Positions 1 through 40,314 of a stretch of DNA of 40,314 nucleotides are shown one piece after another (position 1 is the stretch's first letter; every line of letters starts with the position of its first letter). Location: positions 1 through 40,314 of the IMG/VR virus record IMGVR_UViG_3300035171_000015. The stretch is one strand, 5' to 3'. Under the pieces are notes generated by a model, which saw nothing but the letters and a program-made list of their open reading frames with translations, was not told the origin of the DNA and did not search any database. The position numbers were made by a program, and so were the translations under genes. The DNA comes from a virus.

Positions 1-51
1 GTTTTCCTCATTAGAAATTGTCCGCGGGTTCAATTCCCGCACGGCCCACCA
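1..51 (+). tRNA. tRNA-Met (CAU anticodon), 5' end outside the window
   Basis: Only the 3' part is present. The anticodon loop is 7-13 with CAT at 9-11. The T stem GCGGG/CCCGC (24-28 and 36-40) encloses a normal T loop TTCAATT. The acceptor strand 41-47 is followed by discriminator A48 and an encoded CCA (49-51). A CAU anticodon may also mean tRNA-Ile with a modified C34; the missing 5' half would decide. Confidence 0.85.
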
Positions 52-52
52 T

Positions 53-700
53 TTAAATAGAATAATCTTCTATATATTCAGCTTTGCATTGCGGATGATG
101 ATATTCGGAATGGCAATTAGAACATAAAACATCGCATTTTTTGGCTTCATTTAAAATAGAATCCCAAGATTTTCCACCTACTTCTCTTACGCTTAATTCA
201 AATAATTTTTCCTCTGGATTTCTATGATGAAAATGTAGCGCGGAGGTATTTTTATTATATCCACACTTTTTACATTGCATACCAAACATCATTAATAATT
301 TTATTTTTCTATTATTTCTTCTTTGAGCTAAAGATATATATAAATAATTATTTAACTGGTCTTTGTCTTGCTGACTTAATTTTAAATAATCTCTAGTATG
401 TGGTTTCTTTTTTGTACTTCTATTTAAATCTCTAGTATTATGTTTTTTAAATGGCGAGCATTGCAAACAAAACTTTCTACGCTGTAAAGAATACTTTCTA
501 CCGTCAATAAACAGTCTTTGCGGAAATTCGCATTTACATTTTTCGCAGGTTTTGATTTTTGGTTTAGTATCAGTTACTTTAAATGGATTGCAAACTAAAC
601 AGAATTTTCTGTTTTTCATTCTAATTCTTTTATCATTAATTATTTGGTAGATATTAAACTCATTTCCGCAATTCTTACATATTTTAATATTATGGCTCAT
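53..700 (-). CDS. HNH endonuclease with two N-terminal zinc ribbons
   Basis: Probable free-standing HNH (homing-type) nuclease. Two similar zinc-binding units lie in the first half (CKNCG...CLVCNPFK and CEKCKCEF...CLQCSPFK), so this part looks duplicated. The C-terminal part has CKKCGYN, then HFHHRNP and CSNCHSEYHH, the usual order of an HNH fold held by a CxxC zinc site. The frame opens at 742, but I prefer the ATG at 700, which starts directly before the first zinc ribbon. It lies between two tRNA genes, opposite to them. The substrate is unknown. Confidence 0.85.
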   Translation of the reverse strand: MSHNIKICKNCGNEFNIYQIINDKRIRMKNRKFCLVCNPFKVTDTKPKIKTCEKCKCEFPQRLFIDGRKYSLQRRKFCLQCSPFKKHNTRDLNRSTKKKPHTRDYLKLSQQDKDQLNNYLYISLAQRRNNRKIKLLMMFGMQCKKCGYNKNTSALHFHHRNPEEKLFELSVREVGGKSWDSILNEAKKCDVLCSNCHSEYHHPQCKAEYIEDYSI

Positions 701-746
701 AGTATAGACAGTTACACTATCCATTAGGCTATTGTGAAACATTTTC

Positions 747-774
747 TTGACATTTTTTAATAAATCGTTAATAT
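747..774 (+). promoter_or_regulatory. sigma70-like promoter of tRNA-Arg
   Basis: TTGACA (747-752), 16-nt spacer, TAATAT (769-774). The predicted start is 1-3 nt before the tRNA 5' end at 783. Confidence 0.75.
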
Positions 775-782
775 TTATTTAT

Positions 783-860
783 GCAATCGTGGCGCGAATT
801 GGATTAGGCAACAAACTTCTAATTTGTTTTATGTGGGTTCGACTCCCACCGATTGTACCA
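783..860 (+). tRNA. tRNA-Arg (UCU anticodon)
   Basis: Acceptor GCAATCG (783-789) pairs with CGATTGT (850-856). The anticodon stem ACAAA/TTTGT encloses loop CTTCTAA with TCT at 818-820. The T arm is GTGGG, TTCGACT, CCCAC. Discriminator A857 is followed by an encoded CCA. The D stem is weak. It decodes AGA, a frequent Arg codon in these AT-rich genes. The next start codon is only 8 nt after the CCA. Confidence 0.93.
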
Positions 861-868
861 ATTTATAA

Positions 869-1156
869 ATGAAATTAATCTACACTCAACTTAACGATGA
901 CGCCAAGGATTGCGGTTGTTTTGCCTTTCCTTATGAGGCGGCGGGCGTCTTTTGTGATGGTATTATTAGTTTTCCAATTGGTTTATCATGTATCGGTAAC
1001 ATTTTGTTTGAATACGAGGCTGGCGACAAACCGAATATTGTTGAGGCCGATAAAGCTTTTATAGAACATTATAATCATTCATTAAGATTATATTCTTTTC
1101 CAGTACCACAATTAAAGAAAATACCTAATAATGTTACGGTAAGTATTGAGAAATAA
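869..1156 (+). CDS. hypothetical protein directly after tRNA-Arg
   Basis: A 95-residue protein with no family I recognise. It is slightly acidic, with two Cys near residues 15-17 and a Phe/Pro-rich first half; there is no signal peptide or membrane helix. The ATG follows the tRNA CCA end by 8 nt with no SD and no promoter of its own. Its mRNA 5' end is therefore probably made by tRNA 3'-end processing (inference). Confidence 0.75.
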   Translation: MKLIYTQLNDDAKDCGCFAFPYEAAGVFCDGIISFPIGLSCIGNILFEYEAGDKPNIVEADKAFIEHYNHSLRLYSFPVPQLKKIPNNVTVSIEK

Positions 1157-1160
1157 TATC

Positions 1161-1188
1161 TTGACATTTAAAATTTATTCATTATTAT
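1161..1188 (+). promoter_or_regulatory. promoter for a leaderless gene at 1196
   Basis: TTGACA (1161-1166), 16-nt spacer, TATTAT (1183-1188). The ATG begins 7 nt after the box, at the expected +1. Confidence 0.75.
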
Positions 1189-1195
1189 TTGGTAT

Positions 1196-1792
1196 ATGAA
1201 AAGCTTAGTCTTAGACGTGAAACCAGTCTCTAAACAATTTCAACCATATACTCATATTCGGGGCGTTCATGTTTTGCCGACTATTTTAACTAAAGGACAA
1301 ATAGCTTCTGTTTATAAAAGGGTTACGATTAACACTCATCATGGCGACGAAGGGCATAACAGAATAACCCAAAAGGAAACGACAACAGTAAAAGCTTTTA
1401 AGGCTGATAAACCATATCATTTTCCTTGGATGGCTGGTTTGATTTTTGCTAGTATTCCAAAAATTCAATTGGATTTAGGTTTGATTGTGCTTCGTCCTGT
1501 TTGTGTAGATGCTAATATGCAAATTTACACTTTGCCAGAGGGCGGCGGTATTGTTCCCGCTCATGTTGACGAAGATTTTAAAACTAAACAAGGTTCTGCG
1601 CTTTATAGTATTTTAATTTATTTAAATGATGGCTATAAGGGTGGCGAAACTGTTTTTAATGGTTCTATGTATGCGCCAAAAGTTCCAAGCGGAGCCGGTT
1701 TACTTTTCAGACATAATCTTTTGCATGAAGGTTTGCGCGTTGAGTCAGGAGAGAAACACGTTTTGAAAACTGATTTGGTTTTTTCTTTTTAA
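1196..1792 (+). CDS. 2-oxoglutarate/Fe(II)-dependent oxygenase (prolyl 4-hydroxylase-like)
   Basis: A 198-residue double-stranded beta-helix dioxygenase. The iron triad is visible: H123 and D125 in the HxD motif PAHVDEDF and a distal His, H177, in LLHEGLRVESGEK. K187 in that block is where P4H-type enzymes bind the 2-oxoglutarate carboxylate. The preceding LIYLNDGYKGGETVF is typical of the P4Hc domain. The enzyme would couple 2OG decarboxylation to hydroxylation, but the target (protein, nucleic acid or small molecule) cannot be told from sequence. It is transcribed alone from a leaderless-type promoter. Confidence 0.9.
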   Translation: MKSLVLDVKPVSKQFQPYTHIRGVHVLPTILTKGQIASVYKRVTINTHHGDEGHNRITQKETTTVKAFKADKPYHFPWMAGLIFASIPKIQLDLGLIVLRPVCVDANMQIYTLPEGGGIVPAHVDEDFKTKQGSALYSILIYLNDGYKGGETVFNGSMYAPKVPSGAGLLFRHNLLHEGLRVESGEKHVLKTDLVFSF

Positions 1793-1796
1793 TTAC

Positions 1797-1824
1797 TTGA
1801 CATTTAATTTTTATTCATTATTAT
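1797..1824 (+). promoter_or_regulatory. promoter for a leaderless gene at 1831
   Basis: TTGACA (1797-1802), 16-nt spacer, TATTAT (1819-1824). The ATG begins 6 nt downstream. Confidence 0.75.
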
Positions 1825-1830
1825 AAATCC

Positions 1831-2301
1831 ATGAAAGATATTCAGCTTAAACATCGTAAAACCGGCAAGACTATCAAAGTTGGTTCTGTTATTCATTATG
1901 GCGGCGAACGATGCACGGTTTATAAAATCGTAAGTAAAGATAATATTGGATTGGAAAGCAAACAAACTGGTTCAAGTTGGGATATGATTCGTGCTTGCGA
2001 TATTGACTGTTTTGTGGTTGGCGAAAAAGTAACTCTGCCTGAAAATTGCAACATTACTCGCCTAGAAGCAAATTTATTTGCTTTAGAGTATTCTGAATTT
2101 GGTTTTGAGGCTACCGTTCCTAAATTAAATGAAATTAGAATTAAACTAGGTGATTTTCTTGCCAATAATTTTATAAAGAGTTGCGAGTCAGAGCCTATTG
2201 TTTATGTTAGGGAAGGGGATGTTGCCATAGGCTATATTTTTAAAGGAAAAAGAAATTTGCTGGAAAAACAGTTTAATATTAAAATTGCCGATAGACATTA
2301 A
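1831..2301 (+). CDS. hypothetical protein, possible small beta-barrel at the N terminus
   Basis: 156 residues, function unknown. The first 45 residues (KVGSVIHYGGERCTVYKI) alternate like an SH3-like barrel; the rest is mixed alpha/beta. There is no signal peptide. It is leaderless by promoter position. The following lipoprotein gene begins 14 nt after its stop and probably shares its transcript. Confidence 0.8.
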   Translation: MKDIQLKHRKTGKTIKVGSVIHYGGERCTVYKIVSKDNIGLESKQTGSSWDMIRACDIDCFVVGEKVTLPENCNITRLEANLFALEYSEFGFEATVPKLNEIRIKLGDFLANNFIKSCESEPIVYVREGDVAIGYIFKGKRNLLEKQFNIKIADRH

Positions 2302-2315
2302 AATTTTTAATCAAA

Positions 2316-2627
2316 ATGAAAAAACTCATTATTCCACTCCTTTTATTGGCCGGATTGATTGTTGGTTGCGATAGTCCAGAAAAAGCTAAAGCATTTAACC
2401 AGTCCAGCGTAAATAATCCTGAATTTGTCGCCAAGATGCCAGATGGCCGCAGTCTTTATTGTGTCCAGATTGATAGAGCGGAGTTGGCTCACTATCATTA
2501 TGTTTATTATTTTGGCAACGATGATGTTAAAACAATTAGCATTAATTCGGAAATTAAGTCTGGTAAAACTAGTTATAATGAAGTTATTGTAGTTAATGGC
2601 CGCGAGTATCATTTGGTTGAAAAATAA
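2316..2627 (+). CDS. small phage lipoprotein
   Basis: 103 residues. MKK plus a leucine-rich helix ends in LIVGC, a clear lipobox, so C18 should be lipidated after signal peptidase II cleavage and the protein anchored in a membrane. The mature part has no known domain. Phage lipoproteins often act in superinfection exclusion or lysis, but nothing here proves either. Likely co-transcribed with the gene ending at 2301. Confidence 0.85.
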   Translation: MKKLIIPLLLLAGLIVGCDSPEKAKAFNQSSVNNPEFVAKMPDGRSLYCVQIDRAELAHYHYVYYFGNDDVKTISINSEIKSGKTSYNEVIVVNGREYHLVEK

Positions 2628-2644
2628 TTTAATATTTAATTAAT

Positions 2645-2722
2645 ATGATTATATTTATTTTTAGTATTTGCGTAATTAGTCTTTCTGTTTGGTTATTTGT
2701 AGCCTCTGGCGAAGGTTTCTAA
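2645..2722 (+). CDS. 25-residue membrane micropeptide
   Basis: MIIFIFSICVISLSVWLF followed by a short polar tail: one predicted transmembrane helix. It starts 17 nt after the lipoprotein stop and ends just before the next promoter, so it fits as the last gene of that unit. Supported by position and hydrophobicity only. Confidence 0.5.
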   Translation: MIIFIFSICVISLSVWLFVASGEGF

Positions 2723-2729
2723 TATTTAG

Positions 2730-2758
2730 TTGACATTTGTTTTCGATAATATTATTAT
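2730..2758 (+). promoter_or_regulatory. promoter for a leaderless gene at 2765
   Basis: TTGACA (2730-2735), 17-nt spacer, TATTAT (2753-2758). The ATG begins 6 nt downstream. Confidence 0.75.
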
Positions 2759-2764
2759 ATTCGT

Positions 2765-3073
2765 ATGTCGAATAAAAAACAAATATTTAATGCAAGCGAG
2801 GCCAGTAAAACAAAATACTACGGCGTTTCACCATCTAAATTTAATTGTAAATATAATCGAGGATTTATAATGCGGTCAGCATATAATCATGGCAGTTTCC
2901 GATTAATTGCTGCCGACGATTTTACTCAATGTAATGGATGGTCAGAAATGGAAAACATAGATATTTCTAAATTAATTTCTAATCTTCTTTTAAATGGTTG
3001 GTCGGTTTATGAGTTTCCTACTTATCGCCATCTTTTGCGCTGGCTTTCAGATGACGCCAATCAATTTATTTAA
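2765..3073 (+). CDS. hypothetical protein
   Basis: 102 residues, no family recognised. The N-terminal half is basic and the C-terminal half (ISKLISNLLLNGWSVYEF) looks helical. Start set by the leaderless promoter. The next frame begins inside its last codons or just after its stop. Confidence 0.8.
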   Translation: MSNKKQIFNASEASKTKYYGVSPSKFNCKYNRGFIMRSAYNHGSFRLIAADDFTQCNGWSEMENIDISKLISNLLLNGWSVYEFPTYRHLLRWLSDDANQFI

Positions 3074-3545
3074 AATTGTGAATAAACGCAAATTACTTGA
3101 AAAAATCTACGACTCCCTATATGATGAAGCTAGCAAGGTTTTATCTGAATTCAACCCATGCGAACACAAGGTTTGTAATAGCTGCCATACCTGTTTAGGC
3201 AAAACAGATTTTACTGCGCGGAAAGGCTCGTATGGCGACAATACTAGCGAGCAGGCTTGTTGTATTGGCTGTAAATACTGGAATAAAGGATGCACGGCAA
3301 CTAAGCCGTTGTATTGTAAGGTTTGGCTTTGTGGAACGGCTGGTAAAAAACATCCATTGGTTTTGAAAAAACTAAGTATAATTGAAGGTAAGGCAAGAGG
3401 TTTTTTTATTCTACAGTCACGCGAAGATAAAAATACTTCAATTAGTTTTGCTTTAAAATGGATGAATCTAGAATGGAATAAAGGGTTTTATACATTTAAA
3501 AGCCTAAAATCAACTGCCGAAAAACGCGGAATTAATTTGACATAA
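3051..3545 (+). CDS. cysteine-rich, probably zinc-binding protein
   Basis: About 164 residues. Clustered cysteines (CNSCHTCLG, CCIGCKYWNKGC, YCKVWLCG) suggest two or more zinc sites; no nuclease motif is seen. The frame opens at 2994 in a stretch overlapping the previous gene. Reasonable starts are the ATG at 3051 (23-nt overlap) or the GTG at 3078, 5 nt after the previous stop. The spacing CxxCxYW...C recalls the Cys-rich frame at 7216-7584 without clear homology. Confidence 0.8.
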   Translation: MTPINLFKIVNKRKLLEKIYDSLYDEASKVLSEFNPCEHKVCNSCHTCLGKTDFTARKGSYGDNTSEQACCIGCKYWNKGCTATKPLYCKVWLCGTAGKKHPLVLKKLSIIEGKARGFFILQSREDKNTSISFALKWMNLEWNKGFYTFKSLKSTAEKRGINLT

Positions 3546-3565
3546 TAGAGGTTATCTATTATTTT
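3537..3565 (+). promoter_or_regulatory. promoter for the RNA leader at 3572
   Basis: TTGACA (3537-3542) overlaps the stop codon of the previous gene; 17-nt spacer, TATTTT (3560-3565). A TATTAT at 3557 is an alternative box with poor spacing. The expected start is near 3572. Confidence 0.5.
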
Positions 3566-3571
3566 ATATCT

Positions 3572-3720
3572 GTTGGCAGTTTAAAAAGAATCTCATAAAA
3601 CCGACGATTGTAAGGTTTCCAGTTAAATCTGGTTAAGAAAACAAAATAACACAGTCATTGGCCGGGTGCGGAGACACTTAAATTTGTTACCACCAATAGC
3701 AAACCGAGCCTAAAATTTAA
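3572..3720 (+). ncRNA. candidate structured RNA leader
   Basis: About 150 nt with no open frame and higher GC than its surroundings. Possible helices include CCAG/CTGG in CCAGTTAAATCTGG, ATTGG with CCAAT, GTG with CAC, and a longer-range GGTTT/AAACC. It ends in the TTTAAATAAA-type linker that precedes the ATG at 3741. I do not recognise a known RNA family. Confidence 0.4.
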
Positions 3721-3740
3721 ATAAAATAAATAATAAATAT

Positions 3741-3962
3741 ATGATGAAACAACTATTGAAGATTCTGGTATTGCTTTTTCTATTAGGAGTTGGCGTTTCA
3801 ATTGTTAGTATATCCGTAATCTATCAGGCAAAAATTGGAGATTTTAGTTTTATGGTATTTATTTTAGGCGTGGTAATTATTCTGTTTAACTTTTTTCTTT
3901 TGATTGTAAAGATTCTAGATTTAGCTCTGTTTGATAAATTTATTACTTGGATTATGGAATAA
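3741..3962 (+). CDS. two-helix membrane protein
   Basis: 73 residues, almost entirely hydrophobic, with two predicted transmembrane segments (about residues 5-27 and 36-58). No holin signature beyond size and topology. The start may be either of the two adjacent ATG codons. The upstream RNA-like element is probably its leader. Confidence 0.7.
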   Translation: MMKQLLKILVLLFLLGVGVSIVSISVIYQAKIGDFSFMVFILGVVIILFNFFLLIVKILDLALFDKFITWIME

Positions 3963-3967
3963 TTCTA

Positions 3968-3995
3968 TTGATAATATTAAATATTTCTTTATTAT
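3968..3995 (+). promoter_or_regulatory. promoter for a leaderless gene at 4003
   Basis: TTGATA (3968-3973), 16-nt spacer, TATTAT (3990-3995). The ATG begins 7 nt downstream. Confidence 0.6.
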
Positions 3996-4002
3996 ATATC
4001 AT

Positions 4003-4311
4003 ATGGAAAAACTAATCAAATCAGAAAATTTCTTTGTTGGCTTTGATAATCTTAAAAATTGCGATTATAAGCGGGGGCGTATTTATCTCAATGGCAACCA
4101 TTTTGCCAATTTCTATACCCTGGACAAGTCTTGGGGCGAGGCCGTAATTAGTCGTGGCGGCATTAATAAAACTGGCTGGATTGCTTTTAACCGCGATGCT
4201 TTGGCATTAGAAATGAATTGTCCGGTTATCGAACAATGCGAATCTTTTGAAAAGCTTTTGGAAATCTTGGAGAATTTTATAGTTAACTTTAAAAAAGAGC
4301 ATCTGAAATAA
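4003..4311 (+). CDS. hypothetical protein
   Basis: 102 residues starting MEKLIKSENFF. The frame is open further upstream (3931), but the promoter puts the transcription start at this ATG. The C-terminal 40 residues look helical and acidic, then Lys-rich. No family recognised. Confidence 0.75.
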   Translation: MEKLIKSENFFVGFDNLKNCDYKRGRIYLNGNHFANFYTLDKSWGEAVISRGGINKTGWIAFNRDALALEMNCPVIEQCESFEKLLEILENFIVNFKKEHLK

Positions 4312-4312
4312 T

Positions 4313-4477
4313 ATGATTAAATTTTTTAGTGATTTCTTTTTTGTATTTAATACCTGCTATTTTCTTTGTATTTTTAATCTATTTTTTGCTGTATATAATC
4401 AAGATTGGTTTGGCGGCGTGGTAGCTGGAATGTTGTTTATTGTATGGCTACAAGAAACGGATAATAAAACTAATTAA
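4313..4477 (+). CDS. 54-residue membrane protein
   Basis: Two hydrophobic stretches (FFFVFNTCYFLCIFNLFF and the segment after VVAGM) with a polar tail. It begins 1 nt after the previous stop and is followed 4 nt later by the next ATG, so it is part of a tight operon from 4003 to 4700. Confidence 0.65.
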   Translation: MIKFFSDFFFVFNTCYFLCIFNLFFAVYNQDWFGGVVAGMLFIVWLQETDNKTN

Positions 4478-4481
4478 AACT

Positions 4482-4700
4482 ATGGCGCGCTCGGCAGAAA
4501 TACACTATACAGAAGTAATTAAACAGCGGAAACTTGAAAATGCCCCGCCGATTGTTTTCTGTTTAAATCATTATACTTTTAATAAACAGACAATTGTCTG
4601 GTTTGAGCATGAAAAGACGGTTGCCTTGCTCGAAATTGCGCGAGAATTTTCTAAACAAAAGAACGAAACAAAAAGAAGTGAATTAGTAATAAAAGGTTAA
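4482..4700 (+). CDS. hypothetical protein
   Basis: 72 residues starting MARSAEIHYTEV; the frame is open upstream, but this ATG sits just after the previous stop. Basic N terminus and helical C terminus. Function unknown. Confidence 0.7.
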   Translation: MARSAEIHYTEVIKQRKLENAPPIVFCLNHYTFNKQTIVWFEHEKTVALLEIAREFSKQKNETKRSELVIKG

Positions 4701-4709
4701 TAAATATAT

Positions 4710-4738
4710 TTGACAAAACAATAACATCCTATTAACAT
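4710..4738 (+). promoter_or_regulatory. promoter for a leaderless gene at 4745
   Basis: TTGACA (4710-4715), 17-nt spacer, TAACAT (4733-4738). The ATG begins 6 nt downstream. Confidence 0.7.
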
Positions 4739-4744
4739 AAACCT

Positions 4745-5026
4745 ATGAAAGAAACACTCATTAAAACTACTAAATCTTTTCAAACGTCCGATGGAATTTT
4801 GCATGGTGATAAGGTAGCCGCGCTTAAACATGAGCAAAAGCTGGAGTTTCGCGGCCTGCTTCAAACCAAAATGAAACAACTTGGTAACAATGGCAACCTT
4901 TATTCTGCTTTGGATATTGCTCGCGTTTTGGCCGAGGAAACGGAGGCAGTTATTTCTATTTCAACTAAATACCGTATTGCTATTAATCGCTCACAGGCTA
5001 ATAAAAACCGAGTCAAGGCCGGATAA
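4745..5026 (+). CDS. hypothetical protein
   Basis: 93 residues, basic, mostly helical (LYSALDIARVLAEETEAV). No known domain. Stands alone between two promoters. Confidence 0.75.
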   Translation: MKETLIKTTKSFQTSDGILHGDKVAALKHEQKLEFRGLLQTKMKQLGNNGNLYSALDIARVLAEETEAVISISTKYRIAINRSQANKNRVKAG

Positions 5027-5040
5027 TATTTATTATTTAT

Positions 5041-5069
5041 TTGACAAATTAATTATTCACTATTAATAT
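5041..5069 (+). promoter_or_regulatory. promoter for the gene at 5108
   Basis: TTGACA (5041-5046), 17-nt spacer, TAATAT (5064-5069). Unlike most units here it has a leader of about 32 nt, almost only A, C and T, with no SD. Confidence 0.7.
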
Positions 5070-5107
5070 AAATCTGTCCTAAAAAAAACAAATAAACAAA
5101 AAAACCT

Positions 5108-5479
5108 ATGGATTCAAATACCGAAACTCTTATTCGTGAGTTGGCCGCAAAACTTGGAACAACTGTTGAGCATCTTTATACCGTGCTAGTTAAACAGGCT
5201 TTCATTACTGGCGTATCAGATATTGTTATTTGTTCATTTATATTAGTAGCTCTTATTTTTTCGGCCTTTTATCTATTTAAAGGTATTGCCAAGGCCAAGA
5301 AAAATCAAGACGAACGCGAGCCATATGCTATTCCCGAATTTATTATTCCGGTTATTTTAGCTGTTATTTTTGGTATAATGTTTATAATTGCTTTTCTTGC
5401 TAATATTGAAGATATTATCACCTGTTTTTCTAATCCTGAATATTTTGCCGTCCATGAAATTCTTAAATATGTTCGTTGA
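5108..5479 (+). CDS. two-helix membrane protein with LGTTVEHL motif
   Basis: 123 residues. The cytoplasmic-looking N terminus (RELAAKLGTTVEHLYTVLV) resembles one I recall from many phage membrane proteins of unknown function. Two transmembrane segments follow (about 38-60 and 80-100) around a basic loop (KAKKNQDEREP). A holin or lysis role is possible but not shown. Confidence 0.8.
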   Translation: MDSNTETLIRELAAKLGTTVEHLYTVLVKQAFITGVSDIVICSFILVALIFSAFYLFKGIAKAKKNQDEREPYAIPEFIIPVILAVIFGIMFIIAFLANIEDIITCFSNPEYFAVHEILKYVR

Positions 5480-5504
5480 CAAAATAGAAAATAAATATTA
5501 ATAT
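5476..5504 (+). promoter_or_regulatory. promoter for the gene at 5538
   Basis: TTGACA (5476-5481) overlaps the previous stop; 17-nt spacer, TAATAT (5499-5504). The leader of about 27 nt is A-rich (ACAATAAACAATAAACAAA) and has no SD. Confidence 0.7.
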
Positions 5505-5537
5505 CAATTCGTAACTTAACAATAAACAATAAACAAA

Positions 5538-5705
5538 ATGAATAAAAATAGGAAAAGAATCAAGCGTTTGGAGGCCAAGGAAAACAAAGGTAAATGGCCT
5601 AAGCCGGTCTTTAAAAAGAAGGTTAAGCCGTTTCCGAAGGTTGAGGAAGGCCCAACTCTGCGCGAACAACGTGAACAGTTCTACGGGCCGCAGTTTATTG
5701 CATAG
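5538..5705 (+). CDS. 55-residue very basic protein
   Basis: Starts MNKNRKRIKRLEAKEN; rich in Lys, Arg and Pro and likely nucleic-acid binding or disordered. The frame is too short for most gene callers, but it has its own promoter and ends just before a hairpin. A minus-strand frame over the same bases is a shadow. Confidence 0.65.
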   Translation: MNKNRKRIKRLEAKENKGKWPKPVFKKKVKPFPKVEEGPTLREQREQFYGPQFIA

Positions 5706-5706
5706 T

Positions 5707-5782
5707 TTCGGCTATCCAAGCCGAACACGCCGTTTCTCATGTATCGGTTAAATGGTTTCTCGACTATAAAGAATAACATGAG
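5707..5782 (+). ncRNA. hairpin element before the gene at 5801
   Basis: A perfect 7-bp hairpin TTCGGCT/AGCCGAA (5707-5713, 5719-5725) is followed by the pair CTCATG (5736-5741) and CATGAG (5777-5782). It ends in the linker TTTTAAATAAA directly before the ATG. The same layout recurs at 6038-6109 and 6705-6757. Confidence 0.4.
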
Positions 5783-5800
5783 GCTTTAATTTTAAATAAA

Positions 5801-6028
5801 ATGAAAACTAAATATTTTACTTGTGTCGCTGGAAACGGATTGAAAGCATCGTTGTTAATTTGGCGTTATAAAGGCGGTAAAATGGAATATTTTACTAAAT
5901 CGTTTTGGCGTGGCAATCGTTGGCATATTTCTAATTGTACGGTTGATGGCGGAAAACAAAACCATGATAATTGGCAACAAATTAGCCGCGATAAGGCGCG
6001 AAAAATAGAACCCGCAGCCTTTAAATAA
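5801..6028 (+). CDS. small paralogue of the YF...W...ISRDEARKI family
   Basis: 75 residues. Pattern: MKTKYF, then IWRY-KGGKMEYF, a central W, and the C-terminal block ISRDKARKIEPAAF. At least seven more genes in this window share this order. Function unknown; the compact Trp/Tyr-rich body suggests a small beta fold followed by one helix. It follows the RNA hairpin element rather than a leaderless promoter. Confidence 0.75.
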   Translation: MKTKYFTCVAGNGLKASLLIWRYKGGKMEYFTKSFWRGNRWHISNCTVDGGKQNHDNWQQISRDKARKIEPAAFK

Positions 6029-6037
6029 AACAGTTCT

Positions 6038-6109
6038 GGCCGCATTAGATACGGCCCGACACTATCCGAAAAACAAAATTGGTAATAAACCGATAGTAAG
6101 AAAGTGTCG
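6038..6109 (+). promoter_or_regulatory. hairpin element with alternative pairings before the gene at 6127
   Basis: GGCCG/CGGCC forms a hairpin (6038-6042, 6052-6056). Directly after it, CGACACT (6057-6063) pairs with AGTGTCG (6103-6109), while ACTATC (6061-6066) can pair with GATAGT (6092-6097). The two long pairings share bases, so the element could switch. It ends in TTAATTTAAATAAA before the ATG. Confidence 0.4.
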
Positions 6110-6126
6110 TTAATTTAAATAAAAAT

Positions 6127-6405
6127 ATGAATGCTAATATTCCAATAGCTAACGATGCTTTGAAGATGTCGTTAAAGAATGCCGAGAAACAAAACGAAAA
6201 TAGCCACGGCCTAACTATTTTAGAGGAAAAAGAACTCAATCTTATCGCTACTCAAATTAACGGAGCTATTTTTAATGGCCGTCAGTTTATTAGAATTGAT
6301 TATATTATTTTACCAAAAGTTTATGATTATTTAATTAAAAAACAATACGATGTAATTTATAACCGTTATGGTATAATCACTATTAGCTGGGAGCCTAGAG
6401 TTTAA
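6127..6405 (+). CDS. small protein paralogous to the one at 10154
   Basis: 92 residues: a helical N terminus, then a pattern of Leu-rich helix, AI.NG or SQGQ, a short strand, IxPK, and a final strand ending in ISW. The gene at 10154 has the same order. Similar small proteins occur in many phages with no assigned role. Confidence 0.75.
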   Translation: MNANIPIANDALKMSLKNAEKQNENSHGLTILEEKELNLIATQINGAIFNGRQFIRIDYIILPKVYDYLIKKQYDVIYNRYGIITISWEPRV

Positions 6406-6411
6406 TTATTT

Positions 6412-6579
6412 ATGAACGGTTTAGACGACGAATTTAACCAGTGGAAAGAGGATATTAAGAGTCCCGATTATAGGCGGAAAATATGGGAAATGCTGGCGTT
6501 TACCTGTGCTTTTGTTGGCGATAGCTTTAAGGCAAATTACTATTTAACTTTAGCCGAAAGAGAAAAAGCTGGAAATTAA
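6412..6579 (+). CDS. 55-residue hypothetical protein
   Basis: Starts MNGLDDEFNQWKEDIKS, 6 nt after the previous stop, so it is translated from the same transcript. Mixed charge, helical, with a short hydrophobic centre (MLAFTCAFVGDSF). Confidence 0.6.
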   Translation: MNGLDDEFNQWKEDIKSPDYRRKIWEMLAFTCAFVGDSFKANYYLTLAEREKAGN

Positions 6580-6582
6580 AGT

Positions 6583-6611
6583 TTGACATTTTACTCACGG
6601 CCTATTATATT
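6583..6611 (+). promoter_or_regulatory. promoter before the RNA element at 6620-6760
   Basis: TTGACA (6583-6588), 17-nt spacer, TATATT (6606-6611). The expected start, near 6618, is a few bases before a 19-codon frame. Confidence 0.6.
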
Positions 6612-6622
6612 TATTTTACCAG

Positions 6623-6682
6623 ATGGTTAAAAACTGGTGGAGGCGAAAGCTGAAAAACAAACCAAACAAAAAAACGTATTAA
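6623..6682 (+). CDS. possible 19-residue basic leader peptide
   Basis: MVKNWWRRKLKNKPNKKTY with its ATG close to the expected transcription start. This could be a real micropeptide or chance within an RNA leader; the Trp-Trp and Lys/Arg content recalls leader peptides, but nothing else supports it. Confidence 0.3.
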   Translation: MVKNWWRRKLKNKPNKKTY

Positions 6683-6704
6683 AACACAATACAACTAAAA
6701 AACA

Positions 6705-6757
6705 CTCCTAGCGATGTAGCCGTGCCTAGTCACACTTCAAAGCTTATTCCCTAGGAG
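6705..6757 (+). promoter_or_regulatory. hairpin element before the gene at 6775
   Basis: CTCCTAG (6705-6711) pairs perfectly with CTAGGAG (6751-6757). The 3' arm holds the only GGAG nearby, but it is 17 nt from the ATG, too far for a usual SD. The linker AATTTAAAAGAAA follows. Confidence 0.4.
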
Positions 6758-6774
6758 AATCAATTTAAAAGAAA

Positions 6775-6999
6775 ATGAATATCAGAAAACAAATCGTTAT
6801 TCCAGACGGTTATCGTTTGCTCCGTAAAGGAGAGGTAACGAAAGGCGGAGATTATTATTATTTTATTAGTAAGATTAATCTTGGCTCTAAGGATATTTCT
6901 AAATGGCGTTTAGATTATAATCATTATGGAGTTAAAATAAATGGAAATTATGGATTTGGCAATGCAGACTGGCTACCTAGAATTAGAAAAATTAATTAA
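6775..6999 (+). CDS. small PDGYRLLRKGE-type phage protein
   Basis: 74 residues, beginning with IPDGYRLLRKGEVTKGGDYYY and ending in NADWLPRIRKI. The P-x-G-Y-R-x-L-x-x-G...GD...W layout is common in small phage proteins of unknown function. Paralogues here: 11878, 16019, 16301 and 24080. Confidence 0.8.
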   Translation: MNIRKQIVIPDGYRLLRKGEVTKGGDYYYFISKINLGSKDISKWRLDYNHYGVKINGNYGFGNADWLPRIRKIN

Positions 7000-7013
7000 T
7001 TAATTAATTAATT
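6991..7013. repeat. (TTAA)n tetranucleotide tract
   Basis: About 23 nt of perfect ATTA/TTAA repeats fill the gap between two genes and contain the stop codon of the first. Confidence 0.8.
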
Positions 7014-7196
7014 ATGAATACTAAAAATAAAAAATTTGACTTTTTGGATTTTATTGCTGATTATTTTATCGCTCCGCTTTTATTGACCGCGCTTGTTTTG
7101 ATGCTTTTAATGTTGGTAATTTTAATTTTCTGTCTATTTTGTTTTATGGTTAAAAGTATTTGGACAGTAGGAATAATTAAATTTTTTAACAGCTAA
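7014..7196 (+). CDS. membrane protein with one long hydrophobic segment
   Basis: 60 residues: a short basic N terminus, then nearly continuous hydrophobic residues (FIAPLLLTALVLMLLMLVIL and on), enough for one or two transmembrane helices. No SD; preceded by a TTAA tract. Confidence 0.65.
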   Translation: MNTKNKKFDFLDFIADYFIAPLLLTALVLMLLMLVILIFCLFCFMVKSIWTVGIIKFFNS

Positions 7197-7215
7197 AGAT
7201 AATTAATTTAAAACT

Positions 7216-7584
7216 ATCAATACTCAATTTCCAATTTGTCGCTACTGTGTCAAACCGATTGAATCTAATCCAGTTAAGACACTTGCTTATTGGAATCAGA
7301 CGCCCGGTGTTTGCCATGCCGAATGTAAAGTTGCTGGCGAACGGCAAGAGGCTTTTGATTGCCAAGTAATTGACGCGGGCTGCAATGACTGTAAATTCTA
7401 CAAGCGAGGCAAGCTTGCCAATAAACTAATTAATAATATCAAGTCGCCAGATGGAGAAATTAAACAAATTAGTTTTCAGGCTAATCTTTTTGTTGAAGGA
7501 TTTTGTCTTAAATTAAACAAACCTACTTTAGCCTCACCTAATAAATGGAGCGGCCATGAATGTTTTGAACATAGAAAGAGTTAA
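7216..7584 (+). CDS. cysteine-rich zinc protein with no canonical start codon
   Basis: An open frame of 122 codons, clearly protein-like: CRYCVKPIE, CHAEC, CNDCKFYKRGK, GFCLK and the ending HECFEHRKS. CxDCKxYxRG...FCxK...ECFEHR is a pattern I recall from small zinc-binding phage proteins. In frame after the stop at 7204-7206 there is no ATG, GTG or TTG. ATC at 7216 sits where other genes here have ATG after an AATTTAAAACT linker. Either it uses a non-AUG start, or the ATG was lost by mutation. Confidence 0.65.
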   Translation: MNTQFPICRYCVKPIESNPVKTLAYWNQTPGVCHAECKVAGERQEAFDCQVIDAGCNDCKFYKRGKLANKLINNIKSPDGEIKQISFQANLFVEGFCLKLNKPTLASPNKWSGHECFEHRKS

Positions 7585-7591
7585 TAAATAC

Positions 7592-7619
7592 TTGACAATT
7601 CAATTTTAACCATTAATAT
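7592..7619 (+). promoter_or_regulatory. promoter for a leaderless gene at 7626
   Basis: TTGACA (7592-7597), 16-nt spacer, TAATAT (7614-7619). The ATG begins 6 nt downstream. Confidence 0.75.
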
Positions 7620-7625
7620 AAATAC

Positions 7626-8144
7626 ATGAAAAAACTAATCATTGCATCACTAATCTGTTTCTCAACTCTGGCGGCAACTGCGGCCTATCATCCTACCGAT
7701 GAAACTAATGTTGTTAATTCAGTTAATTCTATTGCGGCCAATACCAATATTACGCAGGCCGTTATTAGTATTCTGTCTGGCGTCAAGAATGTTGGCGGCG
7801 AAATTTACGATACAAGCAAGGTGGCAATCGGTCAATCGGTTGATTTTGTCAAGCAACAGGCCCCCGATGTTGTCGAGCAGTTTCTTAAATGGAAATTCTT
7901 TGAGTCCGCGATTTATACGGTTAGCGGACTGGTTGGATTTATTTTAATTGGTTTGATTGTTTATTTTTCTCTTCGAGCCATGATTAAGTATGAATCTTGG
8001 GAAATGTCTCCTATTCTTATGGTTTTTATTCTTCCGTGTATTCCTTGTTGGTGCGGTCTATCTCATATAATGACCTGTGCTTATATCTATTGCGCTCCAA
8101 AGGTTTACTTGATTGATTATATTATCACTAATTTGAAGCATTAA
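7626..8144 (+). CDS. exported or membrane protein with signal peptide
   Basis: 172 residues. MKKLIIASLICFSTLAATAAY is a signal peptide with a plausible AxA cleavage site. An extracytoplasmic region (to about 90) is followed by a transmembrane helix (VSGLVGFILIGLIVYFSLRA) and a second hydrophobic Cys-rich stretch (ILPCIPCWCGLSHIM). Function unknown; the layout could fit envelope modification or lysis. Confidence 0.8.
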   Translation: MKKLIIASLICFSTLAATAAYHPTDETNVVNSVNSIAANTNITQAVISILSGVKNVGGEIYDTSKVAIGQSVDFVKQQAPDVVEQFLKWKFFESAIYTVSGLVGFILIGLIVYFSLRAMIKYESWEMSPILMVFILPCIPCWCGLSHIMTCAYIYCAPKVYLIDYIITNLKH

Positions 8145-8163
8145 ATCTAAATTGAATAAATTT

Positions 8164-8391
8164 ATGAAGTTAAAATATCCAATCTTGGCTAAACTAAAAG
8201 ACGATGGAAATGCTGATAAGGCCGTTGGTACGGTTGTCCTGTTTAGTTCTAGTCAAACTGGCAGAGTTTTAAAATCAAACGTATATCCTTTTTATCATTA
8301 TTCTAATAGCTGGATTAACGTCCATGATAATGATTCGTGGCAAATTATTGATTCAAAGAAAAAGACTTGGCCGCCCGATAGAGTAATATAA
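8164..8391 (+). CDS. hypothetical protein
   Basis: 75 residues from the ATG at 8164; a TTG four codons upstream is possible but less likely. Ends WQIIDSKKKTWPPDRVI. The pattern of a central YSNSWINV and a Trp-rich end weakly recalls the YF...W family. Its TAA overlaps the next ATG. Confidence 0.7.
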   Translation: MKLKYPILAKLKDDGNADKAVGTVVLFSSSQTGRVLKSNVYPFYHYSNSWINVHDNDSWQIIDSKKKTWPPDRVI

Positions 8392-8651
8392 TGAAAAAAA
8401 TTCTTCAATCTATTATCAACGAGCTTTTTAATTGTAAAAAAGATTGGGGAGCCTTGTTTGTTGAACGGCGAATGGATTTTCACCGGCAGTACGGAAAGAA
8501 GCTAATTACTTCTACTTGGCATGGCGCGGATTTCTTTAGTAATGTCTTATTTTGTTTAGAAAACAATCTTCCTTGTATTGAGGATGAACCTAACGGAGAA
8601 TATAAGGATAACTTTAAAAAACTAATAACTTATTTAAGAATCTCTTATTAA
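8391..8651 (+). CDS. hypothetical protein
   Basis: 86 residues, translationally coupled to the previous gene through TAATG. Basic, mostly helical, no recognised domain. Confidence 0.7.
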   Translation: MKKILQSIINELFNCKKDWGALFVERRMDFHRQYGKKLITSTWHGADFFSNVLFCLENNLPCIEDEPNGEYKDNFKKLITYLRISY

Positions 8652-8660
8652 AAAAAAGAT

Positions 8661-8688
8661 TTGACTTATTTATTCGGTTCATTATATT
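8661..8688 (+). promoter_or_regulatory. promoter for a leaderless gene at 8695
   Basis: TTGACT (8661-8666), 16-nt spacer, TATATT (8683-8688). The ATG begins 6 nt downstream. Confidence 0.7.
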
Positions 8689-8694
8689 TAACTC

Positions 8695-9048
8695 ATGCTT
8701 TTTCATAAAGAAATTGGTTTACCTAAGATTGCGGAAACACTTTATGGCCGCAAGTTTTGTCTTACCTACTCGCGCCATGCTCAATTACAGGCAGTTGAGG
8801 ATAGATATGGCGTTATTGATAAGCCGCCGTTTAATCTTGAAGTCACTAAGGATAATCTAATTGAATTAGAAACAGATAAATCTAATTCGATTACTAAGGT
8901 AGTTGTCCGGTTGCCTTATGATAAGACTAGGGATGTTGTGGTAGCATTCATCCCGGATTATGACTTGGCACTCGTAAAAACGATTTGGGCAAATTTGAAC
9001 AGCGATAAACACTTTACTTTGAGGAAAGAATTGTACGATAAACCTTAA
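8695..9048 (+). CDS. hypothetical protein with YSRHAQLQA motif
   Basis: 117 residues. An N-terminal helix FCLTYSRHAQLQAVEDRYG is followed by beta strands and the ending VKTIWANLNSDKHFTL. Conserved-looking His, Arg and Asp residues recall small phage proteins of unknown function, and loosely BrnT-like RNase folds, but no catalytic set is clear. Confidence 0.8.
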   Translation: MLFHKEIGLPKIAETLYGRKFCLTYSRHAQLQAVEDRYGVIDKPPFNLEVTKDNLIELETDKSNSITKVVVRLPYDKTRDVVVAFIPDYDLALVKTIWANLNSDKHFTLRKELYDKP

Positions 9049-9049
9049 T

Positions 9050-9295
9050 ATGATTCGGATATATAAAATGCACGGACAGGTAACAACTGTTAATCTAATT
9101 AAAGGTTTTAATAATTTAATTATTGATTGTGGGGGATATTGGCTTAGACATGATAAAACAAATAATCTTTTCCGAGAGGGGATGTATGATTCGGCAGGGT
9201 ATTTTACGAGTTTAAACTGGATAACTAGACAACAATTCGTTTATAGAGCAAAACACTGTCTCAAACATTTAAAGAGAATATACGATAGACCTTAA
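9050..9295 (+). CDS. hypothetical protein
   Basis: 81 residues, beginning 1 nt after the previous stop. Basic, with a predicted C-terminal helix (ITRQQFVYRAKHCLKHLKRI) of the same style as the ISRDEARKI helix of the YF...W family, though the rest differs. Confidence 0.7.
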   Translation: MIRIYKMHGQVTTVNLIKGFNNLIIDCGGYWLRHDKTNNLFREGMYDSAGYFTSLNWITRQQFVYRAKHCLKHLKRIYDRP

Positions 9296-9308
9296 TCTAT
9301 TTAATATT

Positions 9309-9407
9309 ATGCTTATTCTTTTCTTTATTCTCGGTTACTTGTTTGGATTTTACAATGGATTTGTTTTATTCTGGTTAGTAATTCTGGCCTGCTTATTTGA
9401 GGATTAA
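9309..9407 (+). CDS. 32-residue membrane peptide
   Basis: MLILFFILGYLFGFYNGF followed by a second hydrophobic run and an acidic end (FED). The stop TAA is immediately followed by the next ATG. Confidence 0.55.
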   Translation: MLILFFILGYLFGFYNGFVLFWLVILACLFED

Positions 9408-9641
9408 ATGAAACTATTTACTACAGAAATTAAAGTTAAGGCATATCATTTTAAAGGCATGGAATACGAATGTCCGTATCGAATTCAGTATTTAGTTAAG
9501 ATATTTAAATTTATTGGTATTCCTTTCTTTTATTTAACTTTAGATTCTGAATTTGTTCCTAATCATGTATGGATTGGAATTGGGGCGTTAGGCTTTGATT
9601 CTTCTAATTGGAAAAGTAAGTTTAAGGAATATATTAAATAA
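9408..9641 (+). CDS. hypothetical protein
   Basis: 77 residues, aromatic and basic, beta-rich pattern (IPFFYLTLDSEFVPNHVWIG). No family recognised. Directly abuts the peptide gene ending at 9407. Confidence 0.7.
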   Translation: MKLFTTEIKVKAYHFKGMEYECPYRIQYLVKIFKFIGIPFFYLTLDSEFVPNHVWIGIGALGFDSSNWKSKFKEYIK

Positions 9642-9645
9642 TTTA

Positions 9646-9810
9646 ATGTCTTACACTTTCAACAATGAAGTTTGGCCTGATACTGGCCGCGTAATTCCGG
9701 CTAATGTTCAATTAGAAATAAGATATGTTCACGATAAATGGCGTGATTTATGCTGGTATGATGCGAAAAGAGATTGTTTTGTTTATATTTCAACTTTACC
9801 AAAAATATAA
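9646..9810 (+). CDS. hypothetical protein
   Basis: 54 residues from the ATG 4 nt after the previous stop (the open frame extends upstream but overlaps that gene). Beta-rich: EIRYVHDKWRDLCWYDAKR. Confidence 0.6.
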   Translation: MSYTFNNEVWPDTGRVIPANVQLEIRYVHDKWRDLCWYDAKRDCFVYISTLPKI

Positions 9811-9841
9811 TAAATAGCCTGTCGAGTAGAGCCTAAACTAT

Positions 9842-10123
9842 ATGAAAAAACCTATTAATAAAGAATCTAAATTAGAAATTGGCATAATCTATTTTATTTA
9901 TATTTGTGTTGTTATTTTTAATTTTCTTTTTTGGACATTAGTTTTTGGACTCTGTTTACCAATTCGTTTGATGTCTTATCTTTACCATTTAGTTTTTACA
10001 AAACCGCTTTGCGTTACTACCTATTATCCTCAAGGTGGACATAAATATTTTGCTAATAAATATCATTCAATGATTTGGCGTAATTTTTTAGAAAGTTATT
10101 GCGATTGTTTAAAAATTTCTTGA
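9842..10123 (+). CDS. membrane protein with cytoplasmic domain
   Basis: 93 residues: one or two transmembrane segments between about 13 and 52, then a soluble tail with HKYFANKYHSMIWRNFLESYCDC. Function unknown. Its stop overlaps the next -35 element. Confidence 0.7.
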   Translation: MKKPINKESKLEIGIIYFIYICVVIFNFLFWTLVFGLCLPIRLMSYLYHLVFTKPLCVTTYYPQGGHKYFANKYHSMIWRNFLESYCDCLKIS

Positions 10124-10147
10124 CAATCAAAACTATTTTGTTATTCT
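10120..10147 (+). promoter_or_regulatory. promoter for a leaderless gene at 10154
   Basis: TTGACA (10120-10125), 16-nt spacer, TATTCT (10142-10147). The ATG begins 6 nt downstream. Confidence 0.75.
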
Positions 10148-10153
10148 ATCAAT

Positions 10154-10396
10154 ATGAAAGAAATTCCTGATGCTGAATTATCCAAAAAACAAAGCTTGGA
10201 TAACCTTGAAAAACTTAATCTTTTAAATCAAGAAAAAGAGGAAGAACGTATTTGTGGTTTAATTCAATCAGCAATTTCACAGGGCCAAAGGTCATTTGGA
10301 ATAGAAGGTGAGATTTCACCTAAAACCAAAAAGATTCTTGATAGCAAGGGTTATAAATACTCATTCTCTTGCGGCGAAACTAATATTGGTTGGTAA
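10154..10396 (+). CDS. small protein paralogous to the one at 6127
   Basis: 80 residues. An acidic helical N terminus leads to the shared pattern LIQSAISQGQRSFGIEG, ISPKTKKILDSKGYKYS and the terminal NIGW. Same predicted fold and order as the 92-residue protein at 6127; function unknown. Confidence 0.75.
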   Translation: MKEIPDAELSKKQSLDNLEKLNLLNQEKEEERICGLIQSAISQGQRSFGIEGEISPKTKKILDSKGYKYSFSCGETNIGW

Positions 10397-10403
10397 ATTT
10401 TTC

Positions 10404-10432
10404 TTGACAAATCACTATTAATTCATTAATTT
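10404..10432 (+). promoter_or_regulatory. promoter for a leaderless gene at 10439
   Basis: TTGACA (10404-10409), 17-nt spacer, TAATTT (10427-10432). The ATG begins 6 nt downstream. Confidence 0.7.
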
Positions 10433-10438
10433 AAACTT

Positions 10439-10654
10439 ATGAATAAAACAGTATTTTACCATAGGTCGCATACTTGGAAGTCAAATACGAAAGTTCTCTA
10501 TAAAGGCGTAGGAGAAAATATTTGCTTTTTTGGCGTTGATAGCAAAAGATGGATAGAATCATTTGGCAATAAAAATATTTTTAATAAACCTAATTATACT
10601 AAAATTTCAAAATTAAAAGCTAAATTAATGTTTCCAGAGGCTTTTATTAATTAA
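10439..10654 (+). CDS. divergent member of the YF...W...EARKI family
   Basis: 71 residues: VFYHRSHTW, VLYKGVGENICFF, RWIES, then ISKLKAKLMFPEAFIN. The order of aromatic blocks and the final helix match the family at 5801 and 12361, though the last motif has drifted. Confidence 0.65.
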   Translation: MNKTVFYHRSHTWKSNTKVLYKGVGENICFFGVDSKRWIESFGNKNIFNKPNYTKISKLKAKLMFPEAFIN

Positions 10655-10660
10655 ATTTAT

Positions 10661-10894
10661 ATGAAAGTGCAAGATTTAAAAAATCCTAACGGATTAGTTC
10701 TAGAGGTTGAGATTCAAACGCATATTGGCGTTAAGCCTAGAGCCTTTGTCGGGGTTGTGGTAAATAATGATTTTATTATTCTAAATAAGAATAATGTTTC
10801 TGGCGAGAAAATGTTTGTTAATTCGGTATATGTTAGCTCGGCAGAAGTTAAACAGGTTTATTCTTCGTTATTTGAATTTTATAAGAGGGTTTAA
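10661..10894 (+). CDS. hypothetical protein
   Basis: 77 residues, strongly beta-patterned (LVLEVEIQTHIG, AFVGVVVNNDFIIL) with a C-terminal helix. Starts 6 nt after the previous stop and shares its transcript. Confidence 0.7.
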   Translation: MKVQDLKNPNGLVLEVEIQTHIGVKPRAFVGVVVNNDFIILNKNNVSGEKMFVNSVYVSSAEVKQVYSSLFEFYKRV

Positions 10895-10900
10895 ATTTAT

Positions 10901-11230
10901 ATGAAAAAACAAAGATGGATTACTAATGATGGTTATTCTGCTGGCATTGGTGATACTGTTTATAGCTGGCTGGATGCTAGACCGGCAACAATTTACTCGC
11001 ATAAACCCGATGAAGATGGTGATAGTGTTTTCGTAAATAAAAATATTAATAATGGACAAAATCATATTTATGTTCGTAATTATTACTATTTAGAATCAAA
11101 TGCTCGCCTTGCTGGTATTTTGTATTTAAAAGAACATTGTAAGAGTCTAGAAAAACAAATAAAAAGACATAAAAAAACAATTAAATTTATTAGTCAAAAA
11201 AGATTACAGGCTTTAAAGAAAGAATCTTGA
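10901..11230 (+). CDS. hypothetical protein with basic coiled C terminus
   Basis: 109 residues. The first 70 alternate like an SH3-type barrel (GYSAGIGDTVYSW, DGDSVFV). The last 40 are helical and Lys-rich (LEKQIKRHKKTIKFISQK). The pattern suggests a small protein that binds nucleic acid, but this is inference. Confidence 0.75.
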   Translation: MKKQRWITNDGYSAGIGDTVYSWLDARPATIYSHKPDEDGDSVFVNKNINNGQNHIYVRNYYYLESNARLAGILYLKEHCKSLEKQIKRHKKTIKFISQKRLQALKKES

Positions 11231-11244
11231 CATTAATAATTTAT

Positions 11245-11508
11245 ATGAAAATAGGCGAAAAAGTTGTTTGTGTTGATGATAATCCCTGCCTAGTTTGTTC
11301 CGCGCCTTTAGGTTTAATTAAGAATAATGTATATGTTATTCGCGGCCTTAGAATGACTACTACTAAAGGTAGTTTAATTCTTGATTTAATTGGAATGAAT
11401 CCTAATTGTCATACAGATGGGCAAGGATATTCGGCCAAGCGTTTTCGTTCACTAGACGAACTTAAAAAGCAATCTTTTATTAATCAGGAAAACAAACAAT
11501 ACAAATAA
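11245..11508 (+). CDS. small phage protein of the KxGxKVVCVDD type
   Basis: 87 residues starting MKIGEKVVCVDDNPC, then GLIKNNVYVIRGL, LDLIGM and KRFRSLDEL. This layout, an SH3-like barrel ending in RFR.L, is widespread in small phage proteins of unknown function. A TTGACA at 11227 lies too near the ATG for a normal -10 box. Confidence 0.75.
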   Translation: MKIGEKVVCVDDNPCLVCSAPLGLIKNNVYVIRGLRMTTTKGSLILDLIGMNPNCHTDGQGYSAKRFRSLDELKKQSFINQENKQYK

Positions 11509-11510
11509 TA

Positions 11511-11539
11511 TTGACAAATTATTTATCACCTATTATATT
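11511..11539 (+). promoter_or_regulatory. promoter for a leaderless operon at 11546
   Basis: TTGACA (11511-11516), 17-nt spacer, TATATT (11534-11539). The ATG begins 6 nt downstream. Confidence 0.75.
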
Positions 11540-11545
11540 AAACCT

Positions 11546-11761
11546 ATGAATATTACAGTAATTTTATCAATTTATCTTGTTGTCGGCCTGTTTGTCGGCA
11601 TGGTTTCTCTTAACCTGATACTGAATGACGGACTTCTTAAAACAGGTTATTTTAAAAAATGCGGAAAACTTAAAAGGTGGGTCGCCGTTATTTGTGTTTT
11701 TCTAATTATTTCTATTAGCTGGCCTTGGTGGTTGGCAATGTATGTGGCTAGGTTTATTTAA
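11546..11761 (+). CDS. two-helix membrane protein
   Basis: 71 residues: helices at about 5-28 and 45-65 joined by a basic loop (KTGYFKKCGKLKRW). First gene of a compact six-gene run to 12570 with short gaps and overlaps. Confidence 0.7.
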   Translation: MNITVILSIYLVVGLFVGMVSLNLILNDGLLKTGYFKKCGKLKRWVAVICVFLIISISWPWWLAMYVARFI

Positions 11762-11763
11762 TT

Positions 11764-11865
11764 ATGTATAAAGTATTTTACATTGTAGGTATTATTTCGT
11801 TAATTACTTTTGCTGGAATTTTAGGAGCGGCTTTCGTTATTGCTTTAATTAAAATTTTAAGTTGA
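11764..11865 (+). CDS. 33-residue membrane peptide
   Basis: Single hydrophobic helix (GIISLITFAGILGAAFVIAL) ending in KILS. Begins 2 nt after the previous stop. Confidence 0.6.
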   Translation: MYKVFYIVGIISLITFAGILGAAFVIALIKILS

Positions 11866-11877
11866 TTTTTATTATTT

Positions 11878-12054
11878 ATGAATAAAGAAATTCCTATTCC
11901 GTCTGGCTGGCGAAAACTCCGTAAAGGTACATTCATTAAAAATGGTGATAAATGCCGCCAATTTGCACCCGATTGGCTTATAACACTTAACGGCAATCGA
12001 AATAAGCGAGTTGGTTACAATAGCTTAACTTATATAAGAAAGATTGGTAGTTAG
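11878..12054 (+). CDS. small PSGWRKLRKG-type phage protein
   Basis: 58 residues. IPIPSGWRKLRKGTFIKNGD, then APDWL and a C-terminal YIRKIGS, nearly the same ending as the protein at 6775 (LPRIRKIN). A clear paralogue of that family, shortened in the middle. Confidence 0.75.
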   Translation: MNKEIPIPSGWRKLRKGTFIKNGDKCRQFAPDWLITLNGNRNKRVGYNSLTYIRKIGS

Positions 12055-12056
12055 TT

Positions 12057-12209
12057 ATGGTTTGTTTTTATTTAATTTTTATATCTTTAGTTATTGGCGG
12101 CGGAATAATTTTAGATTTAATTATTGGTGTTGATTGTGGCAAAGACCCTATCCAATCGGCAGAGGATGATTTTAACGAAGAATTGAACCATTTAGAAGAA
12201 TATTTATGA
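12057..12209 (+). CDS. 50-residue membrane-anchored acidic peptide
   Basis: One transmembrane helix (LIFISLVIGGGIILDLII) then an acidic tail (SAEDDFNEELNHLEEYL). Its stop overlaps the next start (ATGA at 12206). Confidence 0.6.
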   Translation: MVCFYLIFISLVIGGGIILDLIIGVDCGKDPIQSAEDDFNEELNHLEEYL

Positions 12210-12364
12210 ATAAATGCGGTCATGCAATCATAAATGATAACCTATTTTATTTTTTATCATTAAAACAGATTGGAGAAATTTTTAAAACTGATTTTTTTAA
12301 AGACAGGGAATTGGTTTATTGTGTTAAATGTAACAAGAAATACTATCAAAAGAAAAAGATATGA
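12206..12364 (+). CDS. 52-residue zinc-ribbon protein
   Basis: Starts MNKCGHAIIND and ends YCVKCNKKYYQKKK; C4/H6 plus the CVKC pair form a plausible zinc site. Overlaps its neighbours by ATGA on both sides, so it is translationally coupled. Confidence 0.65.
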   Translation: MNKCGHAIINDNLFYFLSLKQIGEIFKTDFFKDRELVYCVKCNKKYYQKKKI

Positions 12365-12570
12365 AAAAATTTAAATACTTTACTTACGGTAATTCTTTTG
12401 GGGCATATAATGGATTGTGGAAGTCAAACGGAAATATCGTTGAATTCTTTTGTATCAATAGATGGTTCAAATCGTATTTTTATACAGTTAATAATATTAA
12501 CGAATTACATCCTATTAAACGTGACGAGGCTAGGAAAATTGAATCTAAAGCATTTAATAATGCTTATTAA
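12361..12570 (+). CDS. YF...W...RDEARKI family protein
   Basis: 69 residues: FKYFTYGNSFG, LWKSNGNIVEFF, RWFKSYFY and IKRDEARKIESKAF. Close in layout to the protein at 5801. Last gene of the 11546 operon. Confidence 0.75.
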   Translation: MKKFKYFTYGNSFGAYNGLWKSNGNIVEFFCINRWFKSYFYTVNNINELHPIKRDEARKIESKAFNNAY

Positions 12571-12575
12571 TACTA

Positions 12576-12603
12576 TTGACTTCCGATAATTATCTATTAT
12601 ATT
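12576..12603 (+). promoter_or_regulatory. promoter for the gene at 12647
   Basis: TTGACT (12576-12581), 16-nt spacer, TATATT (12598-12603). The leader is about 37 nt with a distant GAGAG and no proper SD. Confidence 0.6.
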
Positions 12604-12646
12604 AGAAATTACTAGAGAGTTACTAAAACCTAAACATTAAAATAAT

Positions 12647-12862
<216 letters not shown>

Positions 12863-13018
12863 ATGAAAAAACTAATTATCCGGGTCCTATTTACTTCACC
12901 CTTGGTTTTATTTGTTAACCGTTATACTAAATGGAATCTTTTTTGCTGGCAGGAATGGGCGTTTATCGTTCTGGCGGCGGTAATGATTATTGCCTACTGT
13001 GAAACCGAAAATAATTAA
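12863..13018 (+). CDS. 51-residue membrane protein
   Basis: MKKLIIRVLFTSPLVLF then a second helix (EWAFIVLAAVMIIAYC) and a short polar tail. Preceded by the AAAT tract, which varies easily in length and could tune expression (inference). Confidence 0.6.
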   Translation: MKKLIIRVLFTSPLVLFVNRYTKWNLFCWQEWAFIVLAAVMIIAYCETENN

Positions 13019-13030
13019 TTAATAAATAAT

Positions 13031-13228
13031 ATGATTCTCGACATTCTTTTTCTGTGGTCTTGGTGGTTGGCGGGCCAATTATCTTGGTTTTTTCTTGTTA
13101 AAAATAGGTATATTGACGGTTTTGATATTCTGATGTTGCCAGTTTTAATTTTTCTTGGTTATATTTCCGCTGCTATATACTTTATTGGCTTGTTTTGTTT
13201 CTGGCTTGCGGACAATATAGAAAATTGA
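13031..13228 (+). CDS. two-helix membrane protein, paralogue of the next gene
   Basis: 65 residues: WSWWLAGQLSWFFLVKNRY, a short polar turn, then a long second hydrophobic region and the ending NIEN. Same design as 13241. Confidence 0.7.
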   Translation: MILDILFLWSWWLAGQLSWFFLVKNRYIDGFDILMLPVLIFLGYISAAIYFIGLFCFWLADNIEN

Positions 13229-13240
13229 ATTTAATTAATT

Positions 13241-13474
13241 ATGATTATTTTTTGTTTAATTTTTTGTCTCTGGTGGTTTCTAGGACAATTTGCTTGGTAT
13301 TTGGCGGCTCGCAAGATACTAGAAGATTCTCAATTGTTTTTTATTGATTTGGTTTTACTGCCAATTTGCATTATTGGCGGGCCTGTATCTTTTGTTACAG
13401 TTATTTCTGTTATCGGTCTTTACGGAGATATTATTAAGTATTTGGATGAAATGGCCGGAAAAATTGAAAATTAA
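13241..13474 (+). CDS. two-helix membrane protein, tandem paralogue
   Basis: 77 residues: LWWFLGQFAWYLAARKI aligns with the N terminus of the previous protein, and the end KIEN matches NIEN. The pair looks like an old tandem duplication. Role unknown. Confidence 0.7.
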   Translation: MIIFCLIFCLWWFLGQFAWYLAARKILEDSQLFFIDLVLLPICIIGGPVSFVTVISVIGLYGDIIKYLDEMAGKIEN

Positions 13475-13476
13475 TT

Positions 13477-13689
13477 ATGTTTAAATATTTTAAACACGTC
13501 CGGGCGAATAGAGTTTATCGTCAGTCTGGCGACAAAATTGAATTTTATTCAAAATTTTATGACGGAGAATATCGGCCCAGTGAATGGTATAAATCAACTT
13601 TTTTAAAAATAGATTCTAATGAATTTGTTTCTATTTCTTATAAAGAAGCTAGAGAAACTATTAGAAAGAATTATTCGCGCCTTATTTAA
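13477..13689 (+). CDS. YF...W...KEAR family protein
   Basis: 70 residues: FKYFKHVRANRVYRQ, KIEFYSK, SEWYKSTF and SISYKEARETI. First of three neighbouring copies (13477, 13690, 14178). Begins 2 nt after the membrane gene. Confidence 0.75.
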   Translation: MFKYFKHVRANRVYRQSGDKIEFYSKFYDGEYRPSEWYKSTFLKIDSNEFVSISYKEARETIRKNYSRLI

Positions 13690-13941
13690 ATGAAAAGAAT
13701 TAATTATAAATATTATCAAGACGTTGCGTTTTCTAAGATTTACCGAGAAGCTAAAAACCCCGATACTTGCGAATATTTTAGCAAAAATAATGCTAAATGG
13801 AAAGATTCTTGCTTAAATTATATACAAAGCCCTAGCGATTTAAATCAATGGCGCAAGCTTACTGTCAGAGAGGCTCACAAACTAATTAGAGAAATTAAAG
13901 AGGAAAGCTGGAAAGAAGGATGGATAAAATATTTAAAATAA
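13690..13941 (+). CDS. YF...W...REAHKLI family protein
   Basis: 83 residues: YKYYQDVAFSKIYRE, CEYFSKNNAKWKDS and LTVREAHKLIREI. Its ATG follows the previous stop without a gap. Slightly longer C-terminal helix than its relatives. Confidence 0.7.
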   Translation: MKRINYKYYQDVAFSKIYREAKNPDTCEYFSKNNAKWKDSCLNYIQSPSDLNQWRKLTVREAHKLIREIKEESWKEGWIKYLK

Positions 13942-13951
13942 TATTAATTAA

Positions 13952-14152
13952 ATGTATTTAACTGACATTTTATATCCTTTCGCCTCGGTAGCGGCAGGCG
14001 TTCCTAATAACTGGCCTGATGATTGCGTTCTACGCTTTGATTTGCGTCCAGATGGCGATTATGACTTATCCTACTACGGAATTAACGAGGTTAAATCTGG
14101 CATTACAATTAAACAGTGGCGAGCATTACTAAAGACTTTTAATCAGATTTAA
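13952..14152 (+). CDS. hypothetical acidic protein
   Basis: 66 residues: VAAGVPNNWPDDCVLRFDLR, DGDYDLSYYG, then a helix IKQWRALLKTF. No family recognised. Confidence 0.65.
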   Translation: MYLTDILYPFASVAAGVPNNWPDDCVLRFDLRPDGDYDLSYYGINEVKSGITIKQWRALLKTFNQI

Positions 14153-14177
14153 TTATTAAATATTTACTATTAATTAA

Positions 14178-14441
14178 ATGTATAAATATTACAAAAACGT
14201 AACAAGAAAAACTATTTACAGGTATTCTAATTTGGATGGTTTTGAGTTTTTTCTTGTAGTTTCTGGCGTCAATTGGTTTTGGGTCGAATCTACTTTATCT
14301 AAAGTAAATCCTGATTTTGTTCGTATATCTTACAAAGAGGCTAATAAATTAACCGGAAATAAAGCTAATGAAATATCTCTTTCTAATAGGGTTTTAAAAG
14401 CCGAAGGCCACTTAAATAAATTAATAACAAATAGAAACTAA
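14178..14441 (+). CDS. YF...W...KEANKL family protein
   Basis: 87 residues: YKYYKNVTRKTIYRYS, GFEFFLVV, VNWFWVEST and RISYKEANKLTGN, followed by a 30-residue basic extension not seen in other members. Confidence 0.7.
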   Translation: MYKYYKNVTRKTIYRYSNLDGFEFFLVVSGVNWFWVESTLSKVNPDFVRISYKEANKLTGNKANEISLSNRVLKAEGHLNKLITNRN

Positions 14442-14446
14442 ATGAT

Positions 14447-14710
14447 ATGGCTGTATTAACACCAAAACAGCAAGCGAAAGAATTTTTACGTCTATATAGG
14501 CTTCATAACATAACAGCGCAAGTTTCTGACGAGAACAAACTTGCCGTTATATTTACTAAATTAGACAAAGCAGATATTAACAAAAAATCTAAACTAAATA
14601 AAATTATTAAAAAATGCACGGAAGAAATTATTTATTTCCAACAAGAATATAAAGGATGGAATTTTGAGGATATAGAGGCAATATTAAAGAAGCATTTTAG
14701 TAATAAATAG
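14447..14710 (+). CDS. hypothetical helical protein
   Basis: 87 residues, Lys-rich and largely helical (KQQAKEFLRLYRLHNI; FEDIEAILKKHFSNK). No domain recognised. Confidence 0.65.
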   Translation: MAVLTPKQQAKEFLRLYRLHNITAQVSDENKLAVIFTKLDKADINKKSKLNKIIKKCTEEIIYFQQEYKGWNFEDIEAILKKHFSNK

Positions 14711-14732
14711 GCTTTAAATAAATTAAAAACAA

Positions 14733-14966
14733 ATGGAAACTAAATCTCAATCGTTTTTAATCAATAGTCAAGAACGACTTACTAACAAGTTAAAAACAAA
14801 AATTTCTAAAACATTTTACTATAAATGTTCAAGATGCAAGATAGATTCTTTAGGAGATTCAATGTGTCCATGTCCTAGAGGCGGTTGCGAAGCTAAATTA
14901 GCTGGAAAAATAGTAACCAAAACTACTACTACGTTTATTAAAATAAAAAATTTTATATATAAATAG
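14733..14966 (+). CDS. zinc-ribbon protein
   Basis: 77 residues with YKCSRCKIDSLGDSMCPC and GGCEAK, a likely zinc knuckle in a basic, Thr/Lys-rich protein. Last gene before a 325-nt gene-free stretch. Confidence 0.65.
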   Translation: METKSQSFLINSQERLTNKLKTKISKTFYYKCSRCKIDSLGDSMCPCPRGGCEAKLAGKIVTKTTTTFIKIKNFIYK

Positions 14967-15257
14967 CCTATAAATAGCCTCTAAATAATTTCTGAATTAA
15001 AAGTCTAAGATTGAGAATTGAACTTATTATTAATTATTAATAATTTAATAAATAGACAATAATTCATCTTAATTTACCCTACCTAACATTTGATTGTATA
15101 TACATAACATCATATAACCATTGATAACAAAGGATAAGAATAAATAATAATAATTTAATTAAATAATAAATAAAAAAAACCTTGGTGCTTGAATCTTATA
15201 TCTCCTAAATACATTTTTAAACATTTTTAATTTTTCTTCATTATTTCCTTTATTTTA
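14967..15257. other. AT-rich gene-free stretch
   Basis: No convincing frame. It holds tandem AAATAGCCT units right after the gene, one arm (14988-15004) of a 17-bp inverted repeat whose other arm is at 15518, and long A/T runs. Confidence 0.6.
14988..15004 (-). repeat. boundary repeat, inverted copy
   Basis: Reverse complement of ACTTTTAATTCAGAAAT, which occurs in direct orientation at 15518-15534. The core AATTCAGAAAT also occurs at 28791 and 29028. Confidence 0.75.
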
Positions 15258-15285
15258 TTGACTTTTCTAACGATTCTATTATATT
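15258..15285 (+). promoter_or_regulatory. promoter for a leaderless gene at 15292
   Basis: TTGACT (15258-15263), 16-nt spacer, TATATT (15280-15285). The ATG begins 6 nt downstream. Confidence 0.7.
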
Positions 15286-15291
15286 TTCTAT

Positions 15292-15420
15292 ATGTCTAAA
15301 CGTAAAAATAATGATAATGATGATTCTGATATAGATGCTTTTTGGTTTCTTTGTGGTATGGGTATCTATGGTTTCTTGGTTTTGGCCGGTCTAGCGTTGC
15401 TTGCTTTTGCATTAAATTAA
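15292..15420 (+). CDS. 42-residue membrane peptide
   Basis: Charged N terminus (MSKRKNNDNDDSDIDAF) then one transmembrane helix (FLVLAGLALLAFAL). Own promoter with the start codon at +1. Lies between the two arms of the inverted repeat. Confidence 0.7.
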   Translation: MSKRKNNDNDDSDIDAFWFLCGMGIYGFLVLAGLALLAFALN

Positions 15421-15517
15421 AAAACCTATTTATTATCTATTTAATAAAACCTAATGAAATCAATAGGATTATGAATCAGAGGTCATTTTTACATAGGCCA
15501 AAATGAAAATTTTCCAA

Positions 15518-15534
15518 ACTTTTAATTCAGAAAT
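15518..15534 (+). repeat. boundary repeat, direct copy
   Basis: ACTTTTAATTCAGAAAT, continued by CGTTTAT. Perfect 17-bp inverted match to 14988-15004. Confidence 0.75.
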
Positions 15535-15580
15535 CGTTTATTCTAAATAACTAATTTAAGTAATTTAATATCAACAACTT

Positions 15581-15724
15581 ATGTATTCTTTATATGATTT
15601 TGTTCGTGTTGATGGCTGGTTTACTGGTTATATCAGCCAAGTGGCAAGTGATGGCTATTATATTACTAATTCAATTGGTTTTACAATTTTAGCTAAAGCA
15701 AATCAATTAAGATTTCTTTGTTAA
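15581..15724 (+). CDS. 47-residue beta-rich peptide
   Basis: MYSLYDFVRVDGWFTGYISQ and AKANQLRF: the pattern of a single small SH3/KOW-like barrel. Follows the boundary repeat; no promoter of the usual type. Confidence 0.6.
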   Translation: MYSLYDFVRVDGWFTGYISQVASDGYYITNSIGFTILAKANQLRFLC

Positions 15725-15730
15725 TATATT

Positions 15731-15787
15731 ATGGTTATACTTCTAATTCTATCTATTATTATTCTAATTGTGCTGGCAATAGATTAA
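15731..15787 (+). CDS. 18-residue membrane micropeptide
   Basis: MVILLILSIIILIVLAID, one transmembrane helix and nothing else. Two other peptides of exactly 18 residues and the same kind are at 25317 and 29627. Confidence 0.45.
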   Translation: MVILLILSIIILIVLAID

Positions 15788-15789
15788 TA

Positions 15790-15817
15790 TTGACTTTTGT
15801 TTAATATCTATTAATAT
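15790..15817 (+). promoter_or_regulatory. promoter for a leaderless gene at 15825
   Basis: TTGACT (15790-15795), 16-nt spacer, TAATAT (15812-15817). The ATG begins 7 nt downstream. Confidence 0.7.
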
Positions 15818-15824
15818 AAATTAT

Positions 15825-16004
15825 ATGAACGCAGAAAATGTCGGGGCTTATTTATTGATTGGATTTATTATTGGGCTGGCGGCGGCTGGTCTGATTTCGG
15901 CATCTATTAATAATCATGTAGCGGTAGAGCATAATGCCGCGCATTACGACAACAAGACCGGAGCATTTACTTGGAATGATGAGACAAATAGTATTAATAA
16001 ATAA
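15825..16004 (+). CDS. 59-residue single-pass membrane protein
   Basis: A transmembrane helix (YLLIGFIIGLAAAGLISA) near the N terminus and a polar tail (HYDNKTGAFTWNDETN), probably outside or cytoplasmic depending on insertion. Function unknown. Confidence 0.7.
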   Translation: MNAENVGAYLLIGFIIGLAAAGLISASINNHVAVEHNAAHYDNKTGAFTWNDETNSINK

Positions 16005-16018
16005 ATACTAATTAATTT

Positions 16019-16267
16019 ATGCCCGCGCCTAAAGTACCAGATGGTTATAGACTTTTAAGTAAAGATGAATTAAAAACCTATAAATTTAAAGTAGGTGATA
16101 AGGTAACTGATGACCCGGTTTATGGCTGGACAACCGTAAATTCTTGGCGCGGTAATACTATTGAAAGTATTTATAATAACAAAGGAATTGAAATCCTTTA
16201 CTGTGCGGTCAAAGGAAAAGAAAAGCCGCGATTTAAAACTAAACATAAATATCCTTATGGGTATTAA
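16019..16267 (+). CDS. PDGYRLLSKDE-type phage protein
   Basis: 82 residues: PAPKVPDGYRLLSKDELKTY, FKVGDKVTDDP, GWTTVNSW and a basic end KHKYPYGY. The complete unit is repeated as the C-terminal half of the next gene. Confidence 0.75.
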   Translation: MPAPKVPDGYRLLSKDELKTYKFKVGDKVTDDPVYGWTTVNSWRGNTIESIYNNKGIEILYCAVKGKEKPRFKTKHKYPYGY

Positions 16268-16300
16268 TTTAATTATTAAATATTTAATAAATAGCCAAAT

Positions 16301-16747
16301 ATGCCATTTGAAAGACCATTAGGATATATTGAATTAAAGAAAGAGGATTTAATTAATAATGGTTATATTGTAGATGGTAGTGATATTATCTATACTAGCT
16401 GCTGCGGACAATTAAATCCAGAGGCCTATAAAGGAACCCCTTATAAAAACGTATTAGAAGAATGTGATTGTAATATTACTAATATAGCTATTATTCCTCA
16501 TTATCATAAGGAAATAAAAGGAGTTCCGGCCCCGCCTAATGGATATGAACTAATTAATTTTGCGCCCGATTACAAACTACAGGATGGCGATTGTGTTTAT
16601 ACTGACCACTGGTTTACTATTAACGCGTGGGTCGGTAAGGTAATAAAAGATTTAAATAAATTTAAACAAAGAGTTAAGGCCGTTGCTCAAAGGCCCGCGC
16701 CAAAGATTAGATTTACTACGGACAAGGAATATCCTTTTGGTTATTAA
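16301..16747 (+). CDS. two-unit PxGY protein
   Basis: 148 residues. Unit one: RPLGYIELKKEDLINNGYIV...CCG. Unit two (from about residue 72): PAPPNGYELINF, LQDGDCVYTDHWFTINAW, ending DKEYPFGY, closely parallel to the 16019 protein including its HKYPYGY end. Looks like duplication and fusion of that gene. Cys pairs in unit one could bind metal. Confidence 0.75.
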   Translation: MPFERPLGYIELKKEDLINNGYIVDGSDIIYTSCCGQLNPEAYKGTPYKNVLEECDCNITNIAIIPHYHKEIKGVPAPPNGYELINFAPDYKLQDGDCVYTDHWFTINAWVGKVIKDLNKFKQRVKAVAQRPAPKIRFTTDKEYPFGY

Positions 16748-16789
16748 TTTAATTAATAAAAAGAAATACCAAATAATTCTTAAATTTAT

Positions 16790-16817
16790 TTGACAAGTAA
16801 GATAAATCCGTTATTCT
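16790..16817 (+). promoter_or_regulatory. promoter of the RNA at 16822-17046
   Basis: TTGACA (16790-16795), 16-nt spacer, TATTCT (16812-16817). Confidence 0.65.
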
Positions 16818-16821
16818 ATAG

Positions 16822-17046
16822 ATGTTAAGAGCAACTGGCCGCAGCCAGTAACAAATCGGTAAACATGAACAACTAAACTATTATGAACCCTATTCGAGCA
16901 GGCCCGCAATAAATCTAAATTATTAAATAATGAACATTACTAGCTAATAAAATTATATCTATAAAATAGATATAAAATAAAAAATAAAGATAGATAGATA
17001 GGCCGTCAGATATATCCGAATGGAGTCTGGCGGCTTATCGCTTTTT
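16822..17046 (+). ncRNA. candidate noncoding RNA with own promoter and end hairpin
   Basis: A 372-nt gene-free gap. After the promoter come hairpin ACTGGC-CGCA-GCCAGT (16834-16849), a perfect 9-bp TATATCTAT/ATAGATATA with an AAA loop (16954-16974) and a 9-bp GC-rich hairpin (17002-17034) followed by TTTTT. A nine-codon frame (MLRATGRSQ) begins near the expected start. No known RNA family recognised. Confidence 0.5.
17002..17046 (+). terminator. possible terminator
   Basis: GCCGTCAGA pairs with TCTGGCGGC (one U-G), loop 15 nt; a T5 run follows 7 nt after the stem, a little far for a strong terminator. Confidence 0.45.
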
Positions 17047-17084
17047 ATAGATAGAAATAAAATAAAGAAATAGTAAATAAATAA

Positions 17085-17112
17085 TTGACAAATAATTCTT
17101 TCATATTATTAT
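17085..17112 (+). promoter_or_regulatory. promoter for a leaderless gene at 17120
   Basis: TTGACA (17085-17090), 16-nt spacer, TATTAT (17107-17112). The ATG begins 7 nt downstream. Confidence 0.7.
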
Positions 17113-17119
17113 AAATCAA

Positions 17120-17323
17120 ATGAGAACTAAATATTTTCTGTTACATGATAATCAATGCGTTTGGCGTTGGAAGAATGCCTATATGACTTTTGTGGATTTG
17201 CGTAGTTTTGGCTCGGTTCGTCGTGATAGCATGGATGATGTTGAAAGTCTTAAAAAGACTTTTAAAGTTAAACAGATTAGTTACAAGGCCGCAAGAAAAA
17301 TAAATAAATTATTTGTTAATTAA
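17120..17323 (+). CDS. YF...W...KAARKI family protein
   Basis: 67 residues: RTKYFLLHDNQCVWRW, a Trp/Phe middle and QISYKAARKINKLF. A member of the family first seen at 5801. Own promoter. Confidence 0.75.
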   Translation: MRTKYFLLHDNQCVWRWKNAYMTFVDLRSFGSVRRDSMDDVESLKKTFKVKQISYKAARKINKLFVN

Positions 17324-17340
17324 ATACTCAATAAATCCTA

Positions 17341-17368
17341 TTGACAAAATAAATATTTTCGTTATTCT
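17341..17368 (+). promoter_or_regulatory. promoter for a leaderless gene at 17375
   Basis: TTGACA (17341-17346), 16-nt spacer, TATTCT (17363-17368). The ATG begins 6 nt downstream. Confidence 0.75.
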
Positions 17369-17374
17369 ATTGAT

Positions 17375-17611
17375 ATGAGATATACATATTTTAAGCGGAC
17401 GGGAACATTTGCCACAAATAATATCTATCGCCTAAAGTTTGGCAGGCTGGAAGTTTTTATGAGGGGCGAAAATAAGTGGGATGAATCTGCTTTTAGTTTA
17501 AAGGATTTAGAGAGGCTTTCCTCGCCTAATAATTCGTGCCTTAATACTCGTTTCCACAAAATTACCCGCGACCAAGCGCGTAAGGAATGCAAGGAAGGTT
17601 TTATTAAATAA
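17375..17611 (+). CDS. YF...W...RDQARKE family protein
   Basis: 78 residues: YTYFKRTGTFATNNIYRLK, RLEVFMRG, KWDESAF and KITRDQARKECKEGFIK. One of the clearest members of the family. Confidence 0.75.
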   Translation: MRYTYFKRTGTFATNNIYRLKFGRLEVFMRGENKWDESAFSLKDLERLSSPNNSCLNTRFHKITRDQARKECKEGFIK

Positions 17612-17638
17612 TAATAATAATAATTAAATAAAAAAAAT

Positions 17639-17863
17639 ATGAAAAAACATCGTTACTTTATTAATGAGTCTCTTGGACAGGCAATTCTTTTCGTTGGCCA
17701 TAAAGGTTACTGGCGAAATGGAAATAAAAGCTTGCCAATGAAAACTTATTTGTCAGTGTTTACTTTGAAATATTTTATTGATACTTCTACTTTTAATAAA
17801 GAAGTAAATAAAAAAACTTTCTATGATTTTGTCCGCAAAACAAAGACTGGAATTAAATATTAA
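17639..17863 (+). CDS. hypothetical basic protein, distant YF family
   Basis: 74 residues: KHRYFINESLGQAILFVG, GYWRNGNKS, and a final helix with Lys-Arg. It shares the N-terminal YF and central aromatics but lacks the EARKI block. Confidence 0.65.
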   Translation: MKKHRYFINESLGQAILFVGHKGYWRNGNKSLPMKTYLSVFTLKYFIDTSTFNKEVNKKTFYDFVRKTKTGIKY

Positions 17864-17881
17864 TTAATAAATAAAAAAAAT

Positions 17882-18070
17882 ATGATTCTTTTAATTTTAG
17901 CTTTTACTATTTTGGTTTTGTTTGTAGGTTTTATTTTATCTTTAGTAATTCATGCTGCCATTAATGGTAACGAAGATGCTTTTACGGCATTGGTTGTTTT
18001 TTGTGCTATAGTAGCTATGTTCCTTGTTGCTTGGTCAATTGGATATATTGCTCATTACTTTAATCATTAA
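17882..18070 (+). CDS. two-helix membrane protein
   Basis: 62 residues: helices about 2-26 and 36-58 around GNEDAF. Short A-rich gap and no SD. Confidence 0.65.
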   Translation: MILLILAFTILVLFVGFILSLVIHAAINGNEDAFTALVVFCAIVAMFLVAWSIGYIAHYFNH

Positions 18071-18078
18071 TAAATATT

Positions 18079-18252
18079 ATGAATGAATACTATTTTGAAG
18101 TATTTTTTAAAGCTCCGGCCAGTTCTAATCCTGCCGAATTTTTAACTAGCGATATTATTAAACATACCAATCCCTATGAGGCATTGGAGCAGGCTAAACG
18201 AATGTATAAAGGAGATGGCCGTTATGTCTGTAACTTTAGGAAAGTAAATTAA
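18079..18252 (+). CDS. 57-residue hypothetical protein
   Basis: MNEYYFEVFFKAPASSNPAE, then a helix with EALEQAKRMYKG and the end YVCNFRKVN. Compact alpha/beta pattern; function unknown. Last gene of the unit from 17375. Confidence 0.65.
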   Translation: MNEYYFEVFFKAPASSNPAEFLTSDIIKHTNPYEALEQAKRMYKGDGRYVCNFRKVN

Positions 18253-18278
18253 TTAATAAAAAATAATAAAAGATTTAG

Positions 18279-18307
18279 TTGACATTTAGTTTTGGATGTA
18301 TTAGTAT
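18279..18307 (+). promoter_or_regulatory. promoter of the RNA region at 18314
   Basis: TTGACA (18279-18284), 17-nt spacer, TAGTAT (18302-18307). Confidence 0.6.
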
Positions 18308-18313
18308 ATTGAT

Positions 18314-18590
18314 GTTGGTGATAATTACGAATTGAGATGGAATGACTCGTAAGATTTATTCCGTAGTTCTAATAGATAGGATAATTAGCACTAACTAAAT
18401 TTTACATATCTGATGATGGCCGGAAGGCCGAAATAGATTTAAATAATCTATAATATGTTTAGCTAGGGTTTATAGATAAGGAAAGGCTGGTCTAATCAAC
18501 CAAGCTGGCGACAAATCGAAGGAGCAAATCGCCCGCCTGCTCGCAAAGCAGGAAACCGTTTGAAATAGAACGGCCCGAACTAAACAATTT
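18314..18590 (+). ncRNA. candidate noncoding RNA, first part of a 569-nt gene-free region
   Basis: No frame of useful length. Hairpins: GGCC-GGAA-GGCC (18418-18429), TAGATT/AATCTA (18434-18450), CCTGC/GCAGG (18536-18552) and CCGTT/AACGG (18556-18573). GC content rises locally against an AT-rich background, as expected for structured RNA. Family unknown. Confidence 0.5.
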
Positions 18591-18607
18591 AATTTTAAAT
18601 AGTTCTT

Positions 18608-18757
18608 TTAATTCTGTTGCTGGTTATTTGTTTAGCGAGATAGATGGTTGCGTTAGTGTATGCCTCTTATCGCTGTCTATCGAGTAGTGTAAAATAAAAA
18701 ATTACATACTCGCAAACGAAAAATGCGCCAGCATTTTATAACCGACAACAGAATTAA
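18608..18757. ncRNA. candidate multibranched RNA closed by a 12-bp helix
   Basis: TTAATTCTGTTG (18608-18619) is a perfect inverted match to 18746-18757. Inside it GTTT-a-GCGAG (18630-18639) pairs with CTCGCAAAC (18709-18717), GATAGA (18639-18644) with TCTATC (18676-18681), TGTAA with TTACA, and ATGC with GCAT (18723-18734). The helices nest into one plausible fold. The strand is unproven; plus is suggested by the upstream promoter. A DNA cruciform or origin is the alternative. Confidence 0.5.
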
Positions 18758-18786
18758 GATAACTAGATTTCTTCTTAAATATTTAG

Positions 18787-18815
18787 TTGACATTTCTTTT
18801 AGCATTAATTACTAT
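18787..18815 (+). promoter_or_regulatory. promoter for a leaderless gene at 18822
   Basis: TTGACA (18787-18792), 17-nt spacer, TACTAT (18810-18815). The ATG begins 6 nt downstream. This promoter lies inside the longer open frame and so fixes the start. Confidence 0.75.
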
Positions 18816-18821
18816 CTGACT

Positions 18822-19154
18822 ATGTTAAATAAATTTTATACGATACTTTCTCAAAAACTTGAAGACGAAATTCTTTATATTCAGGAAACTTTTTTAGAGT
18901 CGGCAGAAAATGGAGAAACACTTTCTCGTGGAGAAGCTATTAGGAGAATTGCAGAAGACTCCGATGAACCAAATCATTACGCATCTAATTTCCGAACAGA
19001 ATTAAATAAATTACTTATTTCTTTAGGTTGTTACAAATTAATGAGCCAAAAAGATTTGGATAATACCTATGTTTCTCGCGGCTATAAATATGATTTGAAA
19101 TATAAAGGAAATAAATATAAATTTGAAAGCTGGGAACCTTTAATGAAATTGTAA
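18822..19154 (+). CDS. hypothetical protein
   Basis: 110 residues from MLNKFYTILSQK. The frame is open from 18723, but the first 33 codons overlap the RNA candidate and the promoter, so the later ATG is chosen. Acidic helical first half (EAIRRIAEDSDEP) and basic Tyr/Lys-rich end. No family recognised. Confidence 0.75.
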   Translation: MLNKFYTILSQKLEDEILYIQETFLESAENGETLSRGEAIRRIAEDSDEPNHYASNFRTELNKLLISLGCYKLMSQKDLDNTYVSRGYKYDLKYKGNKYKFESWEPLMKL

Positions 19155-19159
19155 AAAAA

Positions 19160-19315
19160 ATGAAAAATCCATATACATTCGGCAGCGAGTCATATTATAA
19201 ATATGATTTAGAAAGATTTAAAAAAAGTATAAATAAATTAGATTGCGTTCCATATCTCGTAGCGATTGGAATGTTTATTCCTATTATTTTTGCTTATTTT
19301 AATCATGTTAAATAA
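19160..19315 (+). CDS. 51-residue membrane protein
   Basis: Polar basic first 30 residues, then one C-terminal hydrophobic helix (YLVAIGMFIPIIFAYF): a tail-anchored layout. Follows the previous stop by 5 nt. Confidence 0.6.
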   Translation: MKNPYTFGSESYYKYDLERFKKSINKLDCVPYLVAIGMFIPIIFAYFNHVK

Positions 19316-19532
19316 GCTTTTAATCATAGGCTCGCCGCCACCATTGGCAGGATTATCAATGATGGAAATAGTGTCGCGCGAAATCAAAATAGAATTAGTT
19401 ATTAATAATAATAAACCCATCTTAAATAATAATACTTTAAATTCATTTGTTTTAAAAAAGGAGCCGCATATTCCTAGTTGTTTTGTTAGTCGAGACAATC
19501 ATTATCGTAAGCCAAGAAAAGCTAAATGGTAA
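19305..19532 (+). CDS. hypothetical protein
   Basis: 75 residues from MLNKLLIIGSPPPLAG, overlapping the previous gene by 11 nt. The frame is open upstream, but that part only shadows the membrane helix. The GSPPP stretch and basic end (RKPRKAKW) give no clear function. Confidence 0.6.
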   Translation: MLNKLLIIGSPPPLAGLSMMEIVSREIKIELVINNNKPILNNNTLNSFVLKKEPHIPSCFVSRDNHYRKPRKAKW

Positions 19533-19551
19533 TAAATAATAAAAATAATAA

Positions 19552-19579
19552 TTGACAAATAAATATTAACCATTATCTT
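19552..19579 (+). promoter_or_regulatory. promoter of the RNA leader at 19586
   Basis: TTGACA (19552-19557), 16-nt spacer, TATCTT (19574-19579). Confidence 0.65.
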
Positions 19580-19585
19580 ATCTTT

Positions 19586-19640
19586 GGTGACGGTTAGGGC
19601 CGCAAGTGTGCGACTCGTTTGCAAAAGCAAGACCGCCACC
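19586..19640 (+). ncRNA. 5' hairpin at the predicted transcription start
   Basis: GGTGACGGT (19586-19594) pairs with ACCGCCACC (19632-19640) over eight of nine positions, and the expected first nucleotide is the base of the stem. Such a 5' cap helix can block decay or mark a regulatory leader. The promoter at 25693 starts with the same GTGACGGTTA. Confidence 0.5.
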
Positions 19641-19660
19641 GCCAATTTAAAAAACTAATT

Positions 19661-19732
19661 ATGAAAATAACTATTCGTTTCGATTCCAACGGTTTGGCTC
19701 GCGTTCGCTGGACGGCGCGAAAGAAAAACTAA
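19661..19732 (+). CDS. 23-residue basic peptide
   Basis: MKITIRFDSNGLARVRWTAR plus KKN. It has codon use typical of the GC-richer genes (CGC, GGT), sits after the 5' hairpin and before the tRNA-like RNA. A real micropeptide is plausible but unproven. Confidence 0.45.
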   Translation: MKITIRFDSNGLARVRWTARKKN

Positions 19733-19742
19733 ATAAATTTAC

Positions 19743-19890
19743 GAGCGCGTGGCGGAATGTAAAGACGCTACATGGTGAAATGGAACAAAGTATGATAGTG
19801 ATGAGAGGGACTAACTCTAAAATGTCCATACTCCACACCAGCTAGTCTAACTATCGGAATAGTATGCAGGTTCAAATCCTGTCGCGCTCA
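19743..19890 (+). tRNA. tRNA-like RNA with an oversized anticodon region
   Basis: Acceptor GAGCGCG (19743-19749) pairs perfectly with CGCGCTC (19883-19889). A Leu/Ser-type D arm (GCG...CGC, 19752-19768), a variable arm ACTAT/ATAGT (19850-19863) and a normal T arm (GCAGG, TTCAAAT, CCTGT) are present. But 148 nt is about 60 more than a class II tRNA. The extra bases fall where the anticodon arm should be and can pair with each other (TGGTG/CACCA, GTATG/CATAC). No anticodon can be read; CCA is not encoded. It could be an intron-bearing tRNA, a decoy or a processing signal. Confidence 0.6.
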
Positions 19891-19922
19891 ACCTTTAAAT
19901 AAAATAATAAATAATAAACAAA

Positions 19923-20126
19923 ATGAAAAAATACCAAGTATTCATTACTCTTCATGGAAAAGAATTTACGAGCGTAATAATGGAAGAGGGTAACGAAATT
20001 TTAGACGCCGTTACTCATAGAAATAAATACTCGGCGGTTCATGTTGATTTAATTGATGGTAGCATCTTATGTTTAAATTCAAACAATTTACAGGATGCTA
20101 TTGTTGTAGCGAAAGAAATTAAATAA
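19923..20126 (+). CDS. hypothetical protein
   Basis: 67 residues, compact alpha/beta pattern (YQVFITLHGKEF, SAVHVDLIDGSILCL, a final helix). It starts 32 nt after the tRNA-like RNA behind an A/T-rich linker with TTTAAATAAA and no SD. Confidence 0.7.
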   Translation: MKKYQVFITLHGKEFTSVIMEEGNEILDAVTHRNKYSAVHVDLIDGSILCLNSNNLQDAIVVAKEIK

Positions 20127-20134
20127 TTTTAAAC

Positions 20135-20209
20135 GGGGTCGAAGCTTTAACAGTGAAGCCCGCGACTTTTAATCGTGCAAAGACGGAGCATTACCGTCCG
20201 GCCCTACCA
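20135..20209 (+). tRNA. tRNA-Lys (UUU anticodon) with unusual T loop
   Basis: Acceptor GGGGTCG (20135-20141) pairs with CGGCCCT (20199-20205) including two G-U pairs. The D arm is GCTT/AAGC and the anticodon arm CGCGA, CTTTTAA, TCGTG with TTT at 20168-20170. The T stem GACGG/CCGTC encloses AGCATTA instead of TTCRANY. A206 and an encoded CCA follow. Identity is clear, but charging or stability may be abnormal. Confidence 0.8.
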
Positions 20210-20232
20210 TTTTAATCTAAATAAATCAAAAT

Positions 20233-20457
20233 ATGAGTGGCGACAGAATTTGTTTATTGACCGCTCACTACCGGAAAATACGAGTTGACTGGCGTACTAG
20301 CAAATCCCCAATGGCCCGCGAATTACAGGGTCTAATGAGTGAAACAATCATTATTAATCCAGAAGATAATCTAATTGGAAAAACAATTCCACTTTCAGAA
20401 ACACAATTAATTAGATTTGAAGAAACTATTAAAGCAGAACAAAAGTATTATAATTAA
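20233..20457 (+). CDS. hypothetical protein
   Basis: 74 residues: ICLLTAHYRKIRVDWRTSKS, then acidic strands and a C-terminal helix. Starts 24 nt after the tRNA-Lys CCA with the linker ATCTAAATAAATC, so it is probably cut out of the same transcript. Confidence 0.7.
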   Translation: MSGDRICLLTAHYRKIRVDWRTSKSPMARELQGLMSETIIINPEDNLIGKTIPLSETQLIRFEETIKAEQKYYN

Positions 20458-20490
20458 TTTAAAAGAGTTAAATAATTATTCACTATTTCT

Positions 20491-20519
20491 TTGACAGAAT
20501 AAAATTAAACCATTAATAT
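20491..20519 (+). promoter_or_regulatory. promoter for a leaderless gene at 20527
   Basis: TTGACA (20491-20496), 17-nt spacer, TAATAT (20514-20519). The ATG begins 7 nt downstream. Confidence 0.7.
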
Positions 20520-20526
20520 TTTTTTA

Positions 20527-20694
20527 ATGAAAACATATTTCTTATTTCTTTGGAAAGACATTCAAATCACTTATTGGAAATGGTGCAACTTGCGGCTTGA
20601 ATCAAAGATTGCAATGATTAAAATTAAAGCAATCGAAAAACATAATCAATTAGAAAACTTCAGAAAAGAAATGGTCAGTAAATTTATTGATTAA
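20527..20694 (+). CDS. 55-residue basic protein
   Basis: MKTYFLFLWKDIQITYWKW, then a long basic helix (SKIAMIKIKAIEKHNQLENF). Possibly peripheral membrane or coiled. Own promoter; the next gene starts 3 nt after its stop. Confidence 0.65.
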   Translation: MKTYFLFLWKDIQITYWKWCNLRLESKIAMIKIKAIEKHNQLENFRKEMVSKFID

Positions 20695-20697
20695 TTT

Positions 20698-21033
20698 ATG
20701 GCCCAATTTACCAACATTACTCTAAACGAATTTAGAGAATTCCTACGCTCTGAAAAGGGCTGGCGGGAGGAATTGGTTGGTAATGAAGTGGTGTTCTGTT
20801 ATCGGTTGATTAGTTATCAATTTATTCAAATTAAAGTTTATTCGTCGGTAAGATTAAATGAATTAAATATTAGAGGATGCGGCCAAGACTCTATAAAAGT
20901 TGCTGCCGTAAATACTAACACTCATCAAGGTTGGATAAAATCCGCCCACGTTTTAAGAGTAGAGGGATGGAAAAATAATCTACGCAAAAGAATTGAATTA
21001 GTGATAAAACAGAGTAAAGCTAGATTACATTAA
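20698..21033 (+). CDS. conserved-type phage hypothetical protein (GWIKSxHVxRVEGW)
   Basis: 111 residues. The C-terminal half GQDSIKVAAVNT, GWIKSAHVLRVEGWKNNL and RKRIELVIKQ matches a pattern I recall from many phage and bacterial hypothetical proteins. Role unknown. Its end overlaps the minus-strand nuclease by 9 nt. Confidence 0.8.
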   Translation: MAQFTNITLNEFREFLRSEKGWREELVGNEVVFCYRLISYQFIQIKVYSSVRLNELNIRGCGQDSIKVAAVNTNTHQGWIKSAHVLRVEGWKNNLRKRIELVIKQSKARLH

Positions 21034-21621
21034 TCCATCTAGTTTTAAAACTTGATACCAGCCCAAACCTAATTCTCGCGTCCATTGAGTAACAGTTTTC
21101 TTTATTCCTTTATAAGTAATAAAATGGCTATTTCTTTTATTATTATTTTGTATTTCCGGCGTTGACCATCTACAATTTGACGGTTCATAATTTCCGTTTG
21201 TATCAATTCTATCTAAAGTACAATCATCTGGACACTTTCCCATATCTTCAAAAAAGTTACTAAACGAATTAATCCATCTATCACAAACTTTAATACCGCG
21301 CCCACCATAATTAGAATAAGAAGCATTATTAATTCTGTTACACCTATCAATTGCGGCTCTCCATGATTCAAATTCTTTACTAATTATTCCGCCAACAGTA
21401 TGACCATGTTTAAAATGAATTTGTTTATTATAACATCCACATGATTTTACCTTTTCTTTTTTTAAACTAGATAAATCAATATTTTTTATATTTCCACAAT
21501 CGCATTGACAAACCCAGTATGCTCTATTATAACCTTTGCTATCTTTAATATTAATTCGTTTAATAGCTATTAATTTACCAAATCTTTTATTGCTTATATC
21601 TTCAAATGTATATTTATTCAT
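21025..21621 (-). CDS. HNH/AP2-type homing endonuclease
   Basis: 198 residues. An N-terminal zinc site (CQCDCG, KSCGC) and a nuclease core: YSNYGGRGIKVCDRWINSF, CTLDRIDTNGNY and NCRWSTPEIQNNN. A C-terminal ITYKGIKKTVTQWTRELGL resembles the DNA-binding repeat in these enzymes. Such proteins spread themselves by cutting empty sites. It is the only minus-strand gene in this part, overlaps the end of 20698-21033, and was probably inserted. Confidence 0.85.
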   Translation of the reverse strand: MNKYTFEDISNKRFGKLIAIKRINIKDSKGYNRAYWVCQCDCGNIKNIDLSSLKKEKVKSCGCYNKQIHFKHGHTVGGIISKEFESWRAAIDRCNRINNASYSNYGGRGIKVCDRWINSFSNFFEDMGKCPDDCTLDRIDTNGNYEPSNCRWSTPEIQNNNKRNSHFITYKGIKKTVTQWTRELGLGWYQVLKLDGLM

Positions 21622-21637
21622 AATTAACTTTACACTA

Positions 21638-21653
21638 AACTCATTTGAGTTTG
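21638..21653. other. short perfect hairpin upstream of the minus-strand nuclease
   Basis: AAACTCATTTGAGTTT, 7-8 bp of perfect symmetry between the two divergent genes. Could be an operator or an mRNA hairpin; no further support. Confidence 0.4.
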
Positions 21654-21703
21654 CAATTTATTATAGTTAATTTAAAAGTTTTTTAAATAGAAATAAATAA
21701 TTA

Positions 21704-21731
21704 TTGACTATTTGATTTTATCCGTTATTCT
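21704..21731 (+). promoter_or_regulatory. promoter for a leaderless gene at 21738
   Basis: TTGACT (21704-21709), 16-nt spacer, TATTCT (21726-21731). The ATG begins 6 nt downstream. Confidence 0.75.
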
Positions 21732-21737
21732 TTTGTT

Positions 21738-21971
21738 ATGATTGACTACGTTCAACAGAGAAAAGATTTTGACGCGCAAGTTTCCGATGATTCTAAAGCG
21801 ATTGGTTACGCTATCAATCCCGGGCCTGTAGAAACTAAAACAAAAATTTTTAAATGGAAATACGATGAATTCGTCCGGTGTCGTTTGGTATTGTGTCGCG
21901 TGCTAGACTCTGCAATGTGGCTGCGTTATCCAAAGGAATTAATTGTTTTAACTAACGGAGAAATACTTTAA
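21738..21971 (+). CDS. hypothetical protein
   Basis: 77 residues: an acidic N terminus, a basic middle (KIFKWKYDEFVRCRLVLCRV) and the end YPKELIVLTNGEIL. No family recognised. Confidence 0.75.
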   Translation: MIDYVQQRKDFDAQVSDDSKAIGYAINPGPVETKTKIFKWKYDEFVRCRLVLCRVLDSAMWLRYPKELIVLTNGEIL

Positions 21972-21991
21972 TTTAATTTTAAAATAATTAG

Positions 21992-22019
21992 TTGACATTT
22001 CTTTTCCATCTATTATTCT
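21992..22019 (+). promoter_or_regulatory. promoter for a leaderless gene at 22026
   Basis: TTGACA (21992-21997), 16-nt spacer, TATTCT (22014-22019). The ATG begins 6 nt downstream. First of the nearly identical AATTAGTTGACATTTCTTTT promoters. Confidence 0.8.
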
Positions 22020-22025
22020 ACCTAC

Positions 22026-22256
22026 ATGAAAACGACAATTCAACCGACTAAATCCATGTGGGGCACCTGCCACTTTCCATCACAGAATGCGGCGTTGCGG
22101 TATTACCAAAGCAATATTTCGCCTGAATACACAGGCGCGGACATTCTAGCCAAGATTGCGAACAAGGAAATTGTCATTGGCCGCCCGGCCGTTAAGTTAA
22201 ATCAAACAGTTTTCTTGCATGAATCAGAGGAGCGGTATTATATTATTCAAAAATAA
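22026..22256 (+). CDS. small phage protein with FPSQNAALRYYQ motif
   Basis: 76 residues: CHFPSQNAALRYYQSNISPE, a helix DILAKIANKEIVIGRP, and a final HESEERYYI. I recall this order (xxAxxYY...V..K...G.I.IG.P...RYxI) from other small phage proteins of unknown role. Confidence 0.75.
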   Translation: MKTTIQPTKSMWGTCHFPSQNAALRYYQSNISPEYTGADILAKIANKEIVIGRPAVKLNQTVFLHESEERYYIIQK

Positions 22257-22276
22257 TTAATTTAATCTTTAACAAT

Positions 22277-22492
22277 ATGGAAAAATTTTTTCTAATTACT
22301 AATGTTTCCGGTCAAAAATATTGGAGTAAGCTAGTTACTGAATGCAACTGTCCTAGCCTTGGAGTATATGCTCGCGCAATCAAATTAACTGGCGGCCCTA
22401 TCTATGTTAATCGGCGTGGCGGTTGGTTTCCTATGAATGCCGCAAAGACTATCCATGAAACCGTCGAAGCTGAAAATTTTCCGGTAGAATAA
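22277..22492 (+). CDS. hypothetical protein
   Basis: 71 residues: KFFLITNVSGQKYWSKLVTE, a Gly-rich turn (LTGGPIYVNRRGGWF) and a C-terminal helix. Loosely like the YF...W family but without its last motif. Same transcript as 22026. Confidence 0.65.
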   Translation: MEKFFLITNVSGQKYWSKLVTECNCPSLGVYARAIKLTGGPIYVNRRGGWFPMNAAKTIHETVEAENFPVE

Positions 22493-22507
22493 ATTAAATA
22501 AAAATAA

Positions 22508-22702
22508 ATGTTTTATACTCAATTCATCACCCTTGAAAAAGGTAATAAAGTTTTTTATAAAACAGATAGCGGTTTCTGGGCACTATCCTTTGTTAAATCA
22601 AATAAAATTATTAATCGGAAGCATATCATTACTGTTAAAAATTTAGACGGCGAAGAAATAAAAATAAATAACTTTAATGATTTAAGATTTAATTTGCTTT
22701 AA
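22508..22702 (+). CDS. hypothetical protein
   Basis: 64 residues, beta-patterned and basic, ending DGEEIKINNFNDLRFNLL. Possible small barrel. No family recognised. Confidence 0.65.
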   Translation: MFYTQFITLEKGNKVFYKTDSGFWALSFVKSNKIINRKHIITVKNLDGEEIKINNFNDLRFNLL

Positions 22703-22706
22703 TTAG

Positions 22707-22734
22707 TTGACATTTCTTTTTAAACCTTTATACT
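22707..22734 (+). promoter_or_regulatory. promoter for a leaderless gene at 22741
   Basis: TTGACA (22707-22712), 16-nt spacer, TATACT (22729-22734). The ATG begins 6 nt downstream. Confidence 0.8.
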
Positions 22735-22740
22735 TTATTT

Positions 22741-22926
22741 ATGCATGAAATACATTTTGAAATTCGTGAAATCAAATCTAATTGCCAGCCAATCGTTTCT
22801 CGCGGCACACTTGAAGAGCCCTTCCATATTGGCATGATAAATGCCTTTAAAACTTTATATCCAGAACCGAAATTTTCTCATTCCTATTGGCGCGAAGAAA
22901 TAACTCCTAAATTTATTAAGTTTTAA
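22741..22926 (+). CDS. hypothetical protein
   Basis: 61 residues: EIHFEIREIKSNCQPIV, then SYWREEITPKFIKF. Its stop overlaps the start of the hydrolase gene (TAATG), so the two are translationally coupled. Confidence 0.7.
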   Translation: MHEIHFEIREIKSNCQPIVSRGTLEEPFHIGMINAFKTLYPEPKFSHSYWREEITPKFIKF

Positions 22927-23309
22927 TGAAATTGAAATATCTATTCCTGTTTAGTTTTCTTTCTTTGCCTGTTCATGCGGCCATTTCAGATTCTAAGGCC
23001 GTCAATACAATTCTAGGCGAGGCTGCGGGCGAGTCGTATCAAGGCAAATTAGCCATTGCTTGCGTTATCCGCAATCGCGGCTCAATACAAGGTTTTTATG
23101 GTGCAAATAGGCCCCAAGTTTGGTATGATAAACAAGGCAAAAAAGCTTTGGCCGACTGTCAAAAAGCTTGGAGCGAAAGCGCAACCAATGACATAACGCA
23201 CGGCTGCAATCTTGAAGGCGGCAAGATTGATGATAATTATTTTCTAATTAAACTTAAATTAAAACCAGTAATGACAATTGGCAATCAGAGATTCTACAAA
23301 TCTAAATAA
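22926..23309 (+). CDS. SleB-type cell wall hydrolase (Hydrolase_2-like)
   Basis: 127 residues. A signal peptide (MKLKYLFLFSFLSLPVHA) is followed by NTILGEAAGESYQGKLAIAC and VIRNRG, the signature of SleB-like cell wall hydrolases, with E32 (in ILGEAAGE) the likely catalytic acid. Later W, A.A..AW..S and D.T.GC fit the same fold. Exported by Sec, it would cut peptidoglycan, for lysis or during entry. It is short for the family and may lack a separate binding domain. Confidence 0.85.
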   Translation: MKLKYLFLFSFLSLPVHAAISDSKAVNTILGEAAGESYQGKLAIACVIRNRGSIQGFYGANRPQVWYDKQGKKALADCQKAWSESATNDITHGCNLEGGKIDDNYFLIKLKLKPVMTIGNQRFYKSK

Positions 23310-23313
23310 TATT

Positions 23314-23463
23314 ATGCCCGCCCATCTTCAATTCAATCTTAACGCTCAATGCTGTTTTAAAGATTTACTACGGCTAGACTTAAATAAATTTGTTTTTCAT
23401 TTGCAGGGTCTAAAGCGCGCTTTTCGACAATCTATGCGCGAAACATTTAGGCAGTTGAATTAA
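23314..23463 (+). CDS. 49-residue hypothetical protein
   Basis: Begins MPAHLQFNLNAQCC, 4 nt after the hydrolase stop; a basic helical end (KRAFRQSMRETFRQL). The upstream part of the open frame overlaps the hydrolase and is rejected as start. Confidence 0.6.
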   Translation: MPAHLQFNLNAQCCFKDLLRLDLNKFVFHLQGLKRAFRQSMRETFRQLN

Positions 23464-23481
23464 ATAGAAATAAATAATTAG

Positions 23482-23510
23482 TTGACATTTCTTTTTAAAA
23501 TCATTACTAT
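23482..23510 (+). promoter_or_regulatory. promoter for a leaderless gene at 23517
   Basis: TTGACA (23482-23487), 17-nt spacer, TACTAT (23505-23510). The ATG begins 6 nt downstream. Confidence 0.8.
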
Positions 23511-23516
23511 TTAAAA

Positions 23517-23684
23517 ATGAAAAATTCTTTCAGCCGTGAACAGCTAACGCCAAAAGAGCGAACCGCGATACTTGCAAAGGATAAAAACCATTTGTGGGGC
23601 AAGAATGGCTTTTGTGTCAACTGTCACAATGTCCATCAAACCGACTTTCGCAAGAATGATTTGTGCCCTATTTTGATGAAATAA
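23517..23684 (+). CDS. 55-residue protein with a CxxC zinc site
   Basis: MKNSFSREQLTPKERTAILA, then GFCVNCHNVHQTDF and a last Cys at 50. A partial zinc knuckle (CVNCH). Function unknown. Confidence 0.7.
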   Translation: MKNSFSREQLTPKERTAILAKDKNHLWGKNGFCVNCHNVHQTDFRKNDLCPILMK

Positions 23685-23688
23685 TTAG

Positions 23689-23717
23689 TTGACATTTCTT
23701 TTTATTAACATTAATCT
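23689..23717 (+). promoter_or_regulatory. promoter for the gene at 23753
   Basis: TTGACA (23689-23694), 17-nt spacer, TAATCT (23712-23717). The leader of about 30 nt is A-rich with no SD. Confidence 0.75.
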
Positions 23718-23752
23718 ATTTGTGTTGATAGAAACAAATTAACTAAAAAATT

Positions 23753-24022
23753 ATGCAAGCAATCATCACAAAATACTTACCCGTTACCGCAACCAAGCCC
23801 GCGCGGATTAAGGCTAGTTGCTCCCGTGGCTCGCTAACCATTTCCGTTTATTCCGGCAAGATGATTCAAGAGGTTTCTGGACACGATGAGCTAAACCATA
23901 TTTGCGCGGCTGGCGAATTGATTAAAAAATTCGTCAAAGAGGATGGCAATGATTCATGGGCGCGGCCTTTCAAAACCGGACAACTGCCGAACATGGATTA
24001 TGTTCATGTTTTTATTAAGTAA
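23753..24022 (+). CDS. common phage protein of the IITKYLPxTxxKPARIKA type
   Basis: 89 residues. The N terminus ITKYLPVTATKPARIKAS followed by CSRGSLTISV is a pattern I recall from very many phage and prophage hypothetical proteins; the middle helix ICAAGELIKKFVKED is also typical. No function is assigned. Confidence 0.85.
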   Translation: MQAIITKYLPVTATKPARIKASCSRGSLTISVYSGKMIQEVSGHDELNHICAAGELIKKFVKEDGNDSWARPFKTGQLPNMDYVHVFIK

Positions 24023-24045
24023 ATTAAAAAATATTTAATAATTAG

Positions 24046-24073
24046 TTGACATTTAATTTTCAACCATTAACTT
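24046..24073 (+). promoter_or_regulatory. promoter for a leaderless gene at 24080
   Basis: TTGACA (24046-24051), 16-nt spacer, TAACTT (24068-24073). The ATG begins 6 nt downstream. Confidence 0.8.
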
Positions 24074-24079
24074 TTAAAT

Positions 24080-24238
24080 ATGAAAGTTATTTTAATTCCT
24101 AAAGGTTATCGCAAGCTTAAACGTGGTACGGTTAAACAGGCTGGCGATTTAGTTTGGATTTCGAGCCGTAACGAGTTTATTCCAACTGGCTTTATCGGCC
24201 AAAAGGTTTTTGGTGCAACTGTAATTCGTTTAAAATAG
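24080..24238 (+). CDS. small PKGYRKLKRG-type phage protein
   Basis: 52 residues: ILIPKGYRKLKRGTVKQAGD, LVWISS and the end FGATVIRLK. Paralogue of the proteins at 6775 and 11878. Confidence 0.75.
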   Translation: MKVILIPKGYRKLKRGTVKQAGDLVWISSRNEFIPTGFIGQKVFGATVIRLK

Positions 24239-24250
24239 TTTGATATTTAG

Positions 24251-24278
24251 TTGACATTTAATTTTCAATCATTATCCT
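24251..24278 (+). promoter_or_regulatory. promoter for a leaderless gene at 24285
   Basis: TTGACA (24251-24256), 16-nt spacer, TATCCT (24273-24278). The ATG begins 6 nt downstream. Confidence 0.75.
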
Positions 24279-24284
24279 AAAAAT

Positions 24285-24491
24285 ATGTTAAATATTCCTA
24301 ACGATACAAATAAAGTCATTAGCTATGTTTACGCTAGTGAATCAAGGGCCGGAAAAGGCAATAAACAGTTAATTGTTGTTACTGATATTGTTTTGCGTCA
24401 CACGTTTTTCTCAGTCACTCATAATAACAAGGCTAATAATTACGGAAACATTGAGTTTGCCGTGCAAGCTTTTAATTCAATTAAACTTTAA
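24285..24491 (+). CDS. hypothetical protein
   Basis: 68 residues, beta-patterned (KQLIVVTDIVLRHTFFSVTH) with a C-terminal helix (IEFAVQAFNSIKL). No family recognised. Confidence 0.7.
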   Translation: MLNIPNDTNKVISYVYASESRAGKGNKQLIVVTDIVLRHTFFSVTHNNKANNYGNIEFAVQAFNSIKL

Positions 24492-24506
24492 ATTTTAAAT
24501 AATTAG

Positions 24507-24534
24507 TTGACATTTCTTTTTTATCCATTATCTT
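24507..24534 (+). promoter_or_regulatory. promoter for a leaderless gene at 24541
   Basis: TTGACA (24507-24512), 16-nt spacer, TATCTT (24529-24534). The ATG begins 6 nt downstream. Confidence 0.75.
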
Positions 24535-24540
24535 AAACGT

Positions 24541-24618
24541 ATGAATGAATTCAACAGTATTTCGGCGGAAAGCGATTTGAAAGATTTGATTGTGATTTTA
24601 CCGGAGGAAATGGAGTAA
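24541..24618 (+). CDS. 25-residue acidic peptide
   Basis: MNEFNSISAESDLKDLIVIL plus PEEME. The start codon is exactly where the promoter predicts. It could be a real micropeptide or a leader to the RNA region behind it. Confidence 0.5.
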   Translation: MNEFNSISAESDLKDLIVILPEEME

Positions 24619-24639
24619 ATGTTTTTTGGTTTCTGGTAT

Positions 24640-24910
24640 GATTAGTTAGCGCGAAGCGGCGGGGTTTAAAAACCCTCTATGCGCTTAATTCAGAGTTGTT
24701 GTGAGCCTAAAGCCTCTGGAATTAATCACGCCAGAACCCAGAGAATAATAAATAAAAATAATTTGCTTGTCAGTTGCGATGCGGGCTTTGAAGTAAGCCC
24801 TTAAATCAACCGAAATAACGGTTGGCGTAATCTGATAAAGACGGCAAGCAATTCAACTTCGGATTGAATAAGTGAGAGCCAAAGTACGCGCAGGGCGCGG
24901 AAAAGCCGGG
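24640..24910 (+). ncRNA. candidate structured RNA(s)
   Basis: A 327-nt gap between genes with locally high GC. Part one: GCGC/GCGC (24649, 24681) around GGGTT/AACCC, and CAGAG/CTCTG (24691, 24714). Part two: TTGCTTG (24763-24769) pairs with CAAGCAA (24845-24851) and encloses TCAG/CTGA, GGGCTT/AAGCCC and CAACCG/CGGTTG. Then come a UUCG-capped hairpin (24851-24869) and CGCGC/GCGCG (24887-24899). It ends in the TTTAAATAAA linker before 24946. No known family recognised. Confidence 0.55.
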
Positions 24911-24945
24911 TCCTTATTCTTTCTTAATTTAAATAAAAAAATCTT

Positions 24946-25161
24946 ATGCAAGTTGTCAAAACATATTTCAGATTAGTTTTAAAAGACGGTCAAAATAGAT
25001 TAGATTCTGTCTGTTTTGAACAGCATCACTGTGCGGAGGCTAGGGGCCTTGGTCTAAATTGCGATTTTAACGAGCATTACGGCATTACTAGGAGCGCGGC
25101 CCTTGAATTGATAAACCGTTGGAACACCGGAGAGACTAATTTTAAGTATTGGATAATTTAA
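24946..25161 (+). CDS. hypothetical protein with ITRSAALELINRWN motif
   Basis: 71 residues: TYFRLVLKDGQNRLDSVCFE, an EARGLGLNCDF segment, then YGITRSAALELINRWN. The final helix resembles those in other small phage proteins. Expressed behind the structured RNA region. Confidence 0.75.
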   Translation: MQVVKTYFRLVLKDGQNRLDSVCFEQHHCAEARGLGLNCDFNEHYGITRSAALELINRWNTGETNFKYWII

Positions 25162-25316
25162 TCAAAACTAATCAAAATCCTCTTAAATCCTTCTAAATAA
25201 TTTAAAACCGTCCAAAATAATCCTAAATAATTAAAAAAACTTATTAATTATCCTTGCCAAATAATCATTAAATCATTAAATTCTACAATGAAATTCAACC
25301 ATTAAAATAAAAACTT

Positions 25317-25373
25317 ATGATTTTTATAGTTGTCATAATTGCCTCGCTCCTTGTGATGTCTCTTTTACAATAA
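25317..25373 (+). CDS. 18-residue membrane micropeptide
   Basis: MIFIVVIIASLLVMSLLQ, a single helix. A weak promoter (TTGCCA 25254-25259, 17-nt spacer, TAAATT 25277-25282) lies upstream. Confidence 0.45.
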   Translation: MIFIVVIIASLLVMSLLQ

Positions 25374-25416
25374 ACAAATTTAAATAAACTTAAATAAAAA
25401 TATTTTAAATAATTAA

Positions 25417-25445
25417 TTGACATTTCTTTTTCGTGCCATTATGAT
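25417..25445 (+). promoter_or_regulatory. promoter for a leaderless gene at 25452
   Basis: TTGACA (25417-25422), 17-nt spacer, TATGAT (25440-25445). The ATG begins 6 nt downstream. Confidence 0.8.
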
Positions 25446-25451
25446 TTGGGC

Positions 25452-25664
25452 ATGGATAAAACATTAATTGTCTGGCTTGGTGGAGTACGGTTTGAAACCA
25501 AAAAGGATTTGAATCAAATAACTTTCAATTGCGCCTTTCATGGCCTGACAAAGATAGGCCCCGCGCAAAAGGTTACGCTGGATAAGATGAAAAACATTCG
25601 TTGCGCCTCATGCGGCCAACATCCCCACGAAACCAATCGCGCCGAAATTCGAGACCAGCTTTAA
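25452..25664 (+). CDS. small zinc-ribbon-like protein
   Basis: 70 residues from MDKTLIVWLGGVRFETKKDL. FNCAFHG and RCASCGQHPHE supply Cys/His pairs for one zinc. A TTG two codons upstream would sit on the promoter box, so the ATG at 25452 is chosen. Confidence 0.75.
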   Translation: MDKTLIVWLGGVRFETKKDLNQITFNCAFHGLTKIGPAQKVTLDKMKNIRCASCGQHPHETNRAEIRDQL

Positions 25665-25692
25665 ACTAACTAAAAATATTTTTTTTATTTTC

Positions 25693-25721
25693 TTGCCATT
25701 TGATTTAATTAGCATTATTCT
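25693..25721 (+). promoter_or_regulatory. promoter for the gene at 25764
   Basis: TTGCCA (25693-25698), 17-nt spacer, TATTCT (25716-25721). The leader starts GTGACGGTTAAACC and becomes A-rich; no SD. Confidence 0.7.
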
Positions 25722-25763
25722 ATTTGTGACGGTTAAACCAAAACTAAACAAAAAGAAAAAATT

Positions 25764-26009
25764 ATGCCAAAAGAAATCAAAGTAAATCCTGATACATTTC
25801 GCCGCTTCATGCGCGCCCGCGCCGGTGCAAGTGCGGCCAATCGCCGGGCCGAACAGTTGAAAGCCCAGCTTGGTCTGCCAGATGCCAGCAAAAAGACTGC
25901 GGGCGAGTATGTTTTGACCGATGGAAACAACAATGCTGTGGGCAAGCTTACTATCTCGCCCCGCGATGGTTTCACGGTTAAGCCCGGATGGACAGGCCGC
26001 ATAAGCTAA
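25764..26009 (+). CDS. GC-rich hypothetical protein
   Basis: 81 residues: a basic Ala-rich helical half (RRFMRARAGASAANRRAEQL), then a small beta unit (GEYVLTDGNNNAVGKLTI, GFTVKPGW). Codon use is GC-rich, unlike the genes before it. It has its own promoter and a strong terminator, so it is an independent unit that may be highly expressed. Confidence 0.8.
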   Translation: MPKEIKVNPDTFRRFMRARAGASAANRRAEQLKAQLGLPDASKKTAGEYVLTDGNNNAVGKLTISPRDGFTVKPGWTGRIS

Positions 26010-26029
26010 CCAATCCGCGAAACTCACAA

Positions 26030-26056
26030 GCCGGCCTTCGGGCTGGCCTTTTTTTT
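26030..26056 (+). terminator. rho-independent terminator
   Basis: Stem GCCGGCC/GGCTGGC with a TTCG loop followed by eight T. Confidence 0.93.
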
Positions 26057-26090
26057 GCTCTAGCACGAAAAAAATATTTTGATTTTTTTA

Positions 26091-26119
26091 TTGCTATTTA
26101 ATTTTAAATCCATTATTCT
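26091..26119 (+). promoter_or_regulatory. promoter of the structured leader at 26126
   Basis: TTGCTA (26091-26096), 17-nt spacer, TATTCT (26114-26119). Confidence 0.6.
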
Positions 26120-26125
26120 GTTTTC

Positions 26126-26320
26126 ATTCGGGATGAACCCCTAAAGGTAGTTCCGCCACCACTTATAGGTTATCGTTAACGTAGCATCACCCGTGCCAAA
26201 ATCGAACGAAACAAAATTTATTTAAAAATATTTTAAAACCTTAAAACTGGCATGAAAATTGATTTAAGCAGATACAATGCCAAACAATAATTTATTTAAA
26301 AAAATTAAAAATTTTAATTA
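26126..26320 (+). ncRNA. candidate structured leader or small RNA
   Basis: CGGGATGA (26129-26136) pairs with TCACCCG (26187-26193) with one bulged A, closing an element of about 65 nt that contains further short repeats (CGTTAACG). Behind it lie an A/T-rich stretch and a 12-codon frame at 26252 (MKIDLSRYNAKQ), which I do not count as a gene. Confidence 0.45.
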
Positions 26321-26321
26321 A

Positions 26322-26350
26322 TTGGCATTAAAAATGATTTTGTATATATT
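26322..26350 (+). promoter_or_regulatory. upstream promoter of the DUF932-like gene
   Basis: TTGGCA (26322-26327), 17-nt spacer, TATATT (26345-26350). Confidence 0.5.
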
Positions 26351-26399
26351 TGAGACATTAAAGAATTTAAAACTATTTAAAGATATATTGAAAAAACAT

Positions 26400-26428
26400 T
26401 TGACCTTAAAAGTAATTAGCATTAATCT
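26400..26428 (+). promoter_or_regulatory. proximal promoter of the DUF932-like gene
   Basis: TTGACC (26400-26405), 17-nt spacer, TAATCT (26423-26428). An in-frame ATG begins 7 nt downstream at 26436. Confidence 0.65.
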
Positions 26429-26435
26429 TTTGGCA

Positions 26436-27809
26436 ATGGCATTACCGCCAGACAACGAAACCAATAAACAAACAAAACAAATGAAACAAAATAAAATGAA
26501 AATGCCGAAAGGCACAACGCACGTTATTATTTATGACGGCGAAAAGGCGGGGCGCATGACGGTTGCGGCCTTTGACAAGCTGAATGAATCGCAAATTGAG
26601 GCGATGGGGCAGCGGGTCGAATTCGTTAAGATTGCTAAAAAAGCGGGTGCAAAGCCGCAAGTCATTGGCGAATCTGTTGTTACGGCGGCGGGCGCGGTCG
26701 AAGCGGCTGTTAATGTCGTTTGCGACGATAGCCAGCGGGCCGCTGGTATTCCGGTTGCCGTGGACAATGCGCCCGCGCAAATTGCGGACGAATTGACCGC
26801 CAGTTGGGCAACTTGGAATTGCAAGGATGTTGCGCCTATTCAATTGCGGGACCCGGCACGGTCTATTCTGGCCCGCTTTGAATACGTCCCTGAATCATTG
26901 CTGGCTGGCAACGTCAAAACAGCCTATTCAATTTTGCGCTGTTCTGACAACGGGAAGCTTGTCGGTAAACCGTTTGCGGGCTCGTATGGCCTGCTAGACA
27001 ATAACAGTTTTATGGGCATCATTGAAACTATCGGGGCCGTAATTGAAAAACTTGGCATGAAATACGAAATTGCGACGACGGGCACCCTGATGGACAGGGA
27101 GCGCAACTTTGTTTCCCTCAAGCTTGTCGGGCATGACAAATTCAATGTTGACGGGCGCGAAATTCAGACATTCTTAAATTGCCTGAATTCCATCCCGTCG
27201 AATAGCGGTTGCACGGTTACGTTTGCGAATAATACGTTTACCGTATGCTGTCGGAATACCTTTGCCCACGCCTTGCAATGCGGCGACGGGACGAAGTTTC
27301 ACGCAGCCATTAAGCACACGTCTGGGATGAAAGCCGCGCTTGCGGATGTCCCCGTTTTGGTTGAGGCGTATATCACCGGCAACAATAAGCTTTTTGCCAC
27401 GCTCAAAGCTTTTGCTGAATTTCCGGTCTCTTTGGCTGACGCAGAGGGTTATTTCGCGGCCTTTATCGGCCGGGACTTGAAAGGCAATTTGACCGACAAA
27501 ACGGAATTGAAAACGCGGTCTGCCAACATCATTGAGACCCTCAAGGGCCTTTTCGTTAATGGCAAGGGCAACAAGGGATTGACCGCCTTTGACGTGTTCA
27601 ACGCCGTGACAGAATACTATACCCACATGAGCGCGGGCGAGTCTGATAACGCCCTCAAACAATACACGTCCAGCGAAGCGGGGGACGGCTATGTTTCCAA
27701 GGGCGAGTTTTATAGCTGGCTTATCAAACACACGCAATCGGCGGCGGGCTTTCAGGCTGTCGCAAAGGTTGGCGACACTCTCCTTGTGAACTATCGCAAG
27801 GCAAAGTAA
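26436..27809 (+). CDS. DUF932-like phage protein
   Basis: 457 residues from the ATG at 26436, which fits the leaderless rule; the ATG at 26481, behind an A-rich run, is a strong alternative. The frame is open to 26322, but that overlaps promoters. The centre (NNTFTVCCRNTFAHALQCGD, FHAAIKHTSGM) resembles DUF932 proteins of phages and plasmids, whose role is unknown but often lies near recombination or replication genes. Codon use is GC-rich (GCG, CGG). Two promoters and a strong terminator point to high expression. Confidence 0.8.
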   Translation: MALPPDNETNKQTKQMKQNKMKMPKGTTHVIIYDGEKAGRMTVAAFDKLNESQIEAMGQRVEFVKIAKKAGAKPQVIGESVVTAAGAVEAAVNVVCDDSQRAAGIPVAVDNAPAQIADELTASWATWNCKDVAPIQLRDPARSILARFEYVPESLLAGNVKTAYSILRCSDNGKLVGKPFAGSYGLLDNNSFMGIIETIGAVIEKLGMKYEIATTGTLMDRERNFVSLKLVGHDKFNVDGREIQTFLNCLNSIPSNSGCTVTFANNTFTVCCRNTFAHALQCGDGTKFHAAIKHTSGMKAALADVPVLVEAYITGNNKLFATLKAFAEFPVSLADAEGYFAAFIGRDLKGNLTDKTELKTRSANIIETLKGLFVNGKGNKGLTAFDVFNAVTEYYTHMSAGESDNALKQYTSSEAGDGYVSKGEFYSWLIKHTQSAAGFQAVAKVGDTLLVNYRKAK

Positions 27810-27830
27810 ACCGCTAGACCATCACACGCG

Positions 27831-27860
27831 CCCGCTAGGTCTCAAAGCCTAGCGGGTTTT
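27831..27860 (+). terminator. rho-independent terminator
   Basis: CCCGCTAGG (27831-27839) pairs with CCTAGCGGG (27848-27856), followed by TTTT. Confidence 0.92.
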
Positions 27861-27866
27861 GCTTTG

Positions 27867-28143
27867 TTTAGATTGTTTGCGACTTGGCACGGGACTTGAT
27901 TAGTGTCCATTTATTGACCATTTCTTTATCGTTATATTTGCCGTCTGTGTTGTGATTTTTTAGCCTTTTATAAGTGGTTCATTTTGCGATGCTTACGCCT
28001 GAAAGCCTAGTTTTCAGCTATGGCACGGCATGGGCTAGGGTCCAACGCAGTAAACAGACTGGGAAGCGTGTTTAAAACGATTTGCTGGATTTAGTTGATT
28101 TACAACACTTTAGAACTATTTTAAAGAATTTAACGAATATCTG
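27867..28143. other. gene-free stretch between two GC-rich genes
   Basis: No convincing frame on either strand. It contains hairpin CTGAAA/TTTCAG (27999-28017) and possible pairing of AGCCTAG with a downstream GGGCTAGG. TTGGCAC at 27894 resembles half of a sigma54 site, but the -12 element is wrong. Confidence 0.5.
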
Positions 28144-28172
28144 TTGACAGTGTATTTGTGCTATGGTAATTT
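28144..28172 (+). promoter_or_regulatory. promoter for the gene at 28216
   Basis: TTGACA (28144-28149), 17-nt spacer, TAATTT (28167-28172). Leader about 37 nt, A-rich, no SD. Confidence 0.7.
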
Positions 28173-28215
28173 GATTGCGTAAGATAAAACTAAATCAATT
28201 AAACATTAAAACATT

Positions 28216-28629
28216 ATGAAAACAAATGACAGACTAAACAGATTCACGCAAACGGCATTAGACACGCTCGCGGGCCTTGGCATATCGGCGCGAGTGGTAT
28301 GCCGGAACGGTTTCCCGTTCACGCCCCGCCAAGCTTGGCAAGCTAGCTATCGGCAACAGCGCAAAGCCGCTAGCCGCGAAACAAAACAGTGGGCGCGGTC
28401 TCTGCGGGGAGCGATGCTAGCCGCGCGGGCCAATGTTGCCAAGCTTGCAAGCGAGATTCGCGTGGACATTGCCCCCGCTCTGCGGGCGATTCGGGAACGT
28501 GATGATTTTATCAATTCGGGGCGGTCTCTTTACGCAGAAGCTCACCGTGTTGAATCTGCGGCTAATACTAGCCGCAAACTTGCCAAGCCACCCCTGCCCT
28601 ACGTTGGCAAATTGCCGCCCAACAAGTAA
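28216..28629 (+). CDS. GC-rich basic hypothetical protein
   Basis: 137 residues, very rich in Ala and Arg and mostly helical (RQQRKAASRETKQWARSLRG; LRAIRERDDF), with a Pro-rich end. Possibly DNA-binding by charge. Same GC-rich codon use and promoter-terminator layout as the two genes before it. Confidence 0.8.
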   Translation: MKTNDRLNRFTQTALDTLAGLGISARVVCRNGFPFTPRQAWQASYRQQRKAASRETKQWARSLRGAMLAARANVAKLASEIRVDIAPALRAIRERDDFINSGRSLYAEAHRVESAANTSRKLAKPPLPYVGKLPPNK

Positions 28630-28636
28630 AATCTGG

Positions 28637-28668
28637 CCGCGCGGGTTTCATCGCCCGCGCGGTTTTTT
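28637..28668 (+). terminator. rho-independent terminator
   Basis: CCGCGCGGG (28637-28645) pairs with CCCGCGCGG (28654-28662), followed by six T. Confidence 0.95.
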
Positions 28669-28789
28669 GTCACCGAAAACCATGAGCCTAGCTTATACCA
28701 TGCCGGTTTTTCGATTAGTTGGACTACTCGAAAAATTTTTTTCCGCGCCAAGGCCTAAATTTATATCGAATCCACCATTTTTAAACTTA

Positions 28790-28808
28790 TAATTCAGAAA
28801 TTGTTTAT
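28790..28808 (+). repeat. boundary repeat, copy 3
   Basis: TAATTCAGAAATTGTTTAT, identical to 29027-29045; the core is shared with 14988-15004 and 15518-15534. Confidence 0.8.
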
Positions 28809-29026
28809 CTTTTTTAATTATTATTTATTTAATATTTATTGTTTCTTTATTTATTATTTATTTCTTTATTCTTTTATGTTATTATTTATCTATCTATTGA
28901 TTATTTCTATACTATATTTATCTGTTTAAAGGTAGGTATATGTTTATAGGAAAAATTGATTTTAAAAAATTAAAAACCAAAAACATTTTTAAAAAAATCC
29001 CGAAGAGGTTAAAAATTTTAAACATT

Positions 29027-29045
29027 TAATTCAGAAATTGTTTAT
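29027..29045 (+). repeat. boundary repeat, copy 4
   Basis: TAATTCAGAAATTGTTTAT, identical to 28790-28808. A TATAAT at 29060-29065 follows; with TTGTTT (29038-29043) inside the repeat as -35 and a 16-nt spacer it could be a promoter. Confidence 0.8.
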
Positions 29046-29085
29046 TTTTTCTTTACTTAAAATGTAATGTATAATATCATTAATT

Positions 29086-29265
29086 ATGATTAATAGAATA
29101 ACTAATAGATGGAATTGTAATTGTGGAGCCTGTGATGTATCAATAGATTACTTAAACGGAGTACAGGCATCTTGTAGAATATGCGGGGATTCCTTTATCG
29201 AAATAAAAGAAAAAAATAACGAAGAACCCGAATATTATAATACTGAATACATTAACGATAGATAA
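29086..29265 (+). CDS. 59-residue zinc-ribbon protein
   Basis: CNCGACD and CRICGDSF provide two Cys pairs about 17 residues apart, a classic zinc ribbon; an acidic Asn/Glu tail follows. Probably a small regulator or nucleic-acid binder (inference). Confidence 0.7.
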   Translation: MINRITNRWNCNCGACDVSIDYLNGVQASCRICGDSFIEIKEKNNEEPEYYNTEYINDR

Positions 29266-29270
29266 TTAAT

Positions 29271-29624
29271 ATGAGAAACAAATCTTATTATAATGAGGCC
29301 GATGAATTAATTACTAATAAAAAATGTCAAAAATGTTTAAAAATAAAAGATTTGGATGATTTTACCAATAGCAGAAATGGAAAATTTGGTAAACATAATT
29401 GGTGCTCCGAATGTCTTAAAGCTTATAATAAAGAAATTTATAATCGTGACCGCGAAGAAAGAATTCGGGATGTCGGCATCTGGAATTTAAGAAATAAAAA
29501 TAAAGTTAAAGTATATAGCGAAAATTATAGAGATAAAGTTAAGCCCGAAAGACAAAAAAGGAAAAAGGGGCCAGTTATTCCAGATATAGGAGATATAAAT
29601 ACTCCCTTTATACCTGATTTTTGA
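29271..29624 (+). CDS. zinc-finger protein like the N-terminal part of phage HNH/endonuclease VII proteins
   Basis: 117 residues. KCQKCLKIKDLDDFTNSRNG and WCSECLKAYNKE follow the KxCxKCxxxKxxxxF...CxxC pattern that precedes HNH or endonuclease VII domains in many phages. Here only a basic linker follows (KPERQKRKKG); no nuclease core is present. It may be a truncated relative or a stand-alone binder. Confidence 0.75.
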   Translation: MRNKSYYNEADELITNKKCQKCLKIKDLDDFTNSRNGKFGKHNWCSECLKAYNKEIYNRDREERIRDVGIWNLRNKNKVKVYSENYRDKVKPERQKRKKGPVIPDIGDINTPFIPDF

Positions 29625-29626
29625 TT

Positions 29627-29683
29627 ATGCTTATTTTAATGTTATTAGCTATTTGTTATACATTATATGTAGGATATAATTAA
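29627..29683 (+). CDS. 18-residue membrane micropeptide
   Basis: MLILMLLAICYTLYVGYN; same length and kind as those at 15731 and 25317. Its stop touches the end of the convergent virion gene. Confidence 0.4.
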   Translation: MLILMLLAICYTLYVGYN

Positions 29684-32283
29684 TATAATAATACTTCCTG
29701 AATACCTAAATAATCGGTAGGAATACCATTAATATTATTAACATGGCCGACTCCTAATATATTAACCTTAGTAATTCCCGTAAGGATTGTTGTAAAGGAT
29801 TTTGAAAAACCACTAGCTATTATATAATTACTATCGTAAGCAATGGCAGTACCCATATACATAATTATTCTTCCCGTTGGTGGGGTGGTAGGAGTAACAG
29901 TATCAGAAGTATTATAATGAATGGTTCCGTTTCCGGTATATGAAGGGTTAAATACAACCATAGATATATTCATATTAGGAACAGATACGGGAACTATAGA
30001 AATACCGCCTGTCGAGGTTAAACTATAGCCGCCGCCTAATTCTCCGGTTTTATAAACAAATGCATATGCATATGAATCGGTTGAGCCATCTATTGCAAGA
30101 TTGGCACTATTAACTCCTCCTTGTAAATATGATGCCGAGCATTTTGAAGCTAAATTAACTCCTTGAGTTATCATTAACCCAGAAGTTAAAGTATAACTGC
30201 TAATAGCATTTCTTATCGAAACATCATAATATCCAGTGTTTCCTGTAATATTTAAATAATTAGATAATAAGTAAGAGCCATTAGCAGAATAATTAAAATT
30301 AGTGCTTCCGAATGATTGAAAGTCTCCAGATATTCCACCAGCAAACGATAAATAATAAGGCTGGCCATAAAAATATTTTAGATTTTTACCTTCTAGCAAT
30401 AAGTTAAACTGAGCATATTGATTTGTGACAATTGGAGAAATATAGTCTATGCTAGGATAGCCTACTACTGTTAATTTTTGATTTGATGGATATGTTGATA
30501 TTCCATTCGGTTGATAAATATATATATAATCATCTATATCATTTAAAGGCAGTACCCCGGTTAATATACCAGTAGAATTTCCTCCAGATGGATAAAATAC
30601 ACAATCGTTACCAGCTATTTTAACCATATATCCACCACTAATGGGGTATAAATATCCAGTATCTATTTTTGTATAAATTACTACTCCGGTTCCGGGAGTT
30701 CCGCTTGTAGGCGAAAAACTATAAATTGGAACTGTAGGATTATATACCGAAATTGATTGAGTATATCCACCAGTACCATAGATATTTAAATACCCACTAG
30801 AAAATCCTTGACCTGTTTCTGGAGATTGAACGGTAATTTTATTATTACTATTTACAATAAAAGAAAAGGCGGGAACATTGTTAAAATAAATACCAGTTAC
30901 ACCACTAAAATTATAACCGCTAATAATTAGAGTATCTTTCCATTGACCAGTAGTAGGGCTTAAATAAGTAATTGTTGGATTATAAAAATAAGTATTAGAT
31001 TGTCCGCTTGTATTTCTTTGATGCGATGCCACGGTTATTGGATATGAAAAACCATTTAAAGGAATCGTAGCCTGAATAGTTTGAGCATCTTTAACTTGAA
31101 ATTGAGACTGGGCAGCTCCACCAAATAATACATCTGTTATTCTATAAAAATTTGTACCACTAATTGTTACAGTATCACCGGCTTTTCCGCTATTATTAGA
31201 TATACCAGTAATAGTAATATTAGGATATTGAAAATTAATTATATTTGGCCATATATAATTTCCATAATTAGTTTGTATTAATAGTTTATCATTTAAAATA
31301 TTATATGGAATTGGAGCTACTATCTGGTCGTAATCTTGTGTTCTATTAACTGTATATCCAGTTAATTGTATATCTCCTATAGAAACATTTTCTAAATAAT
31401 TAATAGTTCCATCTCTGCTAAATAATGGGAACCCGCCAGTATTAAAATTAATAGTTAAAGTATTTGTTCCTGTTTGTACAGAGTATATATAATTCTGTTT
31501 GTTAACATGGTTTTGTGATAATTTTATTGAATGAGAATGGGGTTTATTTGCATTTATATTAAATGTTTTAGAGTTTATTAAACCAGAACATCCAAATGTT
31601 TCATATAATCCTGTATTAGTAGGATTTGAAAACATAAAATTAATACCATATTTTTCTCCAGATAAAGGTAAGTTAAATCTTGTATCATCAGAATTTATCT
31701 GAACATTAATTGTTCTTTCTCCGATAAAAACATTATCTGGAATATTAGGAACTGCTCCGGTGTCATAATAATTAAAATTAGGAGTTAGGTTACATGAATA
31801 ATCTAGTGATGCATGAGTAATATTATTTAAAGTATTAACTGTATAGTTATTTAAATTAATTATTTGTGTATCGGAATGTCTTAGTATAAAACCTGTATTA
31901 CTAACAGCGTTTTGAGCGGAAAAAGTGCCAGTAACTTTATCGTAGAAAGTAATATTTGCGTTAACGATAACTGAAAGATTCGGTTCCACGTTAATAGAAT
32001 AGTCAGATAAAAATCCATAATTAAATCTTAATCCGGCAATATTTCCAGATATAGGAGAATTGTCATCTGAATAAATATACTGTTTAAGGTAGTCGTATCC
32101 GGTTAAGTAATAAGATATTTTTAAATTACCTATACGGTTAGATTCTGGTAATTGAGTTTGAGATACTTTATTATCAAATGAATATTTAGATTTTAATTCT
32201 ATAGCGTCGGAAAGCTCTGCGCTTTCAATTATTAATGATTTATTATTTATTGATATTGGAATTTTTTGAAAATTATAAAACAT
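29680..32283 (-). CDS. virion protein with IPT/TIG repeats and a discoidin-like end
   Basis: 867 residues. Residues 1-350 resemble the two neighbouring virion proteins (SYYLTGYDYLKQYI; SVIVNANITFYDKVTG). Then come four IPT/TIG-like beta domains at about 355-435, 436-515, 518-608 and 609-705 (for example ITGISNNSGKAGDTVTISGT). The C-terminal part opens LASKCSASYLQGGVNSANLA with AIDGSTDS, like an F5/8-type (discoidin) carbohydrate-binding domain. It is probably a surface-exposed tail or decoration protein that binds glycans. Confidence 0.85.
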   Translation of the reverse strand: MFYNFQKIPISINNKSLIIESAELSDAIELKSKYSFDNKVSQTQLPESNRIGNLKISYYLTGYDYLKQYIYSDDNSPISGNIAGLRFNYGFLSDYSINVEPNLSVIVNANITFYDKVTGTFSAQNAVSNTGFILRHSDTQIINLNNYTVNTLNNITHASLDYSCNLTPNFNYYDTGAVPNIPDNVFIGERTINVQINSDDTRFNLPLSGEKYGINFMFSNPTNTGLYETFGCSGLINSKTFNINANKPHSHSIKLSQNHVNKQNYIYSVQTGTNTLTINFNTGGFPLFSRDGTINYLENVSIGDIQLTGYTVNRTQDYDQIVAPIPYNILNDKLLIQTNYGNYIWPNIINFQYPNITITGISNNSGKAGDTVTISGTNFYRITDVLFGGAAQSQFQVKDAQTIQATIPLNGFSYPITVASHQRNTSGQSNTYFYNPTITYLSPTTGQWKDTLIISGYNFSGVTGIYFNNVPAFSFIVNSNNKITVQSPETGQGFSSGYLNIYGTGGYTQSISVYNPTVPIYSFSPTSGTPGTGVVIYTKIDTGYLYPISGGYMVKIAGNDCVFYPSGGNSTGILTGVLPLNDIDDYIYIYQPNGISTYPSNQKLTVVGYPSIDYISPIVTNQYAQFNLLLEGKNLKYFYGQPYYLSFAGGISGDFQSFGSTNFNYSANGSYLLSNYLNITGNTGYYDVSIRNAISSYTLTSGLMITQGVNLASKCSASYLQGGVNSANLAIDGSTDSYAYAFVYKTGELGGGYSLTSTGGISIVPVSVPNMNISMVVFNPSYTGNGTIHYNTSDTVTPTTPPTGRIIMYMGTAIAYDSNYIIASGFSKSFTTILTGITKVNILGVGHVNNINGIPTDYLGIQEVLLY

Positions 32284-32291
32284 AATGGTTA

Positions 32292-33218
32292 TTAGTTATA
32301 CCTTTTAAATTTATATCCAAATAATACAATATTATCTGTTGATATATTAGTATTAAAATCATCTAATATAAACCCGGTTAAAGGAATTAATAATTGTTTA
32401 TAGTTAGTTAATGATTGGCTTGTTAGACCATAATCAATATAACTAAACGGAGATATAGAAATAGAGCCAAAGTCTAAAAATGAAGAGGCGGAAATGTTAG
32501 TATATCCATAATCTATTCCAGAAGATAATCCTATTCCAGTAAACAAAATGTTTTGGACTCCTGTAAAAATAGAATCAAATATTTTTCCAGAATAAGTAAT
32601 ATTAACCTGTTGTTCCATTATTAAATCTATAGATTCTGTTATTTCTTCTATAAAGATTTGTTTGGGTTGGTAGTCTCCAATAGAATAAATAGGAACTAAA
32701 TTAATACTAGCATTATATTCTAATTGCAATATATTTGTATCTATAGCGGAGTTTCCAGAAGTAAATTGGGTACTCCAATAATGTGATATACCATTAGAAT
32801 TATCAACATCATATAAACTAGAATCATTTGATGCCTGCTCTATAATATTTCCAGTAATAGGATTATAAATATTAAAACTGCTTTTTATTTTAATAGGAGA
32901 ATTAGGATATACCTGCAAAGAAAAATCTTTTAAATATCCGGTAATATAAACATTTCCTAAGTTTATTATTGACGGGAGCGATGATGTTTTATCATATATT
33001 AATCCGGTTATTACTGAATAATTTGGCTCTATATTAGGCTCTAGTAGATATTCTATAGAAATAGAATTTGATAAAGTAGTTGGAACGGCATTATATGATA
33101 CTTTATTTCCAATATTAAATATAGGTTTTAATGGAGAGCTTTGATTAAAACTTACCGATTGGCATAAAATATTTGAGCCGTTAATGCTTAAATTAATATT
33201 TGAATATGATAAATACAT
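32292..33218 (-). CDS. virion/tail protein paralogue
   Basis: 308 residues, Ser/Asn/Ile-rich and all-beta, with GNVYITGYLKDFSLQVYPNS matching the style of its two neighbours. Two similar halves are likely. It could be a tail tube-like or tail decoration protein; no unique motif. Confidence 0.75.
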   Translation of the reverse strand: MYLSYSNINLSINGSNILCQSVSFNQSSPLKPIFNIGNKVSYNAVPTTLSNSISIEYLLEPNIEPNYSVITGLIYDKTSSLPSIINLGNVYITGYLKDFSLQVYPNSPIKIKSSFNIYNPITGNIIEQASNDSSLYDVDNSNGISHYWSTQFTSGNSAIDTNILQLEYNASINLVPIYSIGDYQPKQIFIEEITESIDLIMEQQVNITYSGKIFDSIFTGVQNILFTGIGLSSGIDYGYTNISASSFLDFGSISISPFSYIDYGLTSQSLTNYKQLLIPLTGFILDDFNTNISTDNIVLFGYKFKRYN

Positions 33219-33222
33219 TTAA

Positions 33223-34206
33223 TTAGGTATTTCCGAAGTCATATTGACTTCCGGTTGCTAAGTTAACATTTCCCCAGTCCATATAAAAATTAGGGCTATT
33301 GATTGTAAATCCGAAGTCCCATATAGACGCGCCAGAAACATAATTTATACTATCAAATAACTGTCCTATATATTTTCTTGTGATTGTTAGATTTCCATCA
33401 ACGCCTATCTGCCTATCGTTTGAAACCATTGTCATATTATAGAATTTATATTGATTCATTAAATTATTAGATAAATGAGAATATATGTCTACTTCTAAAT
33501 TTTGTTGAGTTTTATTTAATGGAAAGTCTGTAGTTTTAACATCAGAAAAATTTTTATCAGCTTCAAAAGTAATATCGCAAGAGACATTGACGGGCGAAAT
33601 CATTTCTACTTTTTTAGGAAATCTACTGCCTATTGTATATATTGGGGTTCTGTTAATATTAATATTAAATGAAAAATCTAAGACTCTGTTAGTAGAAGAC
33701 TCGTTAATACTTAGATTTATAAAGTTAGAATTGGCAATCTGGCCATTAAATTTTGGATATGAATTAGCGTATATTCCGGTAAGTAAACCTATCGAATTAT
33801 TATCTAATTCACCAGTGGGAACATTACCGCAATTATTATAAAACTTAAACGATGCATTAGATTGTGGAATCGAGTTAGGAGAAAATTTTGCACTATAGCT
33901 AGATAAATATCCAGATGTTAGAGAGTATGGATTAGTATCATTATAACTCTTTAAAATAAAGAAATTAACAGGAATATTTCCTGTTTGAGTTATGAAATAT
34001 TCGTTTTGTAGTAAAAATGAACTAATTGATAATTCTGAGGTTTGTAAGGATTCAGCAATTTCATTTAAAGCTTTATTACCATTACCAATATATTTTAATG
34101 TTTTAGAACCTAAAGAGTTTTGGACAGAATAATCCTGTATTCCTAATACTTGTCCAGTATTTAGAAAAATTAACTGATTATTCGATTTTATATTACCAAA
34201 AGACAT
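33223..34206 (-). CDS. virion/tail protein paralogue, first gene of the minus operon
   Basis: 327 residues, all-beta. SLTSGYLSSYSAKFSPNSIP and the following NASFKFYNNCG align with the corresponding regions of the next two genes. The N terminus (LIFLNTGQVLGIQDYSVQN) could be tail-tube-like. An AAGG lies 8 nt before its ATG. Confidence 0.75.
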   Translation of the reverse strand: MSFGNIKSNNQLIFLNTGQVLGIQDYSVQNSLGSKTLKYIGNGNKALNEIAESLQTSELSISSFLLQNEYFITQTGNIPVNFFILKSYNDTNPYSLTSGYLSSYSAKFSPNSIPQSNASFKFYNNCGNVPTGELDNNSIGLLTGIYANSYPKFNGQIANSNFINLSINESSTNRVLDFSFNININRTPIYTIGSRFPKKVEMISPVNVSCDITFEADKNFSDVKTTDFPLNKTQQNLEVDIYSHLSNNLMNQYKFYNMTMVSNDRQIGVDGNLTITRKYIGQLFDSINYVSGASIWDFGFTINSPNFYMDWGNVNLATGSQYDFGNT

Positions 34207-34214
34207 ATATCCGA

Positions 34215-34298
34215 CCTTATACTAATTATTTACGGTTTAATTTACACTATTATATCTATAATATGTGTAATATATATAGTTAATTCAAAGGTATAAGG
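34215..34298. promoter_or_regulatory. divergent control region with an 8-bp inverted repeat
   Basis: CCTTATAC (34215-34222) and GTATAAGG (34291-34298) are perfect inverted copies, each just upstream of one divergent start codon (8 and 4 nt). AAGG in each arm can serve as a weak SD. The AT-rich centre holds TATAAT-like boxes for both directions. Confidence 0.5.
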
Positions 34299-34302
34299 CA
34301 AA

Positions 34303-34824
34303 ATGAGCGCAAATAGCATTTATAACATAGATACTTGGCAACCAAGTACATTTTACTATAGAGATTATATAGTTCAGAATAGTGGTCTTTACTATTATTC
34401 TTCGCAGGACTATACCTCTTCTTCTAGTATTACAACAGATATAAATAATGGCAATTTAAACGGATATATTTATGATAGAGGAGTAAATAAACCATATTTT
34501 ACTTGGAAACCAAACTTTAATTATACAAACGAGAATGTTCCAAGAGTAAAAAAGATACAGTTTGGAGATTCGTATGCCCAATATGTTCCAGATGGTATTA
34601 ACAATTTATTATTAAATTATAATTTTACTTTTGAAGGAGATATTCATACCGTTACTGCAATTCTTCACTTTTTAAGTATGAGAAATGGAAGCGAAAGCTT
34701 TGTATTTCTTCCGCCTGCTCCACAGGGTAATTTATTAAGATTTATTTGCCCAAAATGGACTCAAGCTCAAAAGTTTTTTAATAATTATACGATAGAAGCT
34801 AATTTTATTCAAAATCCTGTATAA
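34303..34824 (+). CDS. M: minor tail protein, lambda gpM-like
   Basis: 173 residues. FTWKPNFNYTNENVPRVKKI, then QFGDSYAQYVPDGINNL and a C-terminal block ending in a short strand match the phage minor tail protein family of lambda gpM (PRV..FGDGY.QR...GIN). The first 65 residues are extra. It is part of the tail-tip complex and the first gene of the operon. Confidence 0.88.
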   Translation: MSANSIYNIDTWQPSTFYYRDYIVQNSGLYYYSSQDYTSSSSITTDINNGNLNGYIYDRGVNKPYFTWKPNFNYTNENVPRVKKIQFGDSYAQYVPDGINNLLLNYNFTFEGDIHTVTAILHFLSMRNGSESFVFLPPAPQGNLLRFICPKWTQAQKFFNNYTIEANFIQNPV

Positions 34825-34826
34825 AA

Positions 34827-35855
34827 ATGAGCCAAGTAATTAAAATATCAAAAAATCAGGCTCAGACTTCGGCTAAAAATATAGCTAGCGAGCTTATTTC
34901 ATTAAATCCATCAGCTTTAATAACCTTATTTTCTATTGATGTCGGAGATTTAGGTTTAAATGCCGGAACTATATCTCAAACAGAGGCTAACTTAGGTATT
35001 AATACCGTATTTAATTTTCATAACAATATTAATATAACTACTACTAGCTTATTTTGGCAGGGAACCGAATATTCAGCGGCACCAATTATAGCTGAGGGTT
35101 TTGAAATGAATTTAAAAGGTGCTCCGCCGGTTCCTACGCTATCAATATCTGTTAGTGACGATGGTATTCCACAATTATCTATTTTAAAACAAAGAATAAG
35201 AGATTTAGGAGATATTGTTGGTGCAAAAATTACCAGAATTAGAACTTTCGCTAGGTTTTTGGACGCGGCTAATTTTTTTAATAATGTTCCACCTCAAAAT
35301 TATTATCCAGACCCTACTCAAGAACTTCCTAGAGATATTTATTACATAGATAGGCTTTCTAATGAGAATAAAAACTTTATTCAATACGAATTATCTTCAT
35401 TATTTGTGGTTGAGGGTATAACTTTACCGGGAAGAATAGTTTCTGAAAATAGTTGTCCATGGAGATACCGTGGAGAGGGTTGTTTGTATGAATATTCATC
35501 AAGAAAAACATTTGTTCATAATAACGGCAATCTTCCGCAGTATGCTCCTCCAGTAGCGACATCTTTAGACGAAAAATTTTCAAATCTAATTACTGGTGTT
35601 TCGTTTATAGATAAAGGTCAGTATAATTTAGGCCAGTCTTATAATAAAGGAGAGTTTTGTTATATTCAAAATCGTGGAATTAAGTATTATTTTATTTCTC
35701 AAGTAAATAATAATAATTCTTCTCCTCCTAATACTAGTGGTTGGTTAGCAGACGAATGTAGTAAAAGAGTTTTGGGATGTAAGAATAGATTCGCAAACAT
35801 AGGAAGTGGAATCTTAAATTTTGGAGGATTTCCTTCTGTAAATCGTTTTCAATAA
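34827..35855 (+). CDS. L: minor tail protein, lambda gpL-like (iron-sulfur type)
   Basis: 342 residues. The N-terminal LNPSALITLFSID and GFEMNLKGAPPVPTLSISVS, the centre PRDIYYIDRLSNENKNFIQY, and Cys-bearing CPWRYRGEGCLYE and CSKRVLGCKNRF are typical of gpL. The four Cys match those that hold the 4Fe-4S cluster in lambda gpL. Larger than lambda gpL (232 residues) because of an inserted segment around residues 235-295. Confidence 0.92.
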   Translation: MSQVIKISKNQAQTSAKNIASELISLNPSALITLFSIDVGDLGLNAGTISQTEANLGINTVFNFHNNINITTTSLFWQGTEYSAAPIIAEGFEMNLKGAPPVPTLSISVSDDGIPQLSILKQRIRDLGDIVGAKITRIRTFARFLDAANFFNNVPPQNYYPDPTQELPRDIYYIDRLSNENKNFIQYELSSLFVVEGITLPGRIVSENSCPWRYRGEGCLYEYSSRKTFVHNNGNLPQYAPPVATSLDEKFSNLITGVSFIDKGQYNLGQSYNKGEFCYIQNRGIKYYFISQVNNNNSSPPNTSGWLADECSKRVLGCKNRFANIGSGILNFGGFPSVNRFQ

Positions 35856-35856
35856 T

Positions 35857-36558
35857 ATGCTTACAGAAGAAGTAAAATTACAAATAAAAGGTTTTTCGTT
35901 ACAAAATAGTAACGAGGAAACTTGTGGATTAATTTTGCTTAAAGATAATAAATATATTGTATATCCTTGTAAAAACATATCATACTATAAAGCTAATCAT
36001 GCTATTCTTAATCCTTTAGATTATGTAAGAGCTTCTAAAATCGGTAGAATAGTAGCTCATTTTCATTCCCATCCAGAGTCGGATAAACCTAGTTTTATGG
36101 ATTATCTTAGTGCAGTTAATCATAATTTATATTCAGTTATTTATTCTATTAAATCTAATAAATTTTATATTATAGAACCTAAATTATCTGATTATTTAAA
36201 TTTGGACTATAAATGCGGAATCAGTGATTGTTATAGTTTAATTAGAAATTATTTTAATAAAGAATTAAATATTAAAATAAATGATTATAATAGAGAGGAA
36301 AAATGGTGGGAAAAAGAGCCTGATTTAATTATTAATAATATAAAAAATGAAGGCGGAATAGAAGTAGAATATAAAGATTTAAAAATTAACGATTTAATAT
36401 TATTTAGTTTTAATGGTGCTTTATCACATTTTTCTATTTATTTAGGAAATGATATGATATTACATCATCCGGTAGGGGACAAATCTATTATTAGTGAATT
36501 AAACGATTCTTTAAAAAGAAGAATTAGTAAAGTAATTAGACATAAAGATTTATTTTAA
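35857..36558 (+). CDS. K: tail assembly protein, lambda gpK-like (JAMM plus NlpC/P60)
   Basis: 233 residues. N-terminal JAMM metalloprotease fold with E20/E21, the H70-S-H72-P motif and S79..D82 as metal ligands. C-terminal NlpC/P60 cysteine peptidase with C125, H191 and H203/H204. Both catalytic sets look complete. In lambda-like phages K acts in tail-tip assembly; the NlpC part may cut peptidoglycan during entry. Starts 1 nt after the previous stop. Confidence 0.93.
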   Translation: MLTEEVKLQIKGFSLQNSNEETCGLILLKDNKYIVYPCKNISYYKANHAILNPLDYVRASKIGRIVAHFHSHPESDKPSFMDYLSAVNHNLYSVIYSIKSNKFYIIEPKLSDYLNLDYKCGISDCYSLIRNYFNKELNIKINDYNREEKWWEKEPDLIINNIKNEGGIEVEYKDLKINDLILFSFNGALSHFSIYLGNDMILHHPVGDKSIISELNDSLKRRISKVIRHKDLF

Positions 36559-36562
36559 CAAT

Positions 36563-37225
36563 ATGAATGCTAATTTAGTAAAAGTTAATTTATTTGGCGA
36601 GCTTGGCAAGTTTATGGGATACGAAACCTGGGAACTTAATGTTAGAAGTGTGCAAGAAGCTATTTCTGCGTTAAATAATATCACAAAAAATAAATTCAAT
36701 GAGTATTTTATAAAGAACAATAAATTACAATCTAAATATCGAATATTAATTAATGGAAGAGATTTTGAATCAACAGAGCGAGAACTAAACGAAACAAATT
36801 TTCATAAAATAAACGAAACAGAATTGATAATGAAAAAAAATGATTTAAAAACTATTGATATAGTTCCATTTATAGAAAATCATGGTAAAGTTGGTGGTTT
36901 AATAACAGTCGTACTGGCTGTTATTTTAATAATAGTAGCTATTGTTCTTGCTCCGTTTACTGGAGGTCAATCCCTATGGCTTATTCCTGCCGGTCTTGCT
37001 TTATTGGGTGCTGGTGTGGTGGCTCTATTATCTAAACCGCCACCATTTACATTTAATCAGAACCTAGATAATGCTGTAGGACAATCTTATTTATTTAATG
37101 GCCCCGCTAATACAGTTGGCGAAGGCGGGCCCGTGCCCGTTGGATATGGAACAATGCTTGTTGGTAGCAATGTTATTAGCGCGGGATATAGAATAAGCCC
37201 GTTTCAAACAGTTAATAGTAATTAA
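36563..37225 (+). CDS. I: tail assembly protein, lambda gpI-like
   Basis: 220 residues. A ubiquitin-like N terminus (VNLFGELGKFMGYETWELN), a glycine-rich hydrophobic hairpin (about 110-150) and the family end SYLFNGPANTVGEGGPVPVG with VISAG. Needed for tail-tip assembly in lambda-like phages. Linked to K with a 4-nt gap. Confidence 0.92.
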   Translation: MNANLVKVNLFGELGKFMGYETWELNVRSVQEAISALNNITKNKFNEYFIKNNKLQSKYRILINGRDFESTERELNETNFHKINETELIMKKNDLKTIDIVPFIENHGKVGGLITVVLAVILIIVAIVLAPFTGGQSLWLIPAGLALLGAGVVALLSKPPPFTFNQNLDNAVGQSYLFNGPANTVGEGGPVPVGYGTMLVGSNVISAGYRISPFQTVNSN

Positions 37226-37231
37226 AATTAT

Positions 37232-40200
37232 ATGGCAGAAGCACCAGAAGGAATTGTATTATATAGTTGGAGCGGTCAAAATCCAATGAATGATGGTTTA
37301 TTGGCTAATACCGGCATACAGATTGGCGTAAACGCATATGTAGATACTAGAGACGTTTTAGGTAAACCTTTTGGTAATTTTAAACCAGACTATAGAACAA
37401 CAGAATATTTACAACTAACCGATTCTTTAATAGAAACATTAGATTTAATATCTGAGGGTTTAATTGACGGACCCCTAAGTGGTAGATGGGTTTTTTCTGG
37501 TAATTTAGGACAAACGGGTTGGTCTTCTGGATATTTTTCTGGATATGCCGTGCCAGACAATTCTATTACTTCTTTAACTGTTAGCTTAAAATCTGGAATA
37601 AAAGACTCTCTAGCTATATATGTTAACGGAAACCCAATTAAAGATGATAATTTATCCTATATATCTACTGCAACATCTTTTGATATTTTATCTTACGCGG
37701 CGTCTAGCGGTATTACGATAAAAAGTGGAGATAATATTACGTTTGCGACTAAGAATAAAGGTGGCTCCTATTCATTATCTCCTTGGACAACAACCGTAAC
37801 ATTTACAGATACAACTCAACAAATAGTTACAGGTGGTAGCGGAGCATTGTTTGGTACAGATACGGGACCATTTCCTACTTATCATGCTAATAGCGGGATG
37901 ATAGTTAATGTTCCCGCAAAAAACCATAATGTAGCATGGTTAAGGTCTGTATACTGGAACAAACTTCCTGTTTTAAGTGATGCCGGGCAATATAATTTTC
38001 AAAATGTAGATTTAAATTATAGTCTTGGAACTCCTAATGGAGATGTTTTACAACAGCTAACCAATGAAGAATCTACTAGTAGAAGTATAGGGACTAGATT
38101 ATATGCCGGAGACGAAAATACTCAAGTTTTTAGAATCCTAAACCAAAACTGTAAAGGAGTTATTGTTAATATACGCTTTTCTTCACTAAGTAATACAAAC
38201 TCTAATAATGGTAACATAGAAAGAACGTCGGTTCAATATCAAATTGCTTATAGACCAATATTTTCTAGTGTCTCTAAAGTAACTCAGTTTAGTGCTCCAG
38301 TTACTCCGTTCGTTTTTGGAAAAATTACTTCTGCTGGTGGATATATTAATTCAACTAGAATTGATTTTGATTTAAATTCTTTTATTTTTAATAATTTAAA
38401 TATTAATGATTCTGTTGGATTTTTAAACGAATCTGATTTTGTAGGATGGGAAGTTAAAATATCTAGGTCTACTCCAGATTCTACCTCCGCATTATTAAGT
38501 AATTCTTCTATAATAGATAGTTTAACAGAATTATATGGAAGTCAGTTTTCATATCCTAATTCATCTATTGTTAGAGCTACTTTTGATGGAAAGTTTTTTT
38601 CTAGTGTACCAGAAAGAGCTTTTGAATGTAATTTTATTAAAGTATCTATTCCGGCTAATTATGACCCAATATTAAGAACCTACGCAACAGGAGGATATGG
38701 AACTACAAATGGATATTGGAATGGAACATTTGCGTCTGGAAAAGCATGGACTAATAATCCCGCTTGGTGCTTCTACGATTTAATAACTAATAATAGATAT
38801 GGTCTAGGAAAGTTTGTTGACAATATTGATATTAATGTTTTCGATTTATATAATATTGCTCAGTATTGTGATGGTTTAGTTGCAGATGGATATGGAAGTA
38901 TAGAGCCTAGATTTACTTCTAATGTTTGGATAGCCCAGAAAGAAGAGGCTTATAAAGTAATTAACGATATGGCCTCAATTTTTAGAGGATTCGTTTATTA
39001 TTTTAATGGAAATTTAAACGCTACTCAAGACTGTCCTAAATCACCAAGAACTACTTTTACAAATGCAAACGTAGAAAACGGAGATTTTAACTATTCTACT
39101 ACGTCTAAAAAAACTAGACAGTCGGTAGCTATTGTAAGATATAATGACCCTAAGAATTTTTATTCTCCAGCCATTGAATATATTGAAAATCTTGATGCTA
39201 TTAGAAGGTACGGAGTGAGAGAATTACCAATAACCGCTTTCGGATGTACTAGCCGTGGACAAGCTATTAGATTAGGTAAATGGGCATTATATAGTAATAA
39301 CTTAGAAACAGAAACGGTTACATTTACTGCCGGTTTAGAGGCAAATCTTTTAAGATGTGGAGACTTATTTGAGATAGTAGATTATAATAGAAAATTAAAA
39401 AGATATGGCGGAAGAGCCTTGCAAATAAATAATACAGGAAATACTGGAATAGGATATACTGGAGCTAGTATTGTTTTAGATTCTCAGGTACAAATTCAGT
39501 CTGGAGTGCAGTATTCTATATCTTTTGTTACTCCAACTTTTTATTATGATACTTCTCAAGTAACCGGATTAACAAGCAACGACTATTCTAATATTTATCG
39601 TTCATTTTTACAAACATTTACTTTTTCTGGAGATAATAGCTATGTCTCTGGAAATTATTCTATAGTTAATTTGCCAACCGGACTAGATTCTAATAATTAT
39701 AATATCAGTGGAAATCCTATCTGGTCTATAGAACTTGGGCCAAACTCTTTAAATTATACTGGAAATTATTATTTTTCTAGTAGCCAAAAGGATTACTATA
39801 GAGTACTAAACATGAAAGAGGCCGATACCAATAAATATGAAATTGTAGGACTTTTATATTATCCAGATAAGTTTAATTTAATAGAAACTGGATTAATGTT
39901 TACTCAAAGTCAAGTTCAAAATATTATTGCAGTCCCATCAAGTCCGTATGGAATGGATAATAGTATATCTGCTTATAGATTAAATAATTCTCAGTCTTAT
40001 ATTAATTATTCCTTTATAATGGATGATTTTAGTAATGTATCTAGTTATCAAGTTTTTGCCACTACTGGCTCATTTGTAGGTAATTCTATACCAGACTCTT
40101 CTCTTTTAGTTGCCGTATTACCAGCAAGTATAGTCACGGCAAACTATCTAGCACCAACAAGCGGTAATTATAAACTAAGGGTTTATAGTTATAATCAACA

Positions 40201-40300
40201 AAACGGGAATTATTCTACTGGTTGTGCTAGCGGTTCTGTTTTAGTAACAAATAATTTACCTATCAATGATGTATTAGTAGGAGGCTTAATAGTTAATTAA
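37232..40300 (+). CDS. J: central tail tip / host specificity protein, lambda gpJ-like
   Basis: 1022 residues. Early SLIETLDLISEGLIDGPLSG is the conserved J entry. The core ERAFECNFIKVSIPANYDP, NPAWCFYDLITNNRYGLGKF and IFRGFVYYFNG is the phage tail protein J domain. Downstream regions (from about 700) are beta-rich and divergent, ending in a fibronectin-III-like unit; in lambda the C-terminal end contacts the receptor. The complete gene is present. Confidence 0.95.
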   Translation: MAEAPEGIVLYSWSGQNPMNDGLLANTGIQIGVNAYVDTRDVLGKPFGNFKPDYRTTEYLQLTDSLIETLDLISEGLIDGPLSGRWVFSGNLGQTGWSSGYFSGYAVPDNSITSLTVSLKSGIKDSLAIYVNGNPIKDDNLSYISTATSFDILSYAASSGITIKSGDNITFATKNKGGSYSLSPWTTTVTFTDTTQQIVTGGSGALFGTDTGPFPTYHANSGMIVNVPAKNHNVAWLRSVYWNKLPVLSDAGQYNFQNVDLNYSLGTPNGDVLQQLTNEESTSRSIGTRLYAGDENTQVFRILNQNCKGVIVNIRFSSLSNTNSNNGNIERTSVQYQIAYRPIFSSVSKVTQFSAPVTPFVFGKITSAGGYINSTRIDFDLNSFIFNNLNINDSVGFLNESDFVGWEVKISRSTPDSTSALLSNSSIIDSLTELYGSQFSYPNSSIVRATFDGKFFSSVPERAFECNFIKVSIPANYDPILRTYATGGYGTTNGYWNGTFASGKAWTNNPAWCFYDLITNNRYGLGKFVDNIDINVFDLYNIAQYCDGLVADGYGSIEPRFTSNVWIAQKEEAYKVINDMASIFRGFVYYFNGNLNATQDCPKSPRTTFTNANVENGDFNYSTTSKKTRQSVAIVRYNDPKNFYSPAIEYIENLDAIRRYGVRELPITAFGCTSRGQAIRLGKWALYSNNLETETVTFTAGLEANLLRCGDLFEIVDYNRKLKRYGGRALQINNTGNTGIGYTGASIVLDSQVQIQSGVQYSISFVTPTFYYDTSQVTGLTSNDYSNIYRSFLQTFTFSGDNSYVSGNYSIVNLPTGLDSNNYNISGNPIWSIELGPNSLNYTGNYYFSSSQKDYYRVLNMKEADTNKYEIVGLLYYPDKFNLIETGLMFTQSQVQNIIAVPSSPYGMDNSISAYRLNNSQSYINYSFIMDDFSNVSSYQVFATTGSFVGNSIPDSSLLVAVLPASIVTANYLAPTSGNYKLRVYSYNQQNGNYSTGCASGSVLVTNNLPINDVLVGGLIVN

Positions 40301-40301
40301 T

Positions 40302-40314
40302 ATGAATCAAGCTA
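40302..40314 (+). CDS. start of the next gene after J, cut by the window end
   Basis: An ATG 1 nt after the J stop, giving MNQA. Position suggests a tail fibre or tail-tip gene. Confidence 0.4.

What the first reader, a model, noticed from the sequence alone, without database searches (positions are those of the whole stretch)
1161..25452. About two dozen small genes look leaderless, each with its own promoter
In 24 genes (starts 1196, 1831, 2765, 4003, 4745, 7626, 8695, 10154, 10439, 11546, 15292, 15825, 17120, 17375, 18822, 20527, 21738, 22026, 22741, 23517, 24080, 24285, 24541 and 25452) the ATG begins 6 or 7 nt after a TANNNT box that sits 16-17 nt behind TTGACA or a near match. The usual transcription start is therefore the A of the ATG. 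Leaderless genes are known (lambda cI from PRM), but dozens in tandem in one phage would be a distinct gene-expression strategy.
Basis: partly seen in the sequence, partly recalled or inferred. Interest (0 to 1): 0.88.

Follow-up and report, generated by a model that had tools for sequence, protein, structure and literature searches.

The report
Phage with dozens of leaderless genes
A large, uncultured, AT-rich phage places a standard bacterial promoter so close to about fifty of its small genes that their messages should start exactly at the start codon, with no ribosome-binding leader, which is rare at this scale in phages and can be tested directly by RNA sequencing.

Summary
All 24 sites are as described. 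In the window, ATG follows a TTGACA-like/TANNNT pair at 6 or 7 nt 26 times, against about 1.5 expected, with no excess for GTG or TTG. Of 42 intergenic promoters, 24 sit at 6-7 nt; none sits at 0-5 or 8-20 nt.

An independent replicate turned up. A 147.8-kb IMG/VR contig (G011) overlaps the window's left end by 138 nt with one mismatch, so the phage is probably at least 188 kb. Its matching strand gives 30 sites at 6-7 nt, against 3.5 in shuffles. Strict promoters are almost all on one strand: 33 versus 0 in the window, 52 versus 3 in G011. Forty-eight of these 85 are leaderless-type.

No Shine-Dalgarno signal exists in either contig.

Best reading: a sigma-70-type RNA polymerase starts transcription on the A of the ATG, giving leaderless mRNAs. 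Other same-type promoters drive genes with A-rich leaders, a tRNA and possible non-coding RNAs. RNA data are absent; the host is unknown.

The parts
1161..1198 (+). leaderless-type promoter and ATG of gene 1196-1792
   Evidence: TTGACA-N16-TATTAT-7-ATG
1797..1833 (+). leaderless-type promoter and ATG of gene 1831-2301
   Evidence: TTGACA-N16-TATTAT-6-ATG
2730..2767 (+). leaderless-type promoter and ATG of gene 2765-3073
   Evidence: TTGACA-N17-TATTAT-6-ATG
3968..4005 (+). leaderless-type promoter and ATG of gene 4003-4311
   Evidence: TTGATA-N16-TATTAT-7-ATG
4710..4747 (+). leaderless-type promoter and ATG of gene 4745-5026
   Evidence: TTGACA-N17-TAACAT-6-ATG
7592..7628 (+). leaderless-type promoter and ATG of gene 7626-8144; the protein begins with a signal-peptide-like stretch at this ATG
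   Evidence: TTGACA-N16-TAATAT-6-ATG; N-terminus MKKLIIASLICFSTLAATAA
8661..8697 (+). leaderless-type promoter and ATG of gene 8695-9048
   Evidence: TTGACT-N16-TATATT-6-ATG
10120..10156 (+). leaderless-type promoter and ATG of gene 10154-10396
   Evidence: TTGACA-N16-TATTCT-6-ATG
10404..10441 (+). leaderless-type promoter and ATG of gene 10439-10654
   Evidence: TTGACA-N17-TAATTT-6-ATG
11511..11548 (+). leaderless-type promoter and ATG of gene 11546-11761
   Evidence: TTGACA-N17-TATATT-6-ATG
15258..15294 (+). leaderless-type promoter and ATG of gene 15292-15420
   Evidence: TTGACT-N16-TATATT-6-ATG
15790..15827 (+). leaderless-type promoter and ATG of gene 15825-16004
   Evidence: TTGACT-N16-TAATAT-7-ATG
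17085..17122 (+). leaderless-type promoter and ATG of gene 17120-17323
   Evidence: TTGACA-N16-TATTAT-7-ATG
17341..17377 (+). leaderless-type promoter and ATG of gene 17375-17611
   Evidence: TTGACA-N16-TATTCT-6-ATG
18787..18824 (+). leaderless-type promoter and ATG of gene 18822-19154 (inside a longer ORF that opens at 18723)
   Evidence: TTGACA-N17-TACTAT-6-ATG
20491..20529 (+). leaderless-type promoter and ATG of gene 20527-20694
   Evidence: TTGACA-N17-TAATAT-7-ATG
21704..21740 (+). leaderless-type promoter and ATG of gene 21738-21971
   Evidence: TTGACT-N16-TATTCT-6-ATG
21992..22028 (+). leaderless-type promoter and ATG of gene 22026-22256
   Evidence: TTGACA-N16-TATTCT-6-ATG
22707..22743 (+). 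leaderless-type promoter and ATG of gene 22741-22926
   Evidence: TTGACA-N16-TATACT-6-ATG
23482..23519 (+). leaderless-type promoter and ATG of gene 23517-23684
   Evidence: TTGACA-N17-TACTAT-6-ATG
24046..24082 (+). leaderless-type promoter and ATG of gene 24080-24238
   Evidence: TTGACA-N16-TAACTT-6-ATG
24251..24287 (+). leaderless-type promoter and ATG of gene 24285-24491
   Evidence: TTGACA-N16-TATCCT-6-ATG
24507..24543 (+). leaderless-type promoter and ATG of short ORF 24541-24618 (25 codons)
   Evidence: TTGACA-N16-TATCTT-6-ATG
25417..25454 (+). leaderless-type promoter and ATG of gene 25452-25664
   Evidence: TTGACA-N17-TATGAT-6-ATG
747..860 (+). same promoter type (747-774) in front of tRNA-Arg(TCT) 783-860; the -10 box ends 8 nt before the tRNA, a check on the likely start point
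5041..5110 (+). same promoter type with an A-rich leader without SD, gene 5108
   Evidence: d=38 nt
5476..5540 (+). same promoter type with an A-rich leader without SD, gene 5538
   Evidence: d=33 nt
12576..12649 (+). same promoter type with leader, gene 12647
   Evidence: d=43 nt
23689..23755 (+). same promoter type with leader, gene 23753
   Evidence: d=35 nt
25693..25766 (+). same promoter type with leader, gene 25764
   Evidence: d=42 nt
28144..28218 (+). same promoter type with leader, gene 28216
   Evidence: d=43 nt
3537..3740 (+). same promoter type followed by about 170 nt without a called gene: candidate non-coding RNA or long leader
6583..6774 (+). same promoter type followed by about 160 nt without a called gene
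16790..17080 (+). same promoter type followed by about 270 nt without a called gene
18279..18722 (+). same promoter type followed by about 400 nt without a called gene
19552..19922 (+). same promoter type followed by a stretch with no gene called, including a tRNA-like sequence
   Evidence: sequence read

Best explanation
This is part of a large (probably at least 188 kb), AT-rich tailed phage in which a bacterial sigma-70-type RNA polymerase recognises TTGACA/TANNNT promoters spread along about 106 kb of mostly small, co-directional genes. At about half of these promoters the ATG lies 6-7 nt after the -10 box, so the RNA should start on, or one base before, the A of the ATG. Such an mRNA has no leader and must be translated from its 5'-terminal AUG. 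The remaining same-type promoters make mRNAs with roughly 30-nt A-rich leaders that lack a Shine-Dalgarno sequence, a tRNA, and possibly non-coding RNAs. Genes between promoters are probably read as downstream cistrons. Shown here: promoter positions, spacing, strand bias, replication in a second contig, and absence of SD. Inferred: the transcription start, leaderless translation, use of the host's main sigma factor, and that the two contigs are one phage.
For: Peak at 6-7 nt: 26 in the window versus about 1.5 expected. Independent replicate in G011: 30 versus a mean of 3.5 and a maximum of 8 in 60 shuffles, with 21 of the 30 at independently called gene starts. Strict promoters by strand: 33 to 0 in the window, 52 to 3 in G011; 48 of 85 leaderless-type. 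Distances over 42 intergenic promoters: 24 at 6-7 nt, none at 0-5 or 8-20, one at 21 that overlaps another promoter, six at 33-43, the rest 94 or more. The ATG follows the -10 box, not the -35: with spacer 16 there are 21 at 6 nt and 6 at 7, with spacer 17 there are 15 and 6. The base before ATG is a pyrimidine in 43 of 48 versus 132 of 188 other starts, p=0.005, as at typical start sites. The gap before most of the 24 genes is 30-57 nt, just room for the promoter. The starts look real: A-rich codons 2-3 (0.60 versus 0.34 after internal ATGs) and a signal-peptide-like start at 7626. No SD: 2 of 88 in the window; 15 of 250 in G011 versus 11 shuffled. The statistic also rises in phiYS40 (9 and 7 versus about 3), a phage reported to make leaderless mRNAs (PMC3594737).
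Against: There is no RNA evidence. The host, and so its exact start-site rules and tolerance of leaderless mRNA, is unknown. Start sites can vary by a base or two, so some leaders may be 1-2 nt. Nine of the 30 G011 ATGs were not called gene starts, and some open frames under 25 codons. Joining G011 to the window rests on 138 nt with one mismatch, and the other ends do not overlap. The phage encodes sigma-like proteins, so a phage sigma cannot be ruled out.
Confidence: 0.83

Rival explanations
1. The promoters are real, but transcription usually starts a few bases upstream or scatters, so the mRNAs have very short leaders and are translated by the same leader-tolerant initiation that serves the rest of this SD-free phage. 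The 6-7 nt spacing then reflects tight packing more than a need for a 5'-terminal AUG.
For: Gaps before these genes are often just promoter-sized. The whole phage lacks SD, so a leader seems of little use to it. Start-site choice in bacteria varies by a base or two (general knowledge).
Against: Packing would allow any distance of 0 or more, but intergenic promoters are empty at 0-5 and 8-20 nt. The ATG is tied to the -10 box across two spacer lengths. The preceding base fits a start-site consensus.
Confidence: 0.12
2. The repeated element is a shared block copied between genes, such as a recombination boundary or mobile promoter cassette, and the constant spacing reflects descent rather than function.
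For: In the 18-25 kb cluster the 26 nt around TTGACA are 81-100% identical between unrelated genes, dropping to background on both sides (repeats).
Against: Identity drops before the -10 box and the ATG, which are kept only as a pattern. The left-hand promoters and those in G011 share little beyond the two hexamers yet keep the spacing. The proteins are mostly unrelated.
Confidence: 0.03
3. Chance in AT-rich DNA.
For: The sequence is 68% AT and promoter-like matches at loose thresholds are close to chance (122 found, 104 expected).
Against: Shuffles, the opposite strand, a pool of other viral contigs and an independent contig all speak against it.
Confidence: 0.01
4. The true start codons lie further downstream and the ATGs at 6-7 nt are not used.
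For: Starts 4003 and 18822 lie inside longer open frames, showing that start assignment is not certain from the ORF alone.
Against: The next in-frame ATG is usually 20 or more codons away or absent, and one gene has a signal-peptide-like sequence beginning at the proposed ATG. Codons 2-3 are A-rich as at other starts.
Confidence: 0.01

Closest known systems
Thermus thermophilus phage phiYS40 (leaderless middle/late mRNAs)
   Same: Many phage genes transcribed without a leader; the same distance statistic is raised at 6-7 nt (PMC3594737).
   Different: There the leaderless class is reported as middle/late, in a thermophile whose phylum uses leaderless mRNA widely (PMC12340547). Here the sites have a full TTGACA -35 box, lie in a region of small genes, and the peak is much stronger (26 among 64 sites versus 16 among 205). 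The host is unknown and no IF3 gene was found.
Cluster O mycobacteriophages (Corndog): PL1, PR2 and PL2
   Different: Three promoters per genome against about fifty here; the Corndog ones were also predictions.
Lambda cI mRNA from PRM
   Same: The classic leaderless phage mRNA from a sigma-70 promoter (textbook knowledge; used as a model lmRNA in PMC9031893).
   Different: A single gene in a phage whose other genes use SD.
Bacterial 'TA-led' leaderless genes (Actinobacteria, Deinococcus-Thermus)
   Same: TANNNT at about 12 bp upstream of the start codon as the mark of leaderless genes (PMC3160421); validated by experiment in Deinococcus (PMC12340547).
   Different: Cellular genomes, many of high GC; [quoted passage not shown]
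Start-associated sequences of cluster K mycobacteriophages
   Same: A short repeated element just upstream of many small phage genes (PMC3203893).
   Different: SAS is a 13-bp GGGATAGGAGCCC element proposed to act in translation initiation; the element here is a promoter and lacks that sequence.

Membership tests
Bacterial leaderless (TA-led) genes | TANNNT box about 10-12 bp upstream of the start codon | tested here: met
   24 genes in the window, about 25 in G011
Bacterial leaderless (TA-led) genes | No Shine-Dalgarno sequence before the start | tested here: met
   2 of 88, 15 of 250 versus 11 shuffled
Bacterial leaderless (TA-led) genes | ATG start codon; GTG/TTG not favoured | tested here: met
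   No excess of GTG or TTG at 6-7 nt
Bacterial leaderless (TA-led) genes | mRNA 5' end at the start codon | not testable with these tools
   Needs RNA 5'-end mapping
Sigma-70-type promoters | TTGACA, 16-18 nt, TANNNT | tested here: met
   Most -35 boxes exact TTGACA; spacers 16-17
Sigma-70-type promoters | Used by the host housekeeping RNA polymerase | not testable with these tools
   Host unknown; no multisubunit RNAP domain PF00562 found in either contig; two sigma region-2-like proteins present
phiYS40-type leaderless phage programme | Leaderless class tied to infection stage and to a shift of IF2/IF3 | not testable with these tools
   No expression data; no phage IF3
Cluster K start-associated sequences | 13-bp GGGATAGGAGCCC upstream of the start | tested here: not met
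   Logo of the 45 nt upstream shows no such element

The most novel reading that the evidence does not exclude
A phage of at least 188 kb, free of Shine-Dalgarno signals, runs a region of about 106 kb of small genes through roughly fifty separately promoted leaderless mRNAs as a deliberate expression regime, distinct from its structural genes, which lack these promoters and may use a phage sigma factor. Leaderless translation would then be the main way these promoter-proximal genes are started.
Probability: 0.35. Interest if true: 0.8.

Novelty: new variant of a known kind. Interest (0 to 1): 0.62.

Why it matters
Leaderless mRNAs are usually treated as rare exceptions in phages of mesophilic bacteria. 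A genome with about fifty of them, each carrying a near-consensus promoter, would be a natural system for studying leaderless initiation and the promoter -10/start-codon coupling. It would also help start-codon annotation of small phage genes, and it hints at a host that tolerates leaderless, SD-free translation.

Tried and rejected
Chance in AT-rich DNA: rejected by shuffles, opposite strand, other viral contigs and the second contig. Gene-plus-promoter duplication: the 24 genes are mostly unrelated. Similar arrays in other viruses: two pattern scans of viral contigs gave only single hits per contig; relatives found by the tail gene hold little or none of the small-gene region, and none has a TTGACA-type leaderless site. 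A search with the DUF932 protein found no relatives, and the polymerase of G011 found only itself. Host assignment failed: tail-gene relatives are scattered over Betaproteobacteria, Flavobacteria and others at 27-43%; DNA polymerase and terminase hits are remote. A weak tmRNA match at window 1-51 is instead the 3' part of a tRNA-Met(CAT), seen whole in G011. That tRNA as an initiator tRNA: rejected, because its acceptor begins with a G-C pair by reading the sequence. Phage IF3 as a switch: none found. A late motif GTGTAA-N20/21-TATAAG upstream of three tail-related genes: total matches are no more than chance (4 versus 3.8), so kept only as a lead. tRNA 5' ends as a general start-site ruler: only two tRNAs have a good promoter of their own.
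Full report
The window is a 40,314-base IMG/VR virus record, GC 0.32. It holds lambda-like tail genes at 34.3-40.3 kb and about 26 kb of small genes on the + strand.

Observation. Counting every TTGACA (one mismatch allowed) with a TANNNT box 15-19 nt on, ATG occurs 20 times at 6 nt and 6 times at 7 nt after the box, against 0.81 and 0.67 in 200 dinucleotide shuffles. GTG and TTG show no excess and the - strand none. A pool of 1121 such sites from other viral contigs is flat. Among 42 intergenic promoters, 24 lie at 6-7 nt, none at 0-5 or 8-20, one at 21 (it overlaps another promoter), six at 33-43 and the rest at 94 or more.

Independent replicate. A search with the sequence at the window's left edge found one other viral contig, G011 (IMGVR_UViG_3300035171_000016, 147,760 bases). 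Its first 138 bases match the window's first 138 on the opposite strand with one mismatch. I take it to be the neighbouring part of the same or a near-identical phage. The other ends do not overlap. G011 carries terminase, DnaB, polymerase III alpha, ribonucleotide reductase and RecA-type genes and 13 tRNAs. On the strand that continues the window's direction it has 21 sites at 6 nt and 9 at 7 nt; shuffles give 3.5 in all, at most 8. Twenty-one of the 30 coincide with independently called gene starts. Nearly all lie in its first 80 kb, next to the window's array. With strict motifs the two regions hold 85 promoters against 3 on the opposite strands; 48 are leaderless-type.

Why leaderless. In sigma-70 promoters the start point lies about 7 bases after the -10 box (general knowledge), which is here the A of the ATG. 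The ATG keeps its distance to the -10 box whether the spacer is 16 or 17. A pyrimidine precedes it in 43 of 48 cases, against 132 of 188 other starts. The starts look genuine by codon 2-3 composition and, at 7626, by a signal-peptide-like N-terminus. No Shine-Dalgarno signal exists in either contig, so leadered genes must also start without one; their leaders are A-rich, as in SD-free Bacteroidetes (PMC6847099). The tRNA-Arg at 783 has its -10 box 8 nt before its 5' end, in line with the assumed start point.

What is not shown. No RNA ends are available. The host is unknown. Two proteins with a sigma region-2 domain are encoded in G011; they could serve other genes or, less likely given the classical -35 box, these promoters. 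No multisubunit RNA polymerase domain (PF00562) or IF3 gene was found.

Known context. Leaderless genes are marked in bacteria by TANNNT about 12 bp upstream (PMC3160421). Most middle/late mRNAs of phage phiYS40 are reported leaderless (PMC3594737); my statistic shows a raised but weaker peak there. Corndog has three predicted leaderless promoters (PMC4351075). The present case differs in number, in the near-consensus -35 boxes, in the SD-free genome and in the region of small genes. I file it as a new variant of a known kind.

About three quarters of the genes have no such promoter. The promoters also serve leadered genes, a tRNA and stretches that may be non-coding RNAs. In the 18-25 kb cluster a 26-nt block around TTGACA is shared between unrelated genes, so some promoters probably spread by copying.

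Noticed in passing
window 1-138; G011 1-138 (L183): The window's left end overlaps another IMG/VR contig of 147,760 bases by 138 nt with one mismatch; together they suggest one phage of at least 188 kb split into two records.
   Followed up: yes
window 3537-3740, 6583-6774, 16790-17080, 18279-18722, 19552-19922: Good promoters followed by 160-400 nt without a gene: candidate non-coding RNAs. No Rfam match at the gathering threshold.
   Followed up: partly
window 19738-19892 and 20134-20208: tRNA-like sequences (one with a long insert, one resembling tRNA-Lys(TTT)) that ARAGORN and Rfam do not call.
   Followed up: partly
L185 (G011 40-60 kb): Twelve tRNA genes spread among small genes, besides tRNA-Met at the window edge and tRNA-Arg at 783.
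   Followed up: no
L187:8128-8754:+ and L188:10189-10893:-: Two phage proteins with a sigma-70 region-2 domain.
   Followed up: partly
window 34265-34297 (+), 34247-34215 (-); L189 8011 (-): GTGTAA-N20/21-TATAAGG upstream of three tail-related genes, including the 2289-aa presumed tape measure: a possible late promoter, but total counts do not exceed chance.
   Followed up: partly
window 26457-27809: DUF932-like gene in a stretch of much higher GC (0.45) than the rest (0.32), probably a recent arrival.
   Followed up: no
window 29680-34206 (-): Three consecutive reversed genes whose proteins are distantly similar to each other (25-27% identity), lying before the tail module.
   Followed up: no
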